Part shown: in pieces, positions 1 to 64,000 of the stretch | Numbering within the stretch: position 1 is the first letter of the stretch | Layout of the letters: each line of letters opens with the position of its first letter | Source: Ascidia mentula | Taxonomy: Eukaryota > Chordata > Ascidiacea > Phlebobranchia > Ascidiidae | Length of the DNA: 64,000 bases | Direction of reading: 5' to 3' | Assembly (NCBI GenBank): GCA_947561715.1 | Contig: OX387199.1 | Span: 21,581,001 to 21,645,000 of the forward strand | Translations under genes and position numbers: made by a program | The notes under the pieces: model-generated | What the model saw: only the letters and a program-made list of their open reading frames with translations | Databases searched by the model: none | Told to the model about the DNA's origin: nothing

Positions 1-148
1 GGTGTTTTGCACCCCAATACATATTGCGCAAAGATACCAATTTTAATTCTAATTTTAAAGTTGGGTATTTTCTTGTCGCCGGGAAAATGGTCACCAGATT
101 TTAAATTGTTGCAACATTTTACGTGAACACCCTTGCGCGACGAGGCGG

Positions 149-164
149 AACATCACGTGATGTT
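149..164. repeat. Perfect 16-bp palindrome with CACGTG core
   Basis: AACATCACGTGATGTT is its own reverse complement. The same palindrome is at 39140..39155, a CG-cored version (AACATCGCGCGATGTT) is at 38084..38099 and a degenerate one at 38724..38739. All sit just after a GAGGCG(A/G)A word. An E-box-like binding site or a relic of a tandem repeat unit are both possible. Confidence 0.6.
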
Positions 165-968
165 TCCAGACCCCTGGGGCCACGAACACCATTGTTTTTC
201 TCAAAAGTAAGGGATTTTTATAAAGACTACGTCCACTTATAAGTTTTTGTGATCTTCGAAAGAAGAGGTACTACACAAGTTAGTTTCATCGAATCAATTT
301 GCTGCAAACATCATCAGGACCTTTGAGTCCAAGTGCATGGAGGTTTTACATTGTCAGTGAAAAATTCCACCCAAACTATGTAAATGTATACGATATGAAG
401 ACAAATAAGTATGGGACATTAATTTTACTTTGCGACTTTACTACGCAAAAAATATTTTTGCTCTGATTAATAACTTAACAACAATAGTTGTATTTTCCAT
501 TGTGTAACAGCAATATTGACAGGACTTAATAGTGGTGTAATCAAACGCTAACTTTTTCCACAAGACTTATATTGTCAAGTCCTTGAAATAGTAATGTTTT
601 CATGGACTGGTTGAGTTGAGATGGATAATAGTCAGCAAGCTTCGGCTCTGGAATTTAAATACCGAGCTAACCTAATCACATGGCGACGCCCTCGTATTAA
701 ATCTGATTTAATTCCTTTCATTGTAATATTAATAATGGCAGTTGTTATGGTGCCGGTTACGTCACATCATTGAGAAACATACTTGAACTTTGTTGTAGAG
801 CTAATTAAATTGTTGAAATTCCACTCTTGTTAGTTAAGGCGATCCCTAGGCTTTATCAAAAACAATTTGCAGCAACCCATATAAAAACCGCAATGGTATT
901 TCAGACCTCCAAAACATTTAAAAATGTTGCACAAGACAAAAAACAACAAGTGCTGAATTTGCACGTAC

Positions 969-1052
969 CTCGGAGGCAGCAACCGGCACGCCCATGCTAG
1001 CCTTAGCTCGTAACATAGCCTGCTCGCGCAGTCCGTCATTCGCCTGGCCACG
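969..1052 (-). other. GC-rich 84-nt exon-like segment
   Basis: On the minus strand an 84-base GC-rich stretch lies between an acceptor-like tttgtttatag and a strong donor-like CCGAG|gtacgt. It stays open for 28 codons (reading ARRMTDCASRLCYELR and on). The duplicate at 40078..40161 differs at one base, which is silent in that frame. It may be an orphan exon, a noncoding exon or a SINE core. No adjoining exons were found. Confidence 0.3.
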
Positions 1053-1620
1053 CTATAAACAAAGGACTGCTATTTACGGTCTTACAGTAGCACTAAAGAG
1101 GCAAAACGAAGTTATGACAGCAGTGAGGTTTTACTACCAAGATTTAAATAGATTTCGCCTGTTTGTAATCTTTCGAAACATGAACATTTGTAAAATGATT
1201 TGATTTAAATGAGTTTCATTCACAAATCTCTACAAAAAAAAACAGCGAATGATTTCATTCACAAACATCTACTAACAAAATATACCACAGCGAACTACAC
1301 TAACTATGTACTCAGTGCAAGTTCTTTTACGCTTTAAACAAACAGTTAGCTTCACATAACAGTTTTACACCAAGCGCAAGGATAGATTGTGAAGCAACGC
1401 AACTCCAGAAACAACTTCCCTATAATGAGGAAATTTTGTTTACAGTAGGCAATAAAATAATGGATATACGATCCAATCTACATCAACATATGGAAGCTCG
1501 AGCAACTCAAGTTGAATGGAATATTACTAGATATAAGTGTGGAGACAAAAGTTTAGGTCGAATATTCAACAGGCAATGGCCTTACTGCGTTTGCTTCAAG
1601 CATCAGGAAATTTGGGTTGA

Positions 1621-1626
1621 TTTATT
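1621..1626 (-). terminator. Poly(A) signal of alpha-1
   Basis: AATAAA on the minus strand, 36 bases past the stop codon of the alpha-1 gene. The matching signal of alpha-3 is at 40731..40736. Confidence 0.5.
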
Positions 1627-1661
1627 TCATTACATCTTGTTGCCTCATATCTTGCCTTGTT

Positions 1662-3132
1662 TTAAAGTTTTTCAGAGAAGTCCAGACAGAGTTGAGTAAC
1701 TTCCTCTTCCTCGCTTCCTTCAGGACTTTCGATTTCATGGAAGAGTTCTTTCTTCTTTTGTTTCAGCGCTTTATTTTCACCTCCATCAGGTTCCAGGTAA
1801 CTGTTGTAAAAAAACGCAATCGTGGAAAAAATGGTTGTTTCTGCAATTATTATCGGTTAAGATTACAAGCTGGCATCGCTTAAAATGTGAAATCTTGCCA
1901 ATGTCGTTCAAAAATAAAATGCATGAAAACGACGACGAATTGAAAATTCGGAAAACTGAACTATGAAAAACTGTTCAGGGATGCTTTTCATTAAAAAAAT
2001 TAGTTTCAATTATGTTCAACAAAAGTATTGCCCAGAAATGTGTAACTTGTAACCTTTATTATGAAATTTCTGTGAGCTGCCGGCAGATTTTGTTTATATA
2101 TTCATGTTTTGTTATACACCACTGGCGGCACTATTGATTTTGCCTTTGCTCGGCCTTATACTGTTTCCGCCTTGTTTTCTCTGTAAGGATGCACCTAGTT
2201 TGGTGCTCAACGGATGGCGTTGGCTATATATTCACTACAAAGTCTTTTCAACAGTGCCCATCTGTCTTCAGCTTACAGACTGTGTAACTAGTTTTAATTT
2301 ACACGATAAAAACACACAAATGATTTTTTTCAAGAAATAAAGTTAAGTTTAAGGACTTAGCGTATGGAGGAATTATTAAATTTTACCTTTTTAACATTTC
2401 CTTCGCTGCTTTTTCTCTTCCATAAAAACTCTTCTCACGAAACACTTTAATGAGGTCTTCTATGATATCTTCTTCGTTTTTTTTCTGTACTTTTGTTTTC
2501 TTAGTTATTTTTACTCTTAAAATACAAGCGGCGATGCAGGATGATACAGGGATGGATTGGTAGACATCATTATCAGCTACTCGTCTGGCAATCTCGAACA
2601 ACAAAAGAACTGAAAACTCGAAAAACCGATCCTCGTTGTCACTTCTGGTATTTATTGATTTTGTCATAAACTTCTCAAAATATTCACAAAATCCACGCAA
2701 TTTCACCCTATGATCTTTATGGAGAAAGTAAACGTAACTGTTGGGTTGGTCTGTAAGAGCGGAGGTAATGATTATACCATTACCAGGTTGGTCTACAGAT
2801 GGGTTGGCAAGCAAAATAACATTTCGTTTCCCACCGGATCCGCAGCGAAAGAAGATGTAGTTTCCTCTTTCGAAACGTTCTGCTTGCTGTGGGGTTTTGT
2901 TTTTGACAATTTTAATGAAGTTTTTGAGTAATCCTTTCCCTTTCAGCCCTTCACAATTATATATCTTCACAAGTTGTCGTGGAACGCAATGATTTCCTCT
3001 GTTTCCAGGATATGCCTGTTGGTATGTTGTAAGCTTCTTCACAAGATCTTTCACTTCATTGGTTTCATTTGTGATACGATTAATCATTTTAACCCATCTA
3101 AGTACTACATAACGCACGTTAAAAAGCGGCAT
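1662..3132 (-). CDS. Alpha-1: tandem-family protein, two exons
   Basis: Unrecognised family protein of 294 residues; function unknown. Exon 1 is 3132..2387 and exon 2 is 1800..1662, joined by AAAAG|gtaaaa and acaacag|TTACC, which keeps frame. Visible order: KGKGLLKNFIKIV (residues 64-76), NYIFFRCG (91-98), NVILLANP (104-111), DQPGNGIIITSAL (114-126), LRGFCEYFEKFMTKS (145-159), FFEFSVLLLFEIARRV (170-185), SIPVSSCIAA (193-202) and a closing helix to MLKR (249). Exon 2 adds SYLEPDGGENKALKQKKKEL and an acidic tail ending FSEKL. The MPLFN start is shared with alpha-3 and alpha-4. There is no signal peptide or membrane span, so a cytosolic or nuclear protein is likely. Nearly identical to alpha-3 apart from a cluster of six substitutions at 2851..2983. 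Confidence 0.8.
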
Positions 3133-5126
3133 GTTCTTCTATTGCGTCACACAAACCCCGACTGTTCAAACCTACACAAAATTGCCACCGAGTGACAGCA
3201 AAGTTAGTCTTTCAACAGATGTTATGCAGCTTTCACTGCTGCCAAACGTAAGTAACCCTAACTGCACCGATGCTTGCAGTTCGAAGACGTAAAGTTCAAA
3301 TTAAAGCAAGCTTCAACCGCCGGTAGAAAACTCAGGCGGACACCGGGAAACGCGACAGCACGACAACGGCCAATACGCAATCCCCGCCAGTAATGCAATC
3401 GAATTTGTAAATTCATTTCATCACATCGTGAGAATAACCTACGAACCAAAGCGGAGTTGGAACACTTTTCATTGTTTAACGGGATTTTTAAGAGCAAATT
3501 CGTCCCTTATAACGCAGAAAAATGACTGCCTTCCCCAAAACAAGTATAGTGCCACGCGTATACCAGTCGAAATTGCCCGGCACCGGTGAAGAGCAAACCA
3601 GGCTACAAACCATAGGTTTAATCAACTGCAAGCATTTGTTTGATCGCTTACAGCAGTCTCAACCCACCAAGTTCGGTTACCAACTGACCGAGTTAGAACA
3701 ATTGTCTAAAAAAGGCATAGTGCTTAAACCAAAAGCAACTAAGGAAATTGCATTTTTAAGTAAACACTATTTTTTTTATTAAAAAGTAAAACCCCGGGCG
3801 ACCTGTCATGTAACAATGCTTATACAACTATGCAATATGTATACAAGCGGAAAAAACATTTGTATTTGCTTCACATGTTTACTGGTTATTAATTTATTAT
3901 AGCTGAAAAACTGTATTTCGATGAACTATCACATGCCCTTACATGTTGACCTATGTCCAGCAGGCACAACTACACTTGTTTTTGTAATCCCTTACACTAT
4001 CTCTATGACCTACTGCAGCTATCACTGCTGCCAAACGTAAGTAACCCTAACTGCACCGATGCTTGCAGTTCGAAGACGTAAAGTTCAAATTAAAGCAAGC
4101 TTCAACCTCCGGTAGAAAACTCAGGCGGACACCGGGAAACGCGACACGACAACGGCCAATACGCGTATTGACATCCGGCCGCTATCAACAACTGTCGGTT
4201 AGCGCGCGTCATCGCCACGCGCAAACAGGGTTATAAATGTGGCCTATTGTGTAAGGTGCAAAACCACAAAACGTATTGTTGAGGCAAGTGTGACTTTTTT
4301 TAAATGATTGCTAGATGTACATTTCGCGGTATATTGCAAAATATCAACGCAAACCTTTGTAGAAACAATGCAACGGAAAAGTACTTCAAAACTGCACCAG
4401 ACACATAACAGTATCCCAGGCAAATACAGCCTGCCCTAATTTTGTTGCCTTTTTTGCTGACGAAAATAAATGTATGTTTGCCATAACGGCCGGACAAAGT
4501 AATCCAAAGCTGTCTCACAATAAAACGCAAAACATTTACACAAAGTTCTATGCACGATCACAACACAAAAGTTTTCCAGGAACGACCAAAGTCCTGTCTA
4601 TTCGGTTCCGTTTTGTCGTGACCTGTCGCAGTGTCATTTGCAGCTAGAAGGGACAATTCTCCACTGTACGTAGTTTGTTTTGTGGCTCTATACCTCCATC
4701 TAGCGCCAGTTTTTATGACGGCTTAAATAAAGCAAAAAAATGCAAACACACAAAAAAATCATCAGAAACGCGGTGTTTATTGTGAAATTAGTACGGAATA
4801 TTTCTTTGTGTAATACAAGCGTAAAACAACAAGAAATCAGAATGGAAATCGACACAGTTAAAAGCGCTATTATAAAATACAAGTATCTAAGTGCCCTTTA
4901 TTAATACATTGAACTTGGTGTTAAACGAAACACAGTTTACATCGCAAAAGCTAACACATGGACATTTACGGATTGTAAAATTAGAAAAAATAACATATTG
5001 CACATTGAAATAACAATATGTGATAAATGTAAATAAGTATTATCCTTGCAATCGCGAAGGTTTAAACTTATGTTAACAGATGGTTTGTGGATATTCACAA
5101 ACTGTTTTGTCGTCCAGTTATGTACA
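3133..5126. repeat. Intergenic block between alpha-1 and beta-1, with internal direct repeat
   Basis: No gene supported. About 130 bases at 3228..3358 recur at 4018..4148 with few changes. The part at 3450..3690 belongs to a recurrent intergenic block also seen near 8840, 11430, 35400, 36730, 42560, 47200 and 57990. The part at 4180..5000 is the standard DNA downstream of beta-type genes, recurring near 9320, 12640, 24220, 28070, 31920 and 43230. The plus-strand frame at 3522..3782 overlaps the recurrent block and is not kept in its other copies, so I do not call it a gene. Confidence 0.75.
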
Positions 5127-6631
5127 TCATTGTTTAATATCGGTTGCAGCTGGATTGAAGAGTCGTTTCATTAGTTTTTCTTTTTCTTCCTTCGTACCTC
5201 CTTCCTCGTAAAACCTATTTTAACCCAACCAAAAAGTTATAAATATAACGCGTTTTAAATATATTTGTATATCCAGTCCAATGTCTCAAATTATGATGGG
5301 CAGCGTAGACTCAGTTACACTACGATGTGCATTTTGTAGAAACGATCGATTTGAAAGCAAATCCTGAAAACATTTTTACTTGTAACGTTCTTTGCTTTTA
5401 CTTGTGTAAAACGATTTAGGGATCTGTAGAAAAAACTTCAAGGTTATTGGGGGCCAGCATTTATTTTCTATATGCGCTCTGATAAATAAGAGTTAGTTTC
5501 AGTTATTCAGGAGATATATGACTCCTTCCACACGACCATTTGCACAGGCGAAAATCTTTTTTACACCAACCTTAGAGAACATGTCACGAATGACTACAGG
5601 AAGCAGTCTGTGTGACCGACGGATTTGTCTTTTTTCGCATCAACATTTGCCGGAAACTCGAAACGGAGTAGGTTTTCTTACTGTTGAGTTTTGTTGCGAT
5701 TTTTAATTTTTTTGCTATTCCTTTAGACAGAAACCGGGAATGCCAATAGGCACAATTATTATTTCTATTAAAAACAAAGACCTTATATTGGCGCTTATCG
5801 CCTATCACCCCCTTTCGAGTTTCCGGACAACACTAACCTCTTCAGGATGTTTCTTGCGGCATTTTCCCTCATATCCAAATCCCCTTGAAACACTTTTTCC
5901 AGCTGCCTAAATACATCTAACTCATTTTCATTTCTCTCTGACATGGAAACCCTTAACATAGAAACGGTGATGCAGGATGACACAGGGATGGATTGGTGGA
6001 CATCACCATCAGCAAGTCGTCTGGCAATCTCAAACAACAAGAAAACAGAGATCTCGAAAAATCTACCACTAAAATTTCTTTGGTTTTTGATGTAAACTGA
6101 TTTTGTCATAAACTTTTGAAAGTAATACGGAAAACCTTGAAACTCGTATGTTTTTGGCGGTTGAAGCAAGTATTTAAATGTGTTTGGTTGGTTTGTGAGG
6201 GAAGAAGTCATCATTAAACCATTCCCAGGTTGATTGCAAGTTGGATTTGCGAGCAAGATAATATCTCGATTCTTACCGGGTCCACAACGGAAGAAGAAGT
6301 AATTTCGGGCTTTATACATTTCTCTGTGTTGAACAATATCAATGAACTTGTACAGCAACTTTTGACCCTTGACCACCTCAAAGTTGTAACTTGCCACTCG
6401 TTTACCAGGAGCCAGGATATTCTTTTCATCGCAATATTTTTCCAAATTTGTCAAGAGGTGATGGTTGGTTGGCATGACAACTTGTGGAAAATAGCTTCGA
6501 AATATTTTGTCGTACTTTCTAAACTCATCATAACTTTCTGTCTTGGTCCCAATGTTTCGTTTCCACGAGACTCGCCCAGGCCATATTTTACGAGACCCCA
6601 AAACGCCGTAACATTTAATTACTCTGGCCAT
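5127..6631 (-). CDS. Beta-1: tandem-family protein, two exons
   Basis: Family protein of 293 residues; function unknown. Exon 1 is 6631..5838 and exon 2 is 5214..5127. The junction CTGAAGAG|gttagt to aaaatag|GTTTTAC keeps frame. I chose MARVIK as the start because beta-4 has a stop just upstream of the same Met, although here the frame stays open to 6649. Order: YDEFRKYDKIFRSYF (34-48), VKGQKLLYKFIDIV (87-100), NYFFFRCG (110-117), DIILLANP (123-130), NQPGNGLMMTSSL (133-145), FFEISVFLLFEIARRLADGD (191-210) and SIPVSSC (214-220). Exon 2 gives FYEEGGTKEEKEKLMKRLFN and ends ATDIKQ. Beta copies carry about 27 extra N-terminal residues compared with gamma and epsilon. The 623-base intron is well conserved among beta copies. 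Confidence 0.8.
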
Positions 6632-8580
6632 CCAATTCCTTTTAACCAACTAGCAACAAATGTTTCGACTAAAAAATTCTGTGGTTAAAATAAAGTTAAT
6701 ATTTCGTGCCAAGTCTACCTAGTTGGGAACCCAACCGATCGCTGAATGGCCGAAAGGAAATTTGGGGCTTCCTCGTCTAACAGCCATCCCACAATCTAGT
6801 AGTTTAGTTTAAGAACTCTTTACCGATATTTTGTGATATCTGATCTTTCGCTTGCAATATATATTGTGGAAAACACACAAACTTGTCCTTATATCGACCC
6901 TATTGTCCGAACTTGCCCGGTTGCTGCTACAGTATCATGATGGTGTTTTGTTGTGACAAACAACAACCACGTTACCTCAACGAAGCCACAGAAGTTTAAA
7001 CAAAAACCCGCTAATGTAAACACCAGGAAACTACTTACTCCTTCACAGGAGTTTGTAAACTCAAATATCAACACTAGTATTCTCATAAAATTTGGTAAAT
7101 TGTTCACCACGAACTAGCAGGCGCACCATGTTGCACCACTACTACATCATGCTCATTAATAGGAGTTCAAAATTTGAACATGTGGTCTTTACTTCACGTG
7201 AAAATTTTGCTTTTTTAGTGAGAAAACACTTATATTCCCATCGATATTAACACCAGGTAGATGCGCCAAATTTCAGGCCATGACATATTCGCAAACTGTC
7301 GTAGATCAACGTTTTAATTTTAACGTTTGGAACAACATTCATTGAGCTGCTGACATTAAACGGAGTTTCGACCTGCCAGGTCTCATCAGTGCAGCTGGTG
7401 AATGAAGTTGGTCATGCCGACAAACTAACTAGAAAGAAGCTATTCCACTGTGGTGAATTTACATTCGCCGTCGTTAGGAACCAAACTACAGGTACGACAT
7501 ACCGGGAACGAACCACAGAGCACACAATGGGCAAGTAACCGCTTGAAAACCGATAGTGTTGTCGCCTATTGTCACCAAAACAAAGAGCTTATATGTCGAA
7601 ACAGTGGCCGTCTGTATGCAGCTCACAGAAATCATATCATAAGCTCCATTTGCTCATATATATGCGACAACGTTTCTATACCACTGACCTGAGCGGACTG
7701 TAAATATTTTCATATGCTTCAGCCTTATGCCTCCATTGCACGCCATTTTATGGTAATCACTGCCCATCAATCTATTGTTGAGTTGCTTCCGCCTTGGTTA
7801 ACTTTCTGTTAACTCTGCATTCTCAGGTCTTCTACCTTTGGTATTAATATCAGTGATTATTATGCCATTGTACTTTTACGATTGCGATCCCTCTGCTAAA
7901 GTTTGTGATAATTTTATTCATTCAAATGTTTAACACCGGATTTCATTTAGACAAATTGTGCGACCGGTTTTAGAGGTGATGTCACATACAGCAAAAAGAA
8001 AACAGTCGTGTTGCATGTCAAAAATAAACAACCAACTAACGAACTAACTGATGAAAATCCATAATTTGTGCCCTCCGTTACCTGGACAACGTGTATCTGA
8101 CGTAATGCACCACATTCTTGCGCAATTTATCCAAAGCGAAGGAGTATGTGATAGGGCAATGGCGCTGAAAAGGAGAATAGCTGCTGAAAAGATGTAAGAC
8201 ACAAGGAATAATCCACGTGAACAATTAAGTCTACTGGAGAACATACATTGCTAACAATACACATACTCTAACCATACAAAAACCTACTATGGGGAAAACT
8301 AGTACACAGCCAACATAATCTCAATTTTGGGCAAATCAGTTCCAATTTACTCATTCTTATGTTTCTACCCAAAATAACTCCTTGTTTTAACGAGCTTCGG
8401 ATTCTGTGATGTTTTGGTTTTCTCATCGGATAACACTGTACATTAATGCCATATAAATATTCTTGATCGGGCTTATGCTGTTCATGTGTCGTTGATTACC
8501 TTCTGGGAATTCTGGCGTCTCAACTTTTTGTAAATTCATTACTTACGAGATGCACCAACATTCAACATATTAAGGCACCA
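6632..8580. repeat. Gene-free flank upstream of beta-1
   Basis: No gene supported. 6710..7130 matches 54310..54790 (upstream of the epsilon gene) and, in part, 46075..46340 and 34765..34870. 7690..7810 matches the start of the 3.85-kb tandem units near 24040, 27900 and 31755. 8237..8580 matches 54809..55165. Nothing recognisable is seen in 7150..7690 or 7810..8230. Confidence 0.7.
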
Positions 8581-9823
8581 GAAACGGGATGTTTTTCTAT
8601 TTCGTCACGCAAACCCCGACTGTTGAAACCTGCACAGAATTGCCACAGCAAAGTTAGTCTTTCAACAGATGTTATGTTTGCATTACCTGAAAGACATACT
8701 CAATGATACGTATTATGGAGCAATAAACATTGCGAATCGAGACTGCCAATCCCCGCCAGTAATGCCATCAAATTTGTTCATTTATTTCGTCACTTCGTGC
8801 GATTAACCTACGAACCAAAGCGGAGTTGGAACACATTTTAAATTTTTAACGAGATTTTTATGAGCAAATTCGGAACGTTTAACGCCAACAAACGACTGCG
8901 TTTCCCGGGACAGGAAGTGACACGACCAGACTAGTCCACATTTGCCCGTAACCGATAAAGAGCAAACCCAGATACAAACGATAGGTTTTATTAACTGCAA
9001 GCATTTGTTTGATCGCATACAGCAGTGTCAACCCACCAAGTTCGGTTACCAACTGACTGAGTCACAAAAACATTAGTCTGAAAATGTCAAAGTGCTTAAC
9101 TTAAAACAACTGAGGCAAATCGCATTTTTAAGTAAACACTATTTTCTTTTGTCAATAATTAACATAGACAGCATACAACTAAAATCCCTGGGGAGCTGTC
9201 ATGTAACAATGGTGATATAGCCATGCAATATGTATTCAAGCTGAAAAAAAACATTTTTTTCAAATATTTACTGGTTATTAATTTGTTATAGCTGAAAAAA
9301 ATGTGCCTCGCTGCAACACTGTATGTCACTCTTATATGATGGTTATTTTGTACTCTATCTGCACTTTAGTGTGGATAAATTTGGCCTATTGTGTAAGTTG
9401 CAAAGCCATGTTAAACGAATTGTTGAGGCAAATATGACTTATTTTGATTTATTACTAGTTGTTCATTTCGCCGCAAAGTATATTTCAAATGGTCAACGTA
9501 AACCTCACCCTTTGTAGAAACAATGCGACGGAAAAGTAATTTAAGACTGCACCAGACACACAACATAATCCCAGGCAAACAAAACCTGTCTTACTTTTGT
9601 TGCCTTTTCTCACCTAACGAAGATAAATGCATGTTTGCTAGTACGGCTGGAGAAAATAATCCATAGATTTCTGACATTAAAACGAAAAACTTTTAAACAA
9701 AGTTCTATGCACGATCGCAACACAAAAGCTTTCCAGGAACAAGCAAAGTCCTGTCGACTTTCTGAAAACGTCTGTTCGGTTCCGTTTTGTCGTGACCTGT
9801 CCCAGTGTCATTTGTAGCTAGAA

Positions 9824-10551
9824 TTATTGCAACAACTACAACAATGACAGAGAAAAGAGAAACAAAACTCGAGCTCAAGAAACATACACTAATACACAAA
9901 TCAATATTAAATTACAAAGTATTCCATTTCAATTTAAATTCATTCACTTTATTAGTTCTTAATGCAGTTTTTTTTTTCTGCTGCTCTAACTTGTTGTACT
10001 TGCCGTCGAAACATAGTAAAACAGGGTTGCACTTTGGCCACTTTACATTTGTAAACACAAAATCTTGCTATTAGTAAAATTAAATTGATTAGTTTTTCCC
10101 GATTTGTCCTTCCATTTTCTGTACCAAAAAGTTTAAGTTGATCGGTGATAACAATTTTTTCCATTAATCTAGCCATGCACTAACATTTTCCCAAAAATTT
10201 GCAACATTAACACACATACACAATATATGATAAATTGCTTCCGTTTCGAGTCCACAAAAAACACATTCACCCGTGTCAACCAGTCCGAAGCCAAATAAAA
10301 CGTCGTTCATTACCAATGCCCTCAAATTTACTTTAATTTGAAAAGATCTTAATTTCGTTTCCAGGGTGCATTTAAAATTATTTATATATAACGAGTGCCA
10401 TTGGGCTTCCGTTAGGATCAATTTGGTGGTGATTGCCCATTTATTTTGCTGCTTTCTTGGGGGTTTTCTAATTTTTGAAGCATAATATTCGTATACTTGT
10501 TTTGCGGAATAAAACTTTTCATTTACATAGTCTCTAAGGCGGGTTAAAATA
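9824..10551 (-). mobile_element. 5'-truncated LINE fragment
   Basis: The minus strand encodes a typical C-terminal end of a LINE reverse transcriptase ORF: ETKLRSFQIKVNLRALVMND, then a zinc-finger-like CVFCGLETEAIYHILCMC and FW. The limits are clear because other copies of the host sequence run directly CTAGAAGGGAC, whereas here 728 bases are inserted with AGAA on each side (9820..9823 and 10552..10555), a 4-bp target duplication. Only the 3' end of the element is present. Its 3' tail shows short TTG-type repeats and no long poly(A). The open frame of about 166 codons (10664..10164) starts in flanking DNA, so it is not a gene of its own. Confidence 0.75.
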
Positions 10552-11093
10552 AGAAGGGACAATTCTCCACTGTTCGTGGTATGTTTTGTGGCTCTATACC
10601 TCCATCTTGCGCCAGTTTTTATGACGCAAAAAAAAAAAAACGAAACGCGGTGTTTATTGTGCAATTAGTACATAATAATTCTTTGTATAATACCTGCATG
10701 AAACAACAAAAAAATCACAATGAAAATCGACACTGTTAAAAGCGGAATTATAAAGTAAGTATCTAAGTGCCGTTTATTAATACATTGAACTTAGTGTAAA
10801 ACGAAACACAGTTTACATCGCAAAAGCTAACACATGGACATTTACGGATTGTGAAATTACCGACAACGTATTGCACATTCAAATAACATTATGCGATAAA
10901 TGTAAACAACGCAGTAATATTTCATGCAATGGCATGATTGGCAGGATCGCCCCACTGCGCAGGTCCGCCCCACTGCGCAGGTCCTTGCTTGGCGATCACA
11001 GTTATCGTATCGCGATCATTAGGTTTGCAGGCTTGGCAGCCCAGGCATTGCAGCCTAGTTGGATCAGCCACTTTTTCCTGACAAGTGGGAGCA

Positions 11094-11168
11094 AGCTCCC
11101 GGTGAGGTTTGAACTCGCGACCCTGGGGTAACCAGGCCCAACGCTCTACCAACTGATCTACAGGAGCT
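11094..11168 (-). other. tRNA-like head of SINE (not a functional tRNA)
   Basis: The 75 bases fold as a tRNA-like form: a 7-bp acceptor stem AGCTCCT/GGGAGCT with one G-T pair, a box A-like TAGATCAGTTGG, and a box B-like GAGTTCAAACC. The anticodon arm is irregular, with a loop of about nine bases, and the T stem has a mismatch. I read it as a pol III promoter head rather than a decoding tRNA. Confidence 0.55.
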
Positions 11169-11299
11169 CAGTGGTTTCGGGGGGTATACGGTGGTAGAGA
11201 TCCCCTACGTATATGTGAAGGTTGCCTGGCAAGTTGTGCGCTTGCGCACCAGTGTATCTTGACCACAATATACCCCGTGAAACCACTGAGCTCCTGTAG
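11158..11299. repeat. Inverted repeat with 37-bp arms at the tRNA-like head
   Basis: 11158..11194 (starting CTACAGGAGCTCAGTGG) is matched in inverted orientation by 11263..11299 (ending CCACTGAGCTCCTGTAG) with a few mismatches; a 68-base spacer lies between. The left arm overlaps the 5' end of the tRNA-like head, so the head's first bases and the DNA upstream are present twice, in opposite directions. Confidence 0.75.
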
Positions 11300-12365
11300 T
11301 GAAAAGTGAAATTGCGTAACAGCCCGACCCCCAAATCCTTCGAATATGTAAACTCATGCCGGCACGTCGTGTGGTCGACGTCATTATGCAAATAACTTTC
11401 GAAACAAAGCGAAGTTGGGACACTTAAACGGATCCAGTCCTTTTTATTGTCCGTGATATTTACGAGAAAATTCTTAGCCCTTTTACCGTCGACTAACGAC
11501 AGCGTAATCCCGAACAGGAAATGGCAAGGAAGTCCCAACTGGCCCGGTAACGGTAAAGAGCTCGACAGTTTGAAAGGATTCTCGGCACCTAGCGTCTTCT
11601 GCCAAAACTGCCAAATAACATTCCTAGAAAAGATGTTCGATAGGTTAGAGTGTAGCATTGCGGACAAAATGGATGAAAGCCACTTTCTCTCAGCGACTTA
11701 TGTAAAGATATTTTCCATAACTTGTCGCTCACTGTACCCTCCAGTTCGAGACCCACGTTGTTAAATAACAGGCTCTGTTATAAAACCCATTGTGCTATGT
11801 ACAAAGGTTTAACAGCCATTCAACAAAGGCAAGTACAATTTTTGATAGGACCGACAATTTTGCGCAGGAAGTTTTTTAAAAAGTTTTTTTTCCTTTGCCA
11901 TGAAAATGTCAAACTCCCATTTTAGAAAAAGATTTTTGGATGAATGCATTTTATTTTATTTCAAAGAAAGTAATGAAAAACTACTTTAGCAAATTAAACT
12001 GTATATTCATTAAGTTCATGTACACTTAAACAAACAGCTTTCTTCCCGTAACAGTGCTACAACATTATTTCTAATTGCAACGTAACTTAGCTATTACATA
12101 AATTTTGTTACACTGATTAAGATACAATTCATCTTATATACATAAGTAGATCGAAGCTTGTGTTACGCATATGTAACGGAACATATCAGAACGGACACAA
12201 AGATACACGTCTAATATTTAGAGGGCAAAGGCTTTGGTGCGTTTGATGACACACGAAAAATATATTCTGTTTGTAATTATGTTGAGTACACAGCTTCAAT
12301 GGTTTTTATAAATTTGGGTTCATTTTATTCATCCAGGTTTGCATCTCGTTGCTTCAGATCTTGTC

Positions 12366-12501
12366 TTAAAGCAGTTTTGCGATGTCTCGAGAAAGTTGAA
12401 TAATTTCTCCGTCAACACTGCCTTCTTCTTCGATTTCATCGAAGAGTTCTTTCTTCTTTTGTTCCAGTGCTGCACTTTTTCCTCCCCCATTTTTCAGATA
12501 A
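12366..12501 (-). pseudogene. Orphan alpha-type last exon
   Basis: A complete alpha-type 3' exon with acceptor (gaaacaacag|TTATC) and stop. It reads SYLKNGGGKSAALEQKKKEL and then an acidic tail ending AKLL. No core exon lies upstream: within about 150 bases the sequence changes to beta-type downstream DNA. It is the remnant of a gene whose 5' exon was removed by recombination. Confidence 0.7.
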
Positions 12502-13320
12502 CTGTTGTTTCAAAACAAGGTTGTTAAGCGAAAGGTCGTTTAGATATTCATAAACCGCGAAGTAATGAAAATGACGATAACTATGTGGGCGAAATCCTTT
12601 GTAAGAAACCAGCTGACTTTACATTAATGCACAAATAAAACTTGTGGAAACAAAAAAAACAAAAAACTTTTGAACGAAGTTCTATGCACGATCACAACGC
12701 AAAAGTTTTCAAGGAACAAGCAAAGTCCTTTCGAGTTTCTGAAAAAGTCTATTCGGTTTCGTTTGGTCGTGACCTGTCACAGTGTCATTTGCAGCTAGAA
12801 AAGAGACTGGTCACGAATCCCGATCAGGTTTTCTTCTTGGTATATGGGTCGGGCGTTTGAATTCTCCACAGTATACGTGGTATGTTATTTGCTCTATACC
12901 TCCATCTAGCGCCAGTTTTTATGACGCCTTAAATAAAGCACAAAAAATGCAAACACACAGCAATATAAGCAGAAATAAAGTATTTATTGTGAAATTAGTA
13001 CGGAATAATTCTTTGTATAATACCTGCGTGAAACAACAAGAAATCACAATGAAAATCGACACAGTTAAAAGCGCTATTATAAAGTACAAGTAGCTAAGTG
13101 CCCTTCAATACATTGAACTTAGTGTAAAACGAAACACAGTTTACATCGCAAAAGCTGGACATTTACGAATTGTGAAATTGCAAACAACATATTGCACATT
13201 GAAATAACATTATGCGATAAATGTAAATAAGTATTATCCTTGCAATCGCGAAGGTTTAAACTTATGTTCACAGATGGTTTGTGGATATTCACAAACTGTT
13301 TTGTCGTTCAGTTATGTACA

Positions 13321-13408
13321 TCATTGTTTAACATCGGTTGCAGCTGGATTGAAGAGTCGTTTCATTAGTTTTTCTTTTTCTTCCTTCGTACCTCCTTCCA
13401 CGTAAAAC
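13321..13408 (-). pseudogene. Orphan beta-type last exon
   Basis: A whole beta-type 3' exon (aaaatag|GTTTTAC, FYVEGGTKEEKEKLMKRLFN, ending ATDVKQ and a stop). About 200 bases of the beta intron follow upstream, then homology ends abruptly near 13607 and different DNA begins. The core exon is absent, so this is a gene remnant cut within its intron. Confidence 0.75.
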
Positions 13409-14880
13409 CTATTTTAACCCAACCAAAAAGTTATAAATATAAAGCGTTTTGAATATATTTGTATATCCAGTCCAATGTCTCAAATTTTAATGGGCAGCGT
13501 AGACTCAGTTACACTACGATGTGCATTTTGTAGAAACGAGCGATTCGAAAGCAAATCCTGAAAACATTTTTACTTGTGACGTTCTTTGCTTTTAATTGTG
13601 TAAAACGCAATAATAACGCAATAATATATTATTCCGTCAGGGATAATCCGTGCGCATGTTAACCATGACTTCAACTAAAACTTGCAACAAAATGACGTAA
13701 TGATATTTTTGTGAAGCAGTAAGTACAAAATCTTGCATTGACTTGTTGGGTAAAAGTAGCTATGTTTTTTTCTAACACGAGCTTCGGGCTCTAATTCGAT
13801 TTATTATGGAACGTAATAAAAGACGCTAACCAAAATGCAATGCAAGCAAGTAGGCTTAATATTGGTGGTAGGACAAGGATTAAACTCTCAGCAAAACACG
13901 TAAACTTGATCAAAGTGCAACGAAATTCTCATAACGGTGGTCACGAGCTTGTGGCCAGAATTATTTGCGTTAAGTTCTAAGGCCCGTCCTGATGATAACC
14001 CATAATATTATCAAGTGATTTAACCACGTGATTCGAGTTTGTCAGCAAACAACTCACAAACCAAAACAAACTAATGACGACCCAGTATATGATGTTGTTT
14101 ATCTGAGTTGGTTTTGGGCAAATTCCCACCTCTTTAACCTTCCCAAAGCTTCGTACGGTTAATCTACAGCTAACATTGGAATTGGTTCCGCCCCCTGTAG
14201 CCGCAGTCGTCACGTTTGTCGTGCCAGTCTCTGGCCCAAGCCCAGGTCTGTAAACAGAAAACCTAACCAGGAATACCAGGCTAATATTTGCGAACGCTCG
14301 ACTCAAACATTAGCGACAATGTAGTTTGTAATTTGACACACAGTCTTAACCAAGCAAAATCAAAGCACGTCAAAACACATTATTTTCAGGGTTAAAGCCC
14401 TTAGTGTTTAATAAGACGTAAAGAACGTTTAACAACATTTATAATTATATGGAAGCAAAAATAAGCCACAATGCAATCATTGCGCTGCAGACATTAAAGC
14501 AGTACGCCAGCCTGCAAGATTTCATCAGTGCGGGTGGTGACCGTATAGGGGTGGACTAGATGTTAAATTGAAACTGCAGATAGAAACATTGTGTACTGCT
14601 GTCTGCAACTCAATGAATACAACGCAAAATTTGAGAAAAAGTAATTGATTTGAAAGCGTTTTCTTCCAAAGTAACTCAAAACTCAAATTATAATAGCAAA
14701 CCAAACTAACACACTTGTAAACCAACAGAAATATACAACAATTTAACTCCGGGCGTAGTATTCGGTAGCTAAGCAACACAATGCTAACCAGAAATTTGCA
14801 ATTAGTCTGATTGCGTTTGTGATATAAAATAATAAATTTTCAGATTTTTCAAATGCCAGCACTCAAAATCTTAACATGTT
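13409..14880. repeat. Gene-free; recurrent intergenic block
   Basis: 13409..13607 is leftover beta intron. 13613..14880 matches 55165..56427. The segment about 14080..14810 is a recurrent intergenic block also found at about 23350..23990, 34870..35380, 46670..47190 and 55640..56350. No gene supported. Confidence 0.7.
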
Positions 14881-15885
14881 TTACATTTTCTTGTCGAAAT
14901 CTTTGGAGAGTTCATCAATTTCGCTCCCCCAACTTTCATCTAGTTCCTCTTCTTCATCCATGTTGAAAAGATCTTTCTTCTTTTGTTTTAACGCTTCATT
15001 TTCACCTCCTCCGGTTTCCAGGTGACTATTGTAATCAATCAAGATTATCAATGAAATGCGTTTAGTGTCTGCCTTAATCAATAAGTTCCTAATTCCAACA
15101 CTCAATGCTACATATCAATACATGAATTGTAACTTAGTTAAGGAAATTAAAACCAACGATAAAGAAATCAATTGTACCTATTCAACATTGTGTCTGCAGC
15201 ATTTTTTCTTTCATCAAGACTTCCTCGAAAAACTTTCACCAACTCTTTTATCAATTCTTCCTCACTCCGTGGGAGTTCCTGTGCCGCGCTCAAAATACAA
15301 GCGGCAATGCAGGATGACACAGGAATGGACTGGTAGCCATCACCGTCGGCAAGTCGTCTGGCAATCTCGAATAACAAAAGAACTGACAACTCGAAATAAC
15401 GACCCTCGTTGCTTCTGCAGTCAGGGGTGTCGACTGATTCTGTCATAAACTTCTCAAAGTACTTGCAGAACCCATGCAATCGGTAGGCATAATTGCCAAG
15501 AAAGTAGCTGTAACTGTTGGGTTGGTTTGTAAGAGCTGAGGTAATTATTATTCCGTTTCCAGGCTGATCATGAGTTGGGTTGGCAAGCAAAATAATACCT
15601 CGATCCCCAGCATTAGATCCGCAGCGAAAGAAGAAGTAATTTCCTGTTTGAAACTTTTCCCTGTTTTGGACAATTTCCATGAAAATTTTTAGTAAATCCT
15701 GGCCTTTCCACGCTCTGAAACTTCCCATAAGCCATTGTGGAAGACACTGGATGCCCATATCTCTAAGGTAATTCTCCAATATTTTCTGGAGCTTTTTCAT
15801 GAGCTCATCCTTTTCTTCTTCCTCTTCTTCTTCTACTGTTTCCTCCTCCTCCTCATCATCTTTATCATCTTTCTTTTTCCCTTGC
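14881..15885 (-). pseudogene. Alpha-2: 5'-truncated tandem-family gene
   Basis: Last exon 15025..14881 (SHLETGGGENEALKQKKKDL, ending DFDKKM) and core exon down to 15178 are both open, with AATAG|gtacaa and attacaatag|TCACC splice sites. The core keeps NYFFFRCG, GIILLANP, DQPGNGIIITSAL, LHGFCKYFEKFMTES, FFE-type helix (here YFELSVLLLFEIARRL) and SIPVSSCIAA. Compared with alpha-4 it lacks about 1.03 kb at its 5' side: homology stops at about 15885 and resumes with DNA matching 58462. The MPLFN start and promoter region are gone. The first ATG left is at 15798..15800, which would give about 255 residues starting in the acidic run. Probably a dead or shortened gene. Confidence 0.7.
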
Positions 15886-16699
15886 GTACATTGGTGTTGC
15901 CCTAAAAACTTTCCTATACTCAAGGTTTATGCAATTGTATCTGCCAACCCCTGTGTTAAAGTCCCCTTTACTTTATGATTGCAACAATAAAACCATGATA
16001 GCACTGACACCATCAACAAGCCTGTAAATCCTGTCAACATCTAAAAATGAAGTCTATCCAGTTGCAGTTTGCCGTGACAGACCATCTATTGCAACTTGGA
16101 GCTAATAAAGAGGTGTTGCAAAGTCAGGTTTTTATAGCTCCGTAGCGCACCCTAGGGCCTGTGTTTTTTAGGTGGTAATATTAACGTAACAATCCATAGT
16201 TGCAACTCTCTAAATTCTAAAAGAGAAAATCAGCAACCCCACGACCACAGAAATCGACGCGGAGGTCCGTCAAAAATTTAAACGACTCAAACTTCATGCT
16301 ATTTTGGATAGTGGTTCGGCAGCAAACTTTCTTCAACAACTCATGGAAGACGATGCCAATGCTGCAGCAAATTACGGTCTTGAAATTAAAGCGACACCTT
16401 TCCGTGTTTCAAAAATCATTTCTTCTCTTTAGAATTTAGCGAGATTTTACCACAACCAAAAGTTTTAAAACAGTGGTCCTTATTTTTCTCTGCACTAAAA
16501 ATATACCTGATATATTTTTATTCAAGCTGAAACATTGTAATTTACAGGATTCACAAAGACTAAAATCTCGGACACGAGTCAACTACTCGTGTACATGATC
16601 AACGACAACAAAACGATAAAAAGATAAATTTCGTTTAAATCCAGGCATTGCTTGAGAGGGTGCACAGGCTGATTTCTGTAGTCATTCTGGACATTTACT
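15886..16699. repeat. Gene-free, duplicated at 58462..59455
   Basis: Matches the DNA between alpha-4 and delta-2. Only a small retropepsin-like fragment is seen in it (16262..16432). The partner region has about 200 more bases near 58850..59050. Confidence 0.65.
16262..16432 (+). mobile_element. Fossil retropepsin-like fragment of an LTR element
   Basis: A short plus-strand open stretch reads RLKLHAILDSGSAANFLQQL and later IKATPFRVSKI, resembling the active-site LDSGS region of gypsy-type aspartic proteases and the following strand. A degraded duplicate is at about 59060..59190. Only this fragment of the element remains; it is old and broken. The assignment rests on one motif and is tentative. 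Confidence 0.3.
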
Positions 16700-18257
16700 T
16701 TAGTAAAACACATCACGTGTTTTCGGAGAATTTGTGTCGCCTAAATTTTGTGTTTTGCTGCTCGTCGCTTTAGAATCGCAACTTTTGCTGACAAGCTGCA
16801 TTTTGTTGTTAAGATTATTGACGTTTCGTGTGGTTGGGAAGATTTTCCGTGGGGTTAATTTTAGGCTTTGACCGATACTTGCTGACTGCTTCGAATCTTT
16901 ACTTTGGTTAGGACGAAAATTTTGAGGAATGTCTTCGTGCCCTTTACTTTCCTTGCTGGAACTTTGCTCTTCTTCATAAAAAGGATTGAAGAGATGCTTC
17001 ATCTTCTTTTGCAGTTTTTCCCTACTTTGTTCCTTCGTCTTCGCTGACTCTTTACCATCGTCCTCAGCTTTGTAATAACTGTTCCAACAATTGACACGGG
17101 TAAAAAAAAAACTTTTTTAGGGAATGTCAACTTTTACAGCAAAATCCAATGTGCGTTAAAAAGTCACTCATCTGGGTTAATCTAACAATAATACATAGCA
17201 ATGCTGGACAAACGATGTCTTTGTACATCCTTAAAATGTAGGCAGTAGAAGTTCATTTAATTAATACAAAGGGCAATGCTGTTGTTGTGAGAATGATCCA
17301 ATACTTTGGTACAATCAACACAAACGTATTGTTTGTAATTCCGTGAACGAATGTTGAAAGCTTTGCAACCGAATTGCTGATTTTTCAACATTTTAACAAT
17401 ATGTTAGGTAACATAGGTTAATTTCCAATCAATTAAAGATAAATTGCTACAATACCTTATTAACAATGCTTGTGCTGCATATTCTCTTTCATCGAAATCC
17501 CCTCGAAAAATGTTAATCAACTGTTCCATTAAATTCTGCGCCATTAAATCCAGCAGGCTTCTTCTTAAAGAACTAACGCTAAATAAAACGAAAGGTTGTG
17601 AACATTATTGAAAAAAATATTATTTATAACTAATAAAATACATTGAAAACGTTTCCAAAAAAATACATTGAAAACGTTTTCAAAACCTTTGCAAATTACT
17701 TTGCTATTTACAAAGTACTTAGTATGAAAGGTATTGAAATTCACCTTTGCATCAGTTTAATTTCATCTTTTTTGCTGGTATATGGCTGTTCCAATATTTT
17801 AGCCATTTCATCTTTCGTACCCTCAATATTTCTCTTTCGCATTTCATCTTTTAATACACAAGCGGCGATGCAGGATGACACAGGAATGGACTCGTATGCA
17901 TCGTCATCAAATAATCGTCTGGCAAGCTCGAAGACGAAGTGAACAGAGAGCTCGAAGAAAAGACCTTCATAATCCCTGGGACCTTTCGTGTTGACTGACT
18001 CGGTCATATATCTTTGAAAGTAGTGCAAAAATCACAATTTCAATCATTGTGTAAAGCAGGTTTTGTCCATTACTTTCGTCAAAATGGAAACTAGCCGCTA
18101 ATTTAAATTTTTTGGGAGGAGAACTAAGATGCTGTTTGAGGTTATTCAGCAAGTTTTCATTGATTTGTAGACACGAAAGCAGTTGGTCCCGGAATTCGTT
18201 GTCATTGTCCTTAAGTTTCGCGTATTCTTTTTCTTCAAAGCGATTTAGGTTTGTCAT
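16700..18257 (-). pseudogene. Delta-1: broken three-exon tandem-family gene
   Basis: Twin of the whole delta-2 gene. Last exon 17078..16700, middle exon 17578..17456, core exon 18257..17745, with the same splice sites as delta-2. The core is 191 bases shorter than in the twin and lacks the NYFFFRCG to TSAL centre, so the two halves are in different frames. The middle and last exons remain intact: the last encodes KLQKKMKHLFNPFYEEEQSS and a long Ser/Lys/Asn-rich tail. The start Met (MTNLNRF) is kept. A nonfunctional copy, unless a shortened transcript is used. Confidence 0.75.
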
Positions 18258-21200
18258 TCTAAATAGTTTTAATTCTGAAAGCAAATGTTTAAGTTGAATA
18301 AACAACTAAAACCTTAAATGCGTTTACTGAGGCAATAACAAACCAAAGTAAAATTGCACAGTCTCAGCGGCTTGTTTATTCCAACTGGGACCGAACCAAA
18401 CCGGTAAATTATAATTCCCGAACCAGAAATAGTTAAATCAGGGGGCTTGAATCAAAACTTTTGTTGCGAACAAAAGAGTCTTTGGCTGCTTTAGCGTAAA
18501 CAGTTGAACAATTTGTTTATGTCATCACGATAGAGTAACAACTTGCACAAGCAAACGATTTAGTGGAACTTGAATCATGAGGTATTCGAATCAAATTTTA
18601 CGAATTCGAATCGAATAAACACAAATTGTGAAAACCGGAACTGAAACAGGTCAGTTTCTTACGTCACCAAATGTGACCGGTTACCATTCAATGTCGGTTA
18701 GCCAGGTTCTTTGTGCATTTTTTTTTATTGAAGATCACATGACGTTTTAGAACCCAGCCTTTACGGAAAGAAACCGTTTTAAAGCGAACAATTTTGCCCA
18801 CCCCCATTCGTTCCGTAGCACTAAACAATTCTGTGTTTGATTAAGCTAGACATAAATTTAAACGCAAAAGATCTCTTTAACACGTGTTTGTAACCTTGTA
18901 CACTGACTGCCCATACAATCTACAGCAAAATTCTACACACAGTGATCCAGCTAGAAAACAACCTTTCACCATTTCTTCCTGGTCAAAGATTATGAAAAGG
19001 TAAAAGTTGTCGCTGTGACGCGTTAAAGCGAAACATCACGTGTCATGTGAACAATTTACAGCAGTAAATCTTGAAATCAAGATTTGTGAACGTTGCACTT
19101 TTTGACACTGTTGCTACCTTACAGCCCTACTAAGTCTCGACACTAAAATACATTTCTGCGAGAAAGGTTGGTTTGACTGTGTCGCTGGCTGCCAGATTCA
19201 TTCACCTCTGGACAAAATTCCAAACCTAATTATCCGAAACTCGACCTCATCCTCCAGAGTTACTTGATACCGTGTTTTATCCTTTGCCAAACAACGTTAT
19301 TCGATGGTAAACAAAAATTGATAAACCTCGTTTAGTTTTTTTTTGCAGTTAACTGCAACCTTCCTTTTGAGTTGGTGCATTTATAACACTATTTTTGGGT
19401 GCAAAAAACTTAACTATTTTAACTATTTTAAAAAAGAAGTTCAAAGCTATTATGCTGTTAAGCATACTGAACAGCAGACGTTTCGAACTCAACTGCGTTT
19501 ATCATCTGTGCGAAATAGTAATGAGCCACAACAAAGCTATTATTCTGTTAAGCAGAAGAACAGGTGTAAGAAGGACAATGTACCCAAGTTTGCGTGGAGG
19601 TTCTAAATGGTTCACCCGATCAAATATCCGCAATGTAAAAGGATCTCTTCGGGAAGGTGACATTTTAAATGTCCTTGAATCCGAGAGAGACTCCAGAAGA
19701 TTTTATACGCTCTCTTGGTCACAAGCTCATTCCTAAAACGCACTGATAAAATACACGGGGCGTCTGCACATATCGCACCATATTAGTCTGAGACTTCAAT
19801 TTCACCCACCATTGTATAAGTTTCTTAGAAATAAATCGCTTTTCGCTGAAGTTCAGCAAAATGTTTGTGTTGGCTATTTTCGTAACTGAAATTTTTATGC
19901 CAATGCAAAAAAAACCAGGTTGAATATATCCTTAGCTCTACACCCAGCAGCGAAACCACACGTGTAACTTTATAACTGTATCTATCCACATGGTGATGCC
20001 AGAGAGCCAGTTTTCCCAATTCTACAACGCATTTCTGATTTGTTCAAAGTTTAATAGAAAGGAAATATAATGCGTACCTTTTGTATTTGGTAAAGCTTCT
20101 AAATATTTACCATAAATTCCATATTTACCGCAGTCTGTTTTTTTTAGTTTATATTGGCATGTCACAAGCGCATTTGCTCGATAAAAATCTTTTAATTTTT
20201 TTAAATCCTTCAATCATTCGGATCCTACGTCAGTGCGAATCAGTTGTTGTGGAAATTTGTCAAACCTCAACCTGAACATTCCGGGTTGGTTAAAAATAGT
20301 TGACGCTTACTCAGTCACGCGGGAAATTATTTCCGAAACGTTCGCGACAACCGTTTCCAATTACAACAAAGGCAGGAATGTTGGCTTTTGGAACTCAACT
20401 TATTGTTGTAATTACTTGATTGCTTTGTTCTTTTGCGTAGTAGAGCTTTGCGCAAAGTACAAAGGATTAATTTGTAATATTACCTGGTTACTACTACATG
20501 AGTAAGAGTGGATCGTAAGGGCATTGTTCCAGAGTACTTTGCGAACCAAATGCGCCTTTCATCTTAAGCGAGATTCACTATTGTTGCTTTGGTGCGGAAA
20601 GAATCAGTAATTACCAAAAACTGCTGTGTTTTTATAAAAATATCATTATTTGTTACAAACCTTTTAAAAATCTTTAAATTTTTGGTTTGGTTGTTTTTGT
20701 TTAAAGTCTGTCCATTGTTACAAGGTTAATGTGGGTAAGAATTTCGCCACGCATGACTGACTCCAAGTTTCCTCCGTTGCAAAAACCAGCAATCAAGCAT
20801 TTCGTTAAACTCAATTACAGACCAGGTGTGATGCCATACGCCAGTAAATAGACCGTACATTACAGGCGAGCGACGCTACCTAATATGTTGTTACATGACC
20901 ATTTTGATTTGCAGCATAACAACCGACTGATTCAACGCTTCACCGGTTTTTAACGCCTTCTTCACTCAACCGGATTGAAAGAAGAGTTATCAGGGGTTTT
21001 CCATTTCTGTCCGCGGTCCAATATCTTTGTTCAGCTCATTCAGTTCAGTATTTCGCTTAACTGGAAAACGTGGATTCTGTAGAAAGGTTAAGACGACTAG
21101 ATCCTAACAGCTTCATTCAAAACTATTCACAAAACTTTTATCAAGCTTGTTTACAGTTTATTTGCAGAATCAGCGAACAGCAAACTGGGTATAATTGATC

Positions 21201-21760
21201 TACACTAGGTATAGTACATGCAAAAATATGCGCTGCATGACGATAAAACGATAAACGATGGTAAATTACGATAAAAGACACTTTCATTTGAAAACTTGTG
21301 AAAATCTTTACAACGTATATAACTATTTAATGCTTAAAATGAAACAAAATTATGCCACTAATATCAACGCAAAATATGCAATCAGATTTAAATGCCATTG
21401 CTTCTGTTTGTAAACACATCAAACACAAATTAAAAGGCGAACTTAGCTACTTACACAAAAGTAACAACAAGTAAAATTGTCATCCAACAACGCAATGTTT
21501 AAACAACAATTCTGGTTGGGCCAATACATGTTTTTACAGAATTTTGCAAATGAACAAATCCACATTAGAAAAATTAAATTTTGTGTTGAAACTAATTAAA
21601 AAATCGGGTGAGGGAGTACAAAAGACAAAAGCATAAGGAAATGAGATTATTCGAAATAAGTCGATGGTACCCAAGTTATTATACAGGTGCTAAAATGCTA
21701 AACATTACGTGTTTTATGGTTTTCATGTCGGTTTAATTTTTTGTTTCGCTGATCATTTCT
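18258..21760. repeat. Gene-free, duplicated at 61216..64000
   Basis: 18258..20988 matches 61216..64000 closely. It contains a plus-strand RPS28 retrocopy fragment (19535..19703). Nothing else recognisable is seen; the open frames on both strands are short and not conserved between the copies. 20988..21760 has no partner within the window. Confidence 0.75.
19535..19703 (+). pseudogene. RPS28: Processed pseudogene fragment of ribosomal protein S28
   Basis: The plus strand reads [20 protein letters not shown] and [10 protein letters not shown], closely matching the C-terminal part of eukaryotic eS28 (known end [29 protein letters not shown], cited here as two halves: [15 protein letters not shown] and [14 protein letters not shown]). 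Upstream, in another frame, [10 protein letters not shown] matches GQCTQVRVEF, so at least one frameshift separates the two parts. No introns or start are visible, as expected of a decayed retrocopy. Duplicated at 62567..62742. Confidence 0.75.
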
Positions 21761-23011
21761 TTAGGTTCTTGTTTTTCTAGATTGGCTGCTGGTCGCTTTA
21801 GAAGAGCTTCTGTTTGCTCCTGAAGTTTCACCAGAACTGCCTATGCCGACTTCCCTCATGCCTGCAGTAAGTTCATCAACATCAAAGTCTGGATTGAAGA
21901 GATCTTTCATCTTTTGCCTGATTGTTTCTTTGAGGTCTTGTGTGTCACTGTTGTAACGAAACGATTATCAATACTGGACATACACCATTTTTTAAACATG
22001 AGTTAAGAAATAAATTAAATTAAGGTGCAAAAAACATTTTTCAGTGCATTTTAACACAATGTTTTGCTATTAATTATTAAACGACGTGTTGACAGCTAAG
22101 TTTAAATATTAATTTTGTTTCAAAATGCACTGAAAACAAGGAGTGTTTATTTCGCAGGGTCTCCAATATAACTATCACGATTTTTCACCAAACAAAACCC
22201 TGCTGTTGTGTGTTAAGTAAAATCGTAAATGTGAAATACGCTAGCTGTTAAATTATTTCAATAACACAGTTTGTCCCAGAACAAAATTAGGTGAGGGTTG
22301 TTTAGCCTAACAACGTTAAGAAATTCCGCTGCACCTTTTTAGCATTTCTTTTGCTGCATTTTCTCTTTCAGTCAACCCTTTCCGACAAAAAACTTCTATT
22401 AACTTTTTTATTGTTTCCACCTCATCTCCATTGTTTTCTGATGCTCTCAATAGACAAGCGGCAATGCAGGATGACACAGGAATGGACTGGTAGACATCAC
22501 CGTCGGCAAGCCGTCTGGCAATCTCGAACACCAAGAGAACGGCGAACTTGAATAACCAATCCTTGTTACCCATGGTGGCTTCGGTGTTGACTGATTCTGT
22601 CATAAACCTTTCAAAATAATCACAAAACCCACGCAATTTGTCGGCATAATCCTTTAGAAAGTCGATGTGTGTTTTGGGTTTATCTGGAAGAGCGGATGTT
22701 ATGATATATCCATTCCCAGGTTGATTACCAGTTGGGACGGCCTTCAAAATAATATCTCGATCCCCTTTATCAGATCCGCAGCGGATGAAAAAGTAATTTT
22801 CATCTTCATACTCTTTGTTTTGAACAACTTCAATGAACGTGTAAAGTAAGTCCTGTCCCTTGCATCCTTTGAGCTTGTATCTAGACACTACATTTTTGGG
22901 AGGCACATTCTTTGGAAGTGGTATTGATGGATCGGGTTTGATTCCTTTCGTGGGAAGTTGGCCGCGGAAATCTTCGTCAAACTTCTTAAACATATCATAA
23001 TCAGCGGACAT
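21761..23011 (-). CDS. Gamma: tandem-family protein, two exons
   Basis: Intact family gene of 287 residues; function unknown. Exon 1 is 23011..22335 (AAAAAG|gtgcag) and exon 2 is 21947..21761 (ttacaacag|TGACAC). Order: YDMFKKFDEDFRGQL (5-19), KGCKGQDLLYTFIEVV (48-63), NYFFIRCG (72-79), DIILKAVP (86-93), NQPGNGYIITSAL (96-108), LRGFCDYFERFMTESV (126-141), FKFAVLLVFEIARRLADGD (154-172), SIPVSSCIAACLL (176-188), closing helix to MLKR (226). Exon 2: TQDLKETIRQKMKDLFNPD then a Gly/Ser-rich tail ending KATSSQSRKTRT, which resembles the KATSSKTQ tail of the delta genes. The MSADYDMF start aligns with MSDEYQKF of epsilon. No partner copy lies in the window. Confidence 0.8.
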
Positions 23012-23992
23012 GGCGACAGTTTAAGTTTCACCAGATACTTTATGCTGAACCAAAGCTAAATTATTAGAATACATAATTTCGTTAAATATTTCGATGTAAG
23101 TAATTTGTAGCTGTTACTATTATGGTGTCAACTGTATGTTAAATGCAAGTACGTCTGTTATCTTCACAATCTAATTTTCTTTCATGAACAGACACGATTT
23201 TATGTTGATTTATTACCGATATGTTCAGAAAAGACGGGAGATTCAAAAAAACACCCCATAATGCATTTTAAACGCAACGGGAGTGACGTCATCTCAACTA
23301 CAAACCGAGCGTCTTACAAACTCACGTTCAATGTCACGTAACCTCTAAACGTCACCAGTATATGTTGTTGTTTATCTGAGTTGGTATCTGGCAATTTCCC
23401 ACCCTTTCAACCTTCCCAAACCTTCGCACGGTTAATCAACAGCTAATATTGGTATTGGTTCCTTCCTCTGTACCCACAGTCGTCACGTTTGTCGTGCCAG
23501 TCTCTGAAGGCCAGGTCTGTCAACAGCAAAACCCAACCAAGAATACCAGACTAATATTTCCGAACGCTCGACTCAAATTATAGCGACAATGCAGTTTGTA
23601 ATTAGACATACAGTCTTAACCAAGCAAAATCCATGCACGTCAAAACACATTATTTTCAGGAAAGTTTTGAAGGAGAGTTTAATGAGCCGTGCAGAACGTT
23701 TAACAACATTTATAATTATATTGAAGCAAATAAGCCACAATAGAATCATTGCGCTGCAGACAGTACAGCAGTACTCCATCCTGCAAGATTTATCTGTGTT
23801 GGACTAGATGTAAAATTGCAACTGCAGATCGAAACATTGTGCATTGCAAAAATAATTGATTTGAAAGCGTTTTCTTGCAAAGTAACTAAAAATTCAAACT
23901 ATAACAACAAACCCAAACTAACACACTTGCAAACAAACAGAAATATACAACAATTTAATATCGCGCGTAATATTCGGTAGCTAAGCAATACA
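23012..23992. repeat. Gene-free upstream of gamma
   Basis: 23350..23990 is a copy of the recurrent intergenic block found near 14080 and 55640. Nothing recognisable in 23012..23350. Confidence 0.65.
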
Positions 23993-25128
23993 ATGCTTTC
24001 AGAGTGCTAAAACGTTTCTATACCACCGACCTGAGCAGACTGTAAATATTCATAGGCTTCAACGTCCGCCCTTGTGCCTCCATTGCACGCCATCGAATGG
24101 TAAAAACTGCCGATCAATCAAATGTTACGTTGCTTCCGCCTTCCCCCGGTTAACTTCCTGTTAACTCTGCTCTATCTCTATGACCTGATGCAGCTTGCTT
24201 TGCTGCCAAACGTAGGTTATTTTGTACTCTAACTGCACTTTAGTGTGGATACATTTGACCTATTGTGTAAGGTGCTAAGCCATATAAAACGAATTGTTGA
24301 GGCAAATATGACTAATGATTACTAGTTGTATATTTCGCCGTAAAGTATATTTCAAATAGTCAACGCAAGCCTCACACTTTGTAGAAACAATGCGACGGAA
24401 AAGTACTTTAAGACTGCACCAGACACACAACCGAATCCCAGAAAAACAAAGCCTGCCTTACATTTTTTGCCTTTTTTACCTAACGACAATAAATGCATGT
24501 TTGCTACAATGGCCGGAGAAATTAATCCATAGATTTCTCACAATAAAACGGAAAACTTTTAAACAAAGTTCTATGCACGATCGCAACACAAAAGTTTTCA
24601 AAGAACCAACAAAATCCTGTCGACTTTCTGAAAACGTCTATTCGGTTCCGTTTTTGGTCGTGACATGTCCCGTGAAATTTTTTGTTGCTCTATACCTCCA
24701 TCTTGCGCCAGTTTTTATGACGCCTTAAATAAAGCACAAAAATGCAAACACACAAAAAAATAAGCAGAAACGCGGTGTTTATTGTGAAATTAGTACGGAA
24801 TAATTCTTTGTGTAATACATGCGCAAAACAACAAGAAATCACAATGAAAATCGACACAGTTAAAAGCGCTATTATAAAGTACAAGTAGCTAAGTGCTCTT
24901 TATTAATACATTGAACTTGGTGCAAAACGAAACACAGTTTACATCGCAAAAGCTAACACATGCACATTTACGGATTGTAAAATTAGAAAAAAAAACATAT
25001 TGCACATTGAAATAACAGTATGCGATAAATGTAAATAAGTATTATCCTTTCAATCGCGAAGGTTTAAACTTATGTTAACAGATGGTTTGTGGATATTCAC
25101 AAACTGTTTTGTCGTTCAGTTATGTTCA

Positions 25129-26450
25129 TCATTGTTTAATATCGGTTGCAGCTGGATTGAAGAGTCGTTTCATTAGTTTTTCTTTTCCTTCCTTCGTACC
25201 TCCTTCCACGTAAAACCTATTTTAACCCAACCATGAGGTTACAAATATAACGTGCTTTAAATATATTTTTGTATCCAGTTCAATGCCTGAAATTTTTGAC
25301 GGGCAGCATAGACTCAGTTACACTACCATATGCATTTTGTAGAAACGAGCGATTGGAAATCAAAACCTGAAAAACATTTTTACTGGAAACGTTGTTTTCT
25401 ACGCCAACCTTAGAGAACATGTCACGAATGACGAGTCACGAATGACAGGAAGCAGTCTGTGTGATCGACGGATTTGTCTTTTTACGTATCAATATTAGTC
25501 GGAAACTCGAAAGTAAGTGGGCTTACTGTTGAGTTTTGTTGTGATTTTATTTTGTTATAAAATCACTTTTTGCTATTCTTTTAGATAGAAACCGGGAATG
25601 CTAATAGGCACAATTAATATATCTGTTTAAAATAAAGATCTTACATTGGCGCTTATCGTCTATCACCACCTCTCGAGTTTCCGGACAGCACCAACTTCTT
25701 CAGGATGGTTCTTGCTGTATTTTTCCTCATATCCAAATCCCCTTGAAAAACTTTTTCCAGCTGCCTAAATACATCTAACTCATTTTCCTTTCTCTCTGAC
25801 ATGGAAACTCTCAACATAGAAACGGAGATGCAGGATGACACAGGGATGGATTGGTGGACATCACCATCAGCAAGTCGTCTGGCAATCTCGAACAACAAGA
25901 AAACAGAGATCTCGAAAAATCTACCACTAAAATTTCTCTGGTTTTTGATGCAAACTGATTTTGTCATAAACTTTTCAAAGTAATGCGGAAATCCTTGAAT
26001 CTCGTATGTTTTTGGCGGTTGAAGAAAGTATTTAAATGTGTTCGGTTGGCTTGTGAGGGAAGAAGTCATCATTAAACCATTCCCAGGTTGATTGAAAGTT
26101 GGGTTTGCGAGCAAGATAATATCTCGATTCTCACCAGGTCCGCAACGGAAGAAGAAGTAATTTCTTGCTTCATACATTTCTCTGTGTTGAACAATATCAA
26201 TGAACTTGTACAGCAACTTTTAACCCTTGACCACCTCAAAGTTGTAACTTGCCACTCGTTTGCCGGGAGCCAGGATCTTCTTTTCTATGCAATACTTTTC
26301 CAAATTTGTCAAGAGGTGATGGTTGGTTGGCATGACAACTTGTGGAAAATTGCTTCTAAATATTTTGTCGTACTTTCTAAACTCATCATAACTTTCTGTC
26401 TTGGTCCCAATGTTTCGTTTCCACGACGAAAAGGGGAAACATATCAGCAT
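25129..26450 (-). pseudogene. Beta-2: broken tandem-family gene (tandem unit 1)
   Basis: Last exon 25216..25129 (FYVEGGTKEGKEKLMKRLFN) and core exon from 25696 up. One in-frame stop interrupts the core ahead of LLYKFIDIV. The last coding base before the donor is changed and the donor (GAA|gttggt) is weaker than in beta-1. Homology to the other beta genes ends at about 26425, so the MARVIK N-terminus and usual upstream region are missing; a different ATG at 26448..26450 is in frame with the first part. All other motifs are kept (NYFFFRCG, NQPGNGLMMTSSL, SIPVSSC). The same breaks are in beta-3, so they predate the tandem duplication. Confidence 0.8.
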
Positions 26451-27845
26451 CTTATATTTGATTAGGAAAAACAAACCAAACAATCAAATCCCTCGCTTAC
26501 AGGACTCAATAAAGAAGTAACTCGTATCGTGTTCTAAGGTGAGCGATTTCTGATACTTCACTCACAAACACCCCCTTGTTACGTCACTATATGGCCTCGT
26601 TTCAGTCGAACCACATTCGATTTCACAAACCAAAAATTTCCCCAAAAGCAATCTTTAAAAATCAAAGCTGCATATTACGATTGTACCTGCAGTTATAATC
26701 TGCTATGGCGTATAACATTTGAACTTCCTCGAGGCTTAACATTATGTTCCCGCGCTGTATTCCGACGAACACCAAAGATTATTTACCGTAACTACGTTCA
26801 ATGTCTGAATCACCGAACGTCACCGTAGAGTCGTTTGCTATTGAGGGAAACAAACCGCATAAAGCTCCAACGATGATTCATTAAAGTAGAACCTCACGTG
26901 ATGTTCTAGAATTTCCTGACCTAATATTAAAACTGTGTTGAAATTAACAGATAACATCACAAAGAAACGCAAGTCGCAGCAATATGACGACATTTGTGTG
27001 ATTTTGCGCGGAAACTTATTCGGTGTCGAGCAACACTTTAAATACCACGGTGTCTCTATTGAAAGGAAACAAAGCATTTCAAAACTCTAACAGTGATTCT
27101 ATAAGTAGCAACTTCTCGCGATGTTCTGGAATTTTTTCATAGGTCGAACGCTCGCCGTCCTGTTTTCATACACTTGAACGCCGTATCCGGAGTTGCTTAG
27201 AAACATGACTCCCTGACGGCTAAGCCACAATAAATAACTAAAATGTTTTGTAAATGTTTGTCTCTCTGTGTAAACACCTGGACACCATAAAGTATAAAAT
27301 ATTTGCCAAGACTGTAAAAACATCACAACGCATTAAATCCCTGTATAAAACCCCAGCAGACAAACAACAACCTCATATTAGGTGAGGGTTCATGTTCATG
27401 GGCTGGTCACACATGGCTTAGCAAGTTCGTCCAACGCAGAAACCTATCACAGCTTTGCTCTTAACAAAATCGTTTGTCTGTAACTGTTTACTACATCACA
27501 ATTCTACCGTATTCTCCAGCCCATCATCACCAAACAAACCCATTTCCGTTAACATTTTGCCCATCACTGCAATTGTAGTAGTTTGTGTTGTAAACTTGCG
27601 CCACACAAAACTACGTTCAATATCACGGAATCTCCACACGTCACCATAAATTCCTTTGCTATTGAGGAAAACAAACCATTTTTAAGCTCCAAGTGCGACC
27701 TTCGAAGAACCCAAATGCATTCATACGTGAAAAGTGTGACGTCACCAATGGCTTGGTCGGCCTGCGTTTAGCGTGCAAGTAGGTAGGTTGAGCTACGATT
27801 GGCGGTATGCTAAATTTAACATCAACCTCAAACTAACCTTATTAC
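26451..27845. repeat. Foreign upstream block of tandem unit 1
   Basis: Replaces the normal beta upstream DNA. It contains internally related segments: about 26800..26880 and 27610..27690 share a TACGTTCAAT...GTCACC...TTTGCTATTGAGG...AAACAAACC pattern, so it is itself an old degenerate repeat. CACGTG and CGCGATGTTCT words recur here as in 38.0-39.2 kb. No gene supported. Confidence 0.6.
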
Positions 27846-30800
27846 ATGCTTTCAAAGTGCTAAAGCGTTTCTTTACCACTGACCTAAGCAGACTGTAAAT
27901 ATTCATAGGCTTCAACGTCCGCCCTTATGCCTCCATTGCACGCCATTGAATGGTTAAAACTGCCTATCAATCTATTGTTACGTTGCTTCCGCCTTCCCCC
28001 GGTTAACTTCCTGTTAACTCTGCTCTATCTCTATGACCTGATGCAGCTTGCTTTGCTGCCAAACGTAGGTTATTTTGTACTCTAACTGCACTTTAGTGTG
28101 GATACATTTGACCTATTGTGTAAGGTGCAAAGCCATATAAAACGAATTGTTGAGGCAAATATGACTTATTTTAAATGATTACTAGTTGTACATTTCGCCG
28201 TAAAGTATATTTCAAATAGTCAACGCAAGCCTCACACTTTGTAGAAACAATGCGACGGAAAAGTACTTTAAGACTGCACCAGACACACAACCGAATCCCA
28301 GAAAAACAAAGCCTGCCTTACATTTTTTGCCTTTTTTACCTAACGACAATAAATGCATGTTTGCTACAATGGCCGGAGAAATTAATCCATAGATTTCTCA
28401 CAATAAAACGGAAAACTTTTAAACAAAGTTCTATGCACGATCGCAACACAAAAGTTTTCAAAGAACCAACAAAATCCTGTCGACTTTCTGAAAACGTCTA
28501 TTCGGTTCCGTTTTTGGTCGTGACATGTCCCGTGAAATTTTTTGTTGCTCTATACCTCCATCTTGCGCCAGTTTTTATGACGCCTTAAATAAAGCACAAA
28601 AATGCAAACACACAAAAAAATAAGCAGAAACGCGGTGTTTATTGTGAAATTAGTACGGAATAATTCTTTGTGTAATACATGCGCAAAACAACAAGAAATC
28701 ACAATGAAAATCGACACAGTTAAAAGCGCTATTATATAAAGTACAAGTAGCTAAGTGCTCTTTATTAATACATTGAACTTGGTGCAAAACGAAACACAGT
28801 TTACATCGCAAAAGCTAACACATGCACATTTACGGATTGTAAAATTAGAAAAAAAAACATATTGCACATTGAAATAACAGTATGCGATAAATGTAAATAA
28901 GTATTATCCTTTCAATCGCGAAGGTTTAAACTTATGTTAACAGATGGTTTGTGGATATTCACAAACTGTTTTGTCGTTCAGTTATGTTCATCATTGTTTA
29001 ATATCGGTTGCAGCTGGATTGAAGAGTCGTTTCATTAGTTTTTCTTTTCCTTCCTTCGTACCTCCTTCCACGTAAAACCTATTTTAACCCAACCATGAGG
29101 TTACAAATATAACGTGCTTTAAATATATTTTTGTATCCAGTTCAATGTCTGAAATTTTAACGGGCAGCATAGACTCAGTTACACTACCATATGCATTTTG
29201 TAGAAACGAGCGATTGGAAATCAAAACCTGAAAAACATTTTTACTGGAAACGTTGTTTTCTACGCCAACCTTAGAGAACATGTCACGAATGACTACAGGA
29301 AGCAGTCTGTGTGATCGACGGATTTGTCTTTTTACGTATCAATATTAGTCGGAAACTCGAAAGTAAGTGGGCTTACTGTTGAGTTTTGTTGTGATTTTAT
29401 TTTGTTATAAAATCACTTTTTGCTATTCTTTTAGATAGAAACCGGGAATGCTAATAGGCACAATTAATATATCTGTTTAAAATAAAGATCTTACATTGGC
29501 GCTTATCGTCTATCACCACCTCTCGAGTTTCCGGACAGCACCAACTTCTTCAGGATGGTTCTTGCTGCATTTTTCCTCATATCCAAATCCCCTTGAAAAA
29601 CTTTTTCCAGCTGCCTAAATACATCTAACTCATTTTCCTTTCTCTCTGACATGGAAACTCTCAACATAGAAACGGAGATGCAGGATGACACAGGGATGGA
29701 TTGGTGGACATCACCATCAGCAAGTCGTCTGGCAATCTCGAACAACAAGAAAACAGAGATCTCGAAAAATCTACCACTAAAATTTCTCTGGTTTTTGATG
29801 CAAACTGATTTTGTCATAAACTTTTCAAAGTAATGCGGAAATCCTTGAATCTCGTATGTTTTTGGCGGTTGAAGAAAGTATTTAAATGTGTTCGGTTGGC
29901 TTGTGAGGGAAGAAGTCATCATTAAACCATTCCCAGGTTGATTGAAAGTTGGGTTTGCGAGCAAGATAATATCTCGATTCTCACCAGGTCCGCAACGGAA
30001 GAAGAAGTAATTTCTTGCTTCATACATTTCTCTGTGTTGAACAATATCAATGAACTTGTACAGCAACTTTTAACCCTTGACCACCTCAAAGTTGTAACTT
30101 GCCACTCGTTTACCGGGAGCCAGGATATTCTTTTCATCGCAATATTTTTCCAAATTTGTCAAGAGGTGATGGTTGGTTGGCATGACAACTTGTGGAAAAT
30201 TGCTTCTAAATATTTTGTCGTACTTTCTAAACTCATCATAACTTTCTGTCTTGGTCCCAATGTTTCGTTTCCACGACGAAAAGGGAAAACATATCAGCAT
30301 CTTATATTTGATTAGGAAAAACAAACCAAACAATCAAATCCCTCGCTTACAGGACTCAATAAAGAAGTAACTCGTATCGTGTTCTAAGGTGAGCGATTTC
30401 TGATACTTCACTCACAAACACCCCCTTGTTACGTCACTATATGGCCTCGTTTCAGTCGAACCACATTCGATTTCACAAACCAAAAATTTCCCCAAAAGCA
30501 ATCTTTAAAAATCAAAGCTGCATATTACGATTGTACCTGCAGTTATAATCTGCTATGGCGCATAACATTTGAACTTCCTCGAGGCTTAACATTATGTTCC
30601 CGCGCTGTATTCCGACGAACACCAAAGATTATTTACCGTAACTACGTTCAATGTCTGAATCACCGAACGTCACCGTAGAGTCGTTTGCTATTGAGGGAAA
30701 CAAACCGCATAAAGCTCCAACGATGATTCATTAAAGTAGAACCTCACGTGATGTTCTAGAATTTCCTGACCTAATATTAAAACTGTGTTGAAATTAACAG

Positions 30801-31700
30801 ATAACATCACAAAGAAACGCAAGTCGCAGCAATATGACGACATTTGTGTGATTTTGCGCGGAAACTTATTCGGTGTCGAGCAACACTTTAAATACCACGG
30901 TGTCTCTATTGAAAGGAAACAAAGCATTTCAAAACTCTAACAGTGATTCTATAAGTAGCAACTTCTCGCGATGTTCTGGAATTTGTTCATGGGTCGAACG
31001 CTCGCCGTCCTGTTTTCATACACTTGAACGCCGTATCCGGGGTTGCTTAGAAACGCAACATCACTCCCTGACGGCTAAGCCACAATAAATAACTAAAATG
31101 TTTTGTAAATGTTTGTCTCTCTGTGTAAACACCTGGACACCATAAAGTATAAAATATTTGCCAAGACTGTAAAAACGTCACAACGCATTAAATCCCTGTA
31201 TAAAACCCCAGCAGACAAACAACAACCTCATATTAGGTGAGGGTTCATGTTCATGGGCTGGTCACACATGGCTTAGCAAGTTCGTCCAACGCAGAAACCT
31301 ATCACAGCTTTGCTCTTAACAAAATCGTTTGTCTGTAACTGTTTACTACATCACAATTCTACCGTATTCTCCAGCCCATCATCACCAAACAAACCCATTT
31401 CCGTTAACATTTTGCCCATCACTGCAATTGTAGTAGTTTGTGTTGTAAACTTGCGCCACACAAAACTACGTTCAATATCACGGAATCTCCACACGTCACC
31501 ATAAATTCCTTTGCTATTGAGGAAAACAAACCATTTTTAAGCTCCAAGTGCGACCTTCGAAGAACCCAAATGCATTCATGCGTGAAAAGTGTGACGTCAC
31601 CAATGGCTTGGTCGGCCTGCGTTTAGCGTGCAAGTAGGTAGGTTGAGCTACGATTGGCGGTATGCTAAATTTAACATCAACCTCAAACTAACCTTATTAC
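27846..31700. repeat. Tandem unit 2 of 3.85 kb
   Basis: Near-identical to unit 1. It contains the beta-3 pseudogene and, at 30301..31700, the same foreign upstream block, in which nothing gene-like is seen. Confidence 0.85.
28991..30300 (-). pseudogene. Beta-3: broken tandem-family gene (tandem unit 2)
   Basis: Last exon 29078..28991, core exon 30300..29546. Almost identical to beta-2 and shares its in-frame stop, its weakened donor and its foreign 5' end. It differs from beta-2 in a small cluster in the N-terminal half, where it reads DEKNILAPGKR as in beta-1, while beta-2 reads IEKKILAPGKR. It is broken in the same way as beta-2. Confidence 0.8.
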
Positions 31701-32690
31701 ATGCTTTCAAAGTGCTAAAGCGTTTCTTTACCACTGACCTAAGCAGACTGTAAATATTCATAGGCTTCAACGTCCGCCCTTATGCCTCCATTGCACGCCA
31801 TTGAATGGTTAAAACTGCCTATCAATCTATTGTTACGTTGCTTCCGCCTTCCCCAGGTTAACTTCCTGTTAACTCTGCTCTATCTCTATGACCTGATGCA
31901 GCTTGCTTTGCTGCCAAACGTAGGTTATTTTGTACTCTAACTGCACTTTAGTGTGGATACATTTGACCTATTGTGTAAGGTGCAAAGCCATATAAAACGA
32001 ATTGTTGAGGCAAATATGACTTATTTTAAATGATTACTAGTTGTACATTTCGCCGTAAAGTATATTTCAAATAGTCAACGCAAGCCTCACACTTTGTAGA
32101 AACAATGCGACGGAAAAGTACTTTAAGACTGCACCAGACACACAACCGAATCCCAGAAAAACAAAGCCTGCCTTACATTTTTTGCCTTTTTTACCTAACG
32201 ACAATAAATGCATGTTTGCTACAATGGCCGGAGAAATTAATCCATAGATTTCTCACAATAAAACGGAAAACTTTTAAACAAAGTTCTATGCACGATCGCA
32301 ACACAAAAGTTTTCAAAGAACCAACAAAATCCTGTCGACTTTCTGAAAACGTCTATTCGGTTCCGTTTTTGGTCGTGATATGTCCCGTGAAATTTTTTGT
32401 TGCTCTATACCTCCATCTTGCGCCAGTTTTTATGACGCCTTAAATAAAGCACAAAAATGCAAACACACAAAAAAATAAGCAGAAACGCGGTGTTTATTGT
32501 GAAATTAGTACGGAATAATTCTTTGTGTAATACATGCGCAAAACAACAAGAAATCACAATGAAAATCGACGCAGTTAAAAGCGCTATTATAAAGTACAAG
32601 TAGCTAAGTGCTCTTTATTAATACATTGAACTTGGTGCAAAACGAAACACAGTTTACATCGCAAAAGCTAACACATGCACATTTACGGAT
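31701..32690. repeat. Partial tandem unit 3
   Basis: Repeats the first part of the 3.85-kb unit, then switches at about 32685 to the sequence type found downstream of the other beta genes (GAAATTGCAGACAACG rather than AAAATTAGAAAAAAAA). The switch marks a recombination point between the tandem array and the beta-4 locus. Confidence 0.75.
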
Positions 32691-32847
32691 TGTGAAATTG
32701 CAGACAACGTATTGCACATTCAAATAACATTATGCGATAAATGTAAATAAGTATTATCCTTGCAATCGCGAAAGTTTGAACATATGTCAACAGATGGTTT
32801 GTGGATATTCACAAACTGTTTTGTTGTTCAGTTATGTACATCATTGT

Positions 32848-34353
32848 TTAATATCGGTTGCAGGCAGCTGGATTGAAAAGTCGTTTCATTAGTTTTTCTT
32901 TTTCTTCCTTCGTACCTCCTTCCTCGTAAAACCTATTTTAACCCAACCAAAAAGTTATAAATATAACGCGCTTTAAATATATTTGTATATCCAGTCCAAT
33001 GTCTCAAATTATAATGGGCAGCGTAGACTCAGTTACACTACGATGTGCATTTTGTAGAAACGAGCGATTCGAAAGCAAATCCTGAAAACATTTTTACTTG
33101 TAACGTTCTTTGCTTTTACTTGTGTAAAACGATTTTGGGATCTGTAGAAAAAACTTCAAGGTAATTGAGGGCCAGCATTTTATTTTCTATATGCGCTCTG
33201 ATAAATAAGAGTTAGTTTCAGTTTTTCAGGAGATATATGACCCCATTCCGCAGGCCCATGTGCACAGGCGAAAATCTTTTGTACACCAACCATAGAGAAC
33301 ATGTCACGAATGACTACAGGAAGCAGTCTGTGTGACCGACGGATTTGTCTTTTTTCGCATCATTTGCCGGAAACTCGAAAAGGAGTAAGTGCTCTTGCTG
33401 TTAAGTTTTGTTGTGATTTTTGTTTTTTTTGCTCTTTTCTTTTAGACAGAAACCGGGAATGCCAATAGGCACAATTATTATTTCTTTTAAAAACAAAGAC
33501 CCTACATTGGCGCTTATCGTCTATCACCCCCTTTCGAGTTTCCGGACAATACTAACCTCTTCAGGATTTTTCTTGCCTTATCTTCCCTCATATCCAAATC
33601 CCCTTGAAAAACTATTTTCAGCTGGCTCAATACATCTAACTCATTTTCATTTCTCTCTGACATGGAAACTCTCAACATAGAAACGGAGATGCAGGATGAC
33701 ACAGGGATGGATTGGTGGACATCACCATCAACAAGTCGTCTGGCAATCTCGAACAACAAGAAAACAGAGATCTCGAAAAACCGACCCTCGTCTCCCGTGC
33801 TGTCGCCTTTGGTGCTGACTGATTTTGTCATAAACATCTCAAAGTATTGCGGAAAACCTTGAAACTCGTGTATTTTTGGTGGTGGAAGCAAGTATTCAAA
33901 TGTGTTTGGTTGTTTTGTGAGGGAAGAGGTCATCATTAAACCATTCCCAGGTTGATCTTTAGTTGGGTTTGCGAGCAAGATAATATCTCGATTCTCACCG
34001 GGTCCACAATGGAAGAAGAAGTAATTTTCTTCTTCATACATTTCTCTGTGTTGAACAATATCAATGAGAGTGTAGAGCAACTTTTGACCCTTGACCTCCT
34101 TATAGTTGTAACTTGCCACTCGTTTGTCGGGAGCCCGGATCTTCTTTATTTTGCAATATTTTTTCAAATTTGTCAAGAGGTGATGGTTGGTTGGTATGAC
34201 AACTTGTGGAAAATTGCTTCTAAATATTTTGTCGTACTTTCTAAACTCATCATAACTTTCTGTCTTGGTCCCAATGTTTCGTTTCCACGAGACTTGTCCA
34301 CTCCATAGATTACGAGACCCCAAAATGCCGTAACATTTAATTACTCTGGCCAT
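32848..34353 (-). CDS. Beta-4: tandem-family protein, two exons
   Basis: Intact family gene of 293 residues; function unknown. Exon 1 is 34353..33557 and exon 2 is 32932..32848, with the usual beta junction. The MARVIKCYG start has an in-frame stop four codons upstream, which fixes it. Motifs as in beta-1: YDEFRKYDKIFRSNF, VKGQKLLYTLIDIV, NYFFFHCG (His in place of the usual Arg), DIILLANP, DQPGNGLMMTSSL, FFEISVFLLFEIARRLVDGD, SIPVSSC. Relative to beta-1 it has STKGDSTGDEG in the loop before FFEIS. A 4-base insertion in the last exon changes the C-terminus to FNPAACNRY. About 490 bases present upstream of beta-5 are missing upstream of this gene (junction near 34870). Confidence 0.8.
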
Positions 34354-36420
34354 CCAATTCTATTTAACCAACTAGCAACAAATCTTCGGTGTGTAAGAAT
34401 TTCTGTGTTAAAAATAAAGGTTATACTTTCGTACTAAGTTATGAATTGAGAGTCATCAGATGAACTGCACGCCTTTCACATAATATTTAATCTTCTAATT
34501 AGATTATCTCAATAAACCTGTGAAGAACCCGTACTTCGCTAAGGCATAATCTTATCTCAGCGACATTATATTACCTCTATAATACGCGTGTTTTTTATTT
34601 GCGGAAACTGGTAATGCTAATAGTAGGGTTATCGATTTTGCAATTAATAATACATCAGCTGACATTGAACCAAAGCTTGTTACTTTATTGATACAACGAT
34701 TTTTTTACGTTTTTGTCATTATTTTGTTAAACCTCGTTTCTGCTGGCAATATATTGTGGAAAACACACAAACTTGTCCTGGTATCGAGCCTGTTGTCTGA
34801 ACTTGCCCTGTTGCTGCTACAATATCATCATTGTGTTTTGTTGTGACAGACACAAACCACGTTACCTCAACGACTCAGTATACGATGCTGTTTATCTGAG
34901 TTGGTGTCGGACAATTGCCCGCCCCTTTAACCTTCCCAAACCTTCGTACGGTTTCGCACAGCTAACATTGGTATTGGTTCCGCCCCCTGTAGCCGCAGTC
35001 GTCACGTTTGTCGTACCATGCAAGCCCAGGTCTGTAAACAGTAAACCTAACCAAGAATACCAGGCTAATATTTGCGAACGCTCGAATCAAACTATAGCAA
35101 CATTTGTACTTTGCTCTTAACCTTCACCACGCAAAATCAAAGCACGACAAAACACACTGTTTTCAGGAAAGTTTTAATTTCCAAAGTGTTTAAGAGGTAC
35201 AGAATCAATGAATACAAGGTAAAATTTGACATCGATTTTATTTTATTCCAGTAACTAAAAACTAAAACTACAATAGCAAACTAAACTAACACACTCGCAA
35301 ACAAACAGAAATATACAACAATTTAATACCGCGCGAAATATTCGCTACCTAAGCAACAGAATGCTAACTAGAAATTTGCAATTACTCACTCCTCCCATGC
35401 GGTAATCAATTGTCGGCCCTTTTAAAGTCGACAAAAGACCGTGTACCCGAAACAGGAAATGTCACCCCCGGACCAGTCCTAACTTGTCCCGTACCGGTAA
35501 AGAGAAAGTCCAGTTAGAAATTATACGTTTATTCAACTACGGGAACTGGATTGGCCGCGTACCGCACACAAGTTTCAATTGCCAAGCATAAACCAGGTGA
35601 AGTGAACATAAAAGTAAAAGCCCTGGCGACCTGTCATATAACAATGCTTATTATCAATACATTATATTTATGTTAATATTGTTATTATTGTTAATATGTT
35701 GTTGTATTTGTCTTGATACAACGTCACATTGCACCCTCTAAATGTCCTATGTCCGATAATCACAGCTATATTTGTTTATGATTCATTATTCTATCTCATG
35801 ATCTAATGCAGTATTTTGCTGCCAAACGTGCGTTATTTTGAAGAGGTACAATGGATACAGGTAACAGCATCATTCTGTCACATGAGAGTAAAATTCTTTG
35901 GTAAAATCTTTCTCTACAAAAAACTTTGGAAGGACCGCAATAATTGATTCGGATCGTTGCTAATTTTCGACAAGTAAAATAGCTTTTTTACATGTTATCA
36001 TCAGTATTCGGCTTAGGGTCAAAAATTTTGGTCCATGCGAGTAAAAAGTGGTCCAATATTGTTTACACTACACTTGAAATAACATAATGCCCTCTAAATA
36101 CTGGAAATACATGCCTAAAGAACATTTACAGAACATACATCTATCTGTTAACTACATCCATTCATAATAATCCCTAATTCATATCAACTCCCTTTCGGTT
36201 CACGACCAAAACCTTAACCTGCCGGCTGCCCCCATCTGTTTTGTTCTCGTTAAACAGATGGGACAGCCTGTAGGTTGCGTGGCGCAACCGTGTTGACAAA
36301 TTAAGTCAACAATATCGCGGTTGAGTGCTATATGACACGGTGTAAAAAACAAATATGATCCCCAATCGCAAGGTTGTAACATCGTGATAATAATTTAAAA
36401 GGAAATGGAATTGTTGTAAG
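34354..36420. repeat. Gene-free upstream of beta-4, duplicated at 45666..48190
   Basis: Matches the DNA upstream of beta-5. It contains the recurrent blocks (34870..35380 and 35400..35560) and an AT-rich run at 35640..35710. A conserved triple-hairpin segment lies at 36216..36310. No gene supported. Confidence 0.7.
36216..36310. repeat. Three consecutive hairpins
   Basis: A long imperfect hairpin (36216..36276; inner arms CATCTGTTT / AAACAGATG, outer arms AACCTGCCGGCTG / CAGCCTGTAGGTT) is followed by GGTTGCG-TGG-CGCAACC (36273..36289) and GTTGAC-7-GTCAAC (36292..36310). The duplicate is at 48017..48111. It may be a structured RNA or the folded end of a DNA element. Confidence 0.6.
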
Positions 36421-38990
36421 GTTTAAACACTTGACACTACGTCAAAGCACACGCAAAACCCGTATTAATGTTTGATCAATCACGAGAATCTCTGATGTTT
36501 GAGTTACTGCTGCGTCAATTCCGAGAGTCGATGTCCCTCTAGTGTGGGGAATCCATTTTAGCAACGTGTAATGTTAAAGTTGATGTTCGATATAAACAAA
36601 TTAAAACGTGGAGGACACTCTTGAGACGAACATGTATTTAACTTTCAAAATAATAAAAACTTTATGCTAAGATGCTGGAAATATTATGGAAGCGTGTTAG
36701 ACACAATTGTGTTTAACTTCGTAACTAAGTACTTTCCATTGTTTATCGGGATCTGTATGAGAAAATTCCCGACCCTTTTAACCTTAATAAAATCTGCGAC
36801 TTGTTACTAAACATCAAGCATTGGATTGGCTGCCTACGACGAAGCAGAAACCGGAGCGGCCGTACCAGCCTCAGCTTATCCATTTCGGTAATCAGTAAAC
36901 CAATAACAGGCTAATATTTACGTAAACTCAACTTCCCAGCAACACATATGCCAGCAGGGGAAAAACTGCGGAGATTATTCGATTTAAGTAAACATTACCT
37001 GTCATATGCAAACAATTTGCCGTGTTCACTGGCAGTGTTTTGCAGTATTCAAATTTCAATTAAGCTGATACATGTCTGTGATATGCCAAAAACTGTACCT
37101 TGGCAAAACCCTAAATAATACCATGTGCAAAAATTATTTACTGTCAAATATTTGTCCTAGTGCGTATATTGTGATTTCTTATTGTGAAAAAAAAACGACC
37201 AATTTAAGAAAAGCTGAAATAAACGTTTCCTCTGGTTTATATTTATTGCTGAAAAATTGTTTCTCAATTATAGGATTAATCAGATAGCATATATTTCCAT
37301 GCATACCACGCAAACCATGCTATTTAAAATACAAGACATCGGAAAAGGTATGCTTAGCCCACACTACAAAAGCAACAGAACCTTGGAATAATAAGTTGTA
37401 ATTTCTAGTTTAGCTTCAAATGATTAATGCATCTTTAAAATAAAAATATGAAGCTGTAAATACACGATCACAACACAAAAGGCTTCCACAAGCCTGTTAA
37501 ACCCTGTCAACTCTGTACACTATTCAAGTTCACTCGGTTCTCTGTTTTCTGACATACCCACTGGTGTCACTTACAACTGATAAAGAGACAATCATAACTA
37601 GCTGTATACCGCCATCTAGCGCCTGTATATTTTTTTTAGTATTGATGTCACCACCACAACCAAAAATTTTACACACTAATGTGAAATTTTACACACACAA
37701 AAATTTTACACACTAGTGTGTTTGGCAAAGCAGGTGTTTAACAGTCCAGGTTTGTTCAAAAAACATCAGCTGTCATCCAAGTTATTTACTCACAAGAATT
37801 GTTTGTGAAGTTCGTGGATTAAATCGTGTTTGAATAAAATCGGTTGAGATCGATAATAATCAGCAATCTTCGGCGTTTAAATGCCGAGCTATAGCTAGGT
37901 TATAACCTAACCACACGCCAACGCACCCGCACAAAATCAGATTTAATTCGTTTCATTGCAATAATAATATTTGCTGTTGTCAAGGAAACCGTTACGTCAC
38001 AACGATGTGAAACATATTCGAACTTGGCCGATCATTAAAGTTAAGCCAACCGTTGAAATTTCCACTTTTGTTGGTTGAGGCGAAACATCGCGCGATGTTC
38101 TAAAATTCTTGTGCAAAACATCGTGTGACCTCAGAACTACTTAGTTTTATGGCAACGGTTTGCGGCTCCCCCCGATTTGAAGTACGCGGAAATGTCTGTG
38201 ACGGAAATTTCCTGTTTTTCCAAAACATTCGCCTTACATCGGTCTGTGGTTTAAATGCCAGAGCTAACTCACGACGCAACATCGGATTTAATTGCTTTTC
38301 ACTGGCAAATGTAATAATGTCGCGAACGCTTTGTGAACACGGTTCACTTACAACGTTGAAAAGAACTGTTGACAATGAACTTGGCCGTACGTTGATGTGA
38401 AGCAAACCGTTGTAGCTTCACGAAACTTCAGAACTACCAGAACTAATATTTGACATTCACTGGCAGCAACAACGATCACAATTTGTCTGTTGATATAGGG
38501 CACAATTTTCTCTGATATGAATATAATTTTAGGGTTTGTCAACATTTTAATCGTTCTGTTTACTCTTTCGCTGTTCACGGTACGAGATAATAAAAGCTTC
38601 TGTTTTCAATGTTTAAACAAGGGCTCTCGATGCATTTGGAAACGTAACCAATGTTGTAAAGCACCAATTGTTGTCAATGAACTTTGAGCTAAGCAACCCG
38701 TTGAAATTTCCACTGTTGAGGCGAAACATCACATGGTGTTTTGAAATTAGTGAATAACATCACGTGATTTCACAAACATACACGGTTTCAAAGTACCAGT
38801 TGTTTATGGTTTGCGGCGAAAAATCCTTTTCGATAGTGGAGGACGATGAATTGCAGAAATCCAAGTTAACCTCATGTGTTTAATGTTTTGTGAAATACAG
38901 AGTACTTTAAATAGTTTTCTTTGTTCCTGTCCGGAACTTCATCCAGCGTTCGAGTCTCCGTCTCCGATTTCCTGGGTGTGCCAACAGTCA
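36421..38990. other. Gene-free, mostly unique DNA
   Basis: Nothing gene-like is seen. 36730..36870 resembles the recurrent intergenic block. 37665..37730 holds three copies of AATTTTACACAC. From about 37850 the sequence is a degenerate tandem repeat related to the next unit (GATAATAATCAGCAATCTTCGG..., GTTGAAATTTCCAC..., GAGGCGAAACATC...) with palindromes at 38084 and 38724. Confidence 0.55.
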
Positions 38991-40771
38991 TGGTGTTTTG
39001 CACTCCAATACATATTGCGCAAAGATACAAATTTTAATTCTAATTTTAAAGTTGGGTATTTTCTTGTCGCCGGGAAAATGGTCACCAGATTTTAAATTGT
39101 TGAAACATTTTACGTGAACACCCTTGCGCGACGAGGCGGAACATCACGTGATGTTTCCAGACCCCTGGGGCCACGAACACCATTGTTTTTCTCAAAAGTA
39201 AGGGATTTTTATAAAGACTACGTCCACTTATAAGTTTTTGTGATCTTCGAAAGAAGAGGTCCTACACAAGTTAGTTTCATCGAATCAATTTGCTGCAAAC
39301 ATCATTAGGCTCTTGAGTCAAAGTGCATGGAGGTTTGACATTGTCAGTAAAAAAATCCACCCAAACTATGTAAATGTATACGATATGAAGACAATACGTG
39401 TGGGACATTAATTTGACTTTGCAATTTTCCGTCGTAAAACATATTTCCGTTCTGATTAGTAACTTAGCAATGGTTGTATTTTCCATTGTGTAATAGCAAT
39501 AGTGGCAGGACTTAATTGTAGCGTAATGCTAACTTTTCCATCACAAGACTTGTATTGTCAAGTCCTTGAAATCTCATGTTTTCGTGAATTGGTTGAGTTG
39601 AGATGGATAATAGTCAGCAAGCTTCGACTCTGGAATTTAAATGCCGAGCTAACCAAATCTCACGGCGACGCCCTCGTATTAAATCTGATTTAATTCCTTT
39701 CATTGTAATATTAATAATGTCCGTTGTTATGGTGTCGGTTACGCCAAATCATTAAGAAACATACTTGAACTTTAGCAAATTAAATCGTCGACATTTCCAC
39801 TCTTGTTAGTTGAGGCGATATCTAGGCTTTATCAAAACAGTTTGCAGCAATCCCTATAAAAGCCACCATGGTATTTTAGACCTCCAAAACATTTAAAAAT
39901 GTTGCACAAAGACAAAAAATCTTTTTTGGGGATCGCTAATTTTTTTATCTTTATCGCCTCGTGATGTCAAAGATGAAGTGCGAACAACAGTTTGGGTACC
40001 TCAGGCGAACAGGAGGTCATTTTCCACATAAAAACTATGACTTGATAACCAACAACAAGTGCTGAATTTGCACGTACCTCGGAGGCAGCAACCGGCACGC
40101 CCATGCTAGCCTTAGCTCGTAACATAGCCTGCTCGCGCAGTCCGTCATTCGCCTGGCTACGCTATAAACAAAGGACTGCTATTTACGGTCTTACAGCAGC
40201 ACTAAAGAGGCAAAACGAAGTTATGACAGCAGTGAGGTTTTACTACCAAGTTTTAAATAGATTTCGCCTGTTTGTAATCTTTCGAAACATGAACATTTGT
40301 AAAATGATTTGATTTAAATGAGTTTCATTCACAAATCTCTACAAAAAAAAACAGCGAATGATTTCATTTACAAACATCTACTAACAAAATATACCACAGC
40401 GAACTACACTAACTATGTACTCAGTGCAAGTTCTTTTACGCTTTAAACAAACAGTTAGCTTCACATAACAGCTTTACACCAAGCGTAAGAAAGGCCTGTG
40501 AAGCAACGCAACTCTAAAAACAACTTCACGATAATGAGCAAATTGCATTTACAGTAGGCAATAAAATAATGGTTATACGATCCAATCTACATCAACATAT
40601 GGAAGCTCGAGCAACTCAAGTTTAATGAAATATTACTAGATATAAGTATGGAGACAAAAGTTTAGGTCGAATATTCAACAGGCAATGGCCTTACTGCGTT
40701 TGCTTCAAGCATCTTGGAAATTTGGGTTGATTTATTTCATTACATCTTGTTGCCTCAGATCTTGCCTTGTT
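38991..40771. repeat. Segmental duplication copy 2, left part
   Basis: Matches 1..1661. It contains the CACGTG palindrome (39140..39155) and the 84-base exon-like segment (40078..40161). The poly(A) signal for alpha-3 is at 40731..40736. No gene supported. Confidence 0.85.
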
Positions 40772-42236
40772 TTAAAGTTTTTCAGAGAAGTCCAGACAGA
40801 GTTGAGTAACTTCCTCGCTTCCTTCAGGACTTTCGATTTCATGGAAGAGTTCTTTCTTCTTTTTTTTCAGCGCTTTATTTTCACCTCCATCAGTTTCCAG
40901 GTAACTGTTGTAACAAAACGAAATCGTGGAAAAAATGGTTGTTTGTGCAATCATTCTCGGTTAAGGTGACAAGCTGGCATCGCTTAAAATGTGAAATCTT
41001 GCCAATGTCGTTCAAAAACAAAATGCATGAAAACGACGACGAATTGAAAATTAGGAAAACTGAACTATGAAAAACTGTTCAGGGATGCTTTTCATTAAAA
41101 AAATTAGTTTCAATTATGTTCAACAAAAGTATTGCCCAGAAATGTGTAACTTGTAACCTTTATTATGAAATTTCTGTGAGCTGCCGGCAGATTTTGTTTA
41201 TATATTCATGTTTTGTTATACACCACTGGCGGCACTATTGATTTTGCCTTTGCTCGGCCTTATACTGTTTCCGCCTTGTTTTCTCTGTAAGGATGCACCT
41301 AGTTTGGTGCTCAACGGATGGCGTTGGCTATATATTCACTACAAAGTCTTTTCAACAGTGCCCATCTGTCTTCAGCTTACAGACTGTGTAACTAGTTTTA
41401 ATTTACACGATAAAAACACACAAATGATTTTTTTCAAGAAATAAAGTTAAGTTTAAGGACTTAGCGTATGGAGGAATTATTAAATTTTACCTTTTTAACA
41501 TTTCCTTCGCTGCTTTTTCTCTTCCATAAAAACTCTTCTCACGAAACACTTTAATGAGGTCTTCTATGATATCTTCTTCGTTTTTTTTCTGTACTTTTGT
41601 TTTCTTAGTTATTTTTACTCTTAAAATACAAGCGGCGATGCAGGATGATACAGGGATGGATTGGTAGACATCATTATCAGCTACTCGTCTGGCAATCTCG
41701 AACAACAAAAGAACTGAAAACTCGAAAAACCGATCCTCGTTGTCACTTCTGGTATTTATTGATTTTGTCATAAACTTCTCAAAATATTCACAAAATCCAC
41801 GCAATTTCACCCTATGATCTTTATGGAGAAAGTAAACGTAACTGTTGGGTTGGTCTGTAAGAGCGGAGGTAATGATTATACCATTACCAGGTTGGTCTAC
41901 AGATGGGTTGGCAAGCAAAATAACATTTCGTTTCCCACCGGATCCGCAGCGAAAGTAGAAGTAGTTTCCTTTTTCGAAACGTTCTGCTTGCTGTGGGGTT
42001 TTGTTTTTGACAATTTTAATGAAGATTTTGAGTAATCCTTTCCCTTTCAACCCTTCACAATTATATATCTTCACAAGTTGTCGTGGTACGCAATGATTTC
42101 CTCTGTTTCCAGGATATGCCTGTTGGTATGTTGTAAGCTTCTTCACAAGATCTTTCACTTCATTGGTTTCATTTGTGATACGATTAATCATTTTAACCCA
42201 TCTAAGTACTACATAACGCACGTTAAAAAGCGGCAT
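40772..42236 (-). CDS. Alpha-3: tandem-family protein, two exons
   Basis: Intact family gene of 292 residues; near-identical duplicate of alpha-1. Exon 1 is 42236..41491 and exon 2 is 40904..40772, with the same splice sites. Exon 2 is six bases shorter than in alpha-1, dropping two glutamates from the acidic tail. All six exon-1 differences lie within 133 bases; they change LLKNF to LLKIF, ERG to EKG and NYIFF to NYFYF, and two are silent. The remaining motifs (NVILLANP, DQPGNGIIITSAL, LRGFCEYFEKFMTKS, SIPVSSCIAA) are unchanged. Function unknown. Confidence 0.8.
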
Positions 42237-44139
42237 GTTCTTCTATTGCGTCACACAAACTCCGACTGTTCAAACCTACACAAAATTGCCACCGAGTGAC
42301 AGCAAAGTTAGTCTTTCAACAGATGTTATGCAGCTTTCACTGCTGCCAAACGTAAGTAACCCTAACTGCACCGATGCTTGCAGTTCGAAGACGTAAAGTT
42401 CAAATTAAAGCAAGCTTCAACCGCCGGTAGAAAACTCAGGCGGACACCGGGAAACGCGACAGCACGACAACGGCCAATACGCAATCCCCGCCAGTAATGC
42501 AATCGAATTTGTAAATTCATTTCATCACATCGTGAGAATAACCTACGAACCAAAGCGGAGTTGGAACACTTTTCATTGTTTAACGGGATTTTTAAGAGCA
42601 AATTCGTCCCTTATAACGCAGAAAAATGACTGCCTTTCCCAAAACAAGTATAGTGCCACGCGTATACCAGTCGAAATTGCCCGGCACCGGTGAAGAGCAA
42701 ACCAGGCTACAAACCATAGGTTTAATCAACTGCAAGCATTTGTTTGATCGCTTACAGCAGTATCAACCCACCAAGTTCGGTTACCAACTGACCGAGTTCG
42801 AACAATTGTCTAAAAAAGGCATAGTGCTTAAACCAAAAGCAACTAAGGAAATTGCATTTTTAAGTAAACACTATTTTTTTTTTATTAAAAAGTAAAACCC
42901 CGGGCGACCTGTCATGTAACAATGCTTATACAACTATGCAATATGTATACAAGCGGAAAAAACGTATTTGCTTCACATGTTTACTGGTTATTAACTTATT
43001 ATAGCTGATAAACTGTGCCTCAATACCACACCATATGACACCCTTACATGATGACCTATGTCCAGCAGGCACACACTTGTTTTTGTAATCCCTTACACTA
43101 TCTCTATGACCTACTGCAGCTTTCACTGCTGCCAAACGTAAGTAACCCTAACTGCACCGATGCTTGCAGTTCGAAGACGTAAAGCACACCGGGAAACGCG
43201 ACAGCACGACAACGGCCAATACGCGTATCGCCACGCGCAAACAGGGTTATAAATGAGGCCTATTGTGTAAGGTGCAAAACCATAAAACGAATTGTTGAGG
43301 TAAGTGTGACTTGTTTTAAATGATTGCTAGTTGTACATTTCGCGGTATATTGCAAATGGTCAACGCAAACCTTTGTAGAAACAATGCGACGGAAAAGTAC
43401 ATTAAAACAGCACCAGACACATAACAGTATCCCAGGCAAATACAGCCTGCCATAATTTTGTTGCCATTTTTGCTAACGAAAATAAATGTGTGTTTGCCAT
43501 AACGGCCGGACAAAGTAATCCAAAGCTGTCTCACAATAAAACGCAAAACATTTACACAAAGTTCTATGTACGATCGCAACACAAAAGTTTTCCAGGAACG
43601 ACCAAAGTCCTGTCTATTCGGTTCCGTTTTGTCGTGACCTGTCCCAGTGTCATTTGCAGCTAGAAGGGACAATTCTCCACTGTACGTAGTATGTTTTGTG
43701 GCTCTATACCTCCATCTAGCGCCAGTTTTTATGACGCCTTAAATAAAGGAAAAAAATGCAAACACACAAAAAAATTAGCACAAACGCGGTGTTTATTGTG
43801 AAATTAGTACGGAATAATTCTTTGTGTAATACAAGCGTAAAACAACAAGAAATGGCAATGAAAATCGACACAGTTAAAAGCGCTATTATAAAATACAAGT
43901 ATCTAAGTGCCCTTTATTAATACATTGAACTTGGTGCAAAACGAAACACAGTTTACATCGCAAAAGCTAACACATGGACTTTTACGGATTGTGAAATTGC
44001 AAACAACATATTACACATTGAAATAACAGTATGCGATAAATGTAAATAAGTATTATCCTTGCAATCGCGAAGGTTTAAACTTATGTTAACATATGGTTTG
44101 TGGACATTCACAAACTGTTTTGTCGTTCAGTTATGTACA
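42237..44139. repeat. Intergenic block between alpha-3 and beta-5
   Basis: Duplicate of 3133..5126. The second half of its internal direct repeat (43120..43215) has lost about 70 bases relative to 4018..4148. No gene supported. Confidence 0.75.
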
Positions 44140-45665
44140 TCATTGTTTAATATCGGTTGCAGCTGGATTGAAGAGTCGTTTCATTAGTTTTTCTTTTTCT
44201 TCCTTCGTACCTCCTTCCACGTAAAACCTATTTTAACCCAACCAAAAAGTTATAAATATAACGCGCTTTAAATATATTTGTATATCCAGTCCAATGTCTC
44301 AAATATTAATGGGCAGCGTAGACTCAGTTACACTACGATGTGCATTTTGTAGAAACGAGCGATTCGAAAGCAAATCCTGAAAACATTTTTACTTGTAACG
44401 TTCTTTGCTTTTACTTGTGTAAAACGATTTAGGGATCTGTAGAAAAAACTTCAAGGTAATTGGGGGCCAGCATTTTATTTTCTATATGCGCTCTGATAAA
44501 TAAGAGTTAGTTTCTGTTTTTCAGGAGATATATGACCCCATTCCGCAGGCCATGTGCACAGGCGAAAATCTTTTGTACACCAACCATAGAGAACATGTCA
44601 CGAATGACTACAGGAAGCAGTCTGTTTGACCGACGGATTTGTCTTTTTTCGCATCAACATTTGCCGGAAACTCGAAAGGGAGTAAGTGTTCTTGCTGTTA
44701 AGTTTTGTTGTGATTTTTGTTTTTTTTGCTCTTTTCTTTTAGACAGAAACCGGGAATGCCAATAGGCACAATTATTATTTCTTTTAAAAACAAAGACCTT
44801 ACATTGGCGCTTATCGTCTATCACCCCCTTTCGAGTTTCCGGACAATACTAACCTCTTCAGGATGGTTCTTGCTTCATTTTTCCTCATATCCAAATCCCC
44901 TTGAAATACTTTTTCCAGCTGCCTAAATACATCTAACTCATTTTCCTTTCTCTCTGACATGGAAACTCTCAACATAGAAACGGAGATGCAGGATGACACA
45001 GGAATGGATTGGTGGACATCACCATTAGCAAGTCGTCTGGCAATCTCAAACAACAAGAAAACAGAGATCTCGAAAAACCGACCCTCGTCTCCCGTGCTGT
45101 CGCCTTTGGTGCTGACTGATTCTGTCATAAACATCTCAAAGTATTGCGGAAAACCTTGAAACTCGTATGTTTTTGGCGGTTGAAGCAAGTATTCAAATGT
45201 GTTTGGTTGTTTTGTGAGGGAAGAGGTCATCATTAAACCATTCCCAGGTTGATCTTTAGTTGGGTATGCGAGCAAGATAATATCTCGATTCTTACCGGGT
45301 CCACAACGGAAGAAGAAGTAATTTTTTTCTTCATACATTTCTCTGTGTTGAACAATATCAATGAACTTGTAAAGCAACTTTTGACCCTTGACCAACTCAA
45401 AGTTGTAACTTGCCACTCGTTTACCGGGAGCCCGGATCTTCTTTTCTTTGCAATATTTTTTCAAATTTGTCAATATTTTTCCAAATTTGAGGTGATGGTT
45501 GGTTGGCATGACAACTTGTGGAAAATTGCTTTGAAATATTTTGTCGTACTTTCTAAACTCATCATAACTTTCTGTCTTGGTCCCAATGTTTCGTTTCCAC
45601 GAGACTTGTCCACTCCATAGATTACGAGACCCCAAAATGCCGTTACATTTAATTACTCTGGCCAT
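44140..45665 (-). CDS. Beta-5: tandem-family protein, two exons
   Basis: Intact family gene of 299 residues; function unknown. Exon 1 is 45665..44854 and exon 2 is 44227..44140, with the standard beta junction and C-terminus (LFNPAATDIKQ). Start MARVIKCNG as in beta-4, with which it shares the STKGDSTGDEG loop. Six extra residues near position 60 (HHLKFGKILTNLKKY against HHLLTNLKKY in beta-4) come from an 18-base near-duplication of the CAATATTTTTCCAAATTTG sequence. Motifs: YDEFRKYDKIF, VKGQKLLYKFIDIV, NYFFFRCG, DIILLAYP (Tyr in place of Asn), DQPGNGLMMTSSL, FFEISVFLLFEIARRLANGD, SIPVSSC. Confidence 0.8.
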
Positions 45666-48190
45666 TCAATTCCTTTTAACCAACTAGCAACAAATCTTCG
45701 GTGTGTAAGAATTTCTGTGTTAAAAATAAAGGTTATACTTTCGTACTAAGCTATAAATCGGGGGTCATCAGATGAACTGCACGCCTTTCACATGATATTT
45801 AATCTTCTAATTAGATTATCTCAATAAACCTGTGAAGAATACGTACTTCGCTAAGGCATTATCTTATCTCAGTGACATTATATTACCTCTATAATACGTG
45901 TGTTTTCATTTGCGGAAACTGGTAATGCTAATAGTAGGGATATCGATTTTGCAATTAATACTACATCAGCTGACATTGAACCAAAGCTTGTTACTTCATT
46001 GATACAACGATTTTTAACGTTTTTGTCATTATTTTGTTAAACCTCGTTTCTGCTGGCAATATATTGTGGAAAACACACAAACTTGTCCTGGTATCGACCC
46101 TGTTGTCTGAACTTGCCCTGTTGCTGCTACAATATCATCATTGTGTTTTGTTGTGACAGACACAAACCACGTTACCTCAACGAAGCCACAGAAGTTTAAA
46201 CAAAAACCCTCTAATGTAAACACCAGTAATCTACTTTACTCCTTCACAGGAGTTTGCAAACTCAAAAATCAACACTAGTATTTTCATAAAATTTGGTAAA
46301 TTGTTGACCATGAACTACTAGGTGCACCATGTTGCACCACTACCGCAAATTTAATGGGAGTTCGAATTTAAACCTTTGGTCTTTACTTCACGTGAGAATT
46401 TTGCTTTTTTCGTAAGAACACACTTATATTTCCATCGATATTCACACTAGAGAGATTCGCCAATTTTCAGGCCATGCAATGCAATATAGGCTTATTATTG
46501 GTGGGAGGTCAAGTATTAAAACTCGTCGCATAACACGTAAACTTGATCAAAGTGCAAACGAAATTCTTATAACGGTGGTCAATGATGATACCCCCAAATA
46601 TTGTCAAGTGATTTAACCACGTGATTCGAGTTTGTAAGCAAACAACCAACAAACCAAAACAAACTAATGACGACCCAGTATACGATGCTGTTTATCTGAG
46701 TTGGCGTCGAGCAATTTCCCGCCCCTTTAACCTTTCCAAACCTTCACACGGTTTCGCACAGCTAACATTGGTATTGGTTCCGCCCCCTGTAGCCGCAGTC
46801 GTCACGTTTGTCGTGCCAGTCTCTGCAAGCCCAGGTCTGTAAACAGTAAACCTCACCTAGAATAACCGGCTAATATTTGCGAACGCTCAACTCAAACTAT
46901 AGCAACATTTGTACTTGGCTCACAACCTTCACCACGCAAAATCAAAGCACGACAAAACACATTGTTTTCAGGAAAGTTTTAATTTAAATTGTTTAAGAGG
47001 TACAAAATCAATGAATACAAGGTAAAATTTGACATAGATTTTATTTTATTCCAGTAACTAAGAGCTCAAACTAAAATATCAAACCAAACTAACACACTCG
47101 CAAACAAACAGAAATATACAACAATTTAATACCGCGCGAAATATTCGCTACCTGAGCAACAGAATGCTAACTAGAAATTTGCAATTATCCACTCCTCCCA
47201 TGCGGTAATCAATTGTCGGCCCTTTTAACGTCGACAAACGACCGTGTACCCGGAACAGGAAATGTCACCCCCGGACCAGTCCTAACTTGTCCCATATCGG
47301 TAAAGAGAAAGTCCAGTTAGAAATTATACGTTTATTCAACTACAGGAACTGGATTGGCCGCGTACCGCACACAAGTCTCAATTGCCAAACAGAAATCAGG
47401 TGAAGTCAGCATAAAAGTAAAAGCCCTGGCGACCTGTCATATAACAATGCTTATTATCAATACATTATATTTATGTTAATATTGTTATTATTGTTAATAT
47501 GTTGTTGTATTTGTCTTGATACAACGTCACATTGCACCCTCTAAATGTCCAATGTCCGATAATCACAGCTATATTTGTTTGTGATTCATTATTCTATCTC
47601 ATGATCTAATGCAGTGTTAATTGCTGCAAAACGTGCGTTATTTTGTACAATGGATGCAGGTAACCTCACCATCATTTTGTCACATGGGCGTAAAATTCTT
47701 TGGTAAATCTTCCTCTACAAAAAACTTCGGAAGGACCGCAATAATTGATTCGGATCGTTGCTAATTTTCGACAAGTAAAATATCTTTTTTACATGTTATC
47801 ATCCGTATTCGGCTTAGGATCCAAAATGTTGGTCCATGCGAGTAAAAAGTGGTCCAATATTGTTTACACTACACTTGAAATAACATAATGACCTCTAAAT
47901 ACTGGAAATACATGCCTAAAGAACATTCAAAGAACATACATCCATCTATTAACTACATCCATTCATATTAATCCCTAATTCATATCAACTCCCTTTCGGT
48001 TCATGACCAAAACCTCAACCTGCAAGCTGCCCCCATCTGTTTTGTTCTCGTAAAACAGATGGGACAGCCTGTAGGTTGCGTGGCGCAACCGTGTTGACAA
48101 ATTAAGTCAACAATATCGCGGTTGAGTGCTATATGACACGGTGTAAAAAATAAATATGATCCCCAATCGCAAGGTTGTAACATCGTAATA
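45666..48190. repeat. Gene-free upstream of beta-5, partner of 34354..36420
   Basis: 45666..48190 aligns with 34354..36400, with about 490 extra bases at 46180..46660 that also resemble 6950..7130 and 54600..54790. It contains the triple-hairpin segment at 48017..48111. No gene supported. Confidence 0.7.
48017..48111. repeat. Three consecutive hairpins (second copy)
   Basis: Same layout as 36216..36310. The inner arms CATCTGTTT / AAACAGATG and the hairpins GGTTGCG/CGCAACC and GTTGAC/GTCAAC are unchanged. The outer arm differs at a few bases, one of which restores a pair that is mismatched in the first copy. Confidence 0.6.
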
Positions 48191-50582
48191 ACAATTTAAA
48201 CGGAAATGGAATGGTAAAAAATGTTTCTTGCAGACACTTTACAGGTATATGGCCCAAAACTGAACCAAAGATACCGATCCCTGTTTTAAAACTTGACAAA
48301 ATTTGCATAAGGTGTTCAAAATAATTTGTTCTGTTCGAAATATCAACAACATGCGTCGCAAACCAACGAATTAAGGCGAGTTTAATTTTAATAAACTGAT
48401 TAATGTACGTATATTAATGCATTAGAAGCAAGGAAAATGTTTCTAAAATATGCGGATTTCGTGATTACTTACCAGCTGGCTTTTACGCAATCGTCGTTTG
48501 AATGCATTTAAATCTCACACTATGTACACACGTAACGGGACAACGAGTAAGCGAGTAATCAGTTTGTAGAAAAGCAAACATTATGTGACATGGAAGACCA
48601 TGCGTTGCTTTTGTGGCATCATATAAATACCAATTAATGATTAACTTCACACAAAAGTTGGCGCAAGTTCAACAAAGGCATCCTTTATAACCCAGCATGG
48701 CTCTTCAAACGTTACTGCTTCAACTCCGTTTGAAGTAAATCAGTAACAATGAAATTTTATTAAAAAGTATATTGCAGTTGCACATGTCGTTTGTGTCTTC
48801 CAGCTACCTCTTTTCAACACAAGAATCGTCACCTATGCCGCGCAATTCAAGGTTCTTTTCGGCTAAGTATTTTTTCACTTTTAATTTGTTAATTTAAGAT
48901 GTGCTTTAATGTACCGACACCTCTGGACGAAATTTAAGTCTGGTGTTTGGTTTCCATGTACTTTTCCGTAGAGTTCGTGTGTGGCATATAAAATAAGTCC
49001 GATTGGTCTACCGGATCGCAAGTATCCAAAGAGAAAAAGTCTGGACGCCCAACTAAGCCGGGTTTTTAGCGGGCCCAAAACGTTTTGGTTTGGTCAAGTC
49101 AAAAACATGGCTATGTGGTTTTACGCGTCGAGGTGTTAGCCGCCATCGATCGTAAGCGCACGTAAATGTTAAAAGCAAACTTAGGTGCCCTTCAACAATA
49201 ATTGTCAACAAATCTGTCGTTTAAATTGTCATTAGCTGGGACAAATTTAAAAGGGGTCGATGAGACTTTTTGATTAGATTGGCATGTTTTGCCTTGATTT
49301 AAGTCAGGACTAACAGGTCACGATGTGCTTCACGAACGCAATTTAAACTGCGCCCGTCTTTGGACGCACGATGCAATGCAGAAAGTAATTCGCCGGTATG
49401 AGCATGTCGGTTTCAGGCATAAATAAAAACCCATGCGTCATCTTGATCGCGAATCAACCTTAACGCCAAATACGCACACCACGACTTCAACTGAGGGTCA
49501 AGATCCAACTGAGGGACAAGGATCTGACAAGGGACAACGCTAAAAGTCTTTTAGAGTTTCTCTCTGCACTCTTTTCGTTTTAAGGACAATTGTATCGTAC
49601 TCCTTATCATGACCGGTAAACAGAGAGTAACTGTATCTCCGTGAGACGATTGATTTGCCATTTAAAAAGCAAATTATGAAATGTGCCGCATCAGTCTTAC
49701 GTCTACAAACTGAATTATCCGGGTTGGGCACTCTTTAAGAAGACTGACTGTTGTATTTTAAAGTACACAAGCATGTGAGACACACGTTTCGGCCGGAAAA
49801 AGTAAAATGATTGTCATGTAGCTACCTATAATCCAATTTTGCCTACAAATGTTTCTAACGATGACCCAGCAGGCATTTTTGTGTTATGATATATCAGTTT
49901 TTAGGAGGGATGAACCCATGTATTCCAAACAATATCTTCGCATATATGGAATACATTTGCCTCGTAGGTTTTCAACAATTTCTTGGGCATCATTGCTTAT
50001 TTAGTTTCTCAGGCTAAGGTAACCTATCATATTTGCAGTTGTAGAACCCACATACTCATGACTGAAAGTGGTTCTGGCATTTAATTGCGGTGTCGTAAGC
50101 ATTTCAATGAAACACAAGAACATTCTGTGTACACATAATGATATTTAAAAGACAGAAATAGTCTTTCGAGTAAAATTTCAAACAAAACAACACAATGTCA
50201 AATGAAAAAACTTAAAAAATTATAACGACAACGATTTTTGGTTAAACAGTGTTTTGCAGGAAATCAGTAATTAACAAACTTATTAATACACTCAATAAAA
50301 TGTGTAAGACTCTTTTGACACATGCGATAATCGACAGCCAAAGCATCTTGGAACACCGTCACAAGTGAAGGGTTATTGATCAAGTACAATTAAGTGCACA
50401 CAACTAACAGTTAATCAACAGATGAAAAACATTCTACGTCATAGCTATGACATCAGAGAACATGAACATTGAACATTTAAAGGTTCTAAAAAATATGTCT
50501 CTCGTCACAACATAACGTATATATAAAACTAGAACATAAAGCAAAGCACAAATCGAATATAAGTTGACAGCCTATATATATA
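48191..50582. other. Unique gene-poor DNA left of the Ty3/gypsy fossil
   Basis: No similarity to the rest of the window. Two minus-strand open stretches look coding-like: 49078..48881 (containing GLILYATHELYGKVHGNQTP and a following NFVQRCRYIKAH) and 49731..49540 (containing CRRKTDAAHFIICFLNGKS). I do not recognise either. They could be exons or parts of an old element. Otherwise nothing is seen. Confidence 0.4.
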
Positions 50583-52483
50583 TCCCTTAAGCGTAGTTGG
50601 GGGCGGAAAACGTTGAATGGCTAAAACTTTGTCAGAAAGTGGCTGAGCACCGTTGCAATCAATTCGATGTCCCAGAAAATCAATTTGCGTTTTTCCGAAA
50701 ACGCATTTATTCACGTTAAGGACAAGGCCATTGTCTGCAAGTCGTTGAAATAGTTGTTTGAGATGTGTGCGGTGAACCTTTAACGAGGAACTCGCAACCA
50801 GTATATCATCTAGGTAAACAAAGGTAAAATCCATTGATTGACAAACAGAATCCATAAGTCTTTGAAAAGCTTGAGCAGCGTTCTTTAATCCAAAAGGCAT
50901 GCGAAGGAACTCAAATAAACCAAAGGGGGTGATGACGGCTGTCTTTGGAATGTCGGTTTTAGCAACTGGCACCTGGTGGTATCCGCGCACCAAATCAATT
51001 TTTGAAAACACTTTTGCTCCATCAAGCCGAGAACTAAAGTCCTGAATGTGCGGTATATTGTAACGGTCTGGTATTGTGGCAGCATTCAGACGGCGATAAT
51101 CACCACACGGTCGCCAATCACCGGATGATTTCGGCACCATATGTAATGGTGATGCCCATGGACTGGAAGATCTGCGAATAATACCCAGTTGCAACATTTT
51201 AGAAAACTCGCGTTTTGCTATTTGCAATTTTTCTGGCGACAAGCGTCGTGCTTTTGCGTGAACTGGTGGACCGTCAGTTGGAATATAGTGTTCTACCTGA
51301 TGTTTTGGCGTTGCTGCGGAGAACTTGGGAGTAGTTATGGAAGGAAACTGCGTTAGCAATCGTGCGTAAATGTTGTTACTTGTCGAAAGTGCGTTGAGTT
51401 GCATTGGTGAGTGATTGGTGCAATGAAGTGGTGCACTCGCAAAGGAACGAGCGTTTAACAAGCATTTGTGCCTTAGGTCGACAAGCAAGGAATTTGCGCG
51501 CAGGAAATCTGCTCCGAGAAGCGGCCTGGGCACGTGGGCTAAAACAAACTTCCAAGAAAACTTGCCGGCTACTAAATCGAGCGAAATTGTTTTTGTTCCA
51601 AATGTTTTAATGGCGCTCCCATTAGCGGCTATAAGCTTGAAGTCGTTGCATTGACGCAAGCGTTCCCTACTGGAAGCCGGATAAACGCTAACTTCTGCTC
51701 CAGTGTCGACCAAAAATTGTTGTTGTGAATTACTGTCCCATAGAAAAAACAAATTCTTGTGAACGCCGGCCGCTGCTGCAGTTAACAACGGCCGGCCTTT
51801 AAGTTTTCCTGATAAGCACAAGGTTGCTGGCATTTAAGGGCACGGTCGCCAAAGCGTTGGTGATAAAAACAGAAACCGTTCTTACGTGATTGCTGCGCAG
51901 GTCTTGCTGAAGGCATCTCACGCTTGCGGACTTTTGAAACAAAAAATTGCTCGCTGTTTCTTGCCTTCCAAAGTACGTCGGCACGTTGTGCTAATTGCCT
52001 TGGTTCGACCAACGTCTCTTTTGTCAACACGAGCCGAATTTCTTCTGGCAAGGTTCGAAGAAAAATGTAGTGAAACAAAAAACATGGCTTATGACCGGCC
52101 ATCAGGGACAACATTTCATCCATGAGCTGCGATGGTGATCGGTCTCCAAGCTCGGTAATGTTAAGCAATCGTGCAGCTCTTTCATACTCCGTAAGTCCAA
52201 ATGTTCTAAGCAAGCGTTCCTTGATTGCTGCGTATTTGTTCTGCTCAGGCGGACTTTCAAGTAGATCCAAAAGACGGCTTGCTGTTAGTTGGTCCAATGC
52301 TGACACCACATAATAATACTGCGTTCTATCGCAAGATATTTTGCGTAGCGTAAATTGTGCTTCGGTTTGTTGAAACCACACTCGGGGTTGTTCAGTCCAG
52401 AACGTGGGTAGTTTCAAAGAAACAGCAGTGTGTAGTACTTCTTCTTGATCCTGCATTGTCCAAGAAATATCGTTTCTTGACGC

Positions 52484-52495
52484 TCGGGGTCACCA
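52484..52495 (-). other. Primer-binding site, tRNA-Trp type
   Basis: TGGTGACCCCGA lies three bases inside the LTR end. CsRn1-clade elements are known to prime with tRNA-Trp, whose 3' end this fits from memory. Confidence 0.6.
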
Positions 52496-52498
52496 AAA

Positions 52499-52651
52499 TG
52501 TGGCGTGCTTGCTCTTTATTCGTAGTCAATAGAATGGTGCGTACATGGCGTGACACATGACACGTGAGAGAATCGCACGAAAAAGGCAAACACGCACCGA
52601 AACCAACGCAACCCGCGACGGCACATCCTTACAACATATTATGTCGCTACA
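52499..52651 (-). repeat. 5' LTR of the Ty3/gypsy fossil
   Basis: About 153 bases, starting TGTAGCG and ending CCACA, with a poly(A) signal AATAAA (52520..52515) near its end. There is no second LTR in the window, so the limits rest on the TG...CA ends and the adjoining PBS. Confidence 0.6.
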
Positions 52652-52729
52652 ATATGTATATATATGGATATGTGGAACTGCAATTCATAAGAACAAACAG
52701 AATATATTCGAAACTGGTTTCACGAAAGT

Positions 52730-53815
52730 TTAATGTTTTCTCACTTTAAGATTTGTTGATGTTTCGTCAACAAGTTTTCGCTTTCTTCCAACTCTTCTAT
52801 CAGTGAACATTTTAGTATTATTGGCAAAAGCTGGATTAAAGAGTTGTTTCATCAGTTGTTCTTTTTCTTCCTTTACACATCTTTCCTCTTTAAACCTATT
52901 TTAAACGAACACATTTTACAAACACATTAGAATATACAAGCGTGCAGAGCTTTCTTTGTGTGTTATTAATAAAATACAACAGACTAAGTGCAAATGAAAT
53001 TGTTTCTGTTAAAAGTTGAGTTGAAGGGTATTTTTTAAAACTAACCTTTCCAGCATTGTTCTTGCTGCTTCTTCTCTTTCTTCAAATTCCATTCGAAAAA
53101 TGTAAATCAGATCTTCGATTATATCCTCTTCCCATTCTTCCTAATCCTCATCAGTCCTCTTCCTGGCGATTCTCAATAGACAAGCGGCGATGCAGGATGA
53201 CACAGGAATGGAATCAAGCTTTTTCTTCATATCTGGACTATTTTCATTGTCTGGAACAAGTCGTCTGGCAATCCCGAACAAGAAGAGAACAGAAAGCTCG
53301 AAGAAACGGCCCTCTTTGCGTTTATTGCGGCCTTCGGTGTTGACTGATTCTGTCATAAACTTCTGAAAGTAATAACAAAACCCACGCAATTTGTGGACGT
53401 GATCATCATTCATAAAGTAGCTGTAACCGTTGGGTTGTTCTGTAAGAGCAAAGGTAATTATCAACCCGTTCCCAGGTTGGTTATTAGTTGGATTGGCGAG
53501 CAAGATTATATCTCGATCCCCAGCATCAGATCCGCAGCGAAAGAAGAAATAATTTCCTTTTTTATAGTTGGATCTGTTTTTCACAACTTCAATGAAAGTG
53601 TAAAGTAAGTCTCGTCCCTTGAGACCTGTAAGTTTGTATCGAGGCATCAAATCTTTCGATGGCAAACAATGTTCATATTTTTCACAATGTCTGTTTAAGT
53701 TTCTTAGCAAAATTTCATTGATCAACGTTGATGGATCAGGTTCAATTCCTGGTCTAGTTAGTTGATCGCAGAAATTTTTGTCAAACTCCGCAAACTTCTG
53801 ATATTCATCGGACAT
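52730..53815 (-). CDS. Epsilon: tandem-family gene with one in-frame stop
   Basis: Core exon 53815..53046 and last exon 52895..52730, with usual splice sites (GAAAG|gttag and aaaatag|GTTTAAAG). Order: YQKFAEFDKNFCDQL (5-19), LKGRDLLYTFIEVV (65-78), NYFFFRCG (88-95), DIILLANP (102-109), NQPGNGLIITFAL (112-124), LRGFCYYFQKFMTESV (143-158), FFELSVLFLFGIARRL (171-186; Gly replaces the usual Glu), a ten-residue longer loop, then SIPVSSCIAA (202-211). One in-frame stop falls after residue 224, within the acidic linker before the closing helix. The remainder of the exon and the last exon stay open and would add about 87 residues, ending in a basic RRVGRKRK tail that looks like a nuclear localisation signal. 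Either a truncated protein or an early pseudogene. Confidence 0.65.
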
Positions 53816-56427
53816 GGCAGCCGTTGAAGTAATTTCAGATTCTCTATTTTAAACCTGAGCTGAATTATTGAAACAAATAATTTCCTTTTTGTAATCGTTA
53901 CTATTTATGACCAATTATAATAACAATTTGTACAAACGTTTAAAAAAACACAATGAGTCCCTAAGGTTCTCGGAAGTTATCAGACTCAGGTCTATACTCA
54001 CTGTACGCTTGATATCATATCTGGCTTCAAATTATTATGGCGTCAAACTAATATGCCACTTTTATGCGCAATAAATGGCCACTTCCTGTATATTGTTTGT
54101 CTGTGCGTCCCGGTATGCGTAAGTGCAACAGTCTCCAGTGGCACGCATGGGGCAGACAATGCAAAACATAAAGGAGAAAGTTTTTTTTTTAAATAATGTA
54201 ACATTTTCCCTTATCCTACTATGAGGAAAACCAGTAGACAGCCATCAGAATCTCAATTTTGGGCAAATCAGTTCGAATTTACTTATTCTTATATTTCCAC
54301 CAAATCTGCCTCGTTAAGAACCCAACCGATCGCCGATTGGCCTAAAGGAAATCTGTGTCTTCTCGTCTACCAGCCAGCCCAGTGCCACAGTCACCAGCTG
54401 TACTGATGAGATCTTACAAGTAGAAATTGCAGCTCTTAATCTAGTAGTTCAGTTTAAGAACTCTTTACCGATATTTTGTGGTATCTGATCTTTCGCTTGA
54501 CACACAAACTTGTCCTTATATCGACCCTGTTGTCCGAAATTGCCCGGTTGCTGCTACAATATCATCATTGTGTTTTGTTGTGACACCAACCACATTACCT
54601 CAACGAAGCCACAGAAGTTTAAACAAAAACCCGCTAATGTAAACACCAGGAAACTACTTACTCCTTCACAGGAGTTTGTTAACTCAAATATCAACACTAG
54701 TATTCTCATAAAATTTGGTAAATTGTTCACCACGAACTAGCAGGCGCTCCATGTTGCACCACTACTACATCATGCATATTAATATAAGTTTAAAATTTTA
54801 CCAGTGCACTGGAGAACATACATTGCTAACAATACACATACTCTAACTACACAAAACTTACTATGGGGAAAACTAGTACACAGCAAACAGAATCTCAATT
54901 TTGGGCAAATCAGTTCCAATTTACTCATTCTTATGTTTCTACCCAAAATAACTCCTTGTTTTAACGAGCTTCGGATTCTGTGATGTTTTTGATTTTCTCA
55001 TCGGACAACACTGTGCATTAATGCCATATAAATATTCTTGATCGGGCTTATGCTGTTCATGTGTCGTTGATCACCTTCTGGGAATTCTGGCGTCACAACT
55101 TTTTGTAAATTCATTACTTACAAGATGCACCAACATTCAACATATTAAGGCACCAATGCCAGTTTCCTAACGCAATAATATTCCGTCAGGGATAATCCGT
55201 GCGTATGTTAACCATGACTTCAACTAAAACTTGCAACAAAATGACGTAATGATATTTTTGTGCAGCAACAAGTACAAAATCTTGCACTGGCTTGTCGGGA
55301 AAAAGTAGCTTTGTTTTTTTTTAGCACGAGCTTCGGGCTCTAATTCGATTTATTATGGAACGTAATAAAAAACGCTAACCATCATGAAATGCAAACAAGT
55401 AGGCTTAATATTGGTGGTAGGCCAAGGATTAAACTCTCCGCAAAACACGTAAACTCGATCAAAGTGCAACGAAATTCTCATAACGGTGATCACGAGCTTG
55501 TGGCCAGAATTACTTGCGTTAACTTCTATGGACCGTCCTGATGATACCCCCGAATATTATCAAGTGATTTAACCACGTGATTCGAGTTTGTATGCAAACA
55601 ACTCACGAACCAAAACAAACTAATGACGACCCAGTATATGATGTTGTTTATCTGAGTTGGTGTCGGGCAATAGCCCACCCTTTTTACTTTCCAAAACCTT
55701 CGCACGGTTAATCTACAGCTAACGTTGGTATTGGTTCCGCCCCCTGTAGCCGCAGTCGTCACGTTTGTCGTGCCAGTCTCTGCAAGCCCAGGTCTGTAAA
55801 CAGAAAACCTAACCAGGAATACCAGGCTAATATTTGCGAACGCTCGACTCAAACATTAGCGACAATGCAGTTTGTAATTAGACACACAGTCTTAACCAAG
55901 CAAAATCAAAGCACGTCAAAACACATTATTTTCAGGGTTAAAGCCCAGAGTGTTTAATAAGACGTAAAGAACGTTTAACAACATTTATAATTATATGGAA
56001 GAAAAATACCAGAATGCAATCATTGCGCTGCAGACATTAAAGCAGTACGCCAGCCTGCAAGATTTCATCATGCAGTGCGGGTGGTGACCGTATAGGGGTG
56101 GACTAGATGTTAAATTGCAACTGCAAATAGAAACATTGTGTACTGCTGTCTGCAACTCAATGAATACAACGCAAAATTTGAGAAAAAGTAATTGATTTGA
56201 AAGCGTTTTCTTCCAAAGTAACTCAAAACTCAAATTATAATAGCAAACCAAACTAACACACTTATAAACCAACAGAAATATACAACAATTTTACTCCGGG
56301 CGTAGTATTCGGTAGCTAAGCAACACAATGCTAACCAGAAATTTGCAATTAGGCTGATTGCGTTTGTGATATAAAATAATAAATTTTCAGATTTTCCAAA
56401 TGCCAGCACTCAAAATCTTAGCATGTT
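53816..56427. repeat. Gene-free between alpha-4 and epsilon
   Basis: 54310..54790 matches 6710..7130, 54809..55165 matches 8237..8580, and 55165..56427 matches 13613..14880. Nothing recognisable in 53816..54300. Confidence 0.7.
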
Positions 56428-57641
56428 TTACATTTTTTTGTCGAAATCTTTGGAGAGTTCATCAATTTCGCTCTCCCAACTATCATCTAGTTCCTCTTCT
56501 TCATCCCTGTTGAAAAGTTCTTTCTTCGTTTGTTTCAGCGCTTCATTTTCACCTCCTCCGGTTTCCAGGTGACTATTGTAATCAATCAAGATTATCAATG
56601 AAATGCGTTTAGTTTTGCGTTAATCAAGTCCCTAATTCCAACACTTAATGTTACATATCAACACATGAATTGTAACTTAGTTTAAGGAAATTAAAAACAA
56701 CGATAAAGAAAGCAATTGTACCTATTCAACATTCTGTTTGCAGCCTTTTTTCTTTCATCAAGACTTCCTTGAAAAACTTTCACCAACCCTTTTATCAATT
56801 CTTCCTCGAGTTCCTGTGCCGCGCTCAAAATACAAGCGGCAATGCAGGATGACACAGGAATGGAATGGTAGCCATCACCGTCGGCAAGTCGTCTGGCAAT
56901 CTCGAATAACAAAAGAACTGACAACTCGAAATAACGACCCTCGTTGCTTCTGCAGTCAGGGGTATCGACTGATTCTGTCATAAACTTCTCAAAGTACTTG
57001 CAGAACCCACGCAATCGGTAGGCATAATTGCCAAGAAAGTAGCTGTAACTGTTGGGTTGGTTTGTAAGAGCTGAGGTAATGATTATTCCGTTTCCAGGTT
57101 GATCATGAGTTGGGTTGGCGAGCAAAATGATACCTCGATCTCCAGCATTAGATCCGCAGCGAAGGAAGAAGTAATTTCCTGTTTGAAACTTTTCCCTGTT
57201 TTGGACAATTTCAATGAAAATTTTTAGTAAATCCTGGCCTTTCCACGCTCTGAAACTTCCCATAAGCCATTGTGGAAGACACTGGATGCCCATATCTCTA
57301 AGGTAATTCTCCAATATTTTTTGAAGCTTTTTCATGAGCTCATCCTCTTCTTCTTCCTCTTCTTCTTCCTCTTCTTCTTCTCCTGTTTCCTCTTCCTCGT
57401 CATCTTTATCATCTTTCTTTTTACCTTGCCCACTGGTACCCTCTTGCTTTTTCTTTTCTTCTTCGTTTTCTTTTATCTTTTTCTGACCCATCAGCTTCTC
57501 CCCTCTCCTTTTATTTCGCTCTTCCTCTTTCTCTTCTTCTTTTTCTCCGTCTTCTTCTCTCGTAAGTGTTTCAACCAGACGATTATGCAATTCAACCAAC
57601 GTTATTACTCCTCCACCCAAAATCGCGTTAAACAGCGGCAT
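56428..57641 (-). CDS. Alpha-4: tandem-family protein with long acidic segment
   Basis: Intact family gene of 354 residues; the full-length twin of alpha-2. Exon 1 is 57641..56722 and exon 2 is 56572..56428 (SHLETGGGENEALKQTKKEL, ending DFDKKM). The start MPLFNAIL matches the MPLFN of alpha-1 and alpha-3; another Met lies 11 codons upstream. Residues of about 27-110 are an extreme Glu/Lys/Asp-rich segment, probably coiled coil or disordered, with a run of Glu codons forming a CTT/CCT trinucleotide repeat (57345..57385, plus-strand view). The family core follows: AWKGQDLLKIFIEIV, NYFFLRCG, GIILLANP, DQPGNGIIITSAL, LRGFCKYFEKFMTESV, YFELSVLLLFEIARRLADGD and SIPVSSCIAA. Function unknown. Confidence 0.8.
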
Positions 57642-59455
57642 GTTTTTCTGCAAATGCCTGTCTGAAGTTTGCACAGAGCTATCAAGTTCAATTATTCAAT
57701 CCATCGCGAATACATGCCATTACCCGCCCTTTCAAGCCAACACAGGTTTAGTTCAAGGTACAAACCTTGATATTTGCGTTACCATTGCGCCCACTCTGAC
57801 ATTTGATGCCTCTGAATAAATTTACTTCAACATCGTGCAATCACTCAAACTACTATGATATGAGAATCACTCAAACAGAAGTTAAAACAATTCAAATATA
57901 CTCGTTCATTTTTTGATTATCGGGATTTGTTTAAAGCTTTTCATGTTTTAAGAAGGCAATTATGTGGCTAGTAAATCAACAGCGGGCATTGTTATTGACC
58001 GACATTATGCGGCGAACTAACAGGCGCGTCTGTGCCAGTCCCAACTCGCCGAGTTTGGTAAAGAACAAGCCCTGTTATTTAAACCATAGGTTAATATTTG
58101 CGAAGACTCAACGGCTCAGCCCCAGGATGAAATATCCATGTAATATTCTGCTGCAAGCTCAAACTTGCCTTTGTTTTACTGTTTCTGGCAACAGACCGGT
58201 ATTCATTGGAAAACAGCACTTATGTTATTTTAGGTTATTTTTTTGTTAAATACTGCGTTAATTGCTACCACATACAGGTACTATAATGTCTTGGAACTTT
58301 GCCTCATTAGAAAATGCAGAAATTTAAGTAAACCGAATTAATTCAAGCCAAGAAATATTATTTGAACGGTTCAAGTAATTGCCGATTGTTTACTATGCAA
58401 TGATATTAAGTAAAACATCGCCAAATGTACAACGCAAAATAAACCCCCTCCCAGGGCTCAGCGTACATTAGTGTTGCCCAAAAATCTTTCATACTGAAGG
58501 TTTATGCAATTGTATCTGCCAACCCCTGTGTTAACGCACCCTTTACTTTATGATTACAACATTAAAACCAAATATACTTTGATAGCACTAACACCATCAA
58601 CAAGCCTGAAAAAACAACAACATCTAAATATAAAGCCTATCCAGTTGCAGTTTGCTGTAATAGGCCATCTATTGCAACTTGGAGCTAATAAAGAGGTGTT
58701 GCAAAGTCAGGTTTTTATAGCTCCGTAGCGCACCCTGGGGCCTGTGTTTTTTAGGTGTTAATATTAACGTAACAATCCATAGTTGCCCAAATTCTAAAAG
58801 AGAAAATCAGCAACACCATGACCAAAAAAAATCAACGTGGATGTGCCGTCAAAAATTTATTAAATAATTCATAAACTCAAGAAATAATTTAACACAGAAA
58901 AAAACGACAAACAATTTCTCAAATTTGAAATAAAACACGAAAATAAAGTAGTTACATTTTAGTCTTTAGTTTGTGAAAAGTACTGGGGCCAGGAACGCAA
59001 AAAAACACCCGAAAACTAAAGAAATAATCAACCGATTTCTTGCATGCTTACACGACTAAAACTTTATGCTATTTTGGATAGTGGTTCGACAGCAAACTTT
59101 CCTCAGCAACTCATGGAAGACGATGCCAACGCTGCAGGCAAATTACGGTCTTGAAATTAAAGCGACACCTTTCCGTGTTTCAAAAATCATTTCTGGTCTT
59201 TAGAATTTAGCGAGATTTTACCACAACCAAAAGTTTTAAAACAGTGGTCCTTATTTTTCTCTGCGCTAAAAATATATACAAGCTGAAATATTGTAATTTA
59301 CAGGATTCACAAAGACTAAAAACTCGGATACGAGTCAACTACTCGTGTACATGTTCAACGACAACAAAACGATAAAAAGATAAATTTCGTTTAAATCCAG
59401 GCATTGCTTGAGAGGGTGCACAGACTGATTTCTGTAGTCATTCTGGACATTTACT
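57642..59455. repeat. Gene-free between delta-2 and alpha-4
   Basis: 58462..59455 matches 15886..16699. 57990..58100 resembles the recurrent intergenic block. 57642..58460 is the part missing upstream of alpha-2. A degraded retropepsin-like fragment lies at about 59060..59190. No gene supported. Confidence 0.65.
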
Positions 59456-61215
59456 TTAGTAAAACACATCACGTGTTTTCGGAGAATTTGTGTCGCCTAA
59501 TTTTTGTGTTTTGCTGCTCGTCGCTTTAGAATCGCAACTTTTGCTGACAAGCTGCATTTTGTTGTTAAGATTATTGACGTTTCGTGTATTTGGGAAGATT
59601 TTCCGTGGGGTTAATTTTAGGCTTTGACCGATACTTGCTGACTGCTTCGAATCTTTACTTTGGTTTGGACGAAAATTTTGAGGAATGTCTTCATGCAGTT
59701 TACTTTCCTCTCTGGAACTTTGCTCCTCTTCATAAAAAGGATTGAAGAGATGCTTCATCTTCTTTTGCAGTTTTTCCCTACTTTGTTCCTTCGTCTTCGC
59801 TGACTCTTTACCATCGTCCTCAGCTTTGTAATAACTGTTCCAACAATTGACACAGGTAAAAAAAAAGCTTTTTTTGGGAATGTCAACTTTTACAGCAAAA
59901 TTCAATGGGCGTTAAAAAGCCACTCATCTGGTTAAATCTTACTAATCTTACAATAATACATAGCAATGCTGGACAAAAGATGTCTTTGTACATCTTAAAA
60001 ATGTAGGCAGTTGAAGTTCATTTAATTAATACAAAGGGCAATGCTGTTGTTGTGAGAATGATCCAATACTTTGGTACAATCAACACAAACGTATTGTTTG
60101 TAATTCCGTGAACGAATGTTGAAAGCTTTGCAACCGAATTGCTGATTTTTCAACATTTTAACAATATGTTAGTTACCATAGGTTAATTTCCAATCAATTA
60201 AAGATAAATTGCTACAATACCTTATTAACAATGCTTGTGCTGCATATTCTCTTTCATCGAAATCCCCTCGAAAAATGTTAATCAACTGTTCCATTAAATT
60301 CTGCGCCATTAAATCCAACAGGCTTCTTCTTAAAGAACTAACGCTAAATAAAACGAAAGGTTGTGAACATTATTTATAAAAAATATTATTTATAACTAAT
60401 AAAATACATTGAAAACGTTTCCAAAAAAATACATTGAAAACGTTTTCAAAAACCTTTGCAAATTAGTTTGCTATTTACAAAGTACTTAGTATGAAAGGTA
60501 TTGAAATTCACCTTTGCATCAGTTTAATTTCATCTTTTTTGCAGGTATATGGCTGTTCCAATATTTTGGCCATTTCGTCTTTCGTATCCTCAATATTTCT
60601 CTTTCCCATTTCATCTTTTAATACACAAGCGGCGATGCAGGATGACACAGGAATTGACTTGTATGCATCGTCATCAAATAATCGTCTGGCAAGCTCGAAG
60701 ACGAAGTGAACAGAGAGCTCAAAGAAAAGACCTTCATAATCACTGGGACCTTTCGTGTTGACTGACTCGGTCATATATCTTTGAAAGTAGTGCAAAAATC
60801 CAATTAAATTATCGCCATGTTCGTCGATGAAGCTGTCAAAACTGTTCGGTTTGTCGTTTAAAGCAGAGGTTATGATTACTCCGTTTCCAGGTTCAGCTTC
60901 GGTTGGTTTTGCGAGCAAGATAACATCTCGATTCTCATCGGATCCACAACGAAAGAAGAAGTAATTTCCTGTTCTGAAACTACGGTTTTGTACAATTTCA
61001 ATCATTGTGTAAAGCAGGTTTTGTCCATTACTTTCGTCAAAATGGAAACTAGCCGCTAATTTAAATTTTTTGGGAGGAGAACTAAGATGCTTTTTGAGGT
61101 TATTCAGCAAGTTTTCATTGATTTGTAGACACGAAAGAAGTTGGTCCCGGAATTCGTTGTCATTGTCCTTAAGTTTCGCGTATTCTTTTTCTTCAAAGCG
61201 ATTTAGGTTTGTCAT
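59456..61215 (-). CDS. Delta-2: tandem-family protein, three exons
   Basis: Intact family gene of 401 residues; function unknown. Exons are 61215..60512, 60343..60221 and 59834..59456 (CAAAG|gtgaat, tttag|CGTTAG; ATAAG|gtattg, ggaacag|TTATTAC), all in frame. Start MTNLNRFEEK; the frame is open further up but has no ATG. Order: EFRDQLLSCL (21-30), SNGQNLLYTMIEIV (62-75), NYFFFRCG (84-91), DVILLAKP (97-104), EPGNGVIITSAL (108-119), YFQRYMTESV (143-152), FFELSVHFVFELARRL (164-179), SIPVSSCIAACVL (187-199). The 41-residue middle exon (LMEQLINIFRGDFDEREYAA) carries the closing helix that other subtypes encode in exon 1. The last exon gives KLQKKMKHLFNPFYEEEQSS and a tail of about 90 residues rich in Ser, Lys and Asn. 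Confidence 0.8.
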
Positions 61216-64000
61216 TCTAAATAGTTTTAATTCTGAAAGCAAATGTTTAAGTTGAATAAACAACTAAAACCTTAAATGCGTTTACTGAGGCAATAACAAA
61301 CCAAAGCAAAATTGCGCATTCTCAGTGGCTTATTTATTCCAACTGGGACCGAACCAAACCGGTAAATTGTAATTCCCGAACCAGAAATAGTTAAATCAGG
61401 TGGCTTGAATCAAAACTGTTCCTGCGAACAAAAGAGTCTTTGGCTGCTTTAGCGTAAACAGTTGAACAATTTGTTTTTGTCATCACGATAGAGTAACAAC
61501 TTGCACAAGCAAACGATTTAGTGGAACTTGAATCATGAGGTATTCGAATCAAGTTTTTGCGAATTCGAATCGAATAAACACAAATTGTGAAAACCGAAAC
61601 TGAAACAGAACCAAATATTTGAATTTGTTAAAACCCAAGCATTTCTGCTTCTGATTATCAAGATAAAAAAACTCCTGCGGTCGACTGGTCAGTTCCTTAC
61701 GTCACCAAACGTGACCGGTTACCATTCGATGTCCGTTAGCCAGGTTCTTTGTGCATTTTTTTTTATTGAAGATCACATGACGTTTTAGAACCCAGCCTTT
61801 ACGGAAAGAATCCGTTTTAAAGCGAACAATTTTGCCCACCCCCAGCACTAAACAATTCCGTGTTTGATTAAGCTAGGCATAAATTTAAACGCAAAAGACC
61901 ACTTTAACACGTGTTTGTAACCTTGTACACTGACTGCCCATACAATCTATACAGCAAAATTCTACACACAGTGATCCAGCTAGAAAACAACCTTTCACCA
62001 TTTCTTCCTGGTCAAAGATTATGAAAAGGTAAAAGTTGTCGCTGTGACGCGTTAAAGCGAAACATCACGTGACATGTAAGCAATTTGCAGCAGTTAGTCT
62101 TGAAATCAAGATTTGTGAACGTTGTACTTTTTTACACTGTTGCTATACCTTACCGCCCTACTAAGTCTCGACACTAAAACACATTTCTGCGAGAAAGGTT
62201 GGTTTGACTGCGTCGCTGGCTGTCAGATTCATTCACCTCTGGACAAAATTCCAAACCTAATTATCCGAAACTCGACCTCATCGTCCAGAGTTACTTGATA
62301 CCGTGTTTTATCCTTTGCCAAACAACGTTATTCGATGGTGAACAAATATTGATAAACCTCGTTTAGTAATTTTTTGCAGTTAACTGCAACCTTCCTTTTG
62401 AGTTGGTGCATTTATAACACTATTTTTGGGTGCAAAAAACTTAACTATTTTAACTATTTTAAAAAAGAAGTTCAAAGCTATTATGCTGTTAAGCATACTG
62501 AACAGCAGACGTTTCGAACTCAACTGCGTTTATCATCAGTGCGAAATAGTAATGAGCCACAACAAAGCTATTATTCTGTTAAGCAGAAGAACAGAAGAAC
62601 AGGTTTAAGAAGGACAATGTACCCAGGTTTGCGTGGAGGTTCTAAATGGTTCACCCGATCAAATATCCGCAATGCAAAAGGATCTCTTCGGGAAGGTGAC
62701 ATTTTAAATTTCCTGGAATCCGAGAGAGACTACAAAAGATTTCATACGCTCTCTTGGTCACAAGCTCATTCCTAAAACGCACTGATAAAATACACGGGGC
62801 GTCTGCACATATCGCACCATATTAGTCTGAGACTTCAATCTCACCCACCATTGCATAAGTTTCTTCGCTAAAGTTCAGCAAAATGTTTGTGTTGGCTATT
62901 TTTGCAACTGAAATTTATATGCCAATGCAAAAAAAACAGGTTGAATATATCCTTAGCTCTACAGCCAACAGCCAAACCACACGTGTGACTTTATAACTGT
63001 ATCTATCCACATGGTGATGCCAGAGAGCAATTTTTCCTAATTCTACAACGCATTTCTGATATGTTCAAAGTTATATAGAAGGCACTATAATGCGTACTTT
63101 TTGTATTTGGTAAAGCTTCTAAAAATTTACTATAAAATTTAACGGAGCCTGTTTTAGTTTGTGTCCCAACCAAGCCAGGTGCATTTGCTCGATAGAAATC
63201 CTTTCATTTTTCGACTTCCTTCAACTATTCGATTTCTACGTCAGTGCGAATCAGTTGTTGCCGAAATTTGTCAAACCTCAACCTGAACATTCCGGGTTGG
63301 TTAAAAATAGTTGACGTTTACTCAGTCATGCGAGAAATTATTTCTGAAACGCTCACGACAACCGTTTCCAATTACAACAAAGACAGGAGTGTTGGCTTTT
63401 GGAACTCAACTTATTGTTCTGTTGTAATTACTTGATTGCTTTGTTCTTTTGCGTAGTTGAGTTTTGCGCAAAGTACAAAGCATTTAATTTGTAATTTTAC
63501 CTGGTTACTACTACATGAGTAAGAGTGGGTCGTAAGGGCATTGTTCCAGAGTACTTTGCGAACCAAATGCGCCTTTCATCTTAAGCGAGATTCACTATTG
63601 TTGCTTTTGTGCGGAAAGAATCAGTAATTACTAAAAACTGCTGTGTTTTTATAAAAACATCATTATTTGTTACAAACGTTTTAAAAATCTTTAAATTTTT
63701 GGTTTGGTTGTTTTTGTTTAAAGTCTGTCCATTGTTACAAGGTTAATGTGGGTAAGAATTTCGCCACGCATGACTGACTCCAAGTTTCATCCGTTGCAAA
63801 AACCAGCAATCAAGCATTTCGTTAAACTCAATTACAGACCAGGTGTGATGCCATACGCCAGTAAATAGACTGTACATTACTGGCGAGCGACGCTACCTAA
63901 TATGTTGTTACATGACCATTGTGATTTACAGCATAACAACCGACTGATTCAACGCTTCACCGGTTTTTAACGCCTTCTTCACTCAACCGGATTGAGAGAA
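61216..64000. repeat. Gene-free upstream of delta-2, partner of 18258..20988
   Basis: Aligns with 18258..20988 to the window edge. About 65 bases near 61605..61690 have no counterpart. It contains the second RPS28 pseudogene fragment. No family gene is present. Confidence 0.75.
62567..62742 (+). pseudogene. RPS28: Processed pseudogene fragment of ribosomal protein S28 (copy 2)
   Basis: Reads [20 protein letters not shown] and LESERDYKRF on the plus strand. An 8-base duplication of AGAAGAAC type near 62590 separates it from the 19.5-kb copy. The differences between the copies in the matching part are mostly amino-acid changing, as expected without selection. It was duplicated with the surrounding segment, not inserted anew. 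Confidence 0.75.

What the first reader, a model, noticed from the sequence alone, without database searches (positions are those of the whole stretch)
1662..61215. Thirteen-copy, one-strand array of an unrecognised two- or three-exon gene family
All copies lie on the minus strand, share a core with near-invariant motifs (NYFFFRCG, PGNG..ITSAL, SIPVSSC) and carry a separately encoded charged C-terminal helix ending near LFNP. Seven look whole, one has a single in-frame stop, five are broken or truncated, and there are two orphan last exons. I know no described domain with this set of motifs. Such birth-and-death clusters are typical of recognition or defence genes; that role is inference.
Basis: partly seen in the sequence, partly recalled or inferred. 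Interest (0 to 1): 0.8.

Follow-up and report, generated by a model that had tools for sequence, protein, structure and literature searches.

The report
Orphan gene family in one-strand array
A stretch of animal-type DNA carries thirteen copies, eight of them apparently intact, of a gene for a soluble, probably intracellular protein that matches no family in the libraries searched; the cluster grew by repeated duplication and copy-to-copy exchange, but its function (possibly defence) is unproven.

Summary
Thirteen minus-strand copies of one gene family span 1662-61215, with the motifs, splice structure and two orphan last exons described. I count eight apparently intact copies, not seven, plus one with a single stop and four truncated or deleted. 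All introns checked are GT-AG and phase 2. Between-copy dN/dS is mostly 0.2-0.5, so these are real protein-coding genes. The array is a mosaic: block 1-21 kb is duplicated as 39-64 kb at 91-97% identity, the middle is a 3.85-kb repeat, and one gene (c2) is an exon/intron recombinant.

The products are soluble, with no transmembrane span and no hydrophobic signal-like segment. They match nothing in Pfam, NCBIfam, PHROGs, PADLOC, the Protein Data Bank, viral contigs, prokaryote genomes, phages or plasmids. Two AlphaFold models were too poor to assign a fold. A ribosome-inactivating-protein (RIP) resemblance appeared in one model only, with non-significant scores. The RIP Pfam domain and the conserved tryptophan are both missing, so membership is not met.

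Best reading: a lineage-restricted family under birth and death, with a strongly constrained core and faster-changing loops and C-terminal helices, plausibly intracellular defence or conflict proteins. The role is inference. Eukaryotic protein databases, the species and expression could not be checked.

The parts
1662..1800 (-). c1 last exon (KKKELFH)
2387..3132 (-). c1 core exon, intact
5127..5214 (-). c2 last exon (RLFNP)
5838..6631 (-). c2 core exon, intact; exon resembles c6/c7, intron resembles c8/c10 (recombinant)
12369..12500 (-). orphan last exon, c1/c3 type
13321..13408 (-). orphan last exon, c2 type
14881..15025 (-). c3 last exon (KKKDLFN)
15178..15885 (-). c3 core exon, 5' end lost (homology to c12 stops at 15885)
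16700..17078 (-). c4 last exon
17456..17578 (-). c4 middle exon (duplicated helix exon)
17744..18257 (-). c4 core exon with internal deletion near 18032; broken
21761..21947 (-). c5 last exon (DLFNP)
22335..23011 (-). c5 core exon, intact
25129..25216 (-). c6 last exon
25696..26426 (-). c6 core exon, 5' truncated, in-frame stop
28991..29078 (-). c7 last exon
29546..30276 (-). c7 core exon, same truncation and stop as c6 (tandem copy of a dead gene)
32848..32932 (-). c8 last exon; 4-bp insertion alters last residues
33557..34353 (-). c8 core exon, intact
40772..40904 (-). c9 last exon
41491..42236 (-). c9 core exon, intact (duplicate of c1)
44140..44227 (-). c10 last exon (RLFNP)
44854..45665 (-). 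c10 core exon, intact
52730..52895 (-). c11 last exon (QLFNP)
53046..53815 (-). c11 core exon with one in-frame stop (about 53141); also lost the otherwise invariant S of ITSAL and E of FEIARR
56428..56572 (-). c12 last exon
56722..57641 (-). c12 core exon, intact, with long acidic N-terminal tract
59456..59834 (-). c13 last exon (HLFNP plus long tail)
60221..60343 (-). c13 middle exon: duplicated C-terminal helix motif, phase 2-2
60512..61215 (-). c13 core exon, intact
1..20983 (.). segmental duplication block A
38992..64000 (.). segmental duplication block B, aligned pieces 91-97% identical to A, gene content differs between them
23993..33114 (.). 3.85-kb tandem repeat (c6, c7 and the 3' part of c8)

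Best explanation
A single-strand, birth-and-death cluster of a lineage-restricted animal-type gene family. Shown: the genes encode soluble 290-400 aa proteins with a constrained core (about 150 aa, predicted alpha/beta) followed by a predicted helical tail whose last helix lies on its own exon. They multiplied by tandem and segmental duplication and by exchange of exons and introns between copies; copies die and leave orphan exons. Inferred: the proteins act inside the cell. The invariant polar residues (NY, RCG, PGNG, TS, ExxRR, SIPVSSC) line one binding or catalytic pocket, while the N-terminus, the loop before RFFE and the charged C-terminal helices vary and set partner or target specificity, with the LFNP helix as a docking tail. 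The most likely biological role is intracellular defence or another genetic conflict with parasites. Probability that the architecture and evolution are as described: about 0.95. Probability of the defence role: about 0.3.
For: 12 cores plus 1 deleted copy on one strand. Eight spliced models with GT-AG, phase-2 introns and no hydrophobic span. 41 invariant core columns. dN/dS mostly 0.2-0.5 between subfamilies but 0.76-0.97 within c2/c8/c10, with no synonymous change against 12 codon-level nonsynonymous changes in the N-terminus of c8 v c10. Duplication blocks and tandem repeat. c2 is an exon/intron recombinant (Fisher p = 7e-5). No match to any known family.
Against: No functional evidence at all: no expression, no species, no fold. 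Duplication with pseudogenes is also typical of neutral expansion, olfactory, reproductive or detoxification families. dN/dS near 1 in c8/c10 may be relaxed constraint. Eukaryotic protein databases were not available, so 'restricted' means only 'absent from what could be searched'.
Confidence: 0.4

Rival explanations
1. Neutral or dosage-driven lineage-specific expansion of an ordinary soluble protein family (metabolic, reproductive or developmental) that merely lacks a Pfam model; no conflict role.
For: Purifying selection across subfamilies. c6 and c7 show that even a dead copy was duplicated, so duplication here is mechanical. No secretion or membrane features.
Against: Eight intact copies in several divergent subfamilies (core about 45-60% identical) and fast change of loops and tails within the c2/c8/c10 group.
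Confidence: 0.35
2. A divergent ribosome-inactivating-protein-like (rRNA N-glycosidase) fold, working inside the cell: the ExxR of FEIARR would correspond to the RIP catalytic helix.
For: The ExxR helix and the order strand-helix-strands-helices. The otherwise near-invariant E is lost in the stop-bearing copy c11.
Against: The model is poor (pLDDT 45). Foldseek E-values of 0.3-0.9 are not significant, and cysteine-protease folds score as well. The second model shows no RIP. No RIP in Pfam or PDB sequence searches at E up to 10. No invariant tryptophan.
Confidence: 0.05
3. The apparent array is inflated by assembly: blocks A and B are two haplotypes joined in tandem.
For: Parts of A and B differ by only 1-5%, within the heterozygosity known for some marine invertebrates (own knowledge).
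Against: The blocks differ in gene content and spacing: c11 and the gypsy insertion only in B, orphan exons only in A, c4 deleted and c13 intact; other parts differ by 7-9%. Even if true, at least nine distinct copies remain (c1-c8 and c11).
Confidence: 0.12
4. The family is the coding part of a mobile element.
For: High copy number with transposon remnants nearby.
Against: Copies carry conserved introns, share one strand, and duplicate together with long flanks; no coding similarity to transposases or polymerases.
Confidence: 0.03

Closest known systems
Lineage-specific birth-and-death gene clusters of invertebrates, such as the AIG/GIMAP arrays of Biomphalaria (PMC7053062; title and abstract seen)
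   Same: Tandem copies with repeated expansion and loss, of uncertain role
   Different: Those have a known GTPase domain; this core has none known
Botryllus allorecognition locus protein BHF (PMC12065747)
   Different: BHF is described as disordered, with N-terminal cysteines and membrane-associated; the family here has a conserved structured-looking core and a multi-copy array. Sequences not compared
Metazoan ribosome-inactivating proteins of mosquitoes and whiteflies (PMC5431988, PMC7511414)
   Same: ExxR in a helix; weak fold-search mention of RIPs
   Different: Mosquito RIPs are intronless, carry Pfam PF00161 and canonical active-site residues; this family has introns, no PF00161 match and no conserved tryptophan

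Membership tests
Ribosome-inactivating protein (PF00161) | Match to the RIP Pfam domain | tested here: not met
   No PF00161 for any of the 12 members or the family consensus at E up to 10
Ribosome-inactivating protein (PF00161) | Active-site set Tyr, Tyr, Glu, Arg, Trp (own knowledge) | tested here: not met
   E-x-x-R present; no invariant Trp among the conserved columns
Ribosome-inactivating protein (PF00161) | RIP fold | tested here: inconclusive
   Models of pLDDT 45 and 40; Foldseek not significant
Cell-surface allorecognition or immune receptor | Signal peptide and transmembrane segment or known ectodomain | tested here: not met
   Highest 19-residue mean hydropathy in any intact copy 1.35; N-termini of most copies charged; no domain found. 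Hydropathy only; no dedicated signal-peptide predictor was run
Birth-and-death multigene cluster | Tandem paralogues with intact genes, pseudogenes and recombination between copies | tested here: met
Immune or defence gene family | Induction by or activity against pathogens | not testable with these tools
   No expression data or genome held

The most novel reading that the evidence does not exclude
A previously undescribed protein fold or enzyme family acting inside animal cells in genetic conflict, with a fixed catalytic or ligand pocket and paralogue-specific loops and exon-encoded helical tails.
Probability: 0.15. Interest if true: 0.75.

Novelty: new member of a known kind. Interest (0 to 1): 0.42.

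Why it matters
The organisation (duplicating array, dead copies, orphan exons, recombinants) is of a well-known kind, but the protein core, with 41 invariant columns, has no match in any library available here. If it is an intracellular conflict family, it offers a clean natural series for mapping which loops diversify around a fixed core. If not, it is still a compact case of exon/intron exchange between paralogues.

Tried and rejected
Searches that found nothing: Pfam, NCBIfam, PHROGs, PADLOC; PDB sequences; viral and prokaryote contigs with two motif sets; phages and plasmids; papers containing the motif. Two AlphaFold jobs gave poor models. Foldseek gave nothing significant in PDB or BFVD. 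RIP idea: kept only as a weak rival. Cysteine protease (CE clan) idea: rejected, no invariant His. ADP-ribosyltransferase idea: rejected, no ExE strand after the TS motif. Positive selection across c8/c10: not claimed, because recombination and relaxed constraint explain part of it (exon dS 0.054 against 0.014 in the intron). A mitochondrial presequence in c2/c8/c10 was considered (8 K/R, 1 acidic residue in the first 32 of c2) but the hydrophobic moment is low. The Pfam Importin_rep_6 match of c3 (E 4.7e-5) falls in its low-complexity acidic tract and was discarded. A scan for bacterial-type promoters upstream of c10 is not informative for an animal gene.

Full report
What is there. A motif scan and tblastn find twelve full cores and one deleted core of one gene family, all on the minus strand, from 61215 (ATG of c13) down to 1662 (stop of c1). 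I number them c1 to c13 by position. The core exon ends at an AG|GT donor in phase 2 in every intact copy. The last exon begins after an AG acceptor and carries a charged helix ending in LFNP or a relative of it. The eight spliced models read through: c1 294, c2 293, c5 287, c8 293, c9 292, c10 299, c12 354 and c13 401 aa (with the c13 middle exon corrected to 60221-60343, one codon less than printed there). c13 and the dead c4 have a middle exon that repeats the helix motif of the core exon's end, also phase 2-2. Two orphan last exons lie at 12369-12500 and 13321-13408.

State of the copies. c11 has one in-frame stop and has also lost two otherwise near-invariant residues, S of ITSAL and E of FEIARR. 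c6 and c7 share a 5' truncation and the same stop and lie in a 3.85-kb tandem repeat, so a dead gene was duplicated. c3 has lost its 5' end and c4 has an internal deletion. That gives eight whole, one stop, four broken.

Is it coding? Yes. Between subfamilies dN/dS is mostly 0.2-0.5 and 41 core columns are invariant. Within the c2/c8/c10 group dN/dS is 0.76-0.97. The changes lie outside most of the invariant motifs, in the N-terminus, the loop before RFFE and the C-terminal helix. In the N-terminus c8 and c10 differ by 12 codon-level nonsynonymous changes and no synonymous one. This suggests diversification but is weak on its own, because recombination and relaxed constraint also act.

How the array grew. 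Block 1-20983 matches 38992-64000 in pieces of 91-97% identity whose offset shifts from 39.0 to 43.0 kb; individual features within it differ by about 1-17%. Gene content differs between the blocks. c2 is a recombinant: its core exon differs from c7 at 4.2% of sites and from c10 at 8.7%, but its intron differs from c7 at 11.9% and from c10 at 5.6% (Fisher p = 7e-5). An amino-acid tree pairs c1/c9, c3/c12, c6/c7 and c8/c10. Joined haplotypes cannot be wholly excluded without reads.

What the protein is. It has no transmembrane span and no hydrophobic signal-like segment by hydropathy (highest 19-residue mean 1.35), so an intracellular location is the likeliest inference. No library search recognised it. 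The window's genome is not held and no eukaryotic protein database was available, so 'orphan' is limited to what was searched. Two AlphaFold jobs on the family's own alignments gave mean pLDDT 45 and 40. Both show a helix, two or three strands, then five helices. Foldseek found nothing significant.

The RIP lead. The ExxR in FEIARR and four RIP entries among the top 20 hits of model 1 (E 0.34-0.89) made me consider a ribosome-inactivating fold. Against it: model 2 shows no RIP, sequence searches show none at E up to 10, there is no invariant tryptophan, and cysteine-protease folds score as well in the same list. Known mosquito RIPs are intronless, and PF00161 was a criterion for them (PMC5431988). 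I do not file the family there.

Function. The architecture and evolution are shown; the role is inferred. A fixed polar core with faster-changing loops and tails, in an array with constant birth, death and exchange, fits an intracellular conflict or defence family best (about 0.3), with ordinary lineage-specific expansion as likely or nearly so.

Noticed in passing
window 50529-52489, minus strand: Gypsy-type retroelement remnant: reverse transcriptase (PF00078, E 4e-34), aspartic protease traces and a DUF7041 gag-like part, in block B between c10 and c11.
   Followed up: partly
window 62356-62775 and 19371-19736, plus strand: Ribosomal protein S28e-like fragment (PF01200, E 5e-6 for the first) in each duplication block; its tail differs from normal S28e as I know it, so probably a retrocopy duplicated with the block.
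   Followed up: no
window 11093-11168, minus strand: tRNA-Thr (GGT anticodon) prediction in a repeat-rich stretch; an unusual anticodon for a eukaryotic tRNA-Thr gene, probably a tRNA-derived SINE or pseudogene.
   Followed up: no
window 10164-10664, minus strand: LINE remnant with a zf-RVT match (E 7.5e-5, below Pfam cut-off).
   Followed up: no
window 56722-57641, N-terminal half of c12: Long acidic/lysine-rich low-complexity tract in c12 (and its remnant in c3), absent from other subfamilies.
   Followed up: no
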